Below, piece after piece: positions 1 through 64,000 of a stretch of DNA of 64,000 nt (positions are counted from its first letter, which is position 1; each line of letters starts with the position of its first letter). The translations under genes and the position numbers were made by a program. Location of the stretch: the NCBI GenBank assembly GCA_964017235.1, contig OZ024936.1, positions 18,638,496-18,702,495 of the forward strand. The letters run 5' to 3'. The stretch comes from Sabellastarte sp. h YS-2021 (Eukaryota > Annelida > Polychaeta > Sabellida > Sabellidae). The notes under the pieces were generated by a model. It saw nothing but the letters and a program-made list of their open reading frames with translations, did not search any database and was not told the origin of the DNA.

Positions 1-351
1 CTTAACAACTTGTTCATGTCCCTTAAATGTAGCCAGCCATAATGCTGATTGTCCATGTTTATCCTGAGTATTACAGTTAGCATGATGTTTTAGTAGCAGG
101 TCCACCACTTTACAATGGTTCTTGAGTGCTGCTACTAATAGTGCTGTCCATTGATCTTCCTTCTCCCTGACTTCAGTGTCTGCTCCATGTGACAGGAGTA
201 ACTCTACTACACTCAAACCATTGTACTTACTGGCTAAATACAAAGGTGTACAACCATCATCATCTGTACAGTTTATACTTATTCCTTTTTTCAGGCAGTC
301 CTTTACAACTGTTACATTAAACGTTAATACAGCTTTACATATATCCATCAT
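1..351 (-). CDS. Ankyrin-repeat protein, first exon, cut by window edge
   Basis: The minus strand is open from an ATG at 351 (a second, in-frame ATG follows at 348) to base 1 without a stop, so the gene continues beyond the window. The roughly 117 visible residues form four ankyrin repeats, with the consensus pieces GCTPLYLASKYNG, VVELLLSHGADTEV and ALLVAALKNHCKVVDLLLKH. They match the first exon of the large gene starting at 56075 nearly residue for residue, including the shared NCTDDDGCTPLY and GADTEVREKE blocks and the same start position. The two are therefore tandem paralogues in the same orientation. By homology it may carry downstream death and kinase domains, but these lie outside the window and cannot be checked. 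No signal peptide is visible; a cytoplasmic protein is expected. Confidence 0.85.
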   Translation of the reverse strand, partial: MMDICKAVLTFNVTVVKDCLKKGISINCTDDDGCTPLYLASKYNGLSVVELLLSHGADTEVREKEDQWTALLVAALKNHCKVVDLLLKHHANCNTQDKHGQSALWLATFKGHEQVVK

Positions 352-3300
352 TTATTCAGTATGTATCAAGCAATTTAACATTATTTTATGTGATACTAAA
401 ACTGTAAAGGTTACAATGATTTGACATAAATGTATCTGTTTTTAATGAGTAACAATGCAGAAACATACATTATGAATTGTAAATATAGTTATGAAATTCA
501 TGGGCATATATGAATTTGCCTCATGTGAAACATTTAAAAGACTTTAACAATCAAACATTTGAATACACAATTCTACCCACAAAATGTGTTATGCACAGTG
601 ATCAAAACATTGTAAAATTTATACCCGAGATATTGATCTAGGTATTGGTAGCCAAGTTATTCAGTATAGTCAATCTTTTTATTCAGTGCAAATAGATATT
701 CCCAGTATTATACAGCGAGGCTTTTATGGTCTTGACACATAAATCTTTATATGGGATTCCTGCATAACTGCAGTGTTTAAATCGTTAAACATAAAAACAA
801 ATCAAATCTGATCTGCCCCACTTCGACAGAAAATACATTTTATTTAGAAAGCATATCAAAACCTCAAATGTTGATATCCTCATGAAAATAATATTAAAAC
901 ACAAACTTAAGTTCCCCATGGAAAATTGATATTTTGTGCAGATCTTCAAATATGAAGAACTTATATAATGCCTTTAACACATTTTTTTATATTCATTAAA
1001 AGAAATTTATAAACACTGTTTCATGGACTTAAGGTCTACATTTGAAGAGGCTCAGTATTACAGCTTTTATAGGAATCAATGCTTTTTCAAAATGATTTGT
1101 TACGTGTTTCTGAGTGGAATGGCCTTGATAATGAGACAAGACAAGCAGGTGACTTCATCCCCTCAAAAATCATCACCTGATATTGGGTAAGTGGTGGAGG
1201 ATTACAGTGCCACAAAATGGTAAATCAATAGCATATTTGTCTATATACTTTAGCTTTAAAATCTCTATTATTATCATATTTCTCACATGTAAAGTTCTAC
1301 CAATTTATCTAAGTAACAATAACTGAATCACCACAAATTTTGCATTAAAATATATATAGAACTGGATGTGTTTTAGCTTCAAGAGATAAATTATAATATT
1401 TCAATCATTTTTGCTGAAATAGAAAATTAATTGTCTATTGTTTATTCAATAAATTTAAAGACAAAAATATAATTGGTGCTAATTAATACTGATAGTTATT
1501 TTAAATATTATTGCCTATAAGTATTAAACTGTGGGTTAGTCAAAACAGATACATAAGATAAGGTATTATTTTACCTTAGCTAATGTTTATTTATCATGAA
1601 ATAGAATACAAAGAGATCTTTTCTAGACAGGTGCCTCAGTGTAACTTACCGTAGAATTAAACAGGCATCCTGTCTGATATAATATATAACATTGGTGTGT
1701 TACCTAGTCTTTACTAGGCTCCAGTAACACATAATAAATAAATATAATATAATAAGGGCGACATATTAATTTAATCAGGACATATATGTCACGTGGTCTT
1801 TACCCTATTAAAATATAGAAATGCAAACACAAGAAAGTACAACATTCACATGATTTACCCGTTCACTTACACAAGAAAAAAAACATTTTATACTATATTA
1901 ATCTATGTTATTTACATTGATGTAAAAATGTTTGATGACGCTATATTTTTTTTAATTCATGTGAAAGTTCTGATGATTCCTCAGGATGGATTTATGCAGC
2001 TTTTAACACACTGAAGGTCCTCAGTTACCTAGTGATTTGTAAGTTTGACATCTTATCATAGATTGTTTCCCCTGTGGGGGTTTGAGTCTCAGAAGTGGCA
2101 AAGCTGAGGACCTGTCCTAATATGACACTGGCTGTTGAACAGGAAGTAAAACACTGACATTGACTTGAAACACACTGTATATGTCATATAATGACCGATA
2201 TTTGAGGAGATGGAGTCTTTGTCAAGATTTAGCACTGAAGACTCTCACTAAACATCACCAAGCTACCAGATTTCAATTTTATGGCTAGGTCACATATTTT
2301 TGAGCTGGGGTGGTGATCTAGAAAAAAATTTCTCTTCGTGTCTCATCCTTATGACTCCCCAAAGAGGCCTCATATATCAGTAGTAAACATTGCAGAAAGA
2401 GCCACTATATATATATATCCATCATACACACCTTTGTGGGAGGATTTTTAATCATTTTGAGAAGGCAGAACCAAACAAAATTTTCTATCTGAGCCGTGCC
2501 AAATAAGTCTTACCCACATGAGAATCACACCAAAGCCATCCTACCAAAACTTGTAGTGGGACCGTACCATTGAGCCCATTTTTTTGCAGCTCATAACCCC
2601 TACATGGAAAAGTGTGACCTTGGTGTTAGGTCAAAATCAAGATCCAAGCACCTGAACTATTTAGTTGGATAGGGAAGCGATTGTGATACCCATGATGTTA
2701 ATCTACCCCCTTTTGTGAAAGTAATTCTTGTCCAAGCCATTAAATTAGAGTTGTTCTAACTCTAAAATCAACGTGAAGTAGAATACTGTGTAAAAAGTTT
2801 GAAGTGCAGAGCACTATATATTTGTACAAATTCCTCCCACAAAGTTATAACCAAATTTGGTTGTTGATTCAAGTGAATAGTTCATCAGCAGTGAGTCTGG
2901 GCAAGGGTATAAATATTAACACCACCAAAAGTTTATTTATGACATACTTATGTATAAATTCATGATTATTGTGTGTGCAAGTACACATAACATAGGCCAG
3001 TGTAAGTGTTGACTTCTATTCATTGACAGAAAATGAATAACACTTGAAAAGTCAAAGGATCAAATGCATGACAGAGGTATGATTTCCTAAAGTTTATTTT
3101 TATCAAATATAGCCCTTCGCATAATAAAGTAAAAATAAAGCAAGTACAGTATAAAAACAAATAATGTGATGAAATACTTTGATTACTTGAATGATTCACT
3201 TATTTTTGTTAACTTTATATTTAGTTCTGTATCACAGGGAGTTGATGCATCAATATATAACAATGTAGCATACACCATTACTTGTAAAAGACAGAATTAT

Positions 3301-3560
3301 AAATAACTGCAATGGAAACTGCAGAATTCTTTCCATGATTATGTACAAAAACTTTTGATTATTGAACAGCTATTGTGGAAAGTGTTTCAAGAAACTAATG
3401 GGGCTGTTATTCTTGAATGGAGATCTCCATATAAGAGGCCATTCTTCAGGATATGCTTGAACTTTATATGATTACAAAATCTATATTTTCTTCACCCACA
3501 CCTGTCATTCTGTTACATCAAGAGGACCCTGTACAGACTACTGACTAAAATTTTATTGAC
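352..3560. other. Non-coding stretch upstream of the partial ankyrin gene
   Basis: AT-rich sequence with many stops in all frames and no recognisable protein. The first few hundred bases are the likely promoter and 5' leader of the ankyrin gene to the left. A short stretch at about 2055-2165 resembles a worn copy of the tRNA-related SINE seen elsewhere (tail like ATATGAC..GTTGAA..AAAACAC), but it is too diverged to be certain. Confidence 0.5.
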
Positions 3561-3580
3561 TGTGTATGTACCTCCTAGGT

Positions 3581-3823
3581 TTAAATCTGTCTCTCTTTGG
3601 TCAGTGATTGTGTGATATCTATGTCAGTTTTGGGGCGTGGCTTTGATGTGCAAACAACATCATCAGCTTCCTTCCCAAATAAAAGTTCCAAAAGTCTCTT
3701 TTCTCTGCCCTCTCTGCCTCCTGTCACAATTACTTTTCTTTTAGTAGAATTCGTGTTCATTAACATTGACTTATTTGTTTGCTCTACGTCAATGGAGTCA
3801 TTTGTGTTTGGATTGTTACGTTG
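3581..3823 (-). CDS. Short unrecognised open frame
   Basis: An 80-codon open stretch on the minus strand, from just after a stop at 3824-3826 to a stop at 3581-3583. An ATG lies inside it at 3766. The product is charged (KRKVIVTGGREGREKRLLE, then KPRPKTDIDITQSLTKERQ) and looks less random than its surroundings. I see no domain, no convincing splice acceptor before it and no partner exon nearby. It could be an exon of an unseen gene, a relic of a mobile element, or chance. No function is proposed. Confidence 0.2.
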   Translation of the reverse strand, partial: QRNNPNTNDSIDVEQTNKSMLMNTNSTKRKVIVTGGREGREKRLLELLFGKEADDVVCTSKPRPKTDIDITQSLTKERQI

Positions 3824-3829
3824 TTAAAG

Positions 3830-5800
3830 TCATTTTGGGGGGAAATTGAACAATAGACCCCCAATATTGCACAGTCAGTTAACAATAATGGTTCATAAAC
3901 CCCTGTTCTACCTTTCCCAAATAAATCAGGAATAGAAAACCTGAGCATTTACACATTTTATTTATGAATGTTTCTGGACTATATTTATGACAATCATGTG
4001 TGTTTAAGGGGTCATGTAAGCCAATTGGCTGCAATTGTTTGCAATATAATTTAATTAGTAAATCACAAAAGTCGCCATTCTACTTTTATTCATTTTCAGT
4101 TCTATTGTTATTTTGACAGGTTCAAATAGTTTCAGCATATTTTTAAACCATTGTTTATCAATCTTTGTCATTGAAGAGAGCTTCACTGTTCCATATCTAT
4201 ATTTGTTCTCATTAGCAAAGACATTAATTGTCGGATAATGTCTCCTTATTGTTCCTAAACATCACAGGACACCTTTGAATGAAGCAAATATGTCATACCT
4301 AATCACCTAAGACAAATTCAGAACATATTCTTTAACATTATAATAGCCTTTAGATCGTTGTTGGGTGTAGTTACAGGAAGTGATGAATTTGCTCTAGAAT
4401 GGCAACTGGTCAGAAATGGTAATTTCAGGGAAGTTCTGGACTGATCTGTGAGAGTAGAACATCCCCTTTAGCATCCACAACATATCTACCGCCCTTAAAT
4501 CAACAAAATGTCTGAGCTTTTGAGCTTAATATTTTATTGTATACATTGATTGTGGATTAAGTAAGTGAAATAATGATCTATTTTAAGATAATTAGGATCT
4601 GTATATACTACTTTTCTGTTTCCCTCTCTTTTTATACTGTTACTTGTGCTGTATGCCTAATAATGCATGAATATTTTTCATTAGAGTATGCACTGACGCA
4701 AGACCAAGTTATGATATAACTATTATAAGGTAGCAGTCTATGTTAAATGTAAAATAAAAAATGTAGTGTATATATTAGTCATTTATGCTGAAGTATATTA
4801 CTGGTGAAAGTATTTTACAGACTTCACAGTGCCTGACACATGGATACATAACCCATAAGTAGGCACTAAAGCTTTTGCTTAGGCTATGATGCTCTCATAA
4901 AACACTGCTGTTTATTCAATTATTTATTTATCTTATTTAAGATAAATTCAAGGTCAATGAAGATACAAATATTCACATGGGGAATATAAAGGTTGTAATG
5001 AATCATTGAAATATATAGCATATCTTATTAATTTAACCTTTCCTGTAATTAAACTGTATGCAATAGCAGTGGGGGTGTCATTAAGAGACCTGAATTGAGT
5101 TTAAGTCAAGGCCAATGTTATGAAGTTCCGAGTTGAGGGTCATATTCACAAAAGGAATTAGCGAAAGATGAACCAAAATCGGGTTAAAAACTTACTTACC
5201 AAGGGTTCTAGGCATCTAACCCTCTCGAGTTATTTTTAAAACATAATTTTGCACATACAAATTACTCACACTCGCAGGACAATAAACATGCCAGGCCCCT
5301 ACCCCCCTAGAGACACACCAGAATGCGGATATATGATTTATTGAATATACATGATATATGTGACTACTAATTATTTACAGTCCATTTGTTAACATGCAAA
5401 GCAATTACATTCATAAGTATGATGTTAAATTACACTACAAATCACATAACAAAAGCACACAATGAATTACAATACACTTGAGTAGTAACTCAGACAGGTC
5501 ACCTGCCAGTTTACATACCACCAAATTAAACCCAATTTAGACTAAGCCAAAAGTCAAAATAAACAACCGCAGGACCCGACTTAAAAGTTAGCAGTGAAAC
5601 CCCAGATTACTAATTAACCCTATTGAGAATGCAAACCAGTGAAACTAATGTGGCCAAGAAGGACCAAGGGCCCGCTGAAATAAGAGAATAAACCAATGAG
5701 TGCATAATACCCTTCAGTACAAAGCAAACTCAATTTTAACTTCACAATGTGGAACCAATTTTGGTGATGATAATACTGAATGAGAACATTATCAAAACCC
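3830..5800. other. Non-coding stretch, no gene seen
   Basis: AT-rich DNA with short interrupted frames only. The part from about 5160 to 5800 is less AT-rich and adjoins the DIRS recombinase. It may hold the 3' terminal region of that element, but I could not find its terminal repeats. Confidence 0.45.
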
Positions 5801-5825
5801 CAAACCGTAGGGGTAGGACTAAGCA

Positions 5826-6715
5826 TTAGCCAGTACATCTGCAAAGGAATTAGCAATCCCTTCACCATATGACTGGTCCTGCTGGATGTAAGTCCAAACA
5901 CAGTCCGACGTCCAGGAGCCATGCCTCTTAATGTGTGGGATGGTAATGTGTGCATTGTAAGCAAGGGTGGCTCCTGAACATCGGAATGTGTGGAGTGGTG
6001 AGGTGAAAAACCCATTTTTACGTTTAGCCTAGATAGACATTTTCTGATCTTTCAGTCATTTAGTACTAACCATCCTTGGGAATTTTGTACCTGAAACAAT
6101 GGTTGCTAGCCAACTGGCTTGTACATATTTATGACGAGTTTTAAGGCCGTGTAAGGGCAGAGGAGAGAGGAAACAAGCTTAGGAAGAGTCAGAACCTGGA
6201 CTCTATCCCTGGTCTGAAGTGTCTTAGACCATTTAATGTTGATTTTTACCTAAGTTAAAGTCAAGGAAATATCTTGAGCCGTGAGATGCCTAGAAGGATC
6301 AAACAATGCAATTGAATGGGGGTTATATTTGAAAGACATAAAAAGCCAAAAAGGCCACTAAGAAGACGGCATTATACACAGGGCCCATAACTATTTCCTC
6401 ACATAAACTTGTGAGAAGCTTCAGAATCTCAGTGGTAATAATGCTACCCTTAAGGGCCTGTTAATCTTCAAGGATTAAATAAATTGCCTTATTCTCTGAT
6501 CTGACAACACCTCATAATTCAAGTTATATAGGACAAACTTGGCTTTAATTACAGATAAGTGATTTTGTACCATGCTGATGGAGACGTTACTACCTACCAA
6601 GAACTCCATATCACATAAAATGTGAGAAACCTCTACATGAAACACACTGAATTTCATACAAACACAAAATGCCAAGAATATCCTGAAGTAGGCATCGTAG
6701 GAACTCTGTATCTTG
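5826..6715 (-). pseudogene. DIRS tyrosine recombinase relic
   Basis: Several minus-strand frames joined by frameshifts resemble the DIRS tyrosine recombinase. The C-terminal piece is clearest, between about 6000 and 5826. It keeps the HTFR box (His-x-x-Arg) followed by SGATLAYNA, then HIKRHGSW and the nucleophile context VWTYI, and ends at a TAG. The N-terminal core-binding part lies at about 6715-6475 (NHLSVIKAKFVLYNLNYEVL). DIRS recombinases are usually 350-450 residues, so most of the enzyme is represented, but broken. Confidence 0.75.
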
Positions 6716-6849
6716 GGTCTTTAAGTCACTCGGATGCGACCCAATGCCAAATCAGACAAATTCTAAAGTTCTGGAGCCCGTGAAAGTACAGCAAAAGTTT
6801 TATCAGATCACATCTCAGTGTCTATAAGTAACACGTTATGTGAAACCTG

Positions 6850-7240
6850 CAACCAGACTGGGCATTCAACTAACATAGCCAATTTATGATAATTTTCTGG
6901 GGAAGAATCCCACCTACAAAGGAGGTCTGCTGTTTGATTTTTGTTGCCTGGAACATGTACATATTTAACATCAATATCCATTAGTGCAGCTCCGAACCTG
7001 ATATTGTGAGCACAAGCCTCTCAAAAGGGTCATAAGTACGACCAGAATTCAAGACCTTGACCACTGAATCATTGTCACATTTAATTAACAGTTTTGTCAT
7101 GGTCCAATGAGGTGCAAAGGCTCTAATGGCGAGCAATATGTTCAACATTTCCAAGTGCACTGTGTTGAGATTACCGTAACCTCTGTCAATTTTGAGACGA
7201 TATCCAGCTGGATAGTATGTCAGGCTACTGTATGATTATA
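6850..7240 (-). pseudogene. DIRS RNase H relic
   Basis: The minus strand encodes fragments typical of DIRS RNase H: VHLEMLNILLA, LLIKCDNDSVVKVLNSGRT and a final YVHVPGNKNQ-like piece before a TADLL-like end. They are broken by frameshifts. It sits between the LINE insertion and the recombinase, as expected for DIRS gene order. Confidence 0.7.
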
Positions 7241-7249
7241 TATGGAGGT

Positions 7250-8214
7250 ACCATTGTAGATTCTAATTCTAATTCTAATAGTACTTCTATAGCGCTTAAT
7301 CTCTATCTAATGACAGACTCTAAGACGCAGAAAGCCAAAATCAGAGATCGTAATCGTTAAATCAGGGACATTGCAGGGGTCGACACCACGGAGAGACAAA
7401 ATGAAAAACTAGGGATAATCTGGGGTGGGTAAGCTTTTTCAAAGAGGTAAGTTTTCAACTTTTTTCTGAATGAGGAGAGAGATTTAGCTGAGCGTACATC
7501 ATCAGGAAGATCATTCCAAATCCTTGGGGCATCGTATGCAAAGCTAAGGCCAAAATGCTTTTTAGACTTATATATTGAAGCACAATGTGGGACCTCAAGC
7601 AGCACACCATCAGATTGACTTCTGCGTGTTCTATACACACTATGCCTGGGTTTAAGGAAAGGTTCAAAGTATTTTGGATGGCCACTATGTAGAAACTTGT
7701 ACACCAACAGGGCTGTCTTGAAGACAGAGCGATGCAAGACAGGCAGCCAATGAAGACTCTTTCTTACAGGAGTGATATGTAAGTATTTGGTGGTATTAGC
7801 CACAATTCTTGCAAGACTGTTCTGAACACATTGGAGCCTCCGAATGTCTAGAGCAGAGAGACCTCTGAACAAGGAATTACAGTAGTCAAGACGACTTCCC
7901 ACCAAGGCATTTGCAGCTAAAAGAGCAGCTTCACGTGTAAGATATCCTCGGAGTCGCTTTAAATCCCTGATATGAACAAAACTAGCCTTACAGGTATTCC
8001 TGACATGGCAAGAGAAGGAAAAATCAGAATCAAACCAGACACCTAAGTTCTTAATTGCATCAACAGGTGAAAGGAGGTTGCCAAGTATATTAACTGGGAA
8101 AAATTTCCTGAGTTTTGTGCGGACATTTCTTGAGCCAAACAGAATAAATTCTGTCTTGTCTGGATTTAGTTTAAGCTTATTTGCAGAAAGCCACTTTCTG
8201 ACATCATCCAAGAT
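7250..8214 (-). mobile_element. L2/CR1-like LINE, 5'-truncated, inside the DIRS element
   Basis: A 284-codon frame (8211-7357) is the C-terminal part of a non-LTR reverse transcriptase. It has NKLKLNPDKTEFILFGS, then NLGVWFDSDFSF, LLAANALVGSRLDYCNSLFR, the LHWLPV block and a DLPDDVRSAKSLSSFRKKLK end. The catalytic palm is absent because the copy is 5' truncated, as is usual for LINEs. The 3' end on the minus strand passes through AGATTAAGCGCTAT and finishes in a short-unit repeat (TTAGAA on the minus strand, plus-strand bases about 7259-7280), typical of L2/CR1 families. The open frame has no stop, so the insertion is fairly young. DIRS sequence resumes on both sides. Confidence 0.85.
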
Positions 8215-8980
8215 GGTTAGAAATTTGTTAAACCATTCAAGGTCACACCTAAATTCAGCAGTGAGAGTGATGCATTTTTCAAGATAATTGTCCCTGAATA
8301 GTTAAAGCATGCGGTTTAAAAATAACCTAGCTGGACGAACACATATGAGGACGTACAATAATTGGCCTAGTAGCGACTGTAATTGCCTTTTAGAACAAGA
8401 CTTTCTGCCAGACCATTCTTGAACTGTATTACATATTTCTTGTAGTTTTTCAGGTGGAATCGAAATAGTAGCCGTTTCAGTATCAACAAGGACTCCAAGA
8501 CAGGTGACTATTGTGCCAGGGGGACCAACTTCTTTTGGCATATGTTAAGACCCAATTTTTGAAGGATGTTATACATCCTTTTCTCTGAAAATTTTTGCTG
8601 CCGTGTCTGCTCCCAAAGGGCAGACATGTATCAATGAAGGCTTTTTGCCAGTATAAACCCAGTAAATCATAGTCCTAGGGGTCTATTTTAAGGTGTTGAT
8701 AGGCCCTATATATCGATCTCGTATACGTGTGACCTTTTCCTAAACAACAGACCTCATAAGTAATATCATCTATATTGGGAAAACTTTGTAAGAAACAAGT
8801 GCCTAAATAAACATTCTTGTCAACGCCATCATGGAATGAGTTATCATGAAGCCATGAGAGGTCCACTATCACCGTTCTGTTCACAGAATTTGGTTTATGA
8901 CGCATCATAAATGGGGTAAAATGACTCCTAGGTATGGGACATTTGTCAAATTGGGCCAATTATTGCACCATGTCGAATTT
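8215..8980 (-). pseudogene. DIRS reverse transcriptase relic, catalytic box deleted
   Basis: The minus strand gives PIPRSHFTPFMMRHKPNSVN, VIVDLSWLHDNSFHDGVDKN and HLKIDP (8959-8675), which are fingers and palm of DIRS-type reverse transcriptase. After frameshifts it continues with CLGVLVDTETATISIPPEKL and KRQLQSLLGQLLYV (8541-8302), the connection to RNase H. Between these, about 8575-8590, the reading jumps from the FQRKG region to the LGLN region. The stretch that should contain YxDD is missing. The copy cannot encode an active polymerase. Confidence 0.75.
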
Positions 8981-9780
8981 CTTCATCTAGGTACGCAACA
9001 ACGTCACTGGGGAAGTCAACAGCAGAAGTGTGATTTTTGAATTCAGAGTACAGGGGGCAATTCCTGTCAAAGTCCAACAGAAAACCGTATTGTATTAGCA
9101 AAAGTAACTGTTGATTCCACTAGTCAGAAAGTGACGCCTTCCATTCCTTAACATTAACCTGTGATACCACTGGGGTGCGTCTGCCCATGTAATTTGGGAA
9201 TTTCCGGAAGTTTTGACATGGAAATGTTGTTCAATTGGGCAACTGATTTCTTGTCCACTGAGGACAGAGTCCGGCATTATCAGACCCGACAATGGAACAA
9301 ATCCAAAGTTATACTTTGATTGTGATTTCCATAAACTAAAACCTTCACATAGTCTACCATCAGGTTGTGTAAAATTTTGAGCACAATTTTTGTGCAATAC
9401 TGTATTCACTTATTTGTCATTTGAAATACTGAGGTCCATAAATAGGGACACAGTCTGTTTGCCACAACCTATCATTATTCACTGTTTTCAACGCAAGGAT
9501 ATCAAAGCACTTTGTCTCGTCAATATCAAGGCTTTTTTTTTCTGTCAGTGCAATGTTGTGTGTGATTTGTTGTGTATCAGTGTGTTCTTGACCAACATTT
9601 AATTGGTTTTCTTGTATGTGGTCATTTAAGCAAGATTTGTCAACAATACAACCCTCAAGTGCAAAGGGTTCAACCGATTCACTATTTATAATATAATTTT
9701 GACCCATTAAACTTGTTTACTTTCTACCTCACAGATGACACCTTCAGAATTGACCTCAAGTACCCCAGTACTGTTAGGAG
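8981..9780 (-). pseudogene. DIRS region between ORF1 and reverse transcriptase
   Basis: Frames at 9409-9095 and 9707-9417 on the minus strand. The piece with NFGFVPLSGLIMPDS and ISCPIEQHFHVK resembles the segment that precedes the polymerase in DIRS elements. The more upstream piece is acidic and unrecognised. Frames are broken. Confidence 0.5.
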
Positions 9781-11320
9781 GCACATTACCAAGAGGATTG
9801 CCACCCCCAAGGGTACTTTTCAGTTCGTTTCCAACATCTACATTTTACCTCTGCTTTAGAGACAGATACTTTGGTACTTTTTTGCCGAGATACAAGTGCT
9901 TTAATCGTAGTAGGGTTGCATTTTGAATTGTAAAAGTATCTGGAAGGGTAGGACCTAACCCGACCCCTGTACACAAAACGACTATAATCATCACATTCAT
10001 TAGAGAATTTTTTACAGCCATCAATTGTGTGTGCTGATTGTACAAGCTCATCACTATCATAAATACCACTGCTGCTCAGAGTACTATTTACTTCTAATTC
10101 TGCGCAGCTACCTGCCCGTTTTTTATGTTGCGATTTTTTGGCAGATCTACAATCACATTCTGGGTGACTTAAGATTTTTCCATAATTCAAACAGTTTGCA
10201 CATATATGCTTCTGAAGCTTGCCAAAACTTTCATGGTCCTTATTAAATGTGCAGGTGTTTGTCTGATATTGCTTGCAAAACCACGGCTCTTTAGTTTCAA
10301 AGATGATTTTGCCCAATTTTGTTTCGAATATGAATGTTATGAGCATGTGCCCGCCTAATCTGGTCTATTTTGTCGGTGTTCCCCAACCGCTGGATGTCCC
10401 TTTCCTTGTCACACAAAAGTACAGCATGAGCTGACTGGGCACTAGACCAGGAAAAAACAGTGGCATCCTCCATGAGGTCACCGAGGTATCTGACCATACA
10501 TTCCCGAATATCTTCATTTTCTTCTTCCAAAATAGTGCTACTAAACCCCTGAACAAACTGGGTAAGGGACATTTGATCAAAGGTGATTCTCTGTCAACTA
10601 GGACCCCCCAAAATTGCTTCATGGGGCCAAGAAATTTTCTCTTTGACCACCACATCAACTACACCACCCCTTTTCGACTTTAACGTGTTATTACATTTCA
10701 TTGCTGAACTTTTGTCCAAATCAACCAATACTTGTTAACCCTAGTTTGAATTTTTTACGCTTTTTCAGCTGTGATATAGATGTTATACTTTATTCTTCAG
10801 AGGACGACACAGAACATGCAAAGTTTTTTGCCAAACTTTTTGGAACCAGAAATTTTACTCAGCTTTTTAATGTCCTTTTTCTTGCAGGGAGTCACCTTTG
10901 AATGTTCCACCATACTCTTGACTTTGTCCAACCTCGTATTGACCTTTTTCAGCTCTGCCAGTATGAGGGTCTGGACGTCAGGTGAGCTACTGTCTGTTAG
11001 GTGTCAAGGTCTTCCTCTGACGACGCCTCTGATGACATGGATGTTTCTTGATTACTGAGCATCTTCTTCATAACCGTCTTCTTAGAAGTTGACATATTGT
11101 TGAAATAGGTCACATCACTGCCTGAGTCTTCAGAATATGACGCTCCCATTGACTCAATCAGCCACTGCACTGGAGACTTTTTAACCATCTGGATCTGCTT
11201 CTTAGATTGTAATGTACCAAAGGCCTTAGCAGACTTACTGTCGATTTTCACATCAGTGGTATGAGTTTTGTGAAATGTGGGCAAAGGCAACGACACCTTT
11301 GTGGGTTTCGGGGTCAAATT
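9781..11320 (-). pseudogene. DIRS ORF1 (Gag-like) relic
   Basis: Minus-strand fragments in different frames. At 11317-10997 there is a Ser/Lys-rich N-terminal part with SPVQWLIESMG. At 10658-10297 there is a helical part (EENEDIRECMVRYLGDLMED). At 10346-9786 there is a Cys/His cluster, FCKQYQTNTCTFNKDH followed by ICANCLNYG, which matches the zinc-finger region found in DIRS ORF1. This protein is thought to package element RNA. At least two frameshifts separate the parts. Confidence 0.6.
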
Positions 11321-13230
11321 CTTCTTAGATGGTGACTTACTGTTTATAGATGACCCTGAAGCAACTTCCTGTCACGATATGTCCATCACTTTGTCACTAT
11401 CATATCCTTTCACTGCCATACATTTCTTACCTGTGGGTGTTTAGAACATTTAGAACAGAGATTCTTGTCCTTCTTTTTGGCCTTTTTATTTATATTGTAA
11501 CTTCAAAGTTCACTGAAAGAATTGCACAAATACTTCAGTTTCGACCAATTTGACATCTCCAGGCCTGAATTGGACTTAAAAGCCAGCACAAAGAAAAATA
11601 AGAAAATAGGGTAGACCGTCCCTCCACTCCGGCCCAGAAGGCCAAATCAAGCATGAGGCTGTCAAATTAGTTCCAACAGCTACTCAGCAACACACGACAG
11701 TCCAACATATGTCCTAGGTCTCACAGAATGGAAATAAGTTAAAAACAACGGGTGTACAACCCTAATTGACCGTCCATTAAACCACATAAAAATGTGTAAA
11801 AGTTCCAGCAAGACAACACAGAATCAAGCAAATAAAGTTTTGCATCGTTCTCAGTGTCTTTGTCCTGCTCAGCCTCTCTGTAACCTATGTTATATAACAC
11901 TTGTATGATCTTATGTATGTGCATTCTTTCCACAAGCACAATTTCTATTAATAAATAATGTATTTTTGGTTTAGAATAAAAGTTCTTTTATAAATATTGT
12001 TTGAGTTTAGAACATTACAGGTTGTGTACTATTATTGCTCCATAATTTGATTTCCTTTGAATGAAAATACAGGGGCAAGGGTGATGCAATAGTAACACAC
12101 CTGGCTCCCACTTCTGAGATCAGACTTCATATCCTTGCATCACCTTAAGGGTAAAAGCTTGAGTTGCATGCTGTTTTTCACCAGTTTACAGTATAAAACC
12201 AACTTTTAAAAAGTTTCCTCAGCCCTTCTACCTACACCTCACAATGTAGCCAATTCGGTACTTTGGGTGACATAAAAGATTGCACAAAGGTAATTTAATG
12301 AAAGACCAATATAAAGGTAATTCAATTAAATGTTGATGTGCTCCCGACATATTATCCCCATAGCAATAACGAAAATACAATTGTTATAATATATATCAAT
12401 GGCAAATAAAATGAAACTTGGTCTTGTAAAGTGATATCCTTATCAATAGGAAACAGCAAATGCAAAGACCAGCCTCGATAACAGGTGCGTGTTTTCGGGG
12501 GGGGGATGGGGGTGGTATTTTTTGTAGTTTCAATCCTGTTGAAACAACAGTCATTGTTCAAACCTTTTATTGATTTCATACTAATTTCTTTAATTGACAG
12601 CAATGATTAACAGTGTCGTTAACTCTGTGTTCCTCTCTCAAATGAGATAAGTTATAAGTCTTTAGGCCCCCATAACTGTACTGGTTACAGCATGCATGTT
12701 TTAAAAATGAACGAAATAGAAATGCTTGAAGAACAATGCTGATCATTTTTTCTTAAAAATTTACTTATATATTCGGATTATTTAGGGATATGCTTTACCT
12801 TGCATTTTTGCAACATTTGTTCACTCTCAAACAGAAACCTTTACAACTGCAAATATGTTATTCTGTATAAACTGCGGTTAACAGAAAGCACAAAATAATG
12901 TTCAAATTCACAGAATATTGCTACAAGCCCACAGAATTACAAGAAGTCATATTTTCCGTATATGCATACACACTTGCTTGTGCACAAAGAAGGCAAAAAA
13001 CACTTCCAAGAAACACTCTTAAGGGATTTTTGCTTTATTGTCTTCCTTAGAACCTTATTATTAATGTTCCTTATCAAATAATGTTGCTGACGCAAAGATG
13101 ACATTATTTACAATGATATTCATAGTTTTTACTTGCTGCTTTATTATTTAAAACTGATATTTTATACCATTGTATATTGGTTAATGAATATCTTTTATGC
13201 TGCTGCACAATAACTGGAAGTGAGTGCAAA
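11321..13230. other. Non-coding stretch with faint repeats
   Basis: No gene recognised. Bases about 11560-11700 are GC-richer and may be the 5' end of the DIRS element. Bases 11840-11960 share a diverged repeat with 28965-29075 (both contain TTATATAA followed by CTTGTATAATCTTA-like sequence). Bases 12065-12210 look like a worn plus-strand SINE (GTAACACACCTGGCTCCCAC head). Confidence 0.4.
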
Positions 13231-13244
13231 ATAAAGGCTGTTAT

Positions 13245-13885
13245 AGACATAGAAACTCTATTCTATTCTTTTCTCCACTTTTATGGCACTTAATTTCTGC
13301 CACCATTCCATAGCCATTGCCAAGTCCAACACCATGAAGACGCTGGATAGTGTGTATGCTAAGTTGGGAAAGCCTTGTTGAAGAGATACGATTTTAACCT
13401 TTTTTGAAACAAGCAAGAGTTGGAGCAGAACGGAACTCATCGGGTAAATCATTCCAAACCGTGAGAGTAACAAAAGCAAAGCTGTGGCCAAAGTGATTTT
13501 TTATATTTATGTACAGATGGATAGAATTGAGGAACCTCCAAGAAAGATTTCTCTACATGGTTGTATCTTGCACTATATCTTCCACAATGAGTAGACAAAA
13601 GAGAACCAAAGTAACTGAGATGACCAATGTGAAGAAACATGTAAACTAGAACGGTCATTTGAAAGATGCAGCAAAATTCAACTGGGAGCAAAAGGAGTCG
13701 TTTGAGAATACAAGATGCCCATGTGTATTTGTTACAGTTTGTGACAGTCCTAGCAAGTGTGTTTTAAATACACTACAGTTTGTGCATTTTGAGACTGGAC
13801 AGACTCCTGAAGAGTGAGCTGCAGTAATCAAGGCGACTACTCACCAAAGCATTAGCTGCCAGCATAGCAGCATCATACAGAATAA
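13245..13885 (-). mobile_element. Decayed L2/CR1-like LINE fragment
   Basis: Minus-strand pieces match the C-terminal half of the two better-preserved LINE copies: VYMFLHIGHLSYFGSLL, then FLEVPQFYPSVHKYKK (13691-13449). A stretch at 13795-13870 encodes an AANALVSSRLDY-like block. Several frameshifts and stops make this an older copy of the same general family. Confidence 0.7.
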
Positions 13886-13998
13886 TATTCAACAGTAAAT
13901 GAGCATAAAATAGTAATAAATGACTTGTCATATGAATGTCATTACTGTATATTTCTGTTATGAACTGATCCTTTCTCTGTATGTGTTGTACTTAATGT

Positions 13999-15645
13999 GG
14001 ATAACCATTGAATGAGTTGAACTATTGAATGTTTGCATTCAATGCGGTAATCATTGAATGTATTGTAGTATATTCCGAGAGACGTTTCGGTAGTTCCGAG
14101 GTTTAGTAAGCGCCCATGCACGGGAGTTGTACAGGAACTGGGGTTTAAAGTGACACTTCAGAGTAAGACTTGGAACTGTATACACGTGTTTACCGGAAAA
14201 GCACATGCGATATTACTGAATGTAGAGGAGAATTATATGGACATTCAGAAGTAGTAATAGGACTGATATATGTAACAGTGTAGTCACTGATATTAATAGT
14301 GGTAGTAGATGGACTGATATATGCAACAGTGTAGTCACTGGTAGTAATAGTATATAGAGTTATAGAAGTCCAGTAGTGACATAACAGTTGGTGTACTGAT
14401 GTTAGAAGGGACCTGAGTCCAGTAGTTAGTCACCTCATCTAAGACCCGGCAACAGAACCAGCAGCACTAGTGCAAGGTGGGTGAAATTACTTCAGTATAC
14501 ATTCAATGGCTGAGCTGTGGAATGTGTAAATTTAATGGCTAAAATCATTGAATGTGTACATTCAATGACCCAAGGCATGGAATGTATAAATATTGAAATA
14601 TAAAATGCCGATATTGATTGCAAAAGACATATTTTATAGCCAGTATTGGATATGTTTAGCATAATAATAAGCAATTAAATTAACTGGAATAAAAGTGCTA
14701 CATTTCAGGAATTGACAAAAAGAAGGATCAGTCTACAACATTAAAATTAATAAACATATATGTAATGGCATAAATTCCAGTTATGGTTTCTGAGAAATTC
14801 TTAACTGATCAAAAATCATTGATTTAAAAATCACTGATTAAAATCATTCCCACCATAGCTCCTTACTACCGAACACCGGACCGCCTCCCTGGCAACGACT
14901 CGGAACATGTCTAATGTCTCATGATTTATGCCTTACGGATTGGATGGTGTGCCTTAGAATCTGTTGATACGGAGATTAAGCACCTGGACAACTGATTGAT
15001 TGATTGATTGATTTAACTGATGCATCAAGCTTTTCTGGCCATAGCCATTACAAAAGCTGTATTATAAGCTTTACTTTAATCCACAAATATTTAAATATTT
15101 GGCCTCTCAGTGAAAGAATGAAAGAGAACAGTTCAAGCCTCGGTACTTATTCTATGGTCTTTAGGTGTATGATTCTAAAATGTGATAGTAATTGATAGCA
15201 ATTAATTCAACTAATTAAGTGTCACATTTTGGTATTTAATTGTAATTAGCAGCATAGTGGCACCCCTGTGTTGTAAGAGAGGTTCATTGGGACAATATAA
15301 TTAGAAAACAAATTAAGATAAACAGTTTTTAGAAAACCAAGCACCTTTTTATCACACATAACTATGTAACTGACTACAGATAATCAACATAGTGCAAAAG
15401 TTTGTTTTAAGTTAATATCAACAGATTTGATTTATTAAGAAAATGACAATAAGTTCCGATTCACACGGTATCAGGTACTTCTTTGCATTTGTTAAGTTCA
15501 TATATGATTATGTTCAATTCAATGACTATGGTTGTGGAATGTACACATTCCACAGTTAAATTATTGAATGTGTAAATTCAATGGCCAAGACACTAAATGT
15601 ACACATTCAATGACTAACCCATTGAATCTATATAATGGTTATCTG
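13999..15645. mobile_element. Inverted-repeat element with TTGAATGTGTACATTCAA palindromes
   Basis: The left end (GGATAACCATTGAATG, 13999) recurs inverted at the right end (AACCCATTGAATC ... ATAATGGTTATC, to 15645). Both subterminal regions (14000-14060, 14500-14580, 15520-15625) are packed with ATTGAATG and its complement CATTCAAT, forming short palindromes. The inside is non-coding. It is probably a non-autonomous DNA transposon, and the LINE tail at 14865-15014 was inserted into it later. Exact ends and target duplication are unsure. Confidence 0.5.
14865..15014 (+). mobile_element. LINE 3' tail (L2/CR1-like)
   Basis: The plus strand carries the 3' end signature shared with the other LINE copies, GCCTTAGAATCTGTTGATAC then GGAGATTAAGCACC. 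It finishes in a TGAT short-unit repeat (about 14994-15014). Only the last 150 bases are present, so it is a severely 5'-truncated insertion. Confidence 0.6.
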
Positions 15646-15834
15646 CATCCAATATAACATATGCACAACTTTATAAAATTAATTTTATTCCTATCCTTGG
15701 AGCCAGTAGCTTCCATTGATCACCCAGTCTTTCTGCAATCACTGTCACTCAAGTCTGAAAACATAATGGTTTTCTTAGTTTTACTATATATCAAATTATC
15801 AGAAACAAAAAAAGACAATATTTTTGGAACTTAA
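15646..15834. other. Unassigned AT-rich spacer
   Basis: No gene or repeat recognised between the inverted-repeat element and the duplicated pseudogene segment. Confidence 0.4.
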
Positions 15835-16074
15835 AAGTAATTTACAGTCTCTGAGGTTTAAAGTTTTACTTTACTTCTAAGTTTTACCCTTGTAAGTTCA
15901 AGAGCCATATACTGTAATAATTTAACAAACATGATTTGCTCAATAATAATAAGTTAATACTATTGCATGTCACTTTTTAGCCTTAAAATTTACTCAGGTT
16001 ATAAACGCTTATAGAAAACCTTGATCACTGACACAAATTAAACCAATTTAACATTCAGTACAAATAGAAACTTA

Positions 16075-16197
16075 TTACCCTTCTCATCATTTCCAAGCAT
16101 CCCTAGTTTGGCAAACTCTCTCTGTGGGTCCCAGTTATTATCTACCATTTTTACAAACTGTGATGCAGTGATGATTTTGCTGGGTTCTTCAGTAGCT
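16075..16197 (-). pseudogene. Duplicated exon of ankyrin-type gene, second copy
   Basis: The minus strand reads GATEEPSKIITASQFVKMVD then NNWDPQREFAKLGMLGNDEK, with a TTTTTAG-like acceptor region upstream and an AAGG/GTAATAAG donor at the 3' side. The same peptide, with changes, follows the ankyrin repeats at 16.7 kb. Its own frame is intact, but the neighbouring copy has a frameshift and the ankyrin part has a stop. The whole locus is therefore treated as a pseudogene. I do not recognise the peptide; it could be the linker after an ankyrin block. Confidence 0.5.
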
Positions 16198-16359
16198 CCT
16201 CGCACTAAAAACAATATTTTTAACATGTAAAAGTAATTTACAGTCTCTGAGATTTAAAGTTTCACTTTTAAGTCTTACGCTTGTAACTTCTGTAGCCATA
16301 TTCTGAAATAATTTAACAAATAAACATGTCTTGGTCAATGAAAATAAGTTAATACTATT

Positions 16360-16550
16360 TCAGGGGGCCAAAGTGGTGCAGTGGTAACATACTCGTTTCC
16401 CACCTCTGAGGTCGCCGGTTCAAACACCCAAATGTCAGACCCTATGTACAGAACCTTGACCAACTATATGTTCTAGTTTTCTCTGCCCATAACAATATCC
16501 ATCATATGACCTATACAGTGTTAGAAATGACGTTAAAATCCAAATGAATA
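16360..16550 (+). mobile_element. tRNA-derived SINE with target duplication
   Basis: It starts GGGGGCCAAAGTGGTGCAG, which has A-box-like spacing, and keeps a tRNA-like head with a B-box relic (GGTTCAAAC). It continues through the body shared with the copies at 25030, 29169 and 35540 (CAGAACCTTGACCAACT) and ends in an A-rich tail. The 9-base AATACTATT flanks it at 16351-16359 and 16551-16559, the expected target-site duplication. Confidence 0.85.
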
Positions 16551-16674
16551 AATACTATTGTGTTTAACTTTTTAGGCTTATGATTTATTCAGGTTATGAA
16601 AGCTTATATTAAACTTTTATCACTAAAACATATTTAACCAATTTAACATTCAGTACAAATACAAACTTATTACC

Positions 16675-17228
16675 CTTCTGATCATTTACAAGCATCCTTA
16701 GTTTGGCAAACTCTCTCTGTGGGTCCCAGCCTTTATCTGCCATATGTCATACTTAATGATCTGTGACTCAGTGAAGATTTTACTGTTTTCTTTTGGTCTG
16801 ACATCACCAGTGGCTCCTCTTATTACACCAGTAGAGGATGTAGACTTGGTGTTTATTATTTTCTGTGTTGTATTTCCCTTAATTTAATCCTCTAAGAGAC
16901 CAACTAGTTCAGCATAATTCTTTTCTTTTGCAATATCCAGTGGATTCTGTCCTTTATTGTTGAGCAGAATTTCGGGATGATGAGCGAGAATTAGTTTTAT
17001 AATCTCAGGTGAATTCGCCAAAGCAGCACAATCAAGTGGGCTGTTTCCATCATTGTCAGCACTGTTAACTAGGGCACCTTTTTCAGTGAGTAGTTTGACA
17101 ACTGACATGTGATTTTTATAACAAGCCATGGTGAGAGGAGTTATACCATTCTGACATCTACTGTCTCTTTGTGCCCTCTGACTGATTAATCTGTCTACAA
17201 CTATAGTGTAATTTTGCCTTGCTAAAAT
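16675..17228 (-). pseudogene. Ankyrin-repeat gene fragment, broken
   Basis: The minus strand from 17226 encodes about three ankyrin repeats: NGITPLTMACYKNHMSVVKL, NDGNSPLDCAALANSPEIIK and GQNPLDIAKEKNYAELVGLL. The last resembles the final repeat of exon 2 of the main gene (GLTPLEIAKEKQNSEIVAVL). A TAA at 16881-16883 interrupts the frame. Beyond it the same frame continues in a Ser/Thr-rich linker and reaches the WDPQREFAKL exon peptide after a one-base frameshift near 16740. Upstream the frame runs into Ty3/gypsy sequence at about 17230. It is a relic of a third member of the ankyrin family here. Confidence 0.7.
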
Positions 17229-17229
17229 T

Positions 17230-18560
17230 CAATGAAAATTCTGAGATCACTGTCCTTTTTCACATTTGCTACCATTCTTGAAACCCATTCAGTTGGTTGT
17301 TGAACTTTGGTAATCACACCCTAAAGTTCCATTTCCCTCAATTTTTTGTCTACATTTTTGTAATACTAACTGGGACTCGGCAAGATGGTATTGCAACTGG
17401 GCTTGCCTGGGAATCTATTGCAAGATGAACATCACCAGGTAAAGTCCCAATCTCATCATTGAAAACATCCTTGAATTCTGTTAAAATGTCAGATTCAAAC
17501 ACAGTTTGTATGTGTCCATAATTTACACGAACCAATCCCATACTTTCACAAGCTCTTTTACCCAGGACTGGTGTCACATGGCAATCTACCACGAAGAACT
17601 CAACACTATATTTTCTTCTATTCTTTGGGTTTCTGAGTATTAATCTGCAACTCCCTTTCACCTTTAGCTCAGTTGAACACCATGACTTTAACTTTGTGTT
17701 CAACTCTTGCAGCTTTACATTTGGTATAAGATATCTCGGAATGGCGTTTATTGTATCTACGGTATCAATTTGGAATTTGCTGCTGTGCACTATTTCCATT
17801 TGAGCTGCTACTGTATCCCTGTGCATCCTTTTATTCTGTGCAATTGTCATAACGAATTCGGCTTCGGAATCACTCTCTTTGGTTTCTTCAACATTATGCC
17901 CTTTTTGTTTGGTATATCGCTTTGTGCTGGAAGACTGACATTTCACTGCAAAGTGGGTTTTCCTTCCACATCTGTTGCACGTTTTGCCATAGGCAGGGCA
18001 ATGTTGCTTACCCCACTGATGCATTTTTGCACAAAAATCACAATCTTTATAACCTCTTTGACCAGATCCTTTTGTGTTTTGTTTCACAGATGATTGGCCA
18101 GCACCACTTTTCAATCATTGACGAGCTGGTTTGGGTTTACTTTTCACAGATTGTACACTTTCATGTTCCTTCATGGAACTGCCATGGAATGTAGATAATT
18201 GTCGCTTCGCTGATAGGTATATCTGACAAATTTCTACAGCTTTATCTAAAGTCAAGTTTTCATATTTCTCCCTATAGAATTTCTCACGCAGTGCATCATC
18301 TGTACATCCAAAGATTAGTCGGTCTCTCATCTGAGTTTTCTCTTCCTCGAGAAGAGCCAAAATCACAACTTTTGACAGTTGTTTGTATCCTAGTGTTGAA
18401 TTGTTCCAAGCTTTCTGTTGATCTCTGGGATATGGTACTGAATGTTCTCCTGGCACTCAGCTGGTTCTTTTTTACATTAAAATATGCATCCATTTTTGCT
18501 GTGACCCTGGTGTATACTTTTGATTCATCCGGGACATCCTCGGTTGGAGCAGCCATGTTA
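17230..18560 (-). mobile_element. Ty3/gypsy retrotransposon fragment (gag, protease, start of RT)
   Basis: On the minus strand the order is Gag (18556-18115, in two frames split by a frameshift, including EQFNTRIQT and LRDRLIFGCTDD-like pieces), then a 254-codon frame (18114-17350). That frame has a zinc-knuckle region (CPAYGKTCNRCGRKTHF, C-x2-C-x4-H type), a protease-like segment (GKRACESMGLV) and the entry to reverse transcriptase (FKDVF, GTLPGDVHLAID). After a further frameshift a VQQPTEWVSRMV piece follows, and the sequence then changes abruptly into the ankyrin pseudogene. No LTRs, no polymerase core and no integrase are present, so it is a defective fragment. Confidence 0.8.
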
Positions 18561-18677
18561 ATCCATTATATATGTCCTTGAGTTCTGCCCCTCCCACGTA
18601 AATCAGCAGTGCAATTCATCTGTTTTTGAGTTGAAACCAGCAGCTAGCATGAAATAACTGAAATCTTCTTTGAAACA

Positions 18678-18757
18678 GGTGGCTTCATTATTTCCATCAC
18701 TGGATATCTGGATTTTGGGTGGCTTCATTATTTCCATCACTGGATATCTGGATTTTG
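18678..18757. repeat. Two-copy 40-base direct repeat
   Basis: A unit of about 40 bases beginning GTGGCTTCATTATTTCC and ending TCTGGATTTT is present twice, head to tail and almost without change, just upstream of the gypsy Gag frame. It is probably a recent slip duplication in the element leader. Confidence 0.85.
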
Positions 18758-18946
18758 CTTAGAGGGGTTAAACCAAAAAACCTTGCCATTATTATAGTTT
18801 TGATAAGAGCATCTATTTAATAGAACAGTTTGTATTCACAGGGAAACCATACACTAAAAAGATCAACACTCACAGTACACAGTAGTTAAAGCACCAGTAC
18901 ACTACGTAGTCTGTAAGATCTGCTATTATCAACCACTAATGCTATA

Positions 18947-21019
18947 CCCACCAGGCACAAGACGTCATTTCGATATCAATGATTGGTCTAAACTGGGACC
19001 TGATGTCATTTTGATAGCATAATGATATCTAGACATTATTTGATGGAAACAGACCTGTTGGTCATTACACATGATGTCAGTTTGACATCATTTAATTGCA
19101 CAAAATCTGATGTTATTCTCTCCACATCATATTGATGTCATTGTGCCATCAGATTAATGTACCCCATAAGTTGGTAATTCTTTTTGACTAATTCAAACTT
19201 CCCCTATATTTTTTTTCTTTGTCTAAGTAATGTCACTGTTACATCATGAAGTTCATAGATGTTTTTTTTTTACTTTAACATTTCTTGACACATCATTTTG
19301 ATGTCATTATTAACACTTATTTCTCATATTTAACATACAGTCTGTTTGAGTTATATATTTATGTGTAACATCAATCCCAATTGTCAGTCAATCCCAATTG
19401 ATTAATCACTAATCACTGAAAAGAATTTTGATCACTTCCAGATTTTACCTACTACCAAAAATTTACAAAAAGGACATCAGTGGCAGACAAATTTGCAGTA
19501 CTACAAACCACCCCCACTTTTTGAATAAGTAAATATAAAAAAGTATATGGCAGGAGCACCCCCTTAGATCAAGGACACTACTGACTTTTTGTAACAACTG
19601 TAACTAATACCAGCATTACCATAGCATTGCTGGTAACCCTTGATGCAACTTTGTCATATGCAAACATTCAAAAGGAAGAAGGCCTTAGGGTAGAAAATTA
19701 CCAATGAAGGGACCCTAAAATGATCAAACATAGACTGTGTACATAATGAAGCTTGTGAGATTAGTATTACAAAATATAAACTTCACTTTTATTTATTTAT
19801 TTCACTTTTAAAAGCAAATAACCATCAATTTGTGTTTAAAATATGTTAAATTGAAGTTAAATACTTGAAATACTGCAACAATAGACCGGATATATACTCC
19901 AGTCTCCAGGTAATTAAAATTTCTAGTTATTGGTGGCAATTACAGGCTATAATAGACAGGTTGGGTCATTTTCTTGTTTACAGTCATTCAAGTATTTAAG
20001 GTTGATCTACCTGTGATTGTTAACTTTTCTTACATGCATGATAAAGTGCATTTGAGATGTAGTGGCACTGATGTTTTGTTGTGTAATTGCTGTGTATGAA
20101 GTGTACTAAAAGTACCAATAAATTTTTATTCACATTCCTGTTTATCACTCTCTGTAGATACCACTGGGAAACTGATGCCAATTCTTTATTATACACAATT
20201 CCTTATTTAATAATTTAATTTTATGTTATTTGAATAAAATTTAATTAATTTAAAATTTAATTTATTATCCACCACACATTGTATTTGACCAGTATAGAGG
20301 GTTATACTGACTGGGATATATTTCATTTGTATACAACGGCACCTCAATCACTTCCAGTTTTTCACCAATATCTCAGAAACTGTGTTACCTACAAATATGT
20401 ATTATATATCATGATAAAGGTCTTCTTACAGTGCTTCTACTCATGTATGTTACATAAAAATTCATATAGAAATGACTGAGATATTGCAGGTTAAAGATTG
20501 CAGTTGTTATATTCACTGGTACCCATGATGCTTTCTGACATCCTTTTTAATTTCTCTCATCAAATATTCATACTATTGAACCCATAAATCGTACAGAATA
20601 GTGGATAATAAAAGTAAAAAACCATCCCTCATCAGACATACCAAAATATATCAATCAAGAAGATTAACAATATAATACTGTTTTCTTCATTGTGATATAT
20701 TTTTTATGTATATGTCAATGGGGAAGTTTTCCTATTGTGATGAAACTGTTCCCAAAAGGACATATATAATTTTGGGTGGATTTGAAACTTTAAATTACTT
20801 ACAGTTTGGATGTCATAAAAAATTAATTTTGATATAATGTATGATGTCATTTAGAGGTCCCAAAAAAGATGTCATTTTGATGTCTTGAAATTTGATGTCA
20901 TTTTGATGTCGTGAAAATGATGTCATTAGAACTTTCAAACCAAATCAAAAAAAGACAGTTTATTGACATCGGGCCCGTTGTCATTTTGATGTCAAAATGA
21001 TGTAACTTTGCCCACTGGG
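18947..21019. mobile_element. Non-autonomous DNA transposon with GATGTCA subterminal repeats
   Basis: The left end CCCACCAGGCACAAGACGTC and the inverted right end CCCAGTGGGCAAAGTTACATC (21019 leftwards) form imperfect terminal inverted repeats, flanked by TA on both sides. Inside each end there are many copies of GATGTCATTTTGATGTC-like sequence (18970-19340 and 20810-21005), a subterminal motif array that a transposase would bind. The 2 kb body has no meaningful reading frame, so it depends on an enzyme made elsewhere. I do not assign a superfamily. Confidence 0.7.
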
Positions 21020-24000
21020 TAGTCCATTAAATCTCACATTAATCACTCCACATGTGCGTCCTATTTAGTACACAGTTTGTGTAGCTATTAAGCTGCCACC
21101 ATGTATAAATATCTCCACTGAAACACCACAAATAGATTACTATTGCCTTATTCTACTTTGATAAATACATCGGCAGATATACTGGACATACTAAAACACA
21201 CACAGAGAGAGTATTTCAGTTCGGGTAGTATACTTAATATTGTTACACTTAGTGCTGTTGATTTTTGTTTTTATAAATTACATATATGAAAAGCTATACA
21301 AAATATGAATGAAAAATAAAATGCTGATTCCCACTGATTTTATGCAAAAGATAAACTGAAAATGGGAAGGTAAAACATGCTCATAAATCAAATAGAAAAT
21401 CGAAGCGAGTGTCATTTGTATGAAACAATAATCTGACATGTCAACAATCTGCTATGTGAAGATGGACCATTATTCATGTGTATATTTAAGCATTTGGCAA
21501 ATCATAATTGACATACTTCAGTGTATCTGATTCAGAAAATATGTATTTTAGCTGAAATAAAAAAATAAGTGGAAAAGTATCTTCTCACTCAGCATATCTA
21601 ATTTTAACTTTTTCAAAAAGACCCCCTGATCTAACATCATTTGAAAATATATTAGTTGTTTTGACTCTTCCAGGATCCATTACCATTGCTGTGTTGATAT
21701 GTTGCCTAAATTCATAATATATTCTACTATGTTCATACTGCAATACTTTTCATTAGGACAAATTTATGAGAGGGTTTTTATTGCATTTTGTGTCTTATAT
21801 ATTTATTCTCAGTGCAATATATCATTTACTACACTACTCAAAGTGCTATTTCACAAATCTGATTGCACAAGTACAACCATAACCCTCTAGAGATTGACAT
21901 TTTTCCAGCTTGAAGACAGATATGGCCACTTGTCAAATACCCAAAGTTTTTGGCCTGCACTGCGGACAGGACTTAATTACAAATGCCATAATTAGGTTAT
22001 TACAGTCACTGAATATTCATGATTTGAAATTTGCTTCATGGCCTACTCTGTAAATAGAACTCATATCCTGATGGTGAACATTTAGAAATGAATTGTCCCA
22101 TAAAGTGATCCTGCCTCCCCCCACCTCTCTGCTACCAAAACAAGATGTAACAATCCAGAGGAGATGTTCCTGAAGGTTCCCTCTGTATAGTTCCGAAATA
22201 CATAAATCAAAAATTCATTTGAACAGTTGTGTATTATGTTATGCTCCTACACTTTGGAATGATTTGCCATAGTCTTGTAGCTTGCTATGGACCTAAACTT
22301 TGCCCAAACAAGAAGAAAGACTATTTATTGACAATCAAATATCAGCCACAATACAGAGATATATCAATACCCTCATAAGTAGCCGATATGACAATGGATT
22401 TAATTTGCTTTTGTGGATATCTACAGGGAAATTGTACCAAATTGGGCACCAAATTTAAGTAGAAATTACATTATCACTACTTAAAATAATTCTAAAAGGT
22501 TTGTTGTTTTATTATTTTATGTCAGGAGAATACATCGATTTTCTTTCCACATAACTCAACTTAAAACAAGCATGCAAGTTATGGGTTTTGTGTCCAAGTT
22601 GTGCGAAGTTGAGCAGAATACATTTGGTTTCTCTGTACTATGCAGCACTTATTTAAAAATACCATGGGCACTGTCCAAGCCATGTGAATTCATACTGTGT
22701 AGTACTTTTCTCATAGGACTTGGATTATCAACAGTGCGGTAAGTAGGACATATATCTGGCATTAAATGGTGTTGCCGCAAATTATATGTATCCATGTAAC
22801 TAAAGTCACTTAACTGCCCTTTATTTCTTGTAAGAGCTCTTCGACAAACTTTCTGAATGCACAATATCAATACACTTAATGGGTAACTTTGTAAATATTG
22901 TGCTAGAAATGAAAAACTGAGCAATTTATCTGCATGGCATTGTACATCAGGCATTGATATAATTTTATTTGCCTTAATACTCTGCCCCCCCCCCCCCCCC
23001 CCAAAAAAAAAAAAAAAAAAAAAAAAACGAAGAAGAAGAAGAAAGAAAAACAATTATAAAAATTATGAAGCAAGGGACTGATTTCAAGTGACTTATTTTA
23101 TGCTTTAATGGTTAATTTCATTTTGTTTTAGTGCTGTGTCTGGAGAAATGGACAAATCACTTTTTAATCAAGAGTTTTATCCTGCGGGAAACAAACAAAA
23201 TTGTTGGGTAATGGAGTTTCAGGATTTAGCATCAATACATTTTCTCTATGACTAAACAAACTCAGGCAATATTCCATTCTTTAAATACCATAGCAGAAGT
23301 ACTCTGAGAGTTCTCCTAATCGTGTAGTGTAAATGACAAATGTAATTTAAGTTCAACTTATAGTACAGTGTAAACCTACAACTGTTATAGTGCAATAATA
23401 CTCTAAGGGTAATTCACAAATTAAATATTAATGAAATGTTTAATTAGGATTTCTTGCTACGTTTAGCTTCTCGTTCAAATTATTTACAAGTTTCCCAAAC
23501 ATTTATTACTTTTACCAAATCTAACCTTTCATAATAGAAAAATCATTCAAGTACTTCATTCAATTTTCAACTTACTGTTCATATAGGCTGAATGTTGGAG
23601 GAAAGCAGTGCTACAAATGATTACATATGTACCATATTTGTCTACTCACTTCGTACTTAGAAAGGCTATGATAATAAGATGTACACATTATGTGTAAGAT
23701 TGTATTTTAACAAGAACATTGCACCAATTACCAATAATATTTGCATAAAACACAGAGAGACAGATGTGTTTTACCTTCATAATTAATATATTTCCTTGAT
23801 ATATTTTGTAATAACAATAATTTTATTTCGTATTGTTCAGGTATTAATTTTACTGTGAAACATTATGTTAAACAATGGTGGTAGTAGCTATTAAAAACAT
23901 AATTTCTTGTAGCTATTGATGCACCAATTGGGTATTGGTCATAAAGCAGGTTTATATGACAATGTGTTATTTAATGTTATTATCCTCTCAGAATAATTTT

Positions 24001-25019
24001 TCAATGAAATCTATCAGTGTGAAACACTGTAGCTACAAATGTAAACCACAACTGCAAATCAGTGAACTCAATATCCGTGACTAGATGATGATGGTACTAC
24101 AAATTTGTTAGCCTTTTTACTTGTAAAAACAAACTACATTAAACCTCACATTAATTGTACAACATGTTTGGGGTAAATACATAAATATGAAATGAATTTG
24201 ACCATCACAGCATTTTTACCAAAACAGTAATGAATATTACTGGAAAAGATAATTAGCAGTCATTCAAATGAAAAGTCATATTTACAATATAAATGCAAGG
24301 TATTGTATAAGTAACACAAACAGATAAAAATATGAAAGAATACTCAAAATTGTATAAAATTAGTACTCTGTTACTTCCTCTAATGAAATCTCCATCCTCG
24401 TGTTCGTGGGATTTTCATGAGATGTAATGAATTGCCATTTACACATATCTTCTTTAATGTATTTACCCCCTTTATATTTGGCGATTTTCTCTTCCTTTGC
24501 AAGCCCATACTTATATTCGCTGTGCCCCTGGGTCGTCCTCTCTTTTGTGAACATTGGAAATATACAAGGACTTGTATTGTAAATATCTTTAGAAAGTAAC
24601 TGTTCTAGTTTTGTGATAACCTCAAATTTAATAGGTCACATGTATAAGTTTATAACTCTACTTTTATTCTACCAGATTAATGCTGTATCCCCATATTAGC
24701 TAGTCATAATTACTGTAATATTATCATATTCTTCAAGTCCTTGATTCACTGATGGGGAAGATGATGGGAATATTTGTGTTCACATTAAGTTTTTGTTTCA
24801 CAAAGTATAAAAATTACCAAATGGTTGTAATTACTGTGAATAATGCATTATATAAAACATAAATACAGTAGAACCTCAATTATCCGGCCTTCTATTATCC
24901 GAATCTCCTTATATGCATGATAAGGAATTATAAATACTAAATATCTCATTGGGCATCCTGTGAAATGTGGTGGCATGTATAGGTAAATTTTCAAACTCCT
25001 CTGTTATTACTTGCTGCCT
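21020..25019. other. Non-coding stretch, no gene recognised
   Basis: Long AT-rich DNA with only short chance frames. The one notable feature is a simple-sequence tract at 22985-23050. A frame at 24554-24360 is discussed under rejected items. Confidence 0.5.
22985..23050 (+). repeat. Poly(C)-poly(A)-GAA simple tract
   Basis: Eighteen C, then twenty-five A, then a run of AAG/GAA units. Lengths in such tracts vary between individuals and assemblies. Confidence 0.9.
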
Positions 25020-25029
25020 TGAAATAGAA

Positions 25030-26228
25030 CTAGGAGCCACGGTGGCAGAGTGGTAACACTCTCGCCTCCCACCTCTGAGATCGGGGTTCGATTCCCGGCA
25101 CGATCTCAAGTGGGAAAGCTGGTAGTTGCTTGCCGTTGGTCGCCAGTTTACAGTACAGAACCTTGACCAACTGTATGTACTGGTTTCCTCTGCCCTCCCA
25201 ACTACCCGTCGTGATATGCCTGTACTAATCTAATCTAATCTAATGTGGACTTTTATAGCGCTTAATCTCCATCACTGATGGACTCTAAGGCGCATCTAAC
25301 CATAAGCAAAGGCAATTAGCGTTAATCAAGGGACAATAGCCAGGTCGTACCAAAGAGACACAGATGTGACAGGGGAGGCTATGGTGGGTAGGCTTTTGCA
25401 AACAGGTAAGTTTTAAGCTTGCTTCTGAAGGAGGCAACTGATGTTGCACAGCGGACATCTTGAGGGAGTTCATTCCAGGTCTTAGGAGCATCAAAGGCAA
25501 AACTCAGGCCAAAATGTTTGGTTGACTTAAAGACTGATGAATGAAAAGGAGGAACTGTAAGGTATTGATGATCTGGGTGACTACGCCTAGTACTATAGGG
25601 ACAACTACTGGGAGACAGGAGCGGTCCAAAATAGGAAGGAGAGCCACTATGCAAGAATTTATACACAAGTGTTGCAGTTTTGAAAATACATCGGTACTTA
25701 ACAGGCAACCAGTGGAGTTTCTTTAAGATGGGTGTGACATGAGCATACTTTCTGTGATTTGTAACAATACGAGCAAGGGTGTTCTGAATACTTTGCAATT
25801 TGTACTGATTGAAACCGGACAAACCTCTGAACAGAGAGTTACAATAGTCCAGGCGACTACTGACCAAGGCATTTGCAGCAAGGACTGCAACATCAGGAGT
25901 AAGATGCTTTCTAATTCTACGGAGGTCGCGCATCTGAAGAAAGCATGCTTTGCAAGTCCTCTTGATATGCTCGGAGAATGAAAAATCTGCATCAAACCAC
26001 ACACCTAGATTTCTGACAGAATCAACCGGATGAAGAAGGCTACCAAGAATGCTAACAGGAAAATGAGAGGAAATCTTCTGACGTTGAGCCTTAGAACCAA
26101 AGACAATAAATTCAGTTTTTTCAGGGTTGAGCTTCAATTTGCTGAGAGACATCCACTCTTGGACATCATGAAGGCATGCAACTGTACAGTGTTGAAAGTG
26201 ATGTAAAACCCGCAAATAAATAAATAAA
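25030..26228 (+). mobile_element. tRNA-Gly-like SINE split by a LINE
   Basis: The best-preserved SINE head in the window is at 25032-25107. It has box A (GGCAGAGTGG), CTCTCGCCTCCCACC and box B (GGTTCGATTCCCGG), which together resemble a glycine tRNA. The body stops at 25225, and the missing tail (AGTGTTGAAAGTG ... AAATAAATAAAT) resumes at 26188 after the LINE. The 10-base TGAAATAGAA flanks the whole composite at 25020-25029 and 26229-26238, proving that both halves are one insertion. Transcription would be by RNA polymerase III from the internal boxes. Confidence 0.9.
25226..26181 (-). mobile_element. L2/CR1-like LINE nested in the SINE
   Basis: A 278-codon minus-strand frame (26215-25379) encodes the C-terminal part of the same kind of reverse transcriptase as at 7.3 kb: SKLKLNPEKTEFIVFGS, NLGVWFDADFSF, ANALVSSRLDYCNSLFRGLS, the LHWLPV block and a final LPQDVRCATSVASFRSKLK. 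The 3' end on the minus strand is AGATTAAGCGCTATAAAAG followed by ATTAG units. A 6-base CTGTAC borders it at 25220-25225 and 26182-26187, the duplicated SINE target. The copy is 5' truncated and lacks the catalytic palm. Confidence 0.9.
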
Positions 26229-26238
26229 TGAAATAGAA

Positions 26239-29168
26239 TAAACCAAAAAACTTGGTTATGAACACTCCTTGTCTCTTCTTATATGTAGTGACTGTTTAGG
26301 GTGAGTAGAACTGAATAAAATGGAAAAAGGGCAAATTGGTGAATTTTATTGCATGAAGTTTAATTGTATATTGCTGATATACCTGAAGAAGTTTTGTGTA
26401 TATCTGAGGTAACTGAAGCAGTTGTAAAATTGACTTTCAACACATTTTCTTCTTTTATTTATGAGTTGATTTTAAGGGAATAAAAACAACCTCCCTAGAT
26501 ACTTTTCCGATGATATATAGTATAGACTGAAGAATTTTAAAAAAACTTATCAAAAAATATTGACACCCTTGATCTTGATGACATTTTGTGAAAATTATTT
26601 CATGCCATTATTTAATTCAAGCTATAAATATAATATTTGTACCATTTAAAAGGCATATTAAAGTATTTTGTGTAACTTTTTAATTTGAAGTAAATCCATC
26701 AAACAATTCAAGAGATATAGTATTTTTGTGACAATCTAGAAATGATGAGCACTACTTCACCACTTACGAATTTTAAAACATATCCCTCAGTGCTATAAAT
26801 TATTTATAAGTTACTACAAACTCATCTATGGGACCTTGATCCAATCAATTAAATGTGTTCTGTTTCATTTATTTCTACCCATTTTACATTATTGTGGTAT
26901 ACCCTGGGGCTAGAAGTTTTCTAGGTGGCAGAACCACCTCCCGGGTGACCTCATATCTTCCAAGATTTCATGTACCCAGTGTCGTTATGGCCATGCTATC
27001 ATGGTGTCTGTGGTTTAGACAGTGAAAGATGGCAATGCTACAGCCTTTGAAAGCTATGGCTCATTCTTGTTTCTGTGCCAGGTGTTTGCCTGATAGCTAT
27101 ATAAGGTTGTCTTTCAGTGATAGACATTTGTGCTGCTCTCATGTTACTATTACTGACAGTTACATATCATTTCCTAATAGTGGATGTGCCAGTCATACCT
27201 TATTTCACCCGCAGTTACCATGTGAAAAATGTATCTATGGAAAGTCTCTGAAATGAAAAGACAGGGGCAAAGGACACAGATACATTGATAGTGGTAGGGC
27301 TACAAGAGAGGTGATTGATGGTGATGGATGGGACACTCAAGGAATGGGATTGTTGGCCACTGTGTTACAAGTTTGCACATGGACATGAGTCACTAGTTGA
27401 AAGACAGGAGCGTTTTGTCCGACACCTTTCACTGTAGGTTACATTGCCTGTAGTGTGAAAGGGATATTAGGGTATTTTTATATGTTTGTTTTTCTAAAAT
27501 GGGCTTTTTATAGTTTTTTCTACCAGTTGTTTTTTATCCATTTATTCAACAGTTGGTACAAAAAGTCACACTTTGAAATATCTTTGTATAAAATGCCCGT
27601 AACCTGGCTTTTTGGATCCTGTTTTTGTTAGCATTCTTATTTATCACCTTTGACTTCTTTTGGTACAAATTTTCCCACCAGTTAGGGTTCAAAATCCCCA
27701 AACCTTTGATTTTGAGGAGACCATTTGATAAAGAGCAATTAATTAAGTTTAAGCCTTGAGTGGACCCGATTATCTTTGGAAGAGGTGTTAGTTAATTTAA
27801 TTGTGTTTTAGTTTCGTAATGTTCTATCATTTTAAATGTGAAATAACCCTGACTGTCTGAAAACTAGGAATAACAGTGTTTATGGTTCTGACTGATGGCA
27901 TCCAACAGCAACATACAGATTCTTCAATAACTCAAGCTATTTGATGATGGTACAGTGTCAAAAATGGAAGAGAATATCAACAAATGAGATGAGGTCACAC
28001 CTCAATCATCTGAATGTGGGATCTGACACCACATCAAATATGCAAACATTTGTAAAGCTTTAGGTTTCCCTTAAAGTTAAGGGTGGACTTACTATTAAGG
28101 CCACCTTATCTTGCGACATTGTAATGTTTATCATCACCTTTTAGTCTTAATTGAAAATGACCATTATTTATTCAGTATTTGTAAATAAACTATACTTGTA
28201 TAGTAAGGTATTATCCCAACTGACTATTTCATAGGAGCCATGGAAGCTATATTGTCATTGAAATATCATCGAATTCTGGTAAAAACAACATGTCCTGTGA
28301 GATTTGACGGCATACTCTGCAAAATAACTTGGTCTTAGGCAAAGGTTATTTTTCGGAGTTTTGGTCTTCAAAATCAAAATAAATAAATTATCAGTACAAT
28401 TTTCAGGCATGAATATTCCTATTATGGTTGCATGTATTCATCCTTAAGTTTTGATATGAATAAAAACTAAGATGTATGTCCAGTTGTCACCTTCTCAAGC
28501 ATCCACTGTCAAATACAACATGTAGGAGATAACAAATGTGTATATAATGTGACTTAAAATATTTATTAATAATATTATATTTAAGTAACATTGTTTACTC
28601 TGTTTAATCTCTATGAGCTGTAGCATCAATTTCTGCCAGCTCTTTATCTTTAATTTTCTTGTACATACAAAATACACCCTAAGTGACTGAATAACAGGTG
28701 TAATAAATGGGAGCATAATACTTTTCCAGTGGCCTACATAAGTTCACTCTACCTATGTATCGTGCAGACTGTATAATGTATACATGGTACCCATATGTGA
28801 CATTATGATGCTATACAATATGGTGTGAAGGAGGGATTTTCCTTGACATTGTAACCTTAAGTTGTTACAGTTCAATATGGAGATGGCAAAGAACATTTAA
28901 AATCCATCACCTCACACATAAGCAAATGTGGAGGTGTTTTCCTTTGCCTGAAGTATGCACTTTTAAATTGATCTTGTTTACCATGTCCTTGTCTTGCCTA
29001 TCCTTTCTGTGACTTAGGTTATATAATGCTTGTATAATCTTACAATGTACTTGCATTCTCCCCATAATTTCCAATTGTAAATGTTTTAAATATAACCTCA
29101 TATAGGAAGATTGCAAATTTTTCACCAGCACTATGTCAAAATTTTAACTTTATTTAAACAAAAACACA
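26239..29168. other. Non-coding stretch, no gene recognised
   Basis: Nothing coding is supported. The part at about 26880-27450 is less AT-rich and unclassified. Bases 28965-29075 match a dispersed repeat also found at 11840-11960. Confidence 0.45.
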
Positions 29169-29406
29169 TGGGGTCATGGTGGCACAGTGGTAACACAATT
29201 GCCTCCCACCTTTGAGATCACAGTTTAAATCCCAGCCGGACCTCTAGTGGGAAATCTGGTAGTTGCTTGCCGTTGATCAGCAGTTTAATGTATGGAACCT
29301 TGACCAACTGTTTATTCTGGTTTTCTCTGCCCTTCCACCTACCCGTCATGATATGACCTGTACAGTGTTGAAAGAGACACAAAACACCGAATAAATAAAT
29401 AAAGAA
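29169..29406 (+). mobile_element. tRNA-derived SINE, nearly full length
   Basis: Head GGGTCATGGTGGCACAGTGG with the CCTCCCACC block, body through TAGTTGCTTGCCGTTGATC and GGAACCTTGACCAACTG, then TGTACAGTGTTGAAAG and an AATAAATAAATAAA tail. The B box has mutated (CAGTTTAAATCCC). It gives the full SINE length of about 235 bases. Confidence 0.85.
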
Positions 29407-29619
29407 AATGGGTAGGAGTGACCATATTTTCAAAATACATATAAGCCGTGCCTTGAGACATTTAAAAATGGCCCATATGATCATGACTTGTTTGGTTTAT
29501 ACTGGAATGATGCCAATATTGACACATGATACCTGTTGGTGATTTTCTGGGTATTAACATGCCTAACACAGCCAAAAAATCTCATGAGTGTCCATATGTT
29601 ATGCTTGAGGAACTTGTCC

Positions 29620-29920
29620 TCACAATTAGCACCAATAGTTTGGTCAAGCCTCTAACACGGGTCATCTTTTTGATGTACTCACAGATTCTGAAAAAGGCAC
29701 TGCTTCAATCCCAGATGAAAAGTTGTGTCAGCTTTATTACATCATCCAAGAATGGATAATAAAAACAACTCTTTTCCTTTTCAAGCTCCAGACAGCCAGT
29801 TACATATTCATAAATGCATCAAATGTGCTAGGATTTTTGTGAATCGAAAGCTTGTGATGCTGAGGAGTAATTATGACCCACTTCACATCCACCTCAATGC
29901 AGAATTTAGCACATTACATG
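29620..29920 (+). pseudogene. Second DIRS-like reverse transcriptase relic
   Basis: Plus-strand pieces match the connection part of the DIRS polymerase at 8.5-8.2 kb: DSEKGTASIPDEKLCQLYYI, then after a frameshift CIKCARIFVNRKLVMLRSNY and IHLNAEF. Frames are interrupted and no other DIRS part is visible nearby. Confidence 0.65.
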
Positions 29921-31069
29921 AGGTGGTTCAAGTTTTTTTTTACCATATGGTGTGCCTATATTTATTTGTCTGTCTTATTTCACAATTACTTCAAGATGAA
30001 ATCTTTATCAAATGTTTATTAAACAATTTTGGAAAGATCTGGATTATATTCAGGATAAAAAACTGTATATTTACAGCCTTGGTAGTTCAGTAGTTTAACC
30101 ACAATATGTTGTCTTTAGGCCTTACAAAGAGTAAAAAAAGTCCACTCATTATAACATATTTATTTTACTGTGTTACACATTGAAATCAATTAGATTTCAT
30201 TCCATATCACATTATCTATACATAAATAGTAACTGTACATATTCCAATTGTTAGTCTCATATCATTCCTGTACAAGTTATAAATTATGACTTACGGGACA
30301 CAGGTACAATGCAAGTACAACATGCAGTTAGTGTAAGCCTCCTGAATAACTGCATGGGCATAGTGAGTAACACACTGGTCACCCACCACTCAGATCTTAA
30401 ATTCCATTGTTCAGCCCTGACCTGTAGTTACAGAGTTGGCAGTGGTTTACTAATGCAAACTACGAAATGCAATATGAGTGTACCATGTGTTAAAGTAACA
30501 TTTAAATACAAATCACTAAATCAATCCTCAGTTGGTTTTTAACATTCTTTCAAGTCCAAGGAATTAACTTATGTCCATGTAAAGTAATAGTTACACACAC
30601 ACCGATTCAGGTAACGGGTGACCGCAAACTGTGGTGATGTGAACTGATACCATAATTTGAAAAATGAGACATTTAAACTGATACAAATGATGATGAAAGA
30701 TATGCAAAATCCTGCATATATTATAAGAAAGCTGTTCTGAAAAAATAATTAACTACATGTCTACGGTATATGGTAACAGTATCTTCTGATCTGATGGCTA
30801 ATCAAAAAATTTTGAATTTAGAATGGTTTTCTTCAGCTCATATCGTATTAATATCAGTGACATGATGAAAATGATGAAATAGTGAAACTTATGACTTTAG
30901 ACAGGGTCACCTCTTTGTAATGTAGATATTATTGAGACACCACAGATACATACCACCTGGCATGGAATCAAGCAATGGCTTCAGAAATGGTAAGTACAGA
31001 ATAACACAATATCAATACAATCAATAGAGCAGCTAATGCTGAAAAACAAAACACATTTTCAAATAAACT
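29921..31069. other. Non-coding stretch
   Basis: No gene seen. Bases about 30335-30450 look like a heavily mutated SINE head on the plus strand (GTAACACACTGGTCACCCACC). Confidence 0.4.
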
Positions 31070-31515
31070 ATAAACAATAGCATTGGAGATGCCAATACCC
31101 CAGAGCCTGGAAAATTAATTTGTAACACCATTAGATGTAGAAGTGAGACAAAAAAGTGCTTTCAGAGAAAACAGTGTCAGTTAAATACATATCCAAATAA
31201 TGTTTAAGTAGAGAAAACAACATCTAAGAGAGAAAAATATATGTTAAGATATTGCAAAATGATAGCATTAATCAGAAAACTAAAAATATGAAGCTACATG
31301 ATTTATTAAGTATAGCTATTAATGGAAATATCACAATTTAATAAAATAGCATCAGAGATGCCCGTACCCCACAGCCTGGGGAAATAGTTTTCAACACCAT
31401 GAGATATAGAAGTAGTGAAACAGTACACAGATTGGGATACTTTCAGAGCAGTGTCAGTGTCCAAATAACGTTTAAGTAGAGAAAATAACATCTAAGAGAA
31501 AGAAATTGCATGTGA
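31070..31515. repeat. Two-unit tandem duplication, about 270-base spacing
   Basis: The segments at about 31078-31250 and 31347-31510 align well: both run from ATAGCAT..GAGATGCC through CAGCCTGG, then AACACCAT and finally GTTTAAGTAGAGAAAA.ACATCTAAGAGA. Non-coding. Confidence 0.75.
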
Positions 31516-31879
31516 AGATTAAGTATTAAAACAAGACAATTCAGTAAGCTAAAAATTATGAAGCTTTAAGATTTCTCCCACTTTTATTTTCATTTATATG
31601 GTCGAATTATGGTTTGGATGAATACTACTATAATTTGAATACTACCCATACATACAGATGTGGCAATACATGCTTTTATGTGGAGTTGAGGCAAAACCTG
31701 TGGCTCACTTGATGCAATACCATCTGTTACAATGGGAAATTGCAAAAGTAAAATGGTTAATGAAAGCAAATATGACTTTAACAGTGCTTAATCTACATCA
31801 AAAGACACCCAAAGGTGCAACAACCAAGATTCAAGTAAAAAAAGAGATAAAATAGTATCAGATTTCCTCGTAGAGACAT

Positions 31880-32885
31880 AAAATAGCATCAGATATGCAA
31901 GATCAAAGGTCAAATCCAGATCACACCCTTGCCCAATGTCCCTACCAAATATCAACCTCCTACGCCTTATGGTTTCCGAAATATAACCCAGACAAGACAT
32001 CATAGGTCAAGGTCACTACAGCAACTTCAAAGGTCAAATCAAGGTCACACCATGACGTGTTACATCTACACACCCTACCCAATGTCCCTACCCCGTGTCA
32101 ACTTCCTACACCTTATGGTTTTCTGAGATATAGCCCGGACAAGATTTTATAGGTCAAGGTGGCTATAGCAAGGTCAAAGGTCAAATCAAGGTCAGACCAT
32201 GACATTGCACACCTATACCTTCTAACCAATGTCTCTACCAAGTATCAACTTCCTACGCCTTACGGTTTCCAAGATATAGCGCAGACATGTTTTTATAGGT
32301 CAAGGTCACTACGGCAAAGTCAAATCAAGGTCACAGCATGACGTTGCACACCTACAACCCCTAACAAATATCCCTACAAAGTATCAACTTCCTACACCTT
32401 ACGGTTTCCAAGATATAACCTGATAAAGATTTTATAGGTCAAGGTCACTACTGCAAGGTCAAAGGTCAAATCAGGGTCAGATCATGACATTGCACACCTA
32501 CACCAACCTAACCAATGTCCCTACCAAGTATCAACTTCCTACACCTTATAGTTTCCAAGATATAGCCCGCCAAGCCCGGACAAGATTTTCTAGGTCAAGG
32601 TCGCTATAGCAAGGTCAAAGGTCAAATCAAGGTCAGACCATGACATTGCACACCTATACCTTCTAACCAATGTCTCTACCAAGTATCAACTTCCTACGCC
32701 TTACGGTTTCCAAGATATAGCGCAGACATGTTTTTAGAGGTCAAGGTCACTACAGAAAGGTCAAAAGTCAAATCAAGGTCACACCATGGCATTGCACACC
32801 TACATCCCCTAATCAATGTCCCTACCAAGTATCAACTTCCTACACCTTACGGTTTCTGAGATACAGGCCAGACAAACTTTTTCCT
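31880..32885. repeat. Minisatellite, units of roughly 140-160 bases, rich in AGGTCA
   Basis: Six to seven head-to-tail units. Each contains TAGGTCAAGGTCACTA, then CAAATCAAGGTCA, then CCATGAC.TTGCACACCTA, ACCAATGTCCCTACCAAGTA, TCAACTTCCTACACCTTACG and GTTTCCAAGATATAGC. Units vary by a few percent to 15 percent. Related single units occur at 33025-33210 and, more diverged, at 35915-36125, so the family is dispersed. The array lies just beyond the 3' end of the kinase gene. Confidence 0.85.
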
Positions 32886-33024
32886 GCCACCCGTCCAGAC
32901 ACCATGGGTGAAAACAATACCCCGACAGTGCTTAAGGACTGTGGGATAAAAAGCATATACAACTATAATCACAAATTACAGCATTTCACATATCTTTGTG
33001 ATAAGAGAAATTTGTCTCAAATAG

Positions 33025-33210
33025 GAAAGGTCAAAGTTTTAATCAGAGTTATACCATGACGCTGAACATCTACACTTCCCAAAAAATGTCCCCACTAAGT
33101 GTTAGCTTCCTACACCTTACTGTTTCTGAGACATAGCTGTACAAAATTTTGAAAGTCACTATGGGAAGGTCTAAGGTCAAATCAAGGTCAAACCATACGC
33201 CTGCCCATAC
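33025..33210. repeat. Isolated diverged unit of the AGGTCA minisatellite
   Basis: Contains CCTACACCTTACTGTTTCTG, GGTCTAAGGTCAAATCAAGG and the closing ACACCATTGGTGAAAACAAT, as in the array at 31.9-32.9 kb. Confidence 0.65.
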
Positions 33211-33316
33211 GGACACCATTGGTGAAAACAATAACCACTCAGGCCTCAAAGGCTTTGGGGTAAAAATTACAATATCTAAAAGAACATGAAAAATATAAAT
33301 GAAACTTTTCACACAT

Positions 33317-33322
33317 TTATTT
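33317..33322 (-). terminator. Possible polyadenylation signal of the ankyrin-death-kinase gene
   Basis: AATAAA on the minus strand, about 450 bases past the stop codon. It is the first canonical hexamer I noticed downstream. A 3' UTR of this length is plausible, but AATAAA is common in such AT-rich DNA. Confidence 0.25.
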
Positions 33323-33771
33323 TTTCTAATTAATCCTGGTAAATTAATATGATTTGATGATATATGAAAGGTATCAAATCAAATACTTACAAAGTTGAAA
33401 ACATAGGTTAAGTTTTGATAACTAAAATTATTGACCAGTAGAAAAGGCTGAACATACGGAGTCCAGCAATCATGTTCCAAACGACAGTATGCTGTCATAA
33501 CAAGATAAAAATGAAATTAAACATGGCCAAAAAGGGTTTTGGTCTACTAGAATGAGCCGCAAAGCCATCAGAGACACAAGTAGTGCTTGAGGCGGTCACT
33601 CATCTAAGTACTAATGTAGCACATTACTACTTCAGAGATGAGACTGGTACTCATCACACGACAACACATTTGATGAATGTACAGAGACAAAAAAAAGAAT
33701 TGAAAGTTTTGGAAGTAAAGTCAACAACAACTACAAGTGAGATATATGGTAGCATCACCATAAAATACTAC

Positions 33772-34863
33772 TTAATCAGAAGTGACCCCATTGGATTCAG
33801 TTTCATATAATCTGTTCATGATATCTAACACTTCCATTGATGAAGGACGATTATTGCGATCAAACTGTACACATTTTGTAATCACATCAATTGCTGGATG
33901 CTTCTTGTGTTTTAATTTTTTTGGTACTTTTTCTGTGGATACTTTTTCTCTTAACAGTGCTCTGGGGTCTTTGGATGGGCCATAATAAAACTTTACAGGT
34001 CCTGAGCTACCCATCTCTTCTATATCCCAGAGGGACTCCCAAAACATCACTTGGTACAATGTGGCACCATAAGAATACACATCAGTGCTAGGAGAGGAAG
34101 TCTTTTGATGAAGAAGTACCTCGGGTGCCATGTAGGCGGGTGTACCAAGTCCGCCTACACCTGTGACTGATATTGTTTGAAAATTTGACTGTTTCATTTT
34201 ACCTAAGCCGAGATCACATAATTTGGCTTGTCTGTTGTAGGACATCATTATATTGGCAGGTTTGACATCACCATGTATTATATTCAGTGGTATTTGATTG
34301 TGTATGAAAGCCAAGGCTCTTGAAATATCTACCATTGCCTTATATTTTACTTTGTCTGAATTAAAATGATATTTCTCAATGAGATCATTATCATCCAAAA
34401 TATTTTCAAGGTTATGGCCATCTATAAGTTCATATACAATGAAAATACTTGGGCTTTTGGGCTGAAGGTCCATCGAATATCCAACGAATTGGACAACTGC
34501 TGGGTGTAAAACAGCTGCACTCACCCTGATCTCATTTACAATGGACTCATCTATGTGAATTTTCTTTTTCTTTTGTAGTCGAATTTCTTTCACTGCATAA
34601 TCTGTTCCAAGCCATGTAGCACGATACACATAACCATAACTCCCAGCTCCTAGTAGCTGGTTTCGATCAAGCTCTAACTTATTGATTTCAAAAGGTTTAA
34701 TGTCCTTCAACAAGTCTGGGTATAAGAGGCTACCATCTGATTGCTTTACCTGTGCTGTTGCGCCTGTATGGACGGTTTCTGTTGCTCCGCTTTCAGCATT
34801 ATGTTCAAGATTTCTTTTTGATGGAGCAGGTGACTGACTGTGGACAGAAATTCCATGTGATAC
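33772..34863 (-). CDS. Exon 9: protein kinase domain and C-terminus
   Basis: 364 codons including the TAA stop, after a TTCTTTAG acceptor. About 60 polar residues precede the kinase. Motifs: glycine loop GAGSYGYVY (residues 933-941), ATP-binding lysine in YAVKEI (Lys953), likely helix C glutamate in VNEIRV (972), catalytic loop HGDVKPAN (Asp1060), metal-binding DLG (Asp1078) and APE in GTPAYMAPEVL (1107-1109). All catalytic residues are present, so it should be active on Ser/Thr. HGD in place of HRD and DLG in place of DFG are found in tyrosine-kinase-like (TKL) families such as IRAK and RIPK relatives. Residues NRPSSMEVLDIMNRL near the end match the usual kinase C-lobe terminus; only about a dozen residues follow. 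Confidence 0.93.
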   Translation of the reverse strand, partial: VSHGISVHSQSPAPSKRNLEHNAESGATETVHTGATAQVKQSDGSLLYPDLLKDIKPFEINKLELDRNQLLGAGSYGYVYRATWLGTDYAVKEIRLQKKKKIHIDESIVNEIRVSAAVLHPAVVQFVGYSMDLQPKSPSIFIVYELIDGHNLENILDDNDLIEKYHFNSDKVKYKAMVDISRALAFIHNQIPLNIIHGDVKPANIMMSYNRQAKLCDLGLGKMKQSNFQTISVTGVGGLGTPAYMAPEVLLHQKTSSPSTDVYSYGATLYQVMFWESLWDIEEMGSSGPVKFYYGPSKDPRALLREKVSTEKVPKKLKHKKHPAIDVITKCVQFDRNNRPSSMEVLDIMNRLYETESNGVTSD

Positions 34864-37800
34864 CTAAAGAAAGTTACAAATTTTAAAACATTAGTTATAA
34901 ATGCACACTATATTCAAATTTGTAAAGAAGATTAAAATTTTTGTCCATCTATAAATATTAAAAATATTAGATATACTTAGATTGTAATCAAAACAGGAAA
35001 AAGCCCACTGTCTTATATTTCAACTTATCAGCTAAGCACTATTAAAATATAGCATACCTTTCAAGAATTTGAGCAACAGCTCTACACAACTTGACATATT
35101 ACATGAAATAAAGATGACTCAATCAGTGTTATCCCTATAAACAGCCAAAATGCTTCCACTTCTGAAGATAACATCTTGAATAATATGAAATAGATTCCAG
35201 AGCAACATATTCAGTAATCCCCTCCAAATTTGGAAAGCTGTGTATTTGTAACACGATGCACAGAAGTAAAAAGTGACAAATAATTTTTTAAGGAAAAAAG
35301 CTTTTAGATTTATAGAACTTTAGATAATAGGCCTGGAGACAAATTATTAAAACAAGACAATTTAACATGAAGGTGAAAGCATTAGTTTGAAAAGAAAAAC
35401 ATTGAAGCTGGAAAATTTGTTACTTAGAATAGAGATATGACCAATAAATACCACTGTTAGGTAGAAGTACAATATCATATGTAGGAATATTCAATAACAG
35501 CAATCCATAGAAGTTTATAATTGATCAAATGTGTATAGATTTATTATTTATTTGGTGTTTTAGGTCGCTTTCAACACTGTATAGGTCATATCATGACAGG
35601 TAGTTGGAAGGGCAGAGGAAACTAGTACATACAGTTTGTCAGGGTTCTGTACTGTAAACTGCCGATCAACAGCAAGCAACTACCAGCTTTCTCACTTGAG
35701 GCCATGCCGGGAACTGAACCCTGGCCTCAGAGGTGGGAGGCGAGAGTGTTACCACTCTGCCACCGTGGCCCCCCAAATGTGTATAGAAGAAAACATTGTA
35801 ACAGTTATATTCATGTAAATATGGTAAATGAAAGTTCTAAAATTTGAGTTAAATGATCAAATATTTCCTACATTTTCTACAAAGCTAACAAGAAATTATT
35901 TCAAATCTTTTCAAGTCCAAGGATACACTAGGAAGATCAAAGATCAGAGCAAGGTTAATTCATAGAGCTGCACAAATACATCCCAAAACAAACATTCCTT
36001 CCACCCCAAGTTGGAGCTTCTTGCATCTTACAGTTCTGAACTGTCCAAACTTTGAAAATTCCTAGGGTCAATGTCAGAGCCAAGATCAAAGGCCAAAGCA
36101 TGACATGGGTGAAAACAATACCTGCCTTTGTAGGCTGTAAGTTAAACAATTTAAATCCCTATAGATTTGAAGATTAGAGCTAAAACAAATGAAATGGAAC
36201 TTAGTTTAACTGTGAAATCAAACTTCAGGTTCTGTTCTGAAATGATGTCATGGAATAATTAAAAAGTACATGATCAACTTACACCAACGAAATGGATGAC
36301 ACTCAATAGCTCCTTACAGCAGAACATTTGCCACAATTTATGTATTATTTATTGAGTTAAGCAATGACGAACCATTTTTGTTGAAAAATGATGAATATTA
36401 CTGTTAAATCATAGCACTCACATGGACTAAAAGTAAAAAAAAAAGTTCACATCAAGAATTTTTTTGGAACATTTCATCACTGCCGCATAAAATGGCATAA
36501 GAGAGATAAGTTTAGAAACTATAGTACTGTAAGAGATATTGAGATGATAATCTGGAACTGGCATGGCTTAAAGCAATTAAACAAAGAATCCCTTTCATAA
36601 TTCAGGGGACAATATTGAAGTATGAAAAAAGACAAACTCCAAATAATGCTAAACACTGTCCAAATTTTTATTAACTAATAATAATTGTTTGTTATTGTAA
36701 AGTTATGTAATGGCTGATGATCACTATTTCAGTGACATTCTATAAACAAAAGTTTAAAACAATAACCGTTTTGTTATATTAATATTGTATATAGCCATTT
36801 TGGGTCACGTTTGTAGCCTCATGAGTTCTGAAATCAAGGGGCCAGATGTGCAGTTGCAATTTTGATAGAGTTTGTTATGAAGCTGACTGCTCATAACTTA
36901 AAACACTACCTTTATTTTATATTTCAATTGTTACACTTATGTAAGCATTTGAGCAACCTGTGCAATGTAAGTCCAATCTTGTAAATCAGCTAGATATCAC
37001 TAATTGATTAATTTGTTACTTTACAATTTATATTCAACACATTGCTTAGGTTATACCATGACAGGTAAGGGTATGCATCTTTTTGGTTAAGGTTCTACAC
37101 TAAAGACCAAGGGCTATTGTTAAGGAATTACTACCTCCCCTTTATAAATGGTTTATAGTTAGGTGTTAACTGGTCAAAGACAGCTTTTTCTGTGACATTC
37201 AACTGGTACAGCAACTGCAACTCATTATGACTGTGTTACCTCTGCTTGTGATGTTCTCAGCACTGGTGTAGTTTGAGGAGAGTGTTGGACATGTTGCTTT
37301 GTGTGGTGGCTGTGGACCCTTTCCATCATTTCGTACAGTGAATGCTGGTAGTGAAAGACAGAAATTATCAGGTGTCTCAACTTCTGCGGATCACGGCTCT
37401 CATGCAATGCCTGGATTAAGATACATGTTACTTTGTAGAATTTTTGTGCATGAATCTCACCTTATTTTTGTGCCATTGTTAATAAAGAGAAAAATCACAC
37501 CAAATGAAATCAGTTATTAAAGGCTTTATTTCTGAATTTAATTAGCAATTATTACTGTGTTAAATAAGATTACATTATGATTTATCAGCTTTGAAAATTT
37601 CTTTATGTTATTTCACAAAACCGACAGTTGTATCCACAAGCAAACTTTTATTGTACATATGTCAAAAACATTTACATTTTGCTCATTTAATCTAGCTTGG
37701 AACACAAATTGTACACATTTGTCCCGATTTATCTATACACGATAATTCTGTCTGCATATGGTTTACAGCTGTTTCAGATATCTAACACCAGCTTCTTATG

Positions 37801-40800
37801 AGCAAAAAGGCCTTTTGTGATGATTAATGTGGTAATTTAGCATCATATAATGAACAAACAGTATGTTATCAATTATTTCTGGTAATGACAAAGCTTTAAA
37901 ATGACTACCATTTAATCTAGTGTTCTCAATAAACCCTTTTTAGTGGGACTGGGTAGGTAGTGATTTCAACGGGCGGGTACCCGGGTACTCGTGCCGATGG
38001 GCGATAATAGCTGATTCTACAAAAATCTACACATTTACAGACTTAAAACTCACACAAATAATGGGATTCAACCATTTACATTATTTCTTGTCGGCCACCT
38101 TTTTTGCATTCAAAACAGTATCACACGGAAGAAATGTTAAATAAAAAAGACTTCTGTACATTCAAAACACGGTTGTTTATATAAAAATGGAGTCACATGA
38201 CCTGTCACCCAGCTATCACGAAAGCACTGCACTATTGCTCGAATGTAGTTTCGGAATTGAAACTTCATTTTTTGTATCAGGTTTGTAAGTGAATTTTATA
38301 AATGCAAAATTATCAACAACTGTCTGAAAATATTGTACTTTTATTTATTTAAGGAGTGCATGTCACTATATAGCCAGTCCTACAGCATTGTATGTACTCG
38401 GAATTAGGTAACTGTGTTAATATACTGACGATTTTCCAAGTTTACCGACATTTGACAATGCATAAACAATCAAAATAAAAGATACATAAAATACTATAAA
38501 TGGGGTACAAGGGTGAGAAAACAATATTCTTGTGCATTTTAATTGAATAGTTTCATTTTTAGGTGAATTTATGAAGTCGAGATATGTCTGTACTCGGTCA
38601 GCCAACGTGGGCGATATTAACAGCAATAAAGCTTAGATTCGGGTACTCGGGTATGTGATTTCGGATTCGGGTAAATGTTCAGGGTTCGGGTACCCGGATA
38701 CCCATTGAGATCACTAATTTAATCTTATCCATATTTTATTTGAACAGCAATTAATTGTTTCTTTTTTCACTACAAACTAACACTGGCTTCCTATAGCTAT
38801 AAAGTATCTTGCTTGCACACATACCTGCTTTACACTGAAAGAACCTGAATTTATAAGGTTTCTGTGTTTCTGTGTTATGATTGTAAAAGGGAGGGACTTC
38901 ACAATGTCCAAGCTCACAAGCTCCATGGGAAAGTTAGGGTCCTTCAAAGTGTCTGCTGCTATATTCATGCAGAGTTCAACAGCAACCTAAGTGATATAAC
39001 TGAGAGCTTAGACTTAATGGGATACACAGTAACTCAGATATAACAATATTCAAAGTGTATGAGAAAGAAAAATCTTGTGAACGTTAATAAGTACCAGTAT
39101 TAACAAATAGTAATTTCAATAAAGATTGCAAATATACTTCCTGATTAACAAACCACAAGATATATTGTGACATTTAACTGAGTTTATATTAATATTTCTT
39201 TCTGAAATCATGTTCCATGCGTAAATTTTTCCACCCTCACTAAGAAGGATATGTTTTGGCAGCTTGCTTTTCCTTTTTTGTTTGCAAAATAGCTAATAAA
39301 TATGTATGCATGTATTTGATGAAATTTTCAGGAAATGTTGTCCATGGTACATTCAATTTCCAGGATCCCCGAATTTTTACAGTATTTTGCACCATTGCAC
39401 CCATTGCAATATTGAGGTGCTTGGTTTTCTGTAGTTGCGCACACTTCAACAGCTCTTGTTTTCAAATGTATTTAAGAACTGATTTTATGATCTTATTTAC
39501 ATGAAATAAAAACCAAACATCCACAATGAATGAGTAATGTTTCTATTATAAATTATTTTGACCTTTCAAGATAATTATAGATAAATTACGGTAAATATAA
39601 TTGGAGTGGATGATCCACATGTGTCTCAAAATGAATGTAAAAACTTACCTCTTGTTTGAAAAACCCTTCTTTGTCAAACATCTTATGGCAGATGTCATAA
39701 TGTTTTGAGATTTCTTTATCTGTAAATGTCACAAAAACATAGCACATAACAAAAACAGTAATACATGCTGAATTTATGGGAAAATATAATTATACAAATG
39801 AGGTTAAGTTATGCATTTATAAAAGATTTGGAGAACAACTTCTGCATTACAGACCCCAATCATGAATTAAGTTGAAATCGTTATTTTATGGTATATGAAC
39901 ATACCTATTATTGGTTTCTTGGGACGTGCACCTTGAGAGTGAATCTGGGACTCGTGTGGCAATAGACGGGAAAATCTCTCTCGGGTTTCCTCTACCTGTA
40001 AGATATTTGCAAAATTTGAAAGATATTCAACAACTTGTACATTTGTGAATATCAAAACTTTATAGCATCATGGAAAATATAGATGTTGGAGACAAAAATA
40101 GGAGCATATCAACTGAACTAAGGAAAACAAAATTTAGAGAACAGGTCACCTATCGCACTCTTATTGTTAAACAAATCAACTGAACCAAGTGTTGGAAAGT
40201 TACACAAATTAAGATTAATTCTAAAAAAGTGCTGAAGTAATAAACAATGTTATTTCATTTTTGGCATAAAAATCTGAAGTTGGGCTTATATCTATTAGCA
40301 AATTTAGTGTAATATTTAACAACAAAAAATCGGGTTAAAATCACTTTTCTGATAAAACAATCTAAGAATCCTGACTGTTAGATCATAAGTTGGGCTTAGA
40401 TTTTTAATCCATCTTAACATAAGTTAAGCACATTCAATCTGTAGGGTTAAAATAAAATTTAACTTCAAACTTTTTCTTGATATTAATTATTTTAACTTAA
40501 GGCCAATATATTCTAGCCTACCTGAAGATGGTCTGGCTCTTAAGTTGGGTTCCAAAACAATTATAGTATCAACTAAACATTGCATCTTGACACAGCATAA
40601 CACAGACGGAAACGCTTCATTACAATAAGCAAACAATTTCCCCAAATGAGATGTGATGACATGAAGTACTGTAAACCATTTTAGCTTGTGGCAGAGATCA
40701 AAGGTTAGATCTCACTCGGCATAAACATTCAAACACAATTTTCACAATATAAACCTGATAATATGGGAGAAGATAGGACTTTTGATCTGAACCACTCAAT

Positions 40801-43800
40801 TAATCTTGAACCATTGATGATAGGTAAAATCCAACACAAAAAGATTTGCAATGATTTCTTAAAGATTATTTCATATAAACACAAATAAATATTGATCCTA
40901 TTCCTGATCATAAGAGAAGCTGACATATTAAGTGTTTTAAGAAGTAAAATAAAAATATGCGAAAGCTAAATCCAGAGAACCTCACCAAGAAAATTTTGCA
41001 TTCTCTAGATTATCTTAAATATAAAAGACTCACGGTCAAATTTCTGATAGCTTGTAGTACATACATATATTTATTATATAATTTAATCAAAATATTATCC
41101 AAGTCGCAGTATAAGAGAATGTTGCCAACTTTTAAAGAATGGTTAAAATTTGATTGTTTCAAAATTGTCATTAACTTTGACAAGCCTTTTTACCTTTACC
41201 TATAGATGGTGACCAACTAAATCTAATTGCACTAGATCAAAACTTCTTAATTATCATGTCTGAAAGCAAAGTGCTTGACCATCTGACAACAAATATATCT
41301 CAACTTTTATTTAGAGATTTTACAAAGTATTTTCATTTTCAGTATATGGTACATCTAATCACACTTGATTAATTTTATTCCAGTACTTAAATGACTACAT
41401 TGGGTCAGTTTTATAGTAAACTTTGTGAAGCAATCGCATCTTACACAGCCACTTAGTGAAAGATATTACATGTGCAACTAACCTCATTACTGCTTTTCTG
41501 GTTATTCCTTTGAAACATTTCAAGCTCAGCTTTCAGCCGAAGTATGCCATCTAAAAAGATAATTTTGATATAAAGTATAGTTTTAACCAGACCCTTGGTT
41601 GTCCCAACTCTATAAATAAAACATCAAAACTGGCTTTAAAATTTAACATTTTCATCTATTACTTTTAACATTATCATGATGATTTGAAAATATTTATAAA
41701 CTGCAGAGGTAATGATGCCTGTGCCTCTACTGTAAGGGGCAATACCAAACTGCTTGCACAAATAGTGCATTAGTTTAATTATTCACTGTTACTTTTATGA
41801 AGCAAGGTAGAGTGCTGCTAACATCTTTGGAGTGATGATTTTGAAAAATCAAGATGAACAGCAATATATTTTACAGTTTGACATAATGAATTCTAAAGAA
41901 AATCGAATATTTCAAAGCTTTCATTCTAATAAAATAAATGACTCGAGAAGTTAAGATCAATGTCCATAGTACAGTTATATTTATAAACTGTAAACAATAA
42001 ATATGAAGAAAATCAAGAAAATCATGTATTTAAAGTCAGAGTTTTTAATTCTGAATATGAAAATGTTTTTCAGAAACTGTAAGATTGCTGTACATATACA
42101 AAAAGTGGTGATGATACCATACACCAGCGATTATATGAAGAAACATGAAGAAAAGTTTTACAGCTGGAGGCACATAATTTGCCACTTATCTTCTGAAAAA
42201 AACACAGATGATTGTGACTGGACTGCATTAAATTACTAACACTGATTCAAAATGTTTAAGTATGACTTCATCTAAAGGTCTTTCGGATGAGGGAGTTAAG
42301 TGATATAAAACTCCTTGTTACATTAGAATACACTTTAGTAAACACCTGTTGGCTCCTCTACACATGCTCAAATTTTGTAAATATTGTTTCACATGGTAAT
42401 TCTTTTGAAGCTACAAACAAGAAATTCATGTAATTTTGTAGGTACTTCATCGTACCTTGTGTTGCTTTTATATTTGAGGTAGTTTGGCTGTTTATTCATT
42501 TGAATTTCTAGAGAATGGTACAAGTTGTAATTCAGCATTTGAACTTAAATAATTTTTTTACTGGATTTTAGTGCAAGAAAATGGGCAAAAGCAGGGTTTA
42601 ATGCCTTTCCAATGATATATAATATGTATCAATGGCTTAAGCAGTTTCTAAAATATTTGTAAGATGACCATCTGTTGAGACATAGCTCATTGTAATCTTT
42701 ATATGGCATTTTTAAGCATAAGCTTTAGTGAGGCTTGTGTTTCTGATGGCTTCTGATGGCAAAACACTTTTCAGTTTTGTTTACATACAAATAAGATGTG
42801 TATACCACCCTAGAGAAAATAATACAGAATAGTTTATTTTCCTTCCAGAGTAAATACTGTTTGTAAATTTTTGAGGCAATATGTCCAGAAATTGTTTATT
42901 AGATAGAAGAAAGAATAAATAGAGCCATAAATATGAAAGTGATAATAACCCAAAATAGTTCAAACATCATAGCTTAATGACCTCTCAAACTGTTAAAAAT
43001 AAGCCAGTTAGGGACTGCAAGTTATAGAACAATACCCAAGCTACAAAGCCCATTAATTTACCATGTGTAGATACAGGACTTTGGTCTTCTGATTCATACT
43101 GCCTATTTAATTTGCGAAGTGCCCCTGTAAGAATTGTCCTCCTATCAGTGGTTGCTTTTGCACCATCTCTCCACTGAATCAACATGGCCCAGGCAGCATA
43201 GCTGTGGTCTCCAGAATGTTTCTCATAGATACCTTCAAGGTCATGATAGTTCCACCCGAGGGCAGCACCAAGTTGCTTCCATTTGTCACCTAATTTTGTG
43301 GCTGCCTCGTGCAGGAACTCATTGTCTAAGCCTGTAAAATATAATCAATAATAATAATAATATTACAGTTTTTTCACATTTACAATGCCATAAAATATTA
43401 ACAAAGCCACTATGAATTTATTCCCACTTTTGTTACAAAATCACTTTAAAAATATTTTCCTATGTGTTAATACTATATGTTATATGTGTAGTCTTTTCTG
43501 AAAGATCTTGTCACAAACATTATATGACAAAAATTAGTACACATAATTGAAATAAAGAGAAGAAAAGGTGTCAGTGATGAAATGTACCCTTCATATCTAA
43601 GACAGCAACTATCTCAGAGTTTTGTTTCTCTTTGGCAATTTCTAATGGTGTCAATCCATCTTTGTTTGAGATGAGAGTAGCACCATATCTGAGGAGAACC
43701 TTGGTAATCTCCAGCAAGTTTTCCCTCACAGCTATGTGTAATGAAGTGTCACCATCATTTCTTTGAGCGCTGACATCTGTACCCTTGTTACATAACAATT

Positions 43801-46800
43801 CCACCACTTCTAACTGGTTCTCTAAACAGGCTATCAGCAGTGGAGTTTGTCCATCGAAACCTCGGCTGTTTATGTTTGCATTTTGGGCCAGTAATGCGTC
43901 AACCACAGCAGCATGACCATTCCTCACTGAAATATATATATTAAAAGAGACATTTTTTTTTTTTTACAAAAAAATTATAAACAATTTTGACCTTACAAAT
44001 CATGACATTTAACAATAGTGCTAGTGATTTACATCATCATTATTTTCAATATAATTTAGTTGGTATTTCAATAATGAACATATCATTATTAAAATATCTC
44101 TGAAAGGATAACCTCCTTGCCTGATAATTAAATCTTATCAAAACTTATATCACTCATGAAGATGAAAAATACAATCCTTGTGCTATGTACTCAGGTAATA
44201 CTATCATTTTGATTTGAGCTAACTTAACATTATAATATAATAATTTTTTATATATGAATAGGTATATAACCAAAAGACTGGGTTGCTGATTATGAACATT
44301 GAAAATATCACTTCAGGATAGGCTTGTGATTGCAAACTGCTCGTTGGTCTGTTTTCTGTGATAATTTGTTTTGATATCATTGTCTTCAGTATTTTTGTGA
44401 CAGTATTCTATAAATATAAATTTTTACAAATAAAAATGTCTCGGAAAGTTGAAATTTTTACTGCATTACTTTTATTTGATAGGTAAAGTGTGACAGAAAT
44501 TACATGAGCGACTTAATACCAAGAAATATTTGATGCCTATTTTGCCACACTACCCCACACCATAAACAACAGACAATAAAAGCACTACCCTATAAGCTAT
44601 GTGATAAAAAACAATTCAAAGCTCGAAATACAAACAACAAAAGTCACAAAATCATTATTACAGTTTGACCCCCCTAGTTTTTACTTGATGATCTGCTTTA
44701 TGGGACCGGGTTTGCTGTGGCAATAGCCTTGTTCTTTAATGGTAAAAGTGCTGGGATCATATCCCCATATTGGAGATTTGCCCCTTTCATAATACTTTTC
44801 AATGGGGTGGGACTAAGGGCTTGTGTGGGGGCTTTAGGTTTGAACCGTGTTTTACTATATTTGTATTTTTAAGCAAAAGAGAGTTTCAACCCTGATGTAC
44901 TTTGTCTCTTTTGGGGGTTGTTTTGTGGGGTGCTTTCTTTTTTGTGTGTGAGTTTGAACCTTTACTTCTTTTTGGGGAATAATAATTATCCAATTATTCA
45001 ATGTATGAATGTGGGTCACTTACAATTAAACTTGGGGGGTTAAACTGTAATAATGATTTTGTGACTTGTCTTGTTTGTATTTTTGAGCTTTGAAATGTTT
45101 TTATCTTATAGCTTATTAGCTCATAGCTCAACTATGGGGCACTGAAAAGGGCTTTCAAAATGTAAGCATAAGCTGAGCTGAAGAAGGCTGGCTACTACTG
45201 CTGGTCATCTGTGAGGACAATTGACATAGTGGAACTATCCACTAATCTTGATTGATCATACAGATATCAGATCTGTATATATTGAAATATACCTAACTTC
45301 AAACGAGTTGTTGATGGTAAAATTGGTGTTTTAATATGTTTCACTAACAGTAACACCACAACGACTCTTGAAATGTTCACACTGGGTAACACATGTTTCC
45401 ACAAACATACCAAAAGTGTCAAATTGATGACTTAAACTTGGCTAAAAACGTGGTTTTCCAAAATAAGGAGTACATTTCAAGAAGATAAACAAGTATTATT
45501 TAATATTGTTGATATATGAATGTAAAATGGTGGATTAGTTACCAGAAATATATTGTCTAACATGTCAGATCAAGAACCTGTCCACAAAAAATTATGAAGA
45601 TCCCATTATCATTTGTACCCGACAAATAACAGAAAAACCAAAAATCATAAATAACACAAACTAATTTAATAAGGAAATGTGGATTATCAGTATATCTTAA
45701 TGGCACACTATGTTAATTTTATCATTCTATCAAGTAACTGCATGTATTGTCTGAATATATTTGTGTATCTTTAAATGTCATACTGTTGCATAAAATTTGC
45801 TCGAAATTGCTCTATCTCTTGCAGTTTTCGAGATATTGACACTTTTCCATTTTCCGCAAAAATCCAAGATGGTCGCCAAAAGTAGCGAAAATTGAAATAT
45901 TTCCCTTTTGCACAGGACAATCTTGTACCACCCTGTGGGTCAAAAATTCACTGGAAATTCCTCTATCTGTTACGGTTTTCGAGATATTGACACTTTTTCA
46001 TTTTCCGCAAAAATCCAAGATGGCCGCCGAAAGTGGCGAAAATTGAAATTCCCCCCCTCCCCTTTGCACAGGAGACTCTTGTACCACCCTGTGGATCAAA
46101 GATTCGCTCGAAATCGCTCTATGTCTTACGGTTTTCGAGATATCGACACTTTTCCATTTTCCGCAAAAATCCAAGATGGCCGCCGAAAGTGGCGAAAATT
46201 TAAATTTCCCTCCTTTGCACAGGAGACTCTTGTACCACCCTGTGGGTCATAAATACACTCAAAATCGCTCTATCTTTTACGGTTTTCGAGATATTCACAG
46301 TTTTCCATTTTCCGCTAAAATCCAAGATGGCCGCCGAAAGTGGCGAAAATTGAAATTTTTCCTTTTTGCACAGGACACTCTTATACCACCCTGTGGGTCA
46401 AAAATTCGCTCGAAATCGCTCTATCTCTTACGGTTTTCAAGGTATTGACAGTTTTCCATTTTCCGCTACAATCCAAGATGGCCATCGAAAGTGGCGAAAA
46501 TTGAAATTTCACCCCTTTGCAAAGGAGACTCTTGTACCATCCTGTGGGTCAAAAATTCGCTCGAAATCGCTCTATCTCTTACAGTTTTCGAGATATTGAC
46601 TCTTTTTCATTTTCCGCAAAAATCCAAGATGGCCGCCGAAGGTGGCGAAAATTTAAATTTCCCTCCTTTGCACAGGAGACCCTTGTACCACCCTGTTGGT
46701 CAAAAATTCGCTCAAAATCGCTCTATCTCTTACGGTTTTCGAGATATTGACTCCTTTTCATTTTCCGCGAAAATCCAAGATGGCCGCTGAAAGTGACAAA

Positions 46801-49800
46801 AATTGAAACTAGAGGATTGCTCGCAAAAAAAAGATAAGGTTTTTGCATAGCAAAAACAAAGCGTCCCGAAAAGGATATAAAGCTGAGTGCTAAAGTATTA
46901 AGAAAATGCTTCGTTTCTAGCCTTATACTGTTTTACCACCCAAGTCAGCGCAGTCTGCTCTATCTAGCACAGTTTTCAAGATATAAGCATTTTTGTGTTT
47001 TGCAAAAAATTCGAAAATTCAAAATGTCCGTAATATTTGGTAAGACAAAAATATTTTGAAAATTGGCATGGCTACTCTGCAGAAATACCCAGCAGGTCAA
47101 AAATTTTGTTCAGTTCGCTCCATCTAGCACGGTTTTCGAGATATAAGCATTTTTGTGTTTTGCAAAAACTTGGAAAATTCAAAACGGCACCATTTTTGGG
47201 GAGACACTGCCGCGGTGTGTATCTCCCGCTGAGCATTAAAGGAGAAGAAATAGCTATGCACAATTTTTCATTTTCGTGTGTGAAAGCTCTTCCAAAAGTA
47301 GGTGAATGAGTTATTCGAGAAACATTGGCTATCTGCAATACTATTAAGAGATAATTCACATTTACTCATTTTGAGTAGGTGAGTAATTACCTACGGGTCT
47401 GGAACTTCCACAAGTGAAAGCTCTCCCAAAAGTAGGTGAATGATTTATTTGAGAAAAATTGGCTATCTGCAATACTTTTAGAGATAATTCGCATTTACTC
47501 ATTTTGAGTAGCCGAGTAATTAGCTATGGGTCTGAAACTTCACCATTTGAAAGGTCTGCCACAAGTAGATGAATGAGTTATTTGATAAAAATTGGGTATC
47601 CGCAATACTTTTAGAGATAATTCGCATTTACTCATTTTGAGTAGGTGAATAATTAGCTATGGGTCTGAAACTTCACCGAGTGAAAGCTCTCCCAAAAGTA
47701 GATGAATGAGTTATTTGAGAAAAATTGGCTATCTGCAATACTTTTAGAGATAATTTGCATTTACTCATTTTGAGTAGGTGAGTAATTAGCTATGGGTCTG
47801 AAACTTCACCATGTGAAAGCTCTTCCAAAAGTAGGTGAATGAGTTATTTGAGAAAAATTGGCTATCTGCAATACTTTTAAGAGATAATTCGCATTTACTC
47901 ATTTTGAGTAGGTGAGTAATTATCTACGGGTCTGAAACTTCACCATGTGAAAGCTCTCCCAAAAGTACATGAATGAGTTAATAAATAAAAATTGGGTATC
48001 CGCAATAGTTTTTGAGATAATTAGCATTTACTCATTTTGAGTAGGTGAGTAATTAGCTACGGGTCTGAAACTTCACCAAGTGAAAGCTCTTCCAAAATTA
48101 GGTGAATGAGTTATTTGAGAAAAATTGGCTATCTGCAATACTTTTAGAGATAATTTGCATTTACTCATTTTGAGTAGGTGAGTAATTAGCTATGAATGAG
48201 TTATTTGAGAAAAATTGGGTATCCGCAATCGTTTTTGAGATAATTAGCATTTACTCATTTTGAGTAGGTGAGTAATTAGCTACGGGTCTGAAACTTCACA
48301 GAGTGAAAGCTCTCCCAAAAGTAGGTGAATGAGTTATTTGAGAAAAATTGGCTATCTGCAATACTTTTAGAGGGAATTCGCTTTTACTCATTTTGAGTAG
48401 GTGAGTAATTAGCTATGGGTCTGAAACTTCACCATGTGAAAGCTCTCCCAAAAGTACATGAATGAGTTAATTGATAAAAATTGGGTATCCGCAATAGTTT
48501 TTGAGATCATTAGCATTTACTCATTTTGAGTAGGTGAGTAATTAGCTACGGGTCTGAAACTTCACTGAGTGAAAGCTCTCCCAAAAGTAGGTGAATGAGT
48601 TATTTGAGAAAAATTGGCTATCTGCAATACTTTTAGAGACAATTTGCATTTACTCATTTTGAGTAGGTGAGTAATTAGCTATGGGTCTGAAAATTCACCA
48701 TGTGAAAGCTCTTCCAAAAGTAGGTGAATGAGTTATTTGAGAAAAATTGGCTATCTGCAATACTTTTAAGAGATAATTCGCATTTACTCATTTTGAGTAG
48801 GTGAGTAATTATCTACGGGTCTGAAACTTCACCATGTGAAAGCTCTCCCAAAAGTACATGAATGAGTTAATTGATAAAAATTGGGTATCCGCAATAGTTT
48901 TTGAGATAATTAGCATTTACTCATTTTGAGTAGGTGAGTAATTAGCTACGGGTCTGAAACTTCACCGAGTGAAAGCTCTCCCAAAAGTAGGTGAATGAGT
49001 TATTTGAGAAAAATTGGCTATCTGCAATACTTTTAGAGGTAATTCGCATTTACTCATTTTGAGTAGGTGAGTAATTAGCTATGGGTCTGAAACTTCACCA
49101 TGTGAAAGCTCTTCCAAAAGTAGATAAATGAGTTATTTGAGAAAAATTGCCTATCTCCAATACTTCTAAGAGATAATTCGCATTTACTCATTTTGAGTAG
49201 GTGAGTAATTATCTACGGGTCTGAAACTTCACCATGTGAAAGCTCTCCCACAAAAGTAGATGAATGAGTTATTGGATAAAAATTGAGTATCCGCAATAGT
49301 TTTAGAGATAATTAGCATTTACTCATTTTGAGTAGGTGAATAATTAGCTACGGGTCTGAAACTTCATCGAGTGAAAGCTCTTTGGGATAGCTGCTGTGCA
49401 GAGATACCCTGAAGATCAAAAATTTCGTCGAAATCGTTCTATGTAGCACGGTTTTCAAGATATTAGCATTTTTGTGTTTTGCAATTTTTGCGCAAAAATT
49501 CGAAAATTCAAAATGGCCGCCATTTTTGGCAAGACAAAATTTTTTTTGAAAATTGGCATGGCTACTCTCCAGAGATACCCTGTGGGTCAAAAATTTCGTT
49601 GAAATCCCTCTATCTAGCAGGGTTTTCGAGATATAAGCATTTTTATGTTTTGCAATTTTGGCGAAAAATGCGAAAATTCAAAATGGCCGCCATTTTTGGC
49701 GAGACCAAATTTTTTTTTTAATTAGCATGGCTACTCTGCAGAGATACCCTGTGGGTCAAAAATTTCGTCGAAATCACTCGATCTAGCACGGTTTTTAAGA

Positions 49801-52800
49801 TATAAGCATTTTTATGTTTTGCAATTTTTGCAAAAAATTCGAAAATTCAAAATGGCTGCCATTTTGTGCGAGACAAAATTTTTTTGAAAATTGGCATGGC
49901 TACTCTGCAGATATACCCTGTGGGTCAAAAGTCGCTCTATCTAATACGGTTTTCGAGATATAAGCATTTTTATGTTTTGCAATTTTTGCGAAAAATTCGA
50001 AAATTCAAAGTTGCCGCCATTTTTGGCAAGACCAAATTTTTATGAAAATTGGCATGGCTACTCTGCAGAGATACCCAGGAGACTCTTGTACCACCCCGTG
50101 GTTCAAAAATTTGCTCGAAATCGCTCTATCTCTTATGATTTTCGAAATATTTGTGATTTTTCACATTTTCACTAAAAGTAGCAACAAAGTAGCCATTACT
50201 CACTTGTACATCGAGCAACAGTTGTAAAACATAAATATGTTACAGTTCACAAAAAAGTACATGAACAAGATATTTAAGAGAAAATGTGTAGCTGCAATAC
50301 TTTTGAAGATATAAGCCATTTACTCATTATGGTACTCATTCCAAATTGACCAAGTAGCTATTACTCACTTAGCTATGGAGATACACTTCCAAACCGCTGA
50401 CCATGTTGTAGCTGTGGAGAAAATAGCTGAACAACATACTGGAACAAAATACTATAAATGCAATAGTTTGACAGATATAAGTCATACAATTATATTAGGA
50501 AAAAGTGTTGTTACTCACTCAAAAGTAGGCCAAAGTTCACCAAACCTTTTTCCACTTAGCATAGGATACTCTTGTACTACCCTGTGGGTCAAAAATTCGC
50601 TCAAAATTGCTCTATCTCTTACGGTTTGCGAGATATTTTGGATTTTTGACATTTTCAGTAAAAGTAGCAATAAAGTAGCCATTACTCACTTGTACATTGA
50701 GCAACAGGTATGAAACTTAAATATGTTACAGTTCACAAAAAAGTAGATGAACAACATATTTGAGAGAAATGGTGTAGCTGCAATACTTCTGAAGATATAA
50801 GCCATTTACTCATTATGGTTATCATAAAAATTTGACAAAATAGTAGCTATTACTCACTTACCTATGGAGATACACTTCCAAACTACTGACCATGTAGTAG
50901 CTGTGGAGATAGTAGCTGAACAACATATTGGAACAAAATTGTGTAGCTGCAATACTTTTGAAGATATAAGCCATTTACTCATTATTAGGAAAAGGTGTTA
51001 TTACTCACTCAAAAGTAGGCCAAAGTTCACCAAACCTTTTTCCACTTAGCATAGGATACTCTTGTACTACCCTGTGGGTCAAAATTCGCTCAAAATTGCT
51101 CTATCTCTTACGGTTTGCGAGATATTTTGGATTTTTGACATTTTCAGTAAAAGTAGCAATAAAGTAGCCATTACTCACTTGTACATTGAGCAACAGGTGT
51201 GAAACTTAAATATGTTACAGTTCACAAAAAAGTAGATGAACAACATATTTGAGAAAAATGGTGTAGCTACAATACTTTTGAAGATATAAGCCATTTACTC
51301 ATTATGGTTATCATAAAAAATTAACAAAGTAGCTATTACTCACTTAGCTATGGAGATACACTTCCAAACTACTGACCATGTTGTAGCTGTGGAGATAGTA
51401 GCTGAACAACATATTGGAACAAAATTGTGTAGCTGCAATACTTTTGAAGATATAAGCCATTTACTCATTATGGTTATCATTAAAAATTGACAAAGTAGTT
51501 ATTACTCGCTTAGCTATTGAGATACACTTCCAAACCACTGACCATGTTGTAGCTGTGGACAAAGTAGCTGAACAACATATTGCAACAAAATGCTGTAAAT
51601 GCAATAGTTTGAGAGTTATAAGCCATATAAATATATTAGCTAAAAGTGCTATTACTCACTCACAAGTAGGCCAAAGTTCACCAAACCCCAAAAAATTTGA
51701 AGAGCAAAAAAATTCATTAGGACAACTAATTTACCAAAAATGTGTAACTGTAGTAGTTTCAGAGGAAACTGCGTGACACACGCACGCACGCACGTACGCA
51801 CACACATGGTGCAAATTATAATCTCCCGCCGGCGAGCCGGGCGGGAGATAATGATAAAAACAACACTGTGTGTGAAGTTTCCATCATTGTTAGTGAAGTT
51901 TTCAGCATTTTAAAGCACACTTGTGATATCATTCTACTGTTGAAAGAGTCCATTAGTTTTAGGTAATGCACACTTTTTGTTATAATTTACAAACACCTAA
52001 TATGGTCAATTGGTTTTTGCCTGAACCATGACATAAACACTATAAACTGAGAAAATAACTTTGAAATAAATAAATGGAGAATTAATAATTCTACTACATA
52101 ATACAAACTGCATAACTAGTTCGCTTGTCCCTTATCTTGTCACGAAATTTTTATGTTAGAAAATAATTCACCCTTTCATCAATGGAATGACATAACACGT
52201 GTGTTTCAATTCTAGTAAATTAGCCAAGTTATCCAATTCATTTGCCTAAAACATGTTCAGAGTTATAAACAAATTATTATAGTCACTTTTGTTCCTGCTT
52301 TTCATTTTAGTGTGGAAAATTTTCAAGATAGAAGAAATACTAGAAACCTGTATTCACATATAGGAATGAGTAACAAAATTATTTGAACAATATTGACAGA
52401 AAGAAAGGCTAATCAAGTGTTTTGAGATTTTGGTTAAATGGTTTGCCAAGCCATTTAAAAAAAATTATTAAGAGTGTATTATTACAGGGTTGTATCAAAA
52501 AGAATTTGAGTTTCAATGTTCGGTAAGCATTCAAAAGTGTGCCTCACTGGCACATGTTTTCATACTTTACATATTATGTAAGTGACGTTTCTAGTGTTAC
52601 AACTTTCCCAGCACTAACCTCCACAACATGAGGGAATTTATTGCCAAGTTCATATAAATTATTGTTATGCAATGAGGTTTACATGTGATATGTTAAGTAT
52701 TACAGAGGTTTTGTATACGGTAAGTAACGTTATATAATTTCCATAGGAAATATGCTACGTTTGAAGTGGATGCATTTGTTTAGAAATACGTTCATATGAA

Positions 52801-55800
52801 GGAATGCAGGTCAGATTCATTTCTTTGATGTACTACAAAACAAACATGCTTTGTAATCAGGTAATGTATATGGGAAACTATAGTTAACTGAAACTGGACG
52901 AAAATGTCCTGTACATATGTATCTACATATGGGATATCATATATTTATTTGTATATGTCTGTTTTTTTAATAAAATTGATACGGGTGAGTGAAAGTAAGT
53001 AAGTTGCCCTTTACGTGTAAAATTAAATGTAATGGACCTCTGACATGGAGAGGTTGCGCACTGCATTTTTGACTCCCGTAAATGTTAAAAATGCAATTCT
53101 TAGTCATGAGTTGTTGTGTGAAATGTCATATCTGGAGAGACTCTACAGTAGAAATTAGCGTTTGATACACGGTTGAGGCCTGATTTACATACATATAGGA
53201 AAACAAATATGTGTACAGTAGTTTATAACACTTTCTGTTTTCATCTAATTTTAAATGGACAGTAAATTTTATTACCCCCCCCACTTCCTTGAGAACTCTT
53301 TCATCCATAGATGGATATAGAAGGCTAAACTTATGCAAATCATTGTTATACAATGTTGTTTACTGCTAATAGACTTCAGTAATATATAATTTTGATGACA
53401 GCTTTAAAATAGGTTTTGAATTCACATCTAACATATATTTAAATACCTTTGACCTAACACTTTAAACACTTTATATATCTTTTTTTTTCATTTAAGACGT
53501 GTCCCTATTCTACTACAGCAATGCCATATGTGTATAATATGGCTTATTAAAGCATGGAATGGCGTGGTTCTTAAACCATACTGAGAGTGTTTTAATTACC
53601 TGCACTCATCATTTTATGCACTGTAAAATAATAATGATATCACTAACTTGTAGATTGCACTGGTAAATTGCTGTTTATAATAAACATTGATTTACAAATC
53701 ATCTTTTTTAAGAATTAAAAAATGCTGGTTTAAATACCAATAGAGAGGTTATGCTCTACATTTTTTTTTCACTCCCGCTAATGTTAAAAGTAGCTTAATG
53801 ACGTCATAAATTGTAGATCTTAATGTTTTATACGCAAATGAAGCCTGAGTTACACACACAGTTTCCATTAATATTTTTAATGTATTTATAAACTGTATAT
53901 TTGGAAAATTGATGAATATATACCTAGAAAAATATATGTAGGATCATTTATAATACCAACTCATCAATCCAATGTAAAATGATCAGTAAATGAAGTTTAT
54001 TTTTCATAAGTAACCATAATAAATAACACAAAAATATTAAGGTCAAGCTCATTTAAATCATGGTTACACAATATTGTTAATGGTTCATACATTTTTAGAA
54101 AACATTTTTATTTTGGTGTTTATTTTATACAATGATAGAATGTGTCTGCTTTCTCCGTTTTTGACAAAACTATCTTTTCTTTGTGTTGACATATATGAAA
54201 TAGGCTTTGAATACACATCAAACATATATTTAACACTTTTCAAGTTCCTCTACAGTCTATGTAGTGTGCAACCTTTCCAGTGACTTATGTGTTTAGAACC
54301 ACAATTTATACATCGATTAACATTCTTTGAATTTAAATATTTCATGTTGGATATTAATTTTATCGCTCAATATAGTTTTTCTTGTGCCTTTTGTTCACAC
54401 ACGTGTCTTGATAAACTAGTGTTTTTAACCATGTGTTTCTAAGTTTTGATATTATCATTAAGATAACGTTCTAATCATAAGTTTTGACTAAAAAAAAACA
54501 GTTACGCTAAACATTATCTTTGTTTATTTTTAATGAGCACATTTAAATGCAGATCAGTTAACCCTTATAAAATGAATATCAATAAATGTTAAAAAAGTAT
54601 TATTAATATGAAATTTCAATTTAAAAGACACATTAACAAAACAAAGTAAACATTTCCCACAAACCTGCAGAGTACAGAGGTGTGTTTCCATTGTTCATTG
54701 ATAAATTGACATCAGCTCCATGTTGGAGTAAAACACTGACAACATCCACATGTCCATTCTGTGATGATATATATAATGGACTGTAACCATCAGTACACTG
54801 TGAATTGACATCAGCTCCATGTTGGAGTAAAACACTCACAACATCCACATGTCCATTGTGTGATGATATATATAATGCACTGACACCATCAGTACGCTGT
54901 AAATTGACATCAGCTCCATGTTGGAGTAAAACACTCACAACATCCACATGTCCTTTGTATGCTGATATAAATAATGCACTGTCACCATCAGTACACTGTG
55001 AATTGACATCAGCTCCATGTTGGAGTAAAACACTCACAACATCCACATGTCCATTCTGTGCAGATATATGTAATGGACTGGCACCACTAGTACGCTGTGA
55101 ATTGACATCAGCTCCATGTTGGAGTAAAACACTCACAACATCCACATGTCCATTGCATGCTGATATAAATAATGCACTGACACCATCAGTATGCTGTGAA
55201 TTGACATCAGCTCCATGTTGGAGTAAAACACTCACAACATCCACATGTCCATTCTGTGATGATATATATAATGGACTGACACCATCAGTATGCTGTGAAT
55301 TGACATCAGCTCCATGTTGGAGTAAAACACTCACAACATCCACATGTCCATTGTGTGCTGATATAAATAATGCACTGGAACCACCAGTACGCTGTAAATT
55401 GACATCAGATCCATGTTGGAGTAAAACACTCACAACATCCACATGTCCTTTGTATGCTGATACATATAATGGACTGACACCATCAGTACGCTGTGAATTG
55501 ACATCAGCTCCATGTTGGAGTAAAACACTCACAACATCCACATGTCCATTCTGTGATGATATATATAATGGACTGACACCATCAGTATGCTGTGAATTGA
55601 CATCAGCTCCATGTTGGAGTAACAGTCTCACCACACCACTGTGGTTGTTGAGACTGGCCACATACAGTGGTGTGGTCTTGTCCTCATACTTCCCTCTATT
55701 GACATCTGCATTATGTTTGAGTAACACACTGACAACTTGTTCATGTCCATAAAAAGCAGCACACCACACTGCTGTCTGACCACCTTTACTCTGACTGTTT

Positions 55801-56075
55801 ACACTAGCCCCGTGTTCTACCAGTAGTTCCACCACTTTACTGTGGTTATTGTCTGCTGCTCTTATCAGTGCTGTATGCTGATATTCCTTCTCCCTCACTT
55901 CAGTGTCTGCACCCTGTGACAACAGGAACTCTACTACACTCACACTGTTGTACTGACACGCTACATACAAAGGTGTACAACCATCATCATCTGTACAGTT
56001 TATACTGGTTCCTTTTGAAAGACACTCCTTTACAACAGTTACATTATTAGTTTGTGCAGCTTTAAATATATCCAT
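33772..56075 (-). CDS. Ankyrin-repeat / death-domain / protein kinase gene (nine exons)
   Basis: Exons on the minus strand: 56075-54665, 43926-43588, 43331-43062, 41550-41483, 39995-39905, 39719-39649, 38986-38825, 37410-37240, 34863-33772. All eight introns have GT-AG ends and matching phases. The coding length is 3675 bases, giving 1224 residues. Domains: ankyrin repeats (about 1-583), death domain (about 585-670), linker with possible coiled coil (674-911), kinase (about 925-1205). There is no signal peptide or membrane segment, so it is cytoplasmic. Inferred role: ankyrin repeats bind a partner, the death domain assembles a complex, the kinase phosphorylates targets. Domain content recalls IRAK (death-kinase), DAPK (kinase-ankyrin-death) and RIPK4/ANKK1 (kinase-ankyrin), but the order differs from all of them. 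Extra small exons in the large introns cannot be excluded. The start is the first ATG, shared with the paralogue at 351. Confidence 0.85.
34864..37239 (-). other. Intron 8 of the kinase gene
   Basis: Contains a minus-strand SINE at 35540-35773 and a diverged AGGTCA-family unit at about 35915-36125. A worn minus-strand SINE tail may lie at about 37040-37125. No other coding sequence recognised. Confidence 0.6.
35540..35773 (-). mobile_element. tRNA-derived SINE in intron 8
   Basis: Complete copy on the minus strand: head GGGGCCACGGTGGCAGAGTG, box B relic GGTTCAGTTCCCGGC, body, then TTGAAAGCGACCTAAAACAC and an A/T-rich tail. A 14-base target duplication CAAATGTGTATAGA flanks it (35526-35539 and 35774-35787). 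Low divergence and perfect flanks mark it as young. Confidence 0.92.
37240..37410 (-). CDS. Exon 8: His-rich linker
   Basis: 171 bases between AATCCAG and GAG/GTAACA, exactly 57 codons. Encodes LRHLIISVFHYQHSLYEMME, then a polar His/Gln/Thr stretch that is probably disordered and leads to the kinase exon. Confidence 0.75.
37959..38715. mobile_element. Inverted-repeat element with CGGGTACCCG termini, in intron 7
   Basis: The left end AGTGATTTCAACGGGCGGGT then ACCCGGGTACTCG recurs inverted at the right end (AGTGATCTCAATGGGTATCC then GGGTACCCG). Subterminal CGGGTA/TACCCG motifs are repeated on the right side. The body of about 650 bases is non-coding. Probably a non-autonomous DNA transposon; target duplication not resolved. 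Confidence 0.65.
38825..38986 (-). CDS. Exon 7: helical linker
   Basis: 162 bases between CACTTAG and CAG/GTATGT, exactly 54 codons. Encodes VAVELCMNIAADTLKDPNF and MELVSLDIVKSLPFTIITQ then a QKHRNLINSG stretch. It may form a small helical domain together with exons 6 and 8, but I do not recognise it. Confidence 0.75.
39649..39719 (-). CDS. Exon 6: linker
   Basis: 71 bases between TTTACAG and GAG/GTAAGT. Encodes DKEISKHYDICHKMFDKEGF then FKQE, probably helical. Phase 1 in, phase 0 out. Confidence 0.7.
39905..39995 (-). CDS. Exon 5: basic linker
   Basis: 91 bases between CTTACAG and ATAG/GTATGT. Encodes VEETRERFSRLLPHESQ then a basic, proline-containing stretch ending PKKPII. No domain recognised. 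Confidence 0.7.
41483..41550 (-). CDS. Exon 4: short linker, possible coiled coil
   Basis: 68 bases between TTTTTAG and GAG/GTTAGT. Encodes GILRLKAELEMFQRNNQ and KSSNE; the L-x2-L-x3-L spacing suggests a short coiled coil. Phase fits both neighbours (G/AT codon at the 5' side). Confidence 0.7.
43062..43331 (-). CDS. Exon 3: death domain
   Basis: 270 bases after a TTTTACAG acceptor. It encodes a six-helix death domain pattern: FLHEAATKLGDKWKQLGAAL (helices 1-2), GWNYHDLEGIYEKHSGDHS (helix 3), YAAWAMLIQWRDG (the conserved ML..W helix) and ILTGALRKLN (helix 6). The domain fills the exon almost exactly. Death domains assemble homotypically in immune and cell-death signalling. Ends CATG/GTAAAT. 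Confidence 0.9.
43588..43926 (-). CDS. Exon 2: ankyrin repeats 15 (end)-18
   Basis: Follows a TATTTCAG acceptor. Codon 471 is split as G/TG, restoring the repeat TPLYSAV-RNGHAAVVDALL across the intron. It holds GQTPLLIACLENQLEVVELL, GDTSLHIAVRENLLEITKVL and GLTPLEIAKEKQNSEIVAVL. These are less alike than the exon 1 units. It ends AAGG/GTACAT in phase 1. Confidence 0.88.
45780..46810 (+). repeat. 151-base tandem array with AAGATGGCCGCC
   Basis: Seven units with a spacing of 151 bases (one of 156), measured on the AGATATT in TTTTCGAGATATT at 45831, 45982, 46138, 46289, 46440, 46591 and 46742. Each contains CCAAGATGGCCGCCGAAAGT, TTGTACCACCCTGTGGGTCA and CGCTCGAAATCGCTCTATCT. Since 151 is not a multiple of three, reading frames rotate from unit to unit. 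The overlapping open frames here are repeat artefacts. Confidence 0.92.
46905..47215 (+). repeat. Two units of a roughly 170-base repeat
   Basis: Units contain TCTATCTAGCACAGTTTTC, AAGATATAAGCATTTTTGTG and a TTCAAAATG-like end. The same family resumes at 49390-50060 on the other side of the 134-base array, as if one array had been split. Confidence 0.8.
47265..49385 (+). repeat. 133/134-base satellite with three-unit higher-order organisation
   Basis: About 16 units. GTGAAAGCTCT recurs at 47281, 47415, 47548, 47681, 47814, 47948, 48081 and so on to 49372. Three unit types alternate. A has CTCCCAAAAGTAGGTGAATG and GGCTATCTGC. B has CTTCCAAAAGTAGG and CTTTTAAGAGATAATTCGC. C has AAGTACATGAATGAG and GGGTATCCGCAATAG. 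An A-B-C block of 400 bases repeats (47681-48081, 48570-48970, 48970-49372), with shortened blocks between, including one unit with a deletion near 48190. Confidence 0.92.
49386..50075 (+). repeat. About 170-base array with AAAATGGCCGCCATTTT
   Basis: About four units. Each has GGCATGGCTACTCTGCAGAG, ATACCCTGTGGGTCAAAAAT, CGGTTTTCGAGATATAAGC and the near-palindrome AAAATGGCCGCCATTTT. Confidence 0.88.
50085..51780 (+). repeat. Three units of a roughly 480-490-base repeat
   Basis: CTTGTAC(T/C)ACCC(T/C)GTGG recurs at about 50095, 50571 and 51061. Units contain AGTAGCCATTACTCACTTGT, GAAGATATAAGCCATTTACT and GGAGATACACTTCCAAAC, parts of which repeat again inside a unit. The first lines share TACCACCCTGTGGGTCAAAA with the 151-base and 170-base families, so all are related. 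Confidence 0.85.
51821..51849 (+). other. Perfect GC-rich hairpin at repeat-block end
   Basis: ATCTCCCGCC at 51821-51830 and its reverse complement GGCGGGAGAT at 51840-51849, with a 9-base loop. It follows alternating ACGC/CACA at 51775-51806 and marks the right end of the 6 kb satellite block. Confidence 0.85.
51880..52380. repeat. Segment paralogous to 58.45-61.07 kb (without the insertion there)
   Basis: AAAGCACACTTGTGATATCA, TTTTTGCCTGAACCATGACA and AGATAGAAGAAATACTAGA align in order with 58.47-58.53 kb and 60.77-61.05 kb. This copy lacks the 2.2 kb inverted-repeat element. Confidence 0.75.
52600..53040. repeat. Dispersed repeat unit shared with the gene's upstream region
   Basis: TACGTTTGAAGTGGATGCAT, TTTCTTTGATGTACTACAAA and GGGTGAGTGAA..GTAAG are found again at about 56690-56950 and 57410-57720. 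Non-coding. Confidence 0.65.
54665..56075 (-). CDS. Exon 1: ankyrin repeats 1-15 (start)
   Basis: Codons 1-470 plus one base. Repeats 1-4 are varied. Repeats 5-14 are ten 33-residue units almost identical to each other, of the form GVSPLYISSQNGHVDVVSVL followed by LQHGADVNSQ and two variable residues. Hallmarks TPL/SPLY, GH and GADVN are in place. The exon ends in a GCAG/GTTTGT donor inside repeat 15. The coding sequence repeats with a 99-base period. Confidence 0.92.
54690..55680 (-). repeat. 99-base coding tandem array within exon 1
   Basis: Ten tandem units, each encoding one ankyrin repeat. The segment for GHVDVVSVLLQHGADVN is nearly invariant at DNA level, including third positions (plus strand ACATCCACATGTCC in most units). 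Variation is confined to the loop (Y/F/H, S/A, Q/H/K, R/H/C). This indicates recent expansion or gene conversion rather than old repeats held by selection alone. The reverse strand is also open over 315 codons, a by-product of the repeat. Confidence 0.92.
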
Positions 56076-56216
56076 CTTTATATTTTATTTTAGTTTGTAT
56101 ATGGTGATAAATTAATTCAAATTAATTGTGTATATATTAGTTTCATACGGTTTGAACACTCCTCTGTTTCAAAGAAAATTAGATATCAGAAAGACTGTTT
56201 CTGCGTGAGTGCTCCG

Positions 56217-56224
56217 TATTTATA
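56217..56224 (-). promoter_or_regulatory. Possible TATA box of the kinase gene
   Basis: TATAAATA on the minus strand, in the context CAGTATAAATACGG, about 142 bases before the ATG at 56075. A start site about 30 bases downstream would give a 5' leader of roughly 110 bases. Motif match only; AT-rich surroundings raise the chance of coincidence. Confidence 0.35.
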
Positions 56225-56679
56225 CTGAAGAATAAATAACTTATCAGTAAAGTTTATCTTAATTGATACAGTATTGTCTCACAAATAGTATCTAAGATAA
56301 CTGTCCTTTACTGATAACAAAGGAGATTTCTTCAAGTAATCCCCGCTTCAAGTTTCGCATCAAACGCACAACGCTAGACGTAAAGTTCATTCGAAAGTAA
56401 TATTGACATTCTTGATTTTTTATGCATTAAATAGTCGTACATTTGATTGAAAAGTTCACATTCTAGTTTATTAAATACTGTTATAAATACAAAAAATATA
56501 TATGTTATAGATCCATTTGCAGATATTTAAACACATTTTGGCTTTGTTTCAATTACGTACCACATTTTCCGTGTACATACCAGGGACCCGTTTATACAAA
56601 GCATGCGTCTTTTATTGTACATCACACAAACTACTTGGGACCTGAATTCCCTCATATGAACATAATTTGCTAAACACTA

Positions 56680-58080
56680 GAAAGGTTCAGTGACGCATTT
56701 GACTAACGTAAAATAATTTCCGTAATAAATACGTTATGTTTGACGTGAATGTGTTTGCCATTTTAGGGTTTAGCAAACACGTCCATGTAAAGGAATTCAG
56801 GTTGACGTAGCTTTTGTGGGCTGTGGTATATTAATTTGTAATTGGTAGTTTTTAAATAAAATAGATAGGGGTGAGTGAACGTAAAAGGAAGTCACCCTTT
56901 ATGTATAAAGCGTAACAAAAGGTAGTTATACGTTTCCTGTATTATTAGAGAGGTTCAGTACTACGTTTTGGCTGTCAAACGGTAAACGCAAACTTATTTA
57001 CGTCAGCAGTAGATATATATCAGGTGATTTTTAGCGTTTTTGGAGTTGATTATAAGACAGGTTTCGTGTTATGTTTTGGGCCATCAAGCCCTTAAATGGA
57101 AACGTATTTACGTCAGCAGTAGATGTATATTACATGCTTTTTAACGTTCTACAGACCCATTACATTACGTTTTTTACGTTAAGGGTAACTTCTTTAGATT
57201 TCCATTTGCTTATACCTATCTATTTTATTTTGAAAAAAAAACTATAAGAAACAGATTAATATGTGTTAGACCCACATGTACAGCACGTTTTGGTCAAGTT
57301 TCAGGTTACTACATTTTCCAATATAAATACCAGAGACCTATTTACAAAGCACATGTTTGTCCTGTAACACATAAAAGAAAATAGTAGAGAGATTTATTAC
57401 ACCGTTTAAAAGGCACATAACATTAAATAATTCCCGTAAGAGATACGTTAGGTTTCAAGTGGATTCGTTTGCTGTATTGGGTTTAGCAATACGTCCATAT
57501 AAAGGCATGAAGGTCCACGTAGTTTCTTTGATGTACTACAAAAGAAACATGCTTTGTAAATATGCTTCTGGTATTTATATGGCAAAATATAGTTAACTGA
57601 CATATTGTGACATATTTACTTGTATTGTGTAGTTTTTAAATAAAATAGATAGGGTACACGTGAGTGAACTAAGGAAGTCACTCTTTACGTATAAAACGTA
57701 ACATAAGAGAGGTTTAGCACTACACATATTTATCTGCCTGTGGGGCTGTAACATATTTATTTGTATCATGTAGTTTTTTAATAAAATAGATAGGGGTGAG
57801 TGAACGTAAGGAGGTCACCCTTTACGTATAAAACGTAACCTAATAAACTCCAAAAACACTAAAAGTCACCTGATACACATCTACTGCTGATGTAAATAAG
57901 TTTGCGTTTACGTTTTGACACCCAAAACGTAACACTAAACCTCTCTAATTATTAACCCCAAAAACCGCTAAAATTCACCTGATACACATCTAATGCTGAC
58001 GTAAATAAGGTTGTGTTTACATTTGCATAGCCAAAAACGTAACACTAAACCTCTCTAATAAGTAAACCTGCCTTATTCCT
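56680..58080. repeat. Direct and inverted repeats upstream of the kinase gene
   Basis: A block starting AGAGAGGTTCAGTACTACG and including TTACGTCAGCAGTAGAT occurs twice in direct order (about 56945 and 57060). It occurs twice inverted (about 57840-57950 and 57955-58060). Between them lie two copies of the unit containing AATAAAATAGATAGGGGTGA. The arrangement looks like a decayed element with long inverted arms, or several nested copies. Non-coding. Confidence 0.65.
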
Positions 58081-58127
58081 TTGTATGGACATATTGCTAA
58101 ACCCCAATATAACCACTGCATCCACTT

Positions 58128-58383
58128 CAGGGGCGGATCCAGCTTTTAAGTAAGGTGGGGGTTCACATCAGACATACCATAACTAGGGGAGGGGTTGGGG
58201 GGTCGTGATCCCCAGGAAATAATTAATTTTTGGTAAAAATATAGTGCATTTCCTGTAAATTTAACACCACTCTCAAAAAATAATTTTGTACTTTGGTTTG
58301 AACCCCTTTACATTTTTTTTCAGGGGGAGGGGGGGGGGGGTTCGAACCCCTTAAAACCCCCCACCCCCTCTGATCCGCTATTG
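58128..58383. mobile_element. MITE with GCGGATC termini
   Basis: Ends GGGGCGGATCC (left) and GATCCGCTATTG (right) form short inverted repeats. The inside is G/C homopolymer-rich (GGGGGAGGGGGGGG near 58321). The flanks CCACTTCA and GCACGTCA (two mismatches) look like an 8-base target duplication. Aligning with the related copy near 57440 supports an insertion at that point. An 8-base duplication would suit a hAT-type element. Confidence 0.6.
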
Positions 58384-58525
58384 CACGTCAAACACAACCT
58401 ATCTATTATAGAAATAATTTAACTTCGCGTGCCTTTTAAATTTTGCACTAAATCACTTTCATACAAAAACGTCATTTAAAGCACACATATGACATCAATC
58501 CGTTGTTAAAAAAGTGCATTATTTC

Positions 58526-60768
58526 AGGCAATACTACGGAGCCCAGGGAGAGACGTACAAGTCGTTCCCACAAGATAGTAAGTCATTCCCACAAGTTAAA
58601 TAGTCGTTCCCACAAGATAGAAAAGTTGTTACCACAAGATACTTATTTTAGGCAATACTACGGAGCCCAGGGAGGGACGTACAAGTCGTTCCCACAAGAT
58701 AGTAAGTCATTCCCACAAGTTAAATAGTTATTCCCACAAGATAGAAAAGTCATTACCACAAGATACTAAGTCGTTCCCACAAGTTAGCAAGTCATTCCCA
58801 CAAGATAGTAAATTGTTCCCACAAGATAGAAAGTTGTTCCCACATGATGCTAAGTCGTTCCCACAAGATACTAAGTCATTCCCACAAGTTAGAAAGTCGT
58901 TGCCACAAGCTAGAAAGTTCTCACAATATAGCAAGTTATGGTAATGAGATGTTAAGTAGTGGTAATGAGATACTAAGCCTTGGGAATGAGATGTTAAGTC
59001 ATGGGAATAAGATACTAACTTGTGGGAACAAGATACTAAGTGGTTACCACAAGATAGCAAATCCTTGTTTTATTTCATACTCCCCACTCATCAAGTTATT
59101 CCCACCACTTACTAACTCGTTCCCACCACTAATTAAGTCGTTCCTACCATGTACTCTCTCGTTCCCACCACTTAGTAACTCATTCCCACCATTTAATAAC
59201 TTTCCAACCACTTATTTAATCATTCCCAGGGACCAAAAATATGCAAACATGGGTTAACAATATTTATCATACATAATAGTTATAACAGTGAACACTAACA
59301 GCTTGGTAGTATTAATTATTATTATAGAAACTAGTTGATAATACATAAATTCATTTAAGATTGTTACGAGATAAAAGAAAGGAAAATTATTTACAACATA
59401 CATGAGCACATAACATTGTGGTTCTCCCCAAAAGGTGCCACATGCAGACACTAAAACCCAATTGGTAGTAAATTTCTACATTACCCATACCTATACTAGA
59501 AGAATTTAGAAATTTAGGCAGGGGGTTAAGACCAGGGCAAAAAATGGTAATTTTTTTGTTAGAAAATAAAGGTCTATGAAGAAAAAAATGTAAGTTATAG
59601 TGTAATGTATATAAAGAAGGAGTTGAGAATGAGAAGACTATGCAATTTACAATATGAAAAGACTATGCAAATTGCAGCACAGCAAACACGAGTTTTGCTA
59701 TGTGCAGATATAGCTTATATGAGAATCCAAAAGTGATCCTGCAAGGTATGCTGTGCCAAACAGCACCCAATCCAATGTAACATACTAAACTATCTTAGAA
59801 AGATGAAGGGAAGTGCCATATAACAGGCACCTCTAAAAGACAGTAATGCAATATACCTGTAATAATAAGTAGGTGACCTCTGAAGGTCATTAGGTAGGTA
59901 ACTAAGAAGAATAACCATTAAAATTGCTAAAACAATAGACATAATCATATAAAAGTTGGACATGTAAAATAATAGGAAACATTCAACCTACAGACATATG
60001 TAAACTTGAATGGTATGCCAGTAGATGGGTGGCCTCTATATAAGTTGGGTATCATAGACTAAAACATTGCCTGTATATTGGCATCAAAGCATGACTTAGT
60101 AAAACTTGTGGGAATGACTTCATATCTTGTGGTAATGACTTGCTATCTTGTGGTAATGACTTGCTAACTTGTGGGAACGAGTTAGGATCTTGTGGTACCG
60201 ACTTTCTAACTTGTCGGAATGACTTGCTAACTTGTCGGAATGACTTTCTATCTTGTTTTAACGACTTTTTAACTTGTGGGAATGAGTTAGTATATCGTTG
60301 TACTGACTTTGCTAACTTGTGAGAACAAGTTAGTACCTTGTGGTAACGACTTGCTAAATGACTTTTTATCTTGTAGTAATCACTTTATAACTTGTGGGAA
60401 TGACTTGCTAACTTGTGGTAACGACTTGCTAACTCATGGGACGACTTTCTATCTTGTGGGAAAGACTTCCTAACTTGTGGGAACGACTTTTTTTCTTGTT
60501 TTAACAACTTTCTAACTTGTGGAAATGAGTTAGTATCTTGTGGTAATGACTTTGCTAATTTGTGGTAATGACTTTGCTAACTTGTGGGAATGAGTTAGTA
60601 TCTTGTGATAACGACTTGCTAAACGACTTTTTATCTTGTGGTAATGACTTTATAACTTGTGGGAATGACTTTCTAACTTGTGGGAACGAGTTAGTATCTT
60701 GTGGTAGTGACTTTGCTAACTTGTGGGAACAAGTAAGTATGTCTCTTCCTGGGCTCTATACAATACAC
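58526..60768. mobile_element. Inverted-repeat element whose arms are 20-21-base minisatellites
   Basis: The left arm (58538-59060) repeats GTCGTTCCCACAAGATA with a 20-21 base period. The right arm (60098-60755) is the same array inverted (TATCTTGTGGGAACGAC). Both tips carry GAGCCCAGGGAGAGACGTAC-like sequence in opposite orientation. The left tip is itself duplicated (58526 and 58646). The paralogous empty segment at 51.9-52.0 kb and a CAATAC flank on both sides show it inserted as a unit. The 1 kb centre is non-coding; GTTCCCACCACTTA variants occupy 59080-59230. Confidence 0.8.
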
Positions 60769-61106
60769 ACGTTTTGGTTCCCATTTACAGACCCCTCAAA
60801 CAGTCAACTGGTTTTTTGCCAGAACCATGACATAAATTCTATAAATTGAAGTAAAAAAATAAATCTGAAATAAATGAATGCATAAATAGGATTACAGAAC
60901 AAATGTTTCAATTCTAGAAAATCAGTTGAATTATCCAGTTAATTTGCCCAAAAATGTTCTGATTTCTAGAAAAATTATTAGTAATTTTTATTCCCGCTAT
61001 CCAAATAGTAGCAATTCTACAGAATAGAAGAAATACGAGACACCAACATCACATATGGGCAAAATACAAAAGCCAATATATAAACAAACAGGCCACTGTC
61101 GCAGCG

Positions 61107-62146
61107 GTTATCTCAAGCCTTAGGATCAGTAATAATGGAGAACTAAAGGAGACATAAAGCCTTTGTAGTAAGATGACCCCACTTGACATTAAAGCAGGGG
61201 TCAAAGGTAGAAGTCAGCAATTAGGAAAGAGTCTCAGGCCATGAGTTTCTTTTTTCACATTTGAAACCCTAGTAGCAATGATATTGGAGATATAATGCCT
61301 TTTTAATAGGATAATCCCATTTAACATTAACATGCGATATGGCAGCCATTTTGATTTCAAAACTAGGCCAAATTACTATCACGCTAACTTTTCTAGCCAT
61401 ATATCTTTTGTGCAAATTAGATGAACCTAGCTGCATCATTTCAAGGTCTAGAGCATCTTAATGATTTTGAAATAATTGGCTATGGCAGCCATTTTGTTCT
61501 TCAAAATAAGGCCAAAATTTTTCTCAGGCAAAACATTTGAAGGCCAGGACTTTTCATGGTCTGTCTTTACATTCTGAAGTCATAGTGCTAATAATAAGGG
61601 AGAAATCAGGACATTTTAGTGTGATGACCCATTTAACCTTGAAGCAATGGTCAAAGGTCAAATTCAACACATGGAAAAGATCCCCAGGCCATGACTTCCA
61701 ACAACTTGTTTCACATTCCAAACCTCAACGAGCAATATTAGGGGAGATATAAGGCCTTTTTAACAGGATAACCCCATTTGACATTAAACGTGATATGGCA
61801 GCCATTTTTAACTAGGCCAAAATTACTATCAGGCTATCTTTTCTAGCAATAAATCTTTTGTGCAAATTTGATGAAGCTAGCTGTAATATTTCAAGATTTA
61901 GAGTACCTTTATGATTTTCAAACAATTGGCTATGGACACCATTTTATTTTTCAAAACTCAGGCCAAATATTTTACACAGACAGGTTTTCAGAGCCATAAA
62001 TATTCCCTGCGATTTGGTGAAGGTATCTTTATAAATGAATGAGATATTAAGGTTTATGTAAAAACGTGACGAACGCACGGACGGACACACGGACAGAAGG
62101 CGTACTACAGACCAAAGCCTTCAACTGCTGGCGTGAGATAATAGTT
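61107..62146 (+). mobile_element. Repeat element with TTATCTCA termini and two internal units
   Basis: Starts TTATCTCAAGCC and ends GGCGTGAGATAA, preceded by GCACGGACGGACACACGGAC. Inside, a unit of about 456 bases occurs twice (GATATGGCAGCCATTTT at 61336 and 61792). The terminal layout parallels the right end of the intron-1 satellite block, so the two may belong to one superfamily of elements. Confidence 0.6.
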
Positions 62147-64000
62147 AAGCAAGTACATTGAGATTTAGGTTTATTAGTTTATCAAGAGTTTTTAAAACAA
62201 AAGTGTAGTATTTCGGGGGGGGGGATATATCGAAAAGTATGTGAGCTTTCGGGGTTCGTGATAGTTTGCATTATTTTCTAAGTGAGGCACACTTGTGAAA
62301 ATTTTGCCTATCACATAAATTCCAAATAATTTAAAATATTATTATGGAATTTCAAGTTTTGAACATTCTGTCTAATAGTATACAATGTTAATATTTGAAA
62401 TGCATGGAATCTAAATAACTGTTAGATGTTTATTACAATGAATGAGTTTAGTGCTTTTAATATATGAATTAAGATCAATGGTTTTCGATTTTGCCCTTTA
62501 GACTGAATTAATACAGCTTTGTAAGCAATGCAAATTCATATTAGTCTCAGACTTTCAAACAGCTTAAGGTGTATAAGTTAAGCCAGGATCATCATTTACA
62601 TGAATACAAAGCATAGCTATAAACAAAATGGGTGAAGAATGCTCTAGTTTTAAAAATAAACTACAATGGTAATCTCTCTCACAAATGGGAACACATACAA
62701 GAACTAAGTATAGGTTAATGACCAAGTAAGCGTCAAATATTAGAAAATAATGGATTTACATGGTCCAGAAAGGGCCGAGTCAACAATGCAAACAATCCAT
62801 TATTTTCTAATAGTGGACACTTACCAGGCTATTAACCTATTAAAATTACGCTGATTTCTTAATTTGTAAATTTAAAGACATTTTGTAACATCCTTAATTT
62901 TCATTCCTATATTTCTCGTGTGTATTTTTAGGTTTTTGTGATCATTTTAGTTGAAATAAATGTAGAAGATGTTTCTTTTGAAATGTGTAGTAAGGGTTTC
63001 TCTATATGGCGAAAATCACAGAGTGGAACAACTGCCCAATAGTGAAATTTAAAATATACCTGTGATGTCACACTATTGTTAAAAGTGTAGATTATTCATC
63101 ACTCTTCTGTAGATTCTTTTAACCCAAACTGTGGATACTTAAAAAAATCCACACTTGGATTTCATGGCCAAATAATTACCTCAGCCAGAGCTGGTCTTAA
63201 GAAGCAGTAAAATTACTATTTCAACATTAGAAATGTCTTCATAATTAGGTTGATAATCTAAATTATTCCCTTAGTTAAATGCAGTACAGGTTTTCACAGG
63301 TTTGCACCAATTCGTTGTCATAAATATAAAAAAAATCTGGCCAAGTGTTATTGCTAGTAGAATTCTAGCATTTTCAGCTGCAATATCTGAAAATGTTTTG
63401 TCTCCTAAAGAGCATGTCTACAGCATTGAAAGCTGTATCTTTATCAACTGACCTAGCCAAATTCTCTGTAAATATATTCTGAGTAATAAATATGCCATTT
63501 TCATCAGCATTTTAATCCATTGTATGAATTTCACAGCAAACAATAAATAGAATGACCACTACATACAAACATGCAAGTGAAGGTAGATTTTTCATGGCTG
63601 AATGGCTTTAAAGAGTCCACACTTTTTGGAAATGGTAGCAAACAGTGCAATGAACATATGAAATACTATGATAATCCTTTACAGATATTCTGCTTCCAAT
63701 AACGAGTAGTTAACAAAATCATTATAGTATATGAATTTACAGAATTAACAGAATTTACCAAAACTAATTTATTAAAATATAATGTCTTTTAATGCACCAT
63801 AACTATATACCAATAACCATGCCAAACAATTTATTATATGGTAATACATTTTTTTTTAATTTGGTGACTCTTTTGGATTTCCATAGAATATGTTGTACAA
63901 TATAGGCATAATACATGAACATAATTGTGATCAATCACCACATCCTAAATTGGTTTAAGTGCTATGGTAATTAATATTAAACAATAATATTGAAAATAAT
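62147..64000. other. Non-coding stretch to window end
   Basis: AT-rich, no gene, RNA or clear repeat recognised, apart from a short G run at about 62215-62224. Confidence 0.5.

Follow-up and report, generated by a model that had tools for sequence, protein, structure and literature searches.

Does a single gene in the polychaete Sabellastarte sp. encode an ankyrin array, a death domain and a protein kinase in that order, and if so, what kind of receptor might it be? The 64,000 nucleotide stretch analyzed here (the window; contig OZ024936.1, positions 18,638,496 to 18,702,495) carries on its minus strand, between positions 56075 and 33772, nine exons that together make one in-phase reading frame of 3,675 nt and 1,224 amino acids. 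The model was rebuilt from splice sites and paralogue conservation; all introns are GT-AG, the phases are consistent, and the only stop is terminal. Scoring of splice sites and codons alone missed exon 7, chose a wrong acceptor for exon 4 and proposed extra exons that were later discarded; comparison with the paralogues settled these points. A sequence-only reading had claimed nine exons with consistent phases and a 1224-residue protein, and the rebuilt model gives identical figures and coordinates. The order it had claimed, ankyrin to death domain to kinase in one predicted protein, is likewise borne out. The mitochondrial COX1 of this genome reads well under genetic code 5, and a sponge source was set aside on that basis.

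The predicted protein can be divided into ankyrin repeats (aa 1-583), a death domain (584-673), a conserved middle segment (674-861) and a TKL-type kinase exon (862-1224). Exon 1 (54665..56075; phase 0 in, 1 out) provides the ATG and ankyrin residues 1-470; its start context is ATAAAGATGG, and an in-frame TAA lies four codons before the start. Intron 1 spans 10.7 kb and contains 133-486-bp minisatellites in blocks, interrupted by one gap (45792..51626, no strand assigned). Exon 2 (43588..43926) finishes the repeat interrupted by this intron and adds the final ankyrin repeats (aa 471-583), and exon 3 (43062..43331) encodes the death domain. The middle segment is distributed over exon 4 (41483..41550, 68 nt), exon 5 (39905..39995, 91 nt), exon 6 (39649..39719, 71 nt), exon 7 (38825..38986, 162 nt) and exon 8 (37240..37410, 171 nt), all on the minus strand, as is exon 9 (33772..34863), which contains a variable linker, the complete protein kinase domain and the stop. 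In the joined protein, Pfam detects Ank (E 9e-132) and Pkinase (E 8e-43); Death scores 21.2 bits (E 3e-4), slightly below the 22.6-bit cut-off, and the death-domain ORF alone scores above it (25.9 bits, E 1.1e-5). The same scan of the joined protein gave no ROC, NACHT or NB-ARC match, and no LRR at E 0.001. For the middle segment of three paralogues, Pfam returned nothing better than E 0.16, and a search there for TRADD-N gave no match.

Two paralogues, B and C, lie on the same chromosome, at distances of roughly 0.26 and 1.1 Mb. Both contain counterparts of exons 2-9 in order, with GT-AG sites and phases kept, and counterparts of exon 1 were found upstream in both. Identity to exon 2 of the window gene is 61% in B and 81% in C. 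The window gene's exon 9 acceptor differs in position from that in B and C. Values of dN/dS against the paralogues, with the variable linker left out, are 0.29-0.59 in exon 2, the death domain, the middle segment and the kinase, and so purifying selection, as measured on these coding sequences, is shown to act on all four. A decaying duplicate with no working gene is thus very improbable: 1,224 codons are open, every splice site is GT-AG, the catalytic residues are kept, and dN/dS in the death domain and kinase is 0.29-0.40 against both paralogues. What speaks for decay is that the cluster holds degenerate-looking copies, judged by eye, one of them within the 64-kb window.

Could the locus instead contain two transcription units or isoforms, one an ankyrin-death domain adaptor whose last exon is 3 or 4, the other a middle segment-kinase gene starting from a methionine in exons 4-8? 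Methionines are present in those exons, and three of the nine close death-domain exons (at least 65% identity, the window's included) lie near a kinase of at least 66%. A kinase on C5 has relatives of exons 6-8 upstream, with matches to exons 2 and 3 absent from the 10 kb read. Against such a split, three loci keep both GT-AG sites and a continuous phase from exon 3 through 4 to 5, and the window's exon 9 alone offers no start before the G-loop, though exon 9 of paralogue B opens with an ATG. In the window gene the first in-frame methionine of exon 9 is exon residue 131, and the kinase therefore requires upstream exons, since this methionine comes after both the G-loop (72) and the catalytic lysine (92). 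We consider the two-unit arrangement improbable, and the evidence supports a single predicted gene with the order ankyrin-death domain-kinase.

When the whole genome was searched with PF00531, the death domain of the window was not among the 68 matches. A single-sequence PDB search with this domain gave weak matches only (best ankyrin-3, E 0.04), and no NCBIfam model matched it. A profile of 18 death-domain sequences reached the RIPK1 death domain at 1.2e-10, its best matches being RIPK1, THOC1, FADD, CRADD, ankyrin and PIDD; the 45 matches that it gave at E values up to 1 include no IRAK or MyD88 chain. In the AlphaFold2 model (pLDDT 80), the first 26 Foldseek matches are all death domains, with weak E-values of 0.037 or more. 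The domain thus comes nearest to RIPK1/FADD in the profile search and to ankyrin/PIDD/TNFR1 in the structure comparison.

In the kinase, the catalytic residues Lys, Asp and Asn are intact, as are the motifs DLG and APE, and the catalytic loop is HGD, with Gly before the catalytic Asp. A Tyr gatekeeper is present in the kinases of the window, B, C and C5, and in 7 of 15 family kinases; among six reference kinases only IRAK4 has it. A Tyr gatekeeper is described as an IRAK-family feature, and the HGD loop as a feature of IRAK1, Pelle and PIK-1, in the published account of these residues (PMC3498205). The kinase tree contains IRAK4 as its sole IRAK, and the grouping with it is weak (67/89); none of the alternative placements is rejected (AU p 0.10 for RIPK2, 0.30 for DAPK1, 0.12 for BRAF and 0.21 for CTR1). 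As to a CaMK-type kinase like that of DAPK, DAPK is missing from the best 60 of 2,312 and of 216 PDB matches to the kinase. Structure matches to the AlphaFold2 model (mean pLDDT 73) are general, with NEK7, ABL, PknB, ZAK and TAK1 among the first, and gave no help in assigning the kinase class. Fourteen kinase-related NCBIfam models match, every one far below its own cut-off, and searches of the kinase exon against bacterial/archaeal and viral collections gave 39 and 24 pattern matches and zero confirmed relatives. The proposal that the protein is IRAK-like therefore finds partial support: the gatekeeper and Gly-Asp loop fit IRAK1/Pelle, the death domain comes nearer to RIPK1/FADD, and the tree groups the kinase only weakly with IRAK4.

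Several known families contain the same parts in other arrangements. DAPK1 is a kinase-first protein with ankyrins and a death domain; its kinase-ankyrin-death order differs from that of the window protein, as does its Leu gatekeeper, and the window protein has no ROC match in Pfam. Proteins of the ANKDD1A/B type have ankyrins and then a death domain and are not known to carry a kinase; they share the first two parts of the order, and the window protein continues into a kinase. To our knowledge, IRAKs have no ankyrin array, and RIPK4 and ANKK1 have no death domain. In IRAK/Pelle the death domain precedes the kinase, as here, although here ankyrins come before both; the kinases resemble each other in the Tyr gatekeeper and, for IRAK1/Pelle/PIK-1, in the Gly before the catalytic Asp (PMC3498205), whereas the death domain is RIPK1/FADD-like and the IRAK/MyD88 type was not encountered among the 45 profile matches. 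RIPK4/ANKK1 have the kinase N-terminal and the ankyrins C-terminal, as described in PMC9573974, which is the reverse of the window protein.

A closer parallel is found in amphioxus. In 8 of the 19 amphioxus rows of a published domain table, RIPK homologues are given as LRR-DEATH-kinase (PMC9573974), which, compared by that table, is likewise an N-terminal repeat sensor, a death domain and a C-terminal kinase. Intra-chromosomal duplication is reported for them in the same source, as with the paralogues here. They carry LRRs where the window protein has ankyrins, and none of the 19 rows combines ANK with DEATH (PMC9573974). The ankyrin-death domain-kinase protein is thus a variant of a known architecture, since in amphioxus LRRs head an otherwise identical order, and it differs in having ankyrins in their place. 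The contention that the protein is not represented in the standard families is correct in so far as its order differs from DAPK and RIPK4/ANKK1, and overstated in view of the amphioxus table (PMC9573974). In Amphimedon, proteins with Death and TRADD-N domains also pair death-like domains with ankyrins or kinases in one lineage, but they are described as TRADD-N centred, with the death-like domain first and ankyrins or kinase following (PMC8195603).

The ankyrin array seems to have evolved differently from the rest of the gene. Nine in-register repeats of 99 bp (33 aa) occupy residues 161-457 (54705..55595, minus strand), with a mean pairwise identity of 92.6% in DNA and 83.0% in protein, and 17 of the 18 distinct nonsynonymous changes among them fall in repeat positions 1-16. 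The split into positions 1-16 (hairpin/inner-helix half) and 17-33 (outer half) was picked after viewing this array; for arrays C, E and F it was a prior prediction. In the arrays of the window gene (W), C and E together (23 unique repeats), pN is 0.094 and pS 0.015, a ratio of about 6, and pN<=pS occurs in a fraction of 0.0006 of the codon bootstraps (neither this fraction nor the P values below are strict probabilities, because descent and exchange link the repeats to one another). Positions 1-16 give pN 0.185 and pS 0.017 (ratio about 11), and positions 17-33 give 0.009 and 0.014 (about 0.6). Thus, pN/pS exceeds 1 in three arrays, and the excess is restricted to one half of the repeat. Two more diverged arrays, B and F, show no excess overall (0.6 and 0.9); positions 1-16 of F give 3.4. 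Synonymous differences between loci in exon-1 repeats are only 0.008-0.016; between W and C, pS is 0.016 in the repeats and 0.21-0.53 in exons 2-9. We read the excess together with the low pS between loci as a mark of concerted evolution combined with diversifying selection on a sensor. The face presumed to bind the ligand seems to change at an unusually high rate, as an arms-race receptor would be expected to do.

Simple counts of nonsynonymous to synonymous changes are only suggestive: 18:2 in the window array (P 0.059; 0.036-0.096 under other transition weights), 17:2 in C (P 0.067), 16:0 in E (P 0.006), 32:10 in F (P 0.40), and 44:12 for the 30 unique repeats of the four arrays pooled (P 0.19). 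An excess produced by minisatellite noise, that is, by recent copying and relaxed constraint at exposed residues with no positive selection, would agree with the small number of independent changes (18 to 2 in the window array), the borderline single-array counts for W and C and the non-significant whole-repeat pool. We nevertheless think it a poor explanation: relaxation yields pN/pS up to about 1, against 4-11 here, arrays C and E repeat the pattern, which is also seen between loci, and pooled positions 1-16 give 31:3 (P 0.007). The window-array changes read in shifted frames give 14:6 and 16:4, a small difference from 18:2.

Similar arrays are reported in fungal NLRs, which have near-identical ankyrin repeats with diversifying sites on the concave face, save one exception, and the source finds internally conserved repeats of this type to be rare in metazoa, at 0.8% (PMC4986451). 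Near-identical tandem repeats, copy-number differences and a pattern of selection on the putative concave face are also found here, with the face assigned by repeat register, and copy number compared between paralogues rather than between individuals. The window repeats, at 83% mean identity, are slightly below the fungal 85% cut, and the fungal proteins are NOD-centred (PMC4986451), whereas Pfam finds no NOD domain in the window protein.

Our preferred reading, which we hold to be somewhat the better bet, is that one gene encodes an intracellular sensor kinase, with an ankyrin array for changing ligands, death-domain assembly, TKL kinase output and arrays diversified in the germ line. The tandem array would bind an ever-changing ligand, in all likelihood a protein of foreign or pathogen origin; this contact would expose or concentrate the death domain, which could then self-assemble or recruit death-domain adaptors, and the assembled C-terminal kinase, with its IRAK1/Pelle-like active site, would phosphorylate downstream signaling proteins. 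The arrays may be diversified by repeat expansion and by exchange between tandemly duplicated ankyrin-death domain loci, with selection targeting the hairpin and inner-helix residues that would line the concave face. The suggestion of an ankyrin sensor thus gains support from the amino-acid changes in that half of the repeat, and ligand binding and ligand identity, like death-domain assembly, kinase activity and exchange as the mechanism, are inferred. A broader version, which we advance tentatively and at slightly less than even chances, is an animal receptor kinase that acts inside the cell and has a sensor diversified in the germ line. Here ankyrin-death domain loci would exchange near-identical repeats under selection on ligand-facing residues, and in at least three loci the sensor would feed directly into its own non-RD kinase.

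An immune or cell-death function would be consistent with the domains, as the combination of a death domain with a non-RD kinase is described as typical of immune signaling (PMC3498205, PMC8463890). The same fusion gene might serve a non-immune arms race, such as allorecognition, gamete interaction or selfish-element control; diversifying selection signals conflict and says nothing of its kind, and fungal receptors of this sort are tied to non-self recognition (PMC4986451). Given the signaling domains, we regard this as unlikely, though less so than the alternatives above. If the broader version above is true, the protein would parallel, in an animal, the fungal fast-evolving repeat receptors, without the NOD domain. 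A fast-evolving sensor, death domain and kinase in a single chain would bypass the usual receptor-adaptor-IRAK relay, and would make testable how antibody-less invertebrates keep up with changing pathogens inside the cell.

The window gene belongs to a larger cluster. At least 15 first-exon copies, the window's included, are located on C14 at 17.6-19.8 Mb (150 of 1,313 candidates scored), although some cluster members are paired about 168 kb apart, possibly an assembly artefact, which would inflate copy counts. These copies cover nearly all of query residues 1-162 and have open frames of 209-483 aa. Among the 21 other or paralogous death-domain loci read, 18 have an ankyrin exon upstream of the death domain, and six have a match to exon 4 downstream of it.

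The predicted gene on the minus strand of the window (W, 56075-33772) joins ankyrin repeats, a death domain, a middle segment (exons 4-8) and a kinase in one reading frame. Stop-to-stop reading gives minus-strand ORFs for ankyrin repeats (54633-56084), further ankyrin repeats (43571-43963), the death domain (42985-43344) and the kinase (33772-34863), and splice sites at their edges yield in-phase joins; one ankyrin repeat is split across exons 1 and 2, and exon 2 completes it in register. Exon 7 and the correct exon 4 acceptor, both missed by splice-site and codon scoring alone, were obtained from paralogue comparison. In its final form the model comprises nine exons (3,675 nt; 1,224 amino acids) and a single terminal stop; this rebuild from splice sites and paralogues reproduces the nine exons and 1224 residues proposed in the sequence-only reading.

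A search of the genome (1.79 Gb, 647 contigs) places two paralogues of exons 2-9 on the same chromosome, C14: B (C14:18415121-18445426, minus strand; main domains 61-74% identical to W in protein) and C (C14:19770175-19829921, plus strand; 63-81%), both with exon 1 counterparts upstream. They keep the GT-AG sites and phases of W, except that the W exon 9 acceptor lies at a different point. The linker in exon 9 that precedes the kinase is only 26-28% identical between W and either paralogue. Pairwise dN/dS among the three is 0.40-0.53 in exon 2, 0.29-0.59 in the death domain, 0.43-0.54 in the middle segment (aa 674-861) and 0.29-0.40 in the kinase, against 0.68-1.07 in the linker, so selection holds the modules and leaves the linker nearly free. 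Just past the B kinase, C14:18413404-18413538 matches the kinase end (residues 318-362) at 64% and is a partial kinase duplicate. In the same genome, the mitochondrial COX1 translates well with the invertebrate mitochondrial code, in which AGA/AGG give Ser and ATA gives Met.

The first Met of W exon 9 is residue 131, after the glycine loop (72) and the catalytic Lys (92), so this exon is unable to encode a full kinase alone. Exon 9 of B starts with ATG. The C14 cluster also includes ankyrin-death domain loci that have no detected kinase: counting W itself, nine death-domain exons share 65% or more identity with that of W, and only three kinase exons (again counting W) of the 97 candidates scored reach 66% or more. 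Of 21 loci examined (from 26 matches), 18 have an exon-2-like ankyrin exon upstream of their death domain. Six matches were obtained for exon 8 and four for exon 7 (E 0.05), and both exons are present at C14:18323100-18324007 with no nearby kinase among the matches listed. A kinase on C5, 48% identical, joins the three C14 kinases in the tree (support 97/94) and has relatives of exons 6-8 upstream, with no exon-2 or exon-3 match found within the 10 kb read. Therefore, the middle segment and kinase may form an older unit that predates the W-type fusion, or the death domain of the C5 gene may lie farther off or have been lost. Distant from the cluster, C14:99087324-99087479 matches exon 8 at 44% within a 390-aa open frame. 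Family members at C14:17924883 and C14:18092834 form an equal-score pair about 168 kb apart, and further equal-score C14 pairs (17964809/18132741, 17959336/18127268 and 17936213/18104167) have the same spacing; these pairs reflect either a recent segmental duplication within the cluster or an assembly artefact (haplotype duplication).

Exon 1 of W contains nine in-register 33-residue repeats that are 92.6% identical in DNA and 83.0% in protein. Eighteen of the 20 distinct base changes alter the protein, and 17 of these 18 fall in repeat positions 1-16, leaving one in 17-33. Positions 1-16 contain the hairpin and inner helix of the known ankyrin register. The nonsynonymous difference at eight positions, taken from ankyrin-design work and named after the protein repeats had been viewed, was matched or exceeded by just 136 of 20,000 random eight-position sets. 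The 1-16 split, first noticed in W, was used unchanged on other loci. The 12 repeats of array C carry 17 nonsynonymous and 2 synonymous changes (14 to 1 in positions 1-16); two further C14 arrays of seven repeats each show 16 to 0, with every change in positions 1-16 (E, C14:18568240-18569530), and 32 to 10, with 20 to 2 in positions 1-16 (F, C14:18375650-18377110). Pooling all 30 unique repeats of W, C, E and F gives 44 nonsynonymous to 12 synonymous changes (P 0.19 against the neutral fraction); positions 1-16 account for 31 to 3 of them (P 0.007) and positions 17-33 for 13 to 9. The 30 DNA-distinct repeats encode 30 distinct peptides. The excess is absent from the more diverged array B (56 to 24; 35 to 11 in positions 1-16).

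The diversification signal is clearer by site-corrected distances than by counts. Across W, C and E, which together have 23 unique repeats, pN/pS (nonsynonymous over synonymous differences per site) is 6.1 for the whole repeat, with 10.9 for positions 1-16 and 0.6 for positions 17-33; the whole-repeat and 1-16 values are 0.9 and 3.4 for F, and 0.6 and 1.0 for B. Synonymous differences between the repeats of different loci are only 0.008-0.016 among W, C and E (about 0.12 with F), against a pS of 0.21-0.53 between W and C in exons 2-9, so the W, C and E repeats appear to have been recently homogenised or copied between loci, or to have arisen by expansion of a common unit, with the presumed ligand face diversifying. 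No 99-bp repeat common unchanged to two loci was found among arrays W, C, E and F. In this behaviour the W, C and E repeats resemble the ankyrin repeats of fungal NLRs, for which one study places the selected sites, with one exception, on the concave surface formed by inner helices and hairpins (PMC4986451).

A profile search of the PDB with the death domain ranks RIPK1 first (1.2e-10), followed by THOC1, FADD, CRADD, ankyrins and PIDD; IRAK and MyD88 are absent from the 45 matches. As a single sequence its best PDB match is ankyrin-3 (E 0.04). The predicted model (mean pLDDT 80) has four long helices, and its first 26 structural neighbours, headed by ankyrin G, are all death domains, none better than E 0.037. 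The Pfam death-domain score is 25.9 bits for the ORF versus 21.2 for the whole protein (cut-off 22.6).

The kinase retains its glycine loop, catalytic Lys, HGD..N, DLG and APE motifs. In the PDB, the family profile matches CTR1, BRAF, IRAK4, CERK1 and NEK7 best, and high ranks also go to an EGFR construct and to a JAK-family chain containing two kinase domains; RIPKs and DAPKs are absent among the best 60 of 216 matches. A 21-row tree puts the 15 kinases from this genome on one side of a branch (99/98), with IRAK4 nearest to them (67/89), and clades with RIPK2, DAPK1, BRAF or CTR1 are not rejected. A Tyr gatekeeper occurs in W, B, C and the C5 kinase (seven of the 15 in total) and, among six reference kinases, solely in IRAK4. 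A published account describes a Tyr gatekeeper in the IRAK family and a Gly preceding the catalytic Asp in IRAK1, Pelle and PIK-1 (PMC3498205). Thus, the earlier description of the kinase as IRAK-like holds for the active site (Tyr gatekeeper, HGD) and is left undecided by the tree, and we conclude that the sequence is that of a probable TKL kinase with an IRAK/Pelle-like active site, its family membership being left open. Two related single-exon kinases on different chromosomes (C21:21515908 and C3:1192830; L021 and L023) are very similar to each other and have an HQD catalytic loop and, by eye, an Ig-like upstream stretch in the same frame.

The best reading of the observed gene structure, conservation and pattern of change is that W encodes an intracellular sensor kinase, whose ligand, assembly, activity and role we infer: the ankyrin array would bind a changing ligand, the death domain would then assemble and the kinase would then signal. 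No ankyrin-death-kinase chain was found in the open-access text that the literature searches covered. The closest architecture found there is in amphioxus, where a Branchiostoma floridae table gives LRR, then DEATH, then kinase in 8 of 19 rows, and ankyrin together with DEATH in 0 of 19 (PMC9573974). Another report describes Amphimedon Death-TRADD-N proteins carrying ankyrins or kinases (PMC8195603).

Further copies of family exons lie in and near the window. On the minus strand, 17228-15689 contains another ankyrin exon (41% identity to exon 2), followed by a fragment resembling a death-domain start (AERLGDQWKLLAPRIG); its downstream part looks frame-broken by eye against two related loci (L054 and L057), and it is probably a decayed ankyrin-death domain copy. 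The left edge (345-1, minus strand; C14:18638361-18638843) holds the start of a further first ankyrin exon of the family, 65% identical. About 6 kb to the right of the window, C14:18708675-18708965 copies the exon 1 start (query residues 1-97) at 99% identity and is a very recent duplication. Non-LTR reverse-transcriptase-like fragments (8301-7357, 26278-25379 and 13991-13396) and a retroelement gag-protease-like piece with a zinc knuckle (18565-17352), all on the minus strand, were recognized by eye. About half of intron 1 (45792-51626) consists of successive minisatellite families with units near 133, 151, 158-169 and 486 bp and one gap, and 21-bp minisatellite arrays with a motif near AAGTCATTCCCACAAG occur in opposite orientations at 58559-60740.
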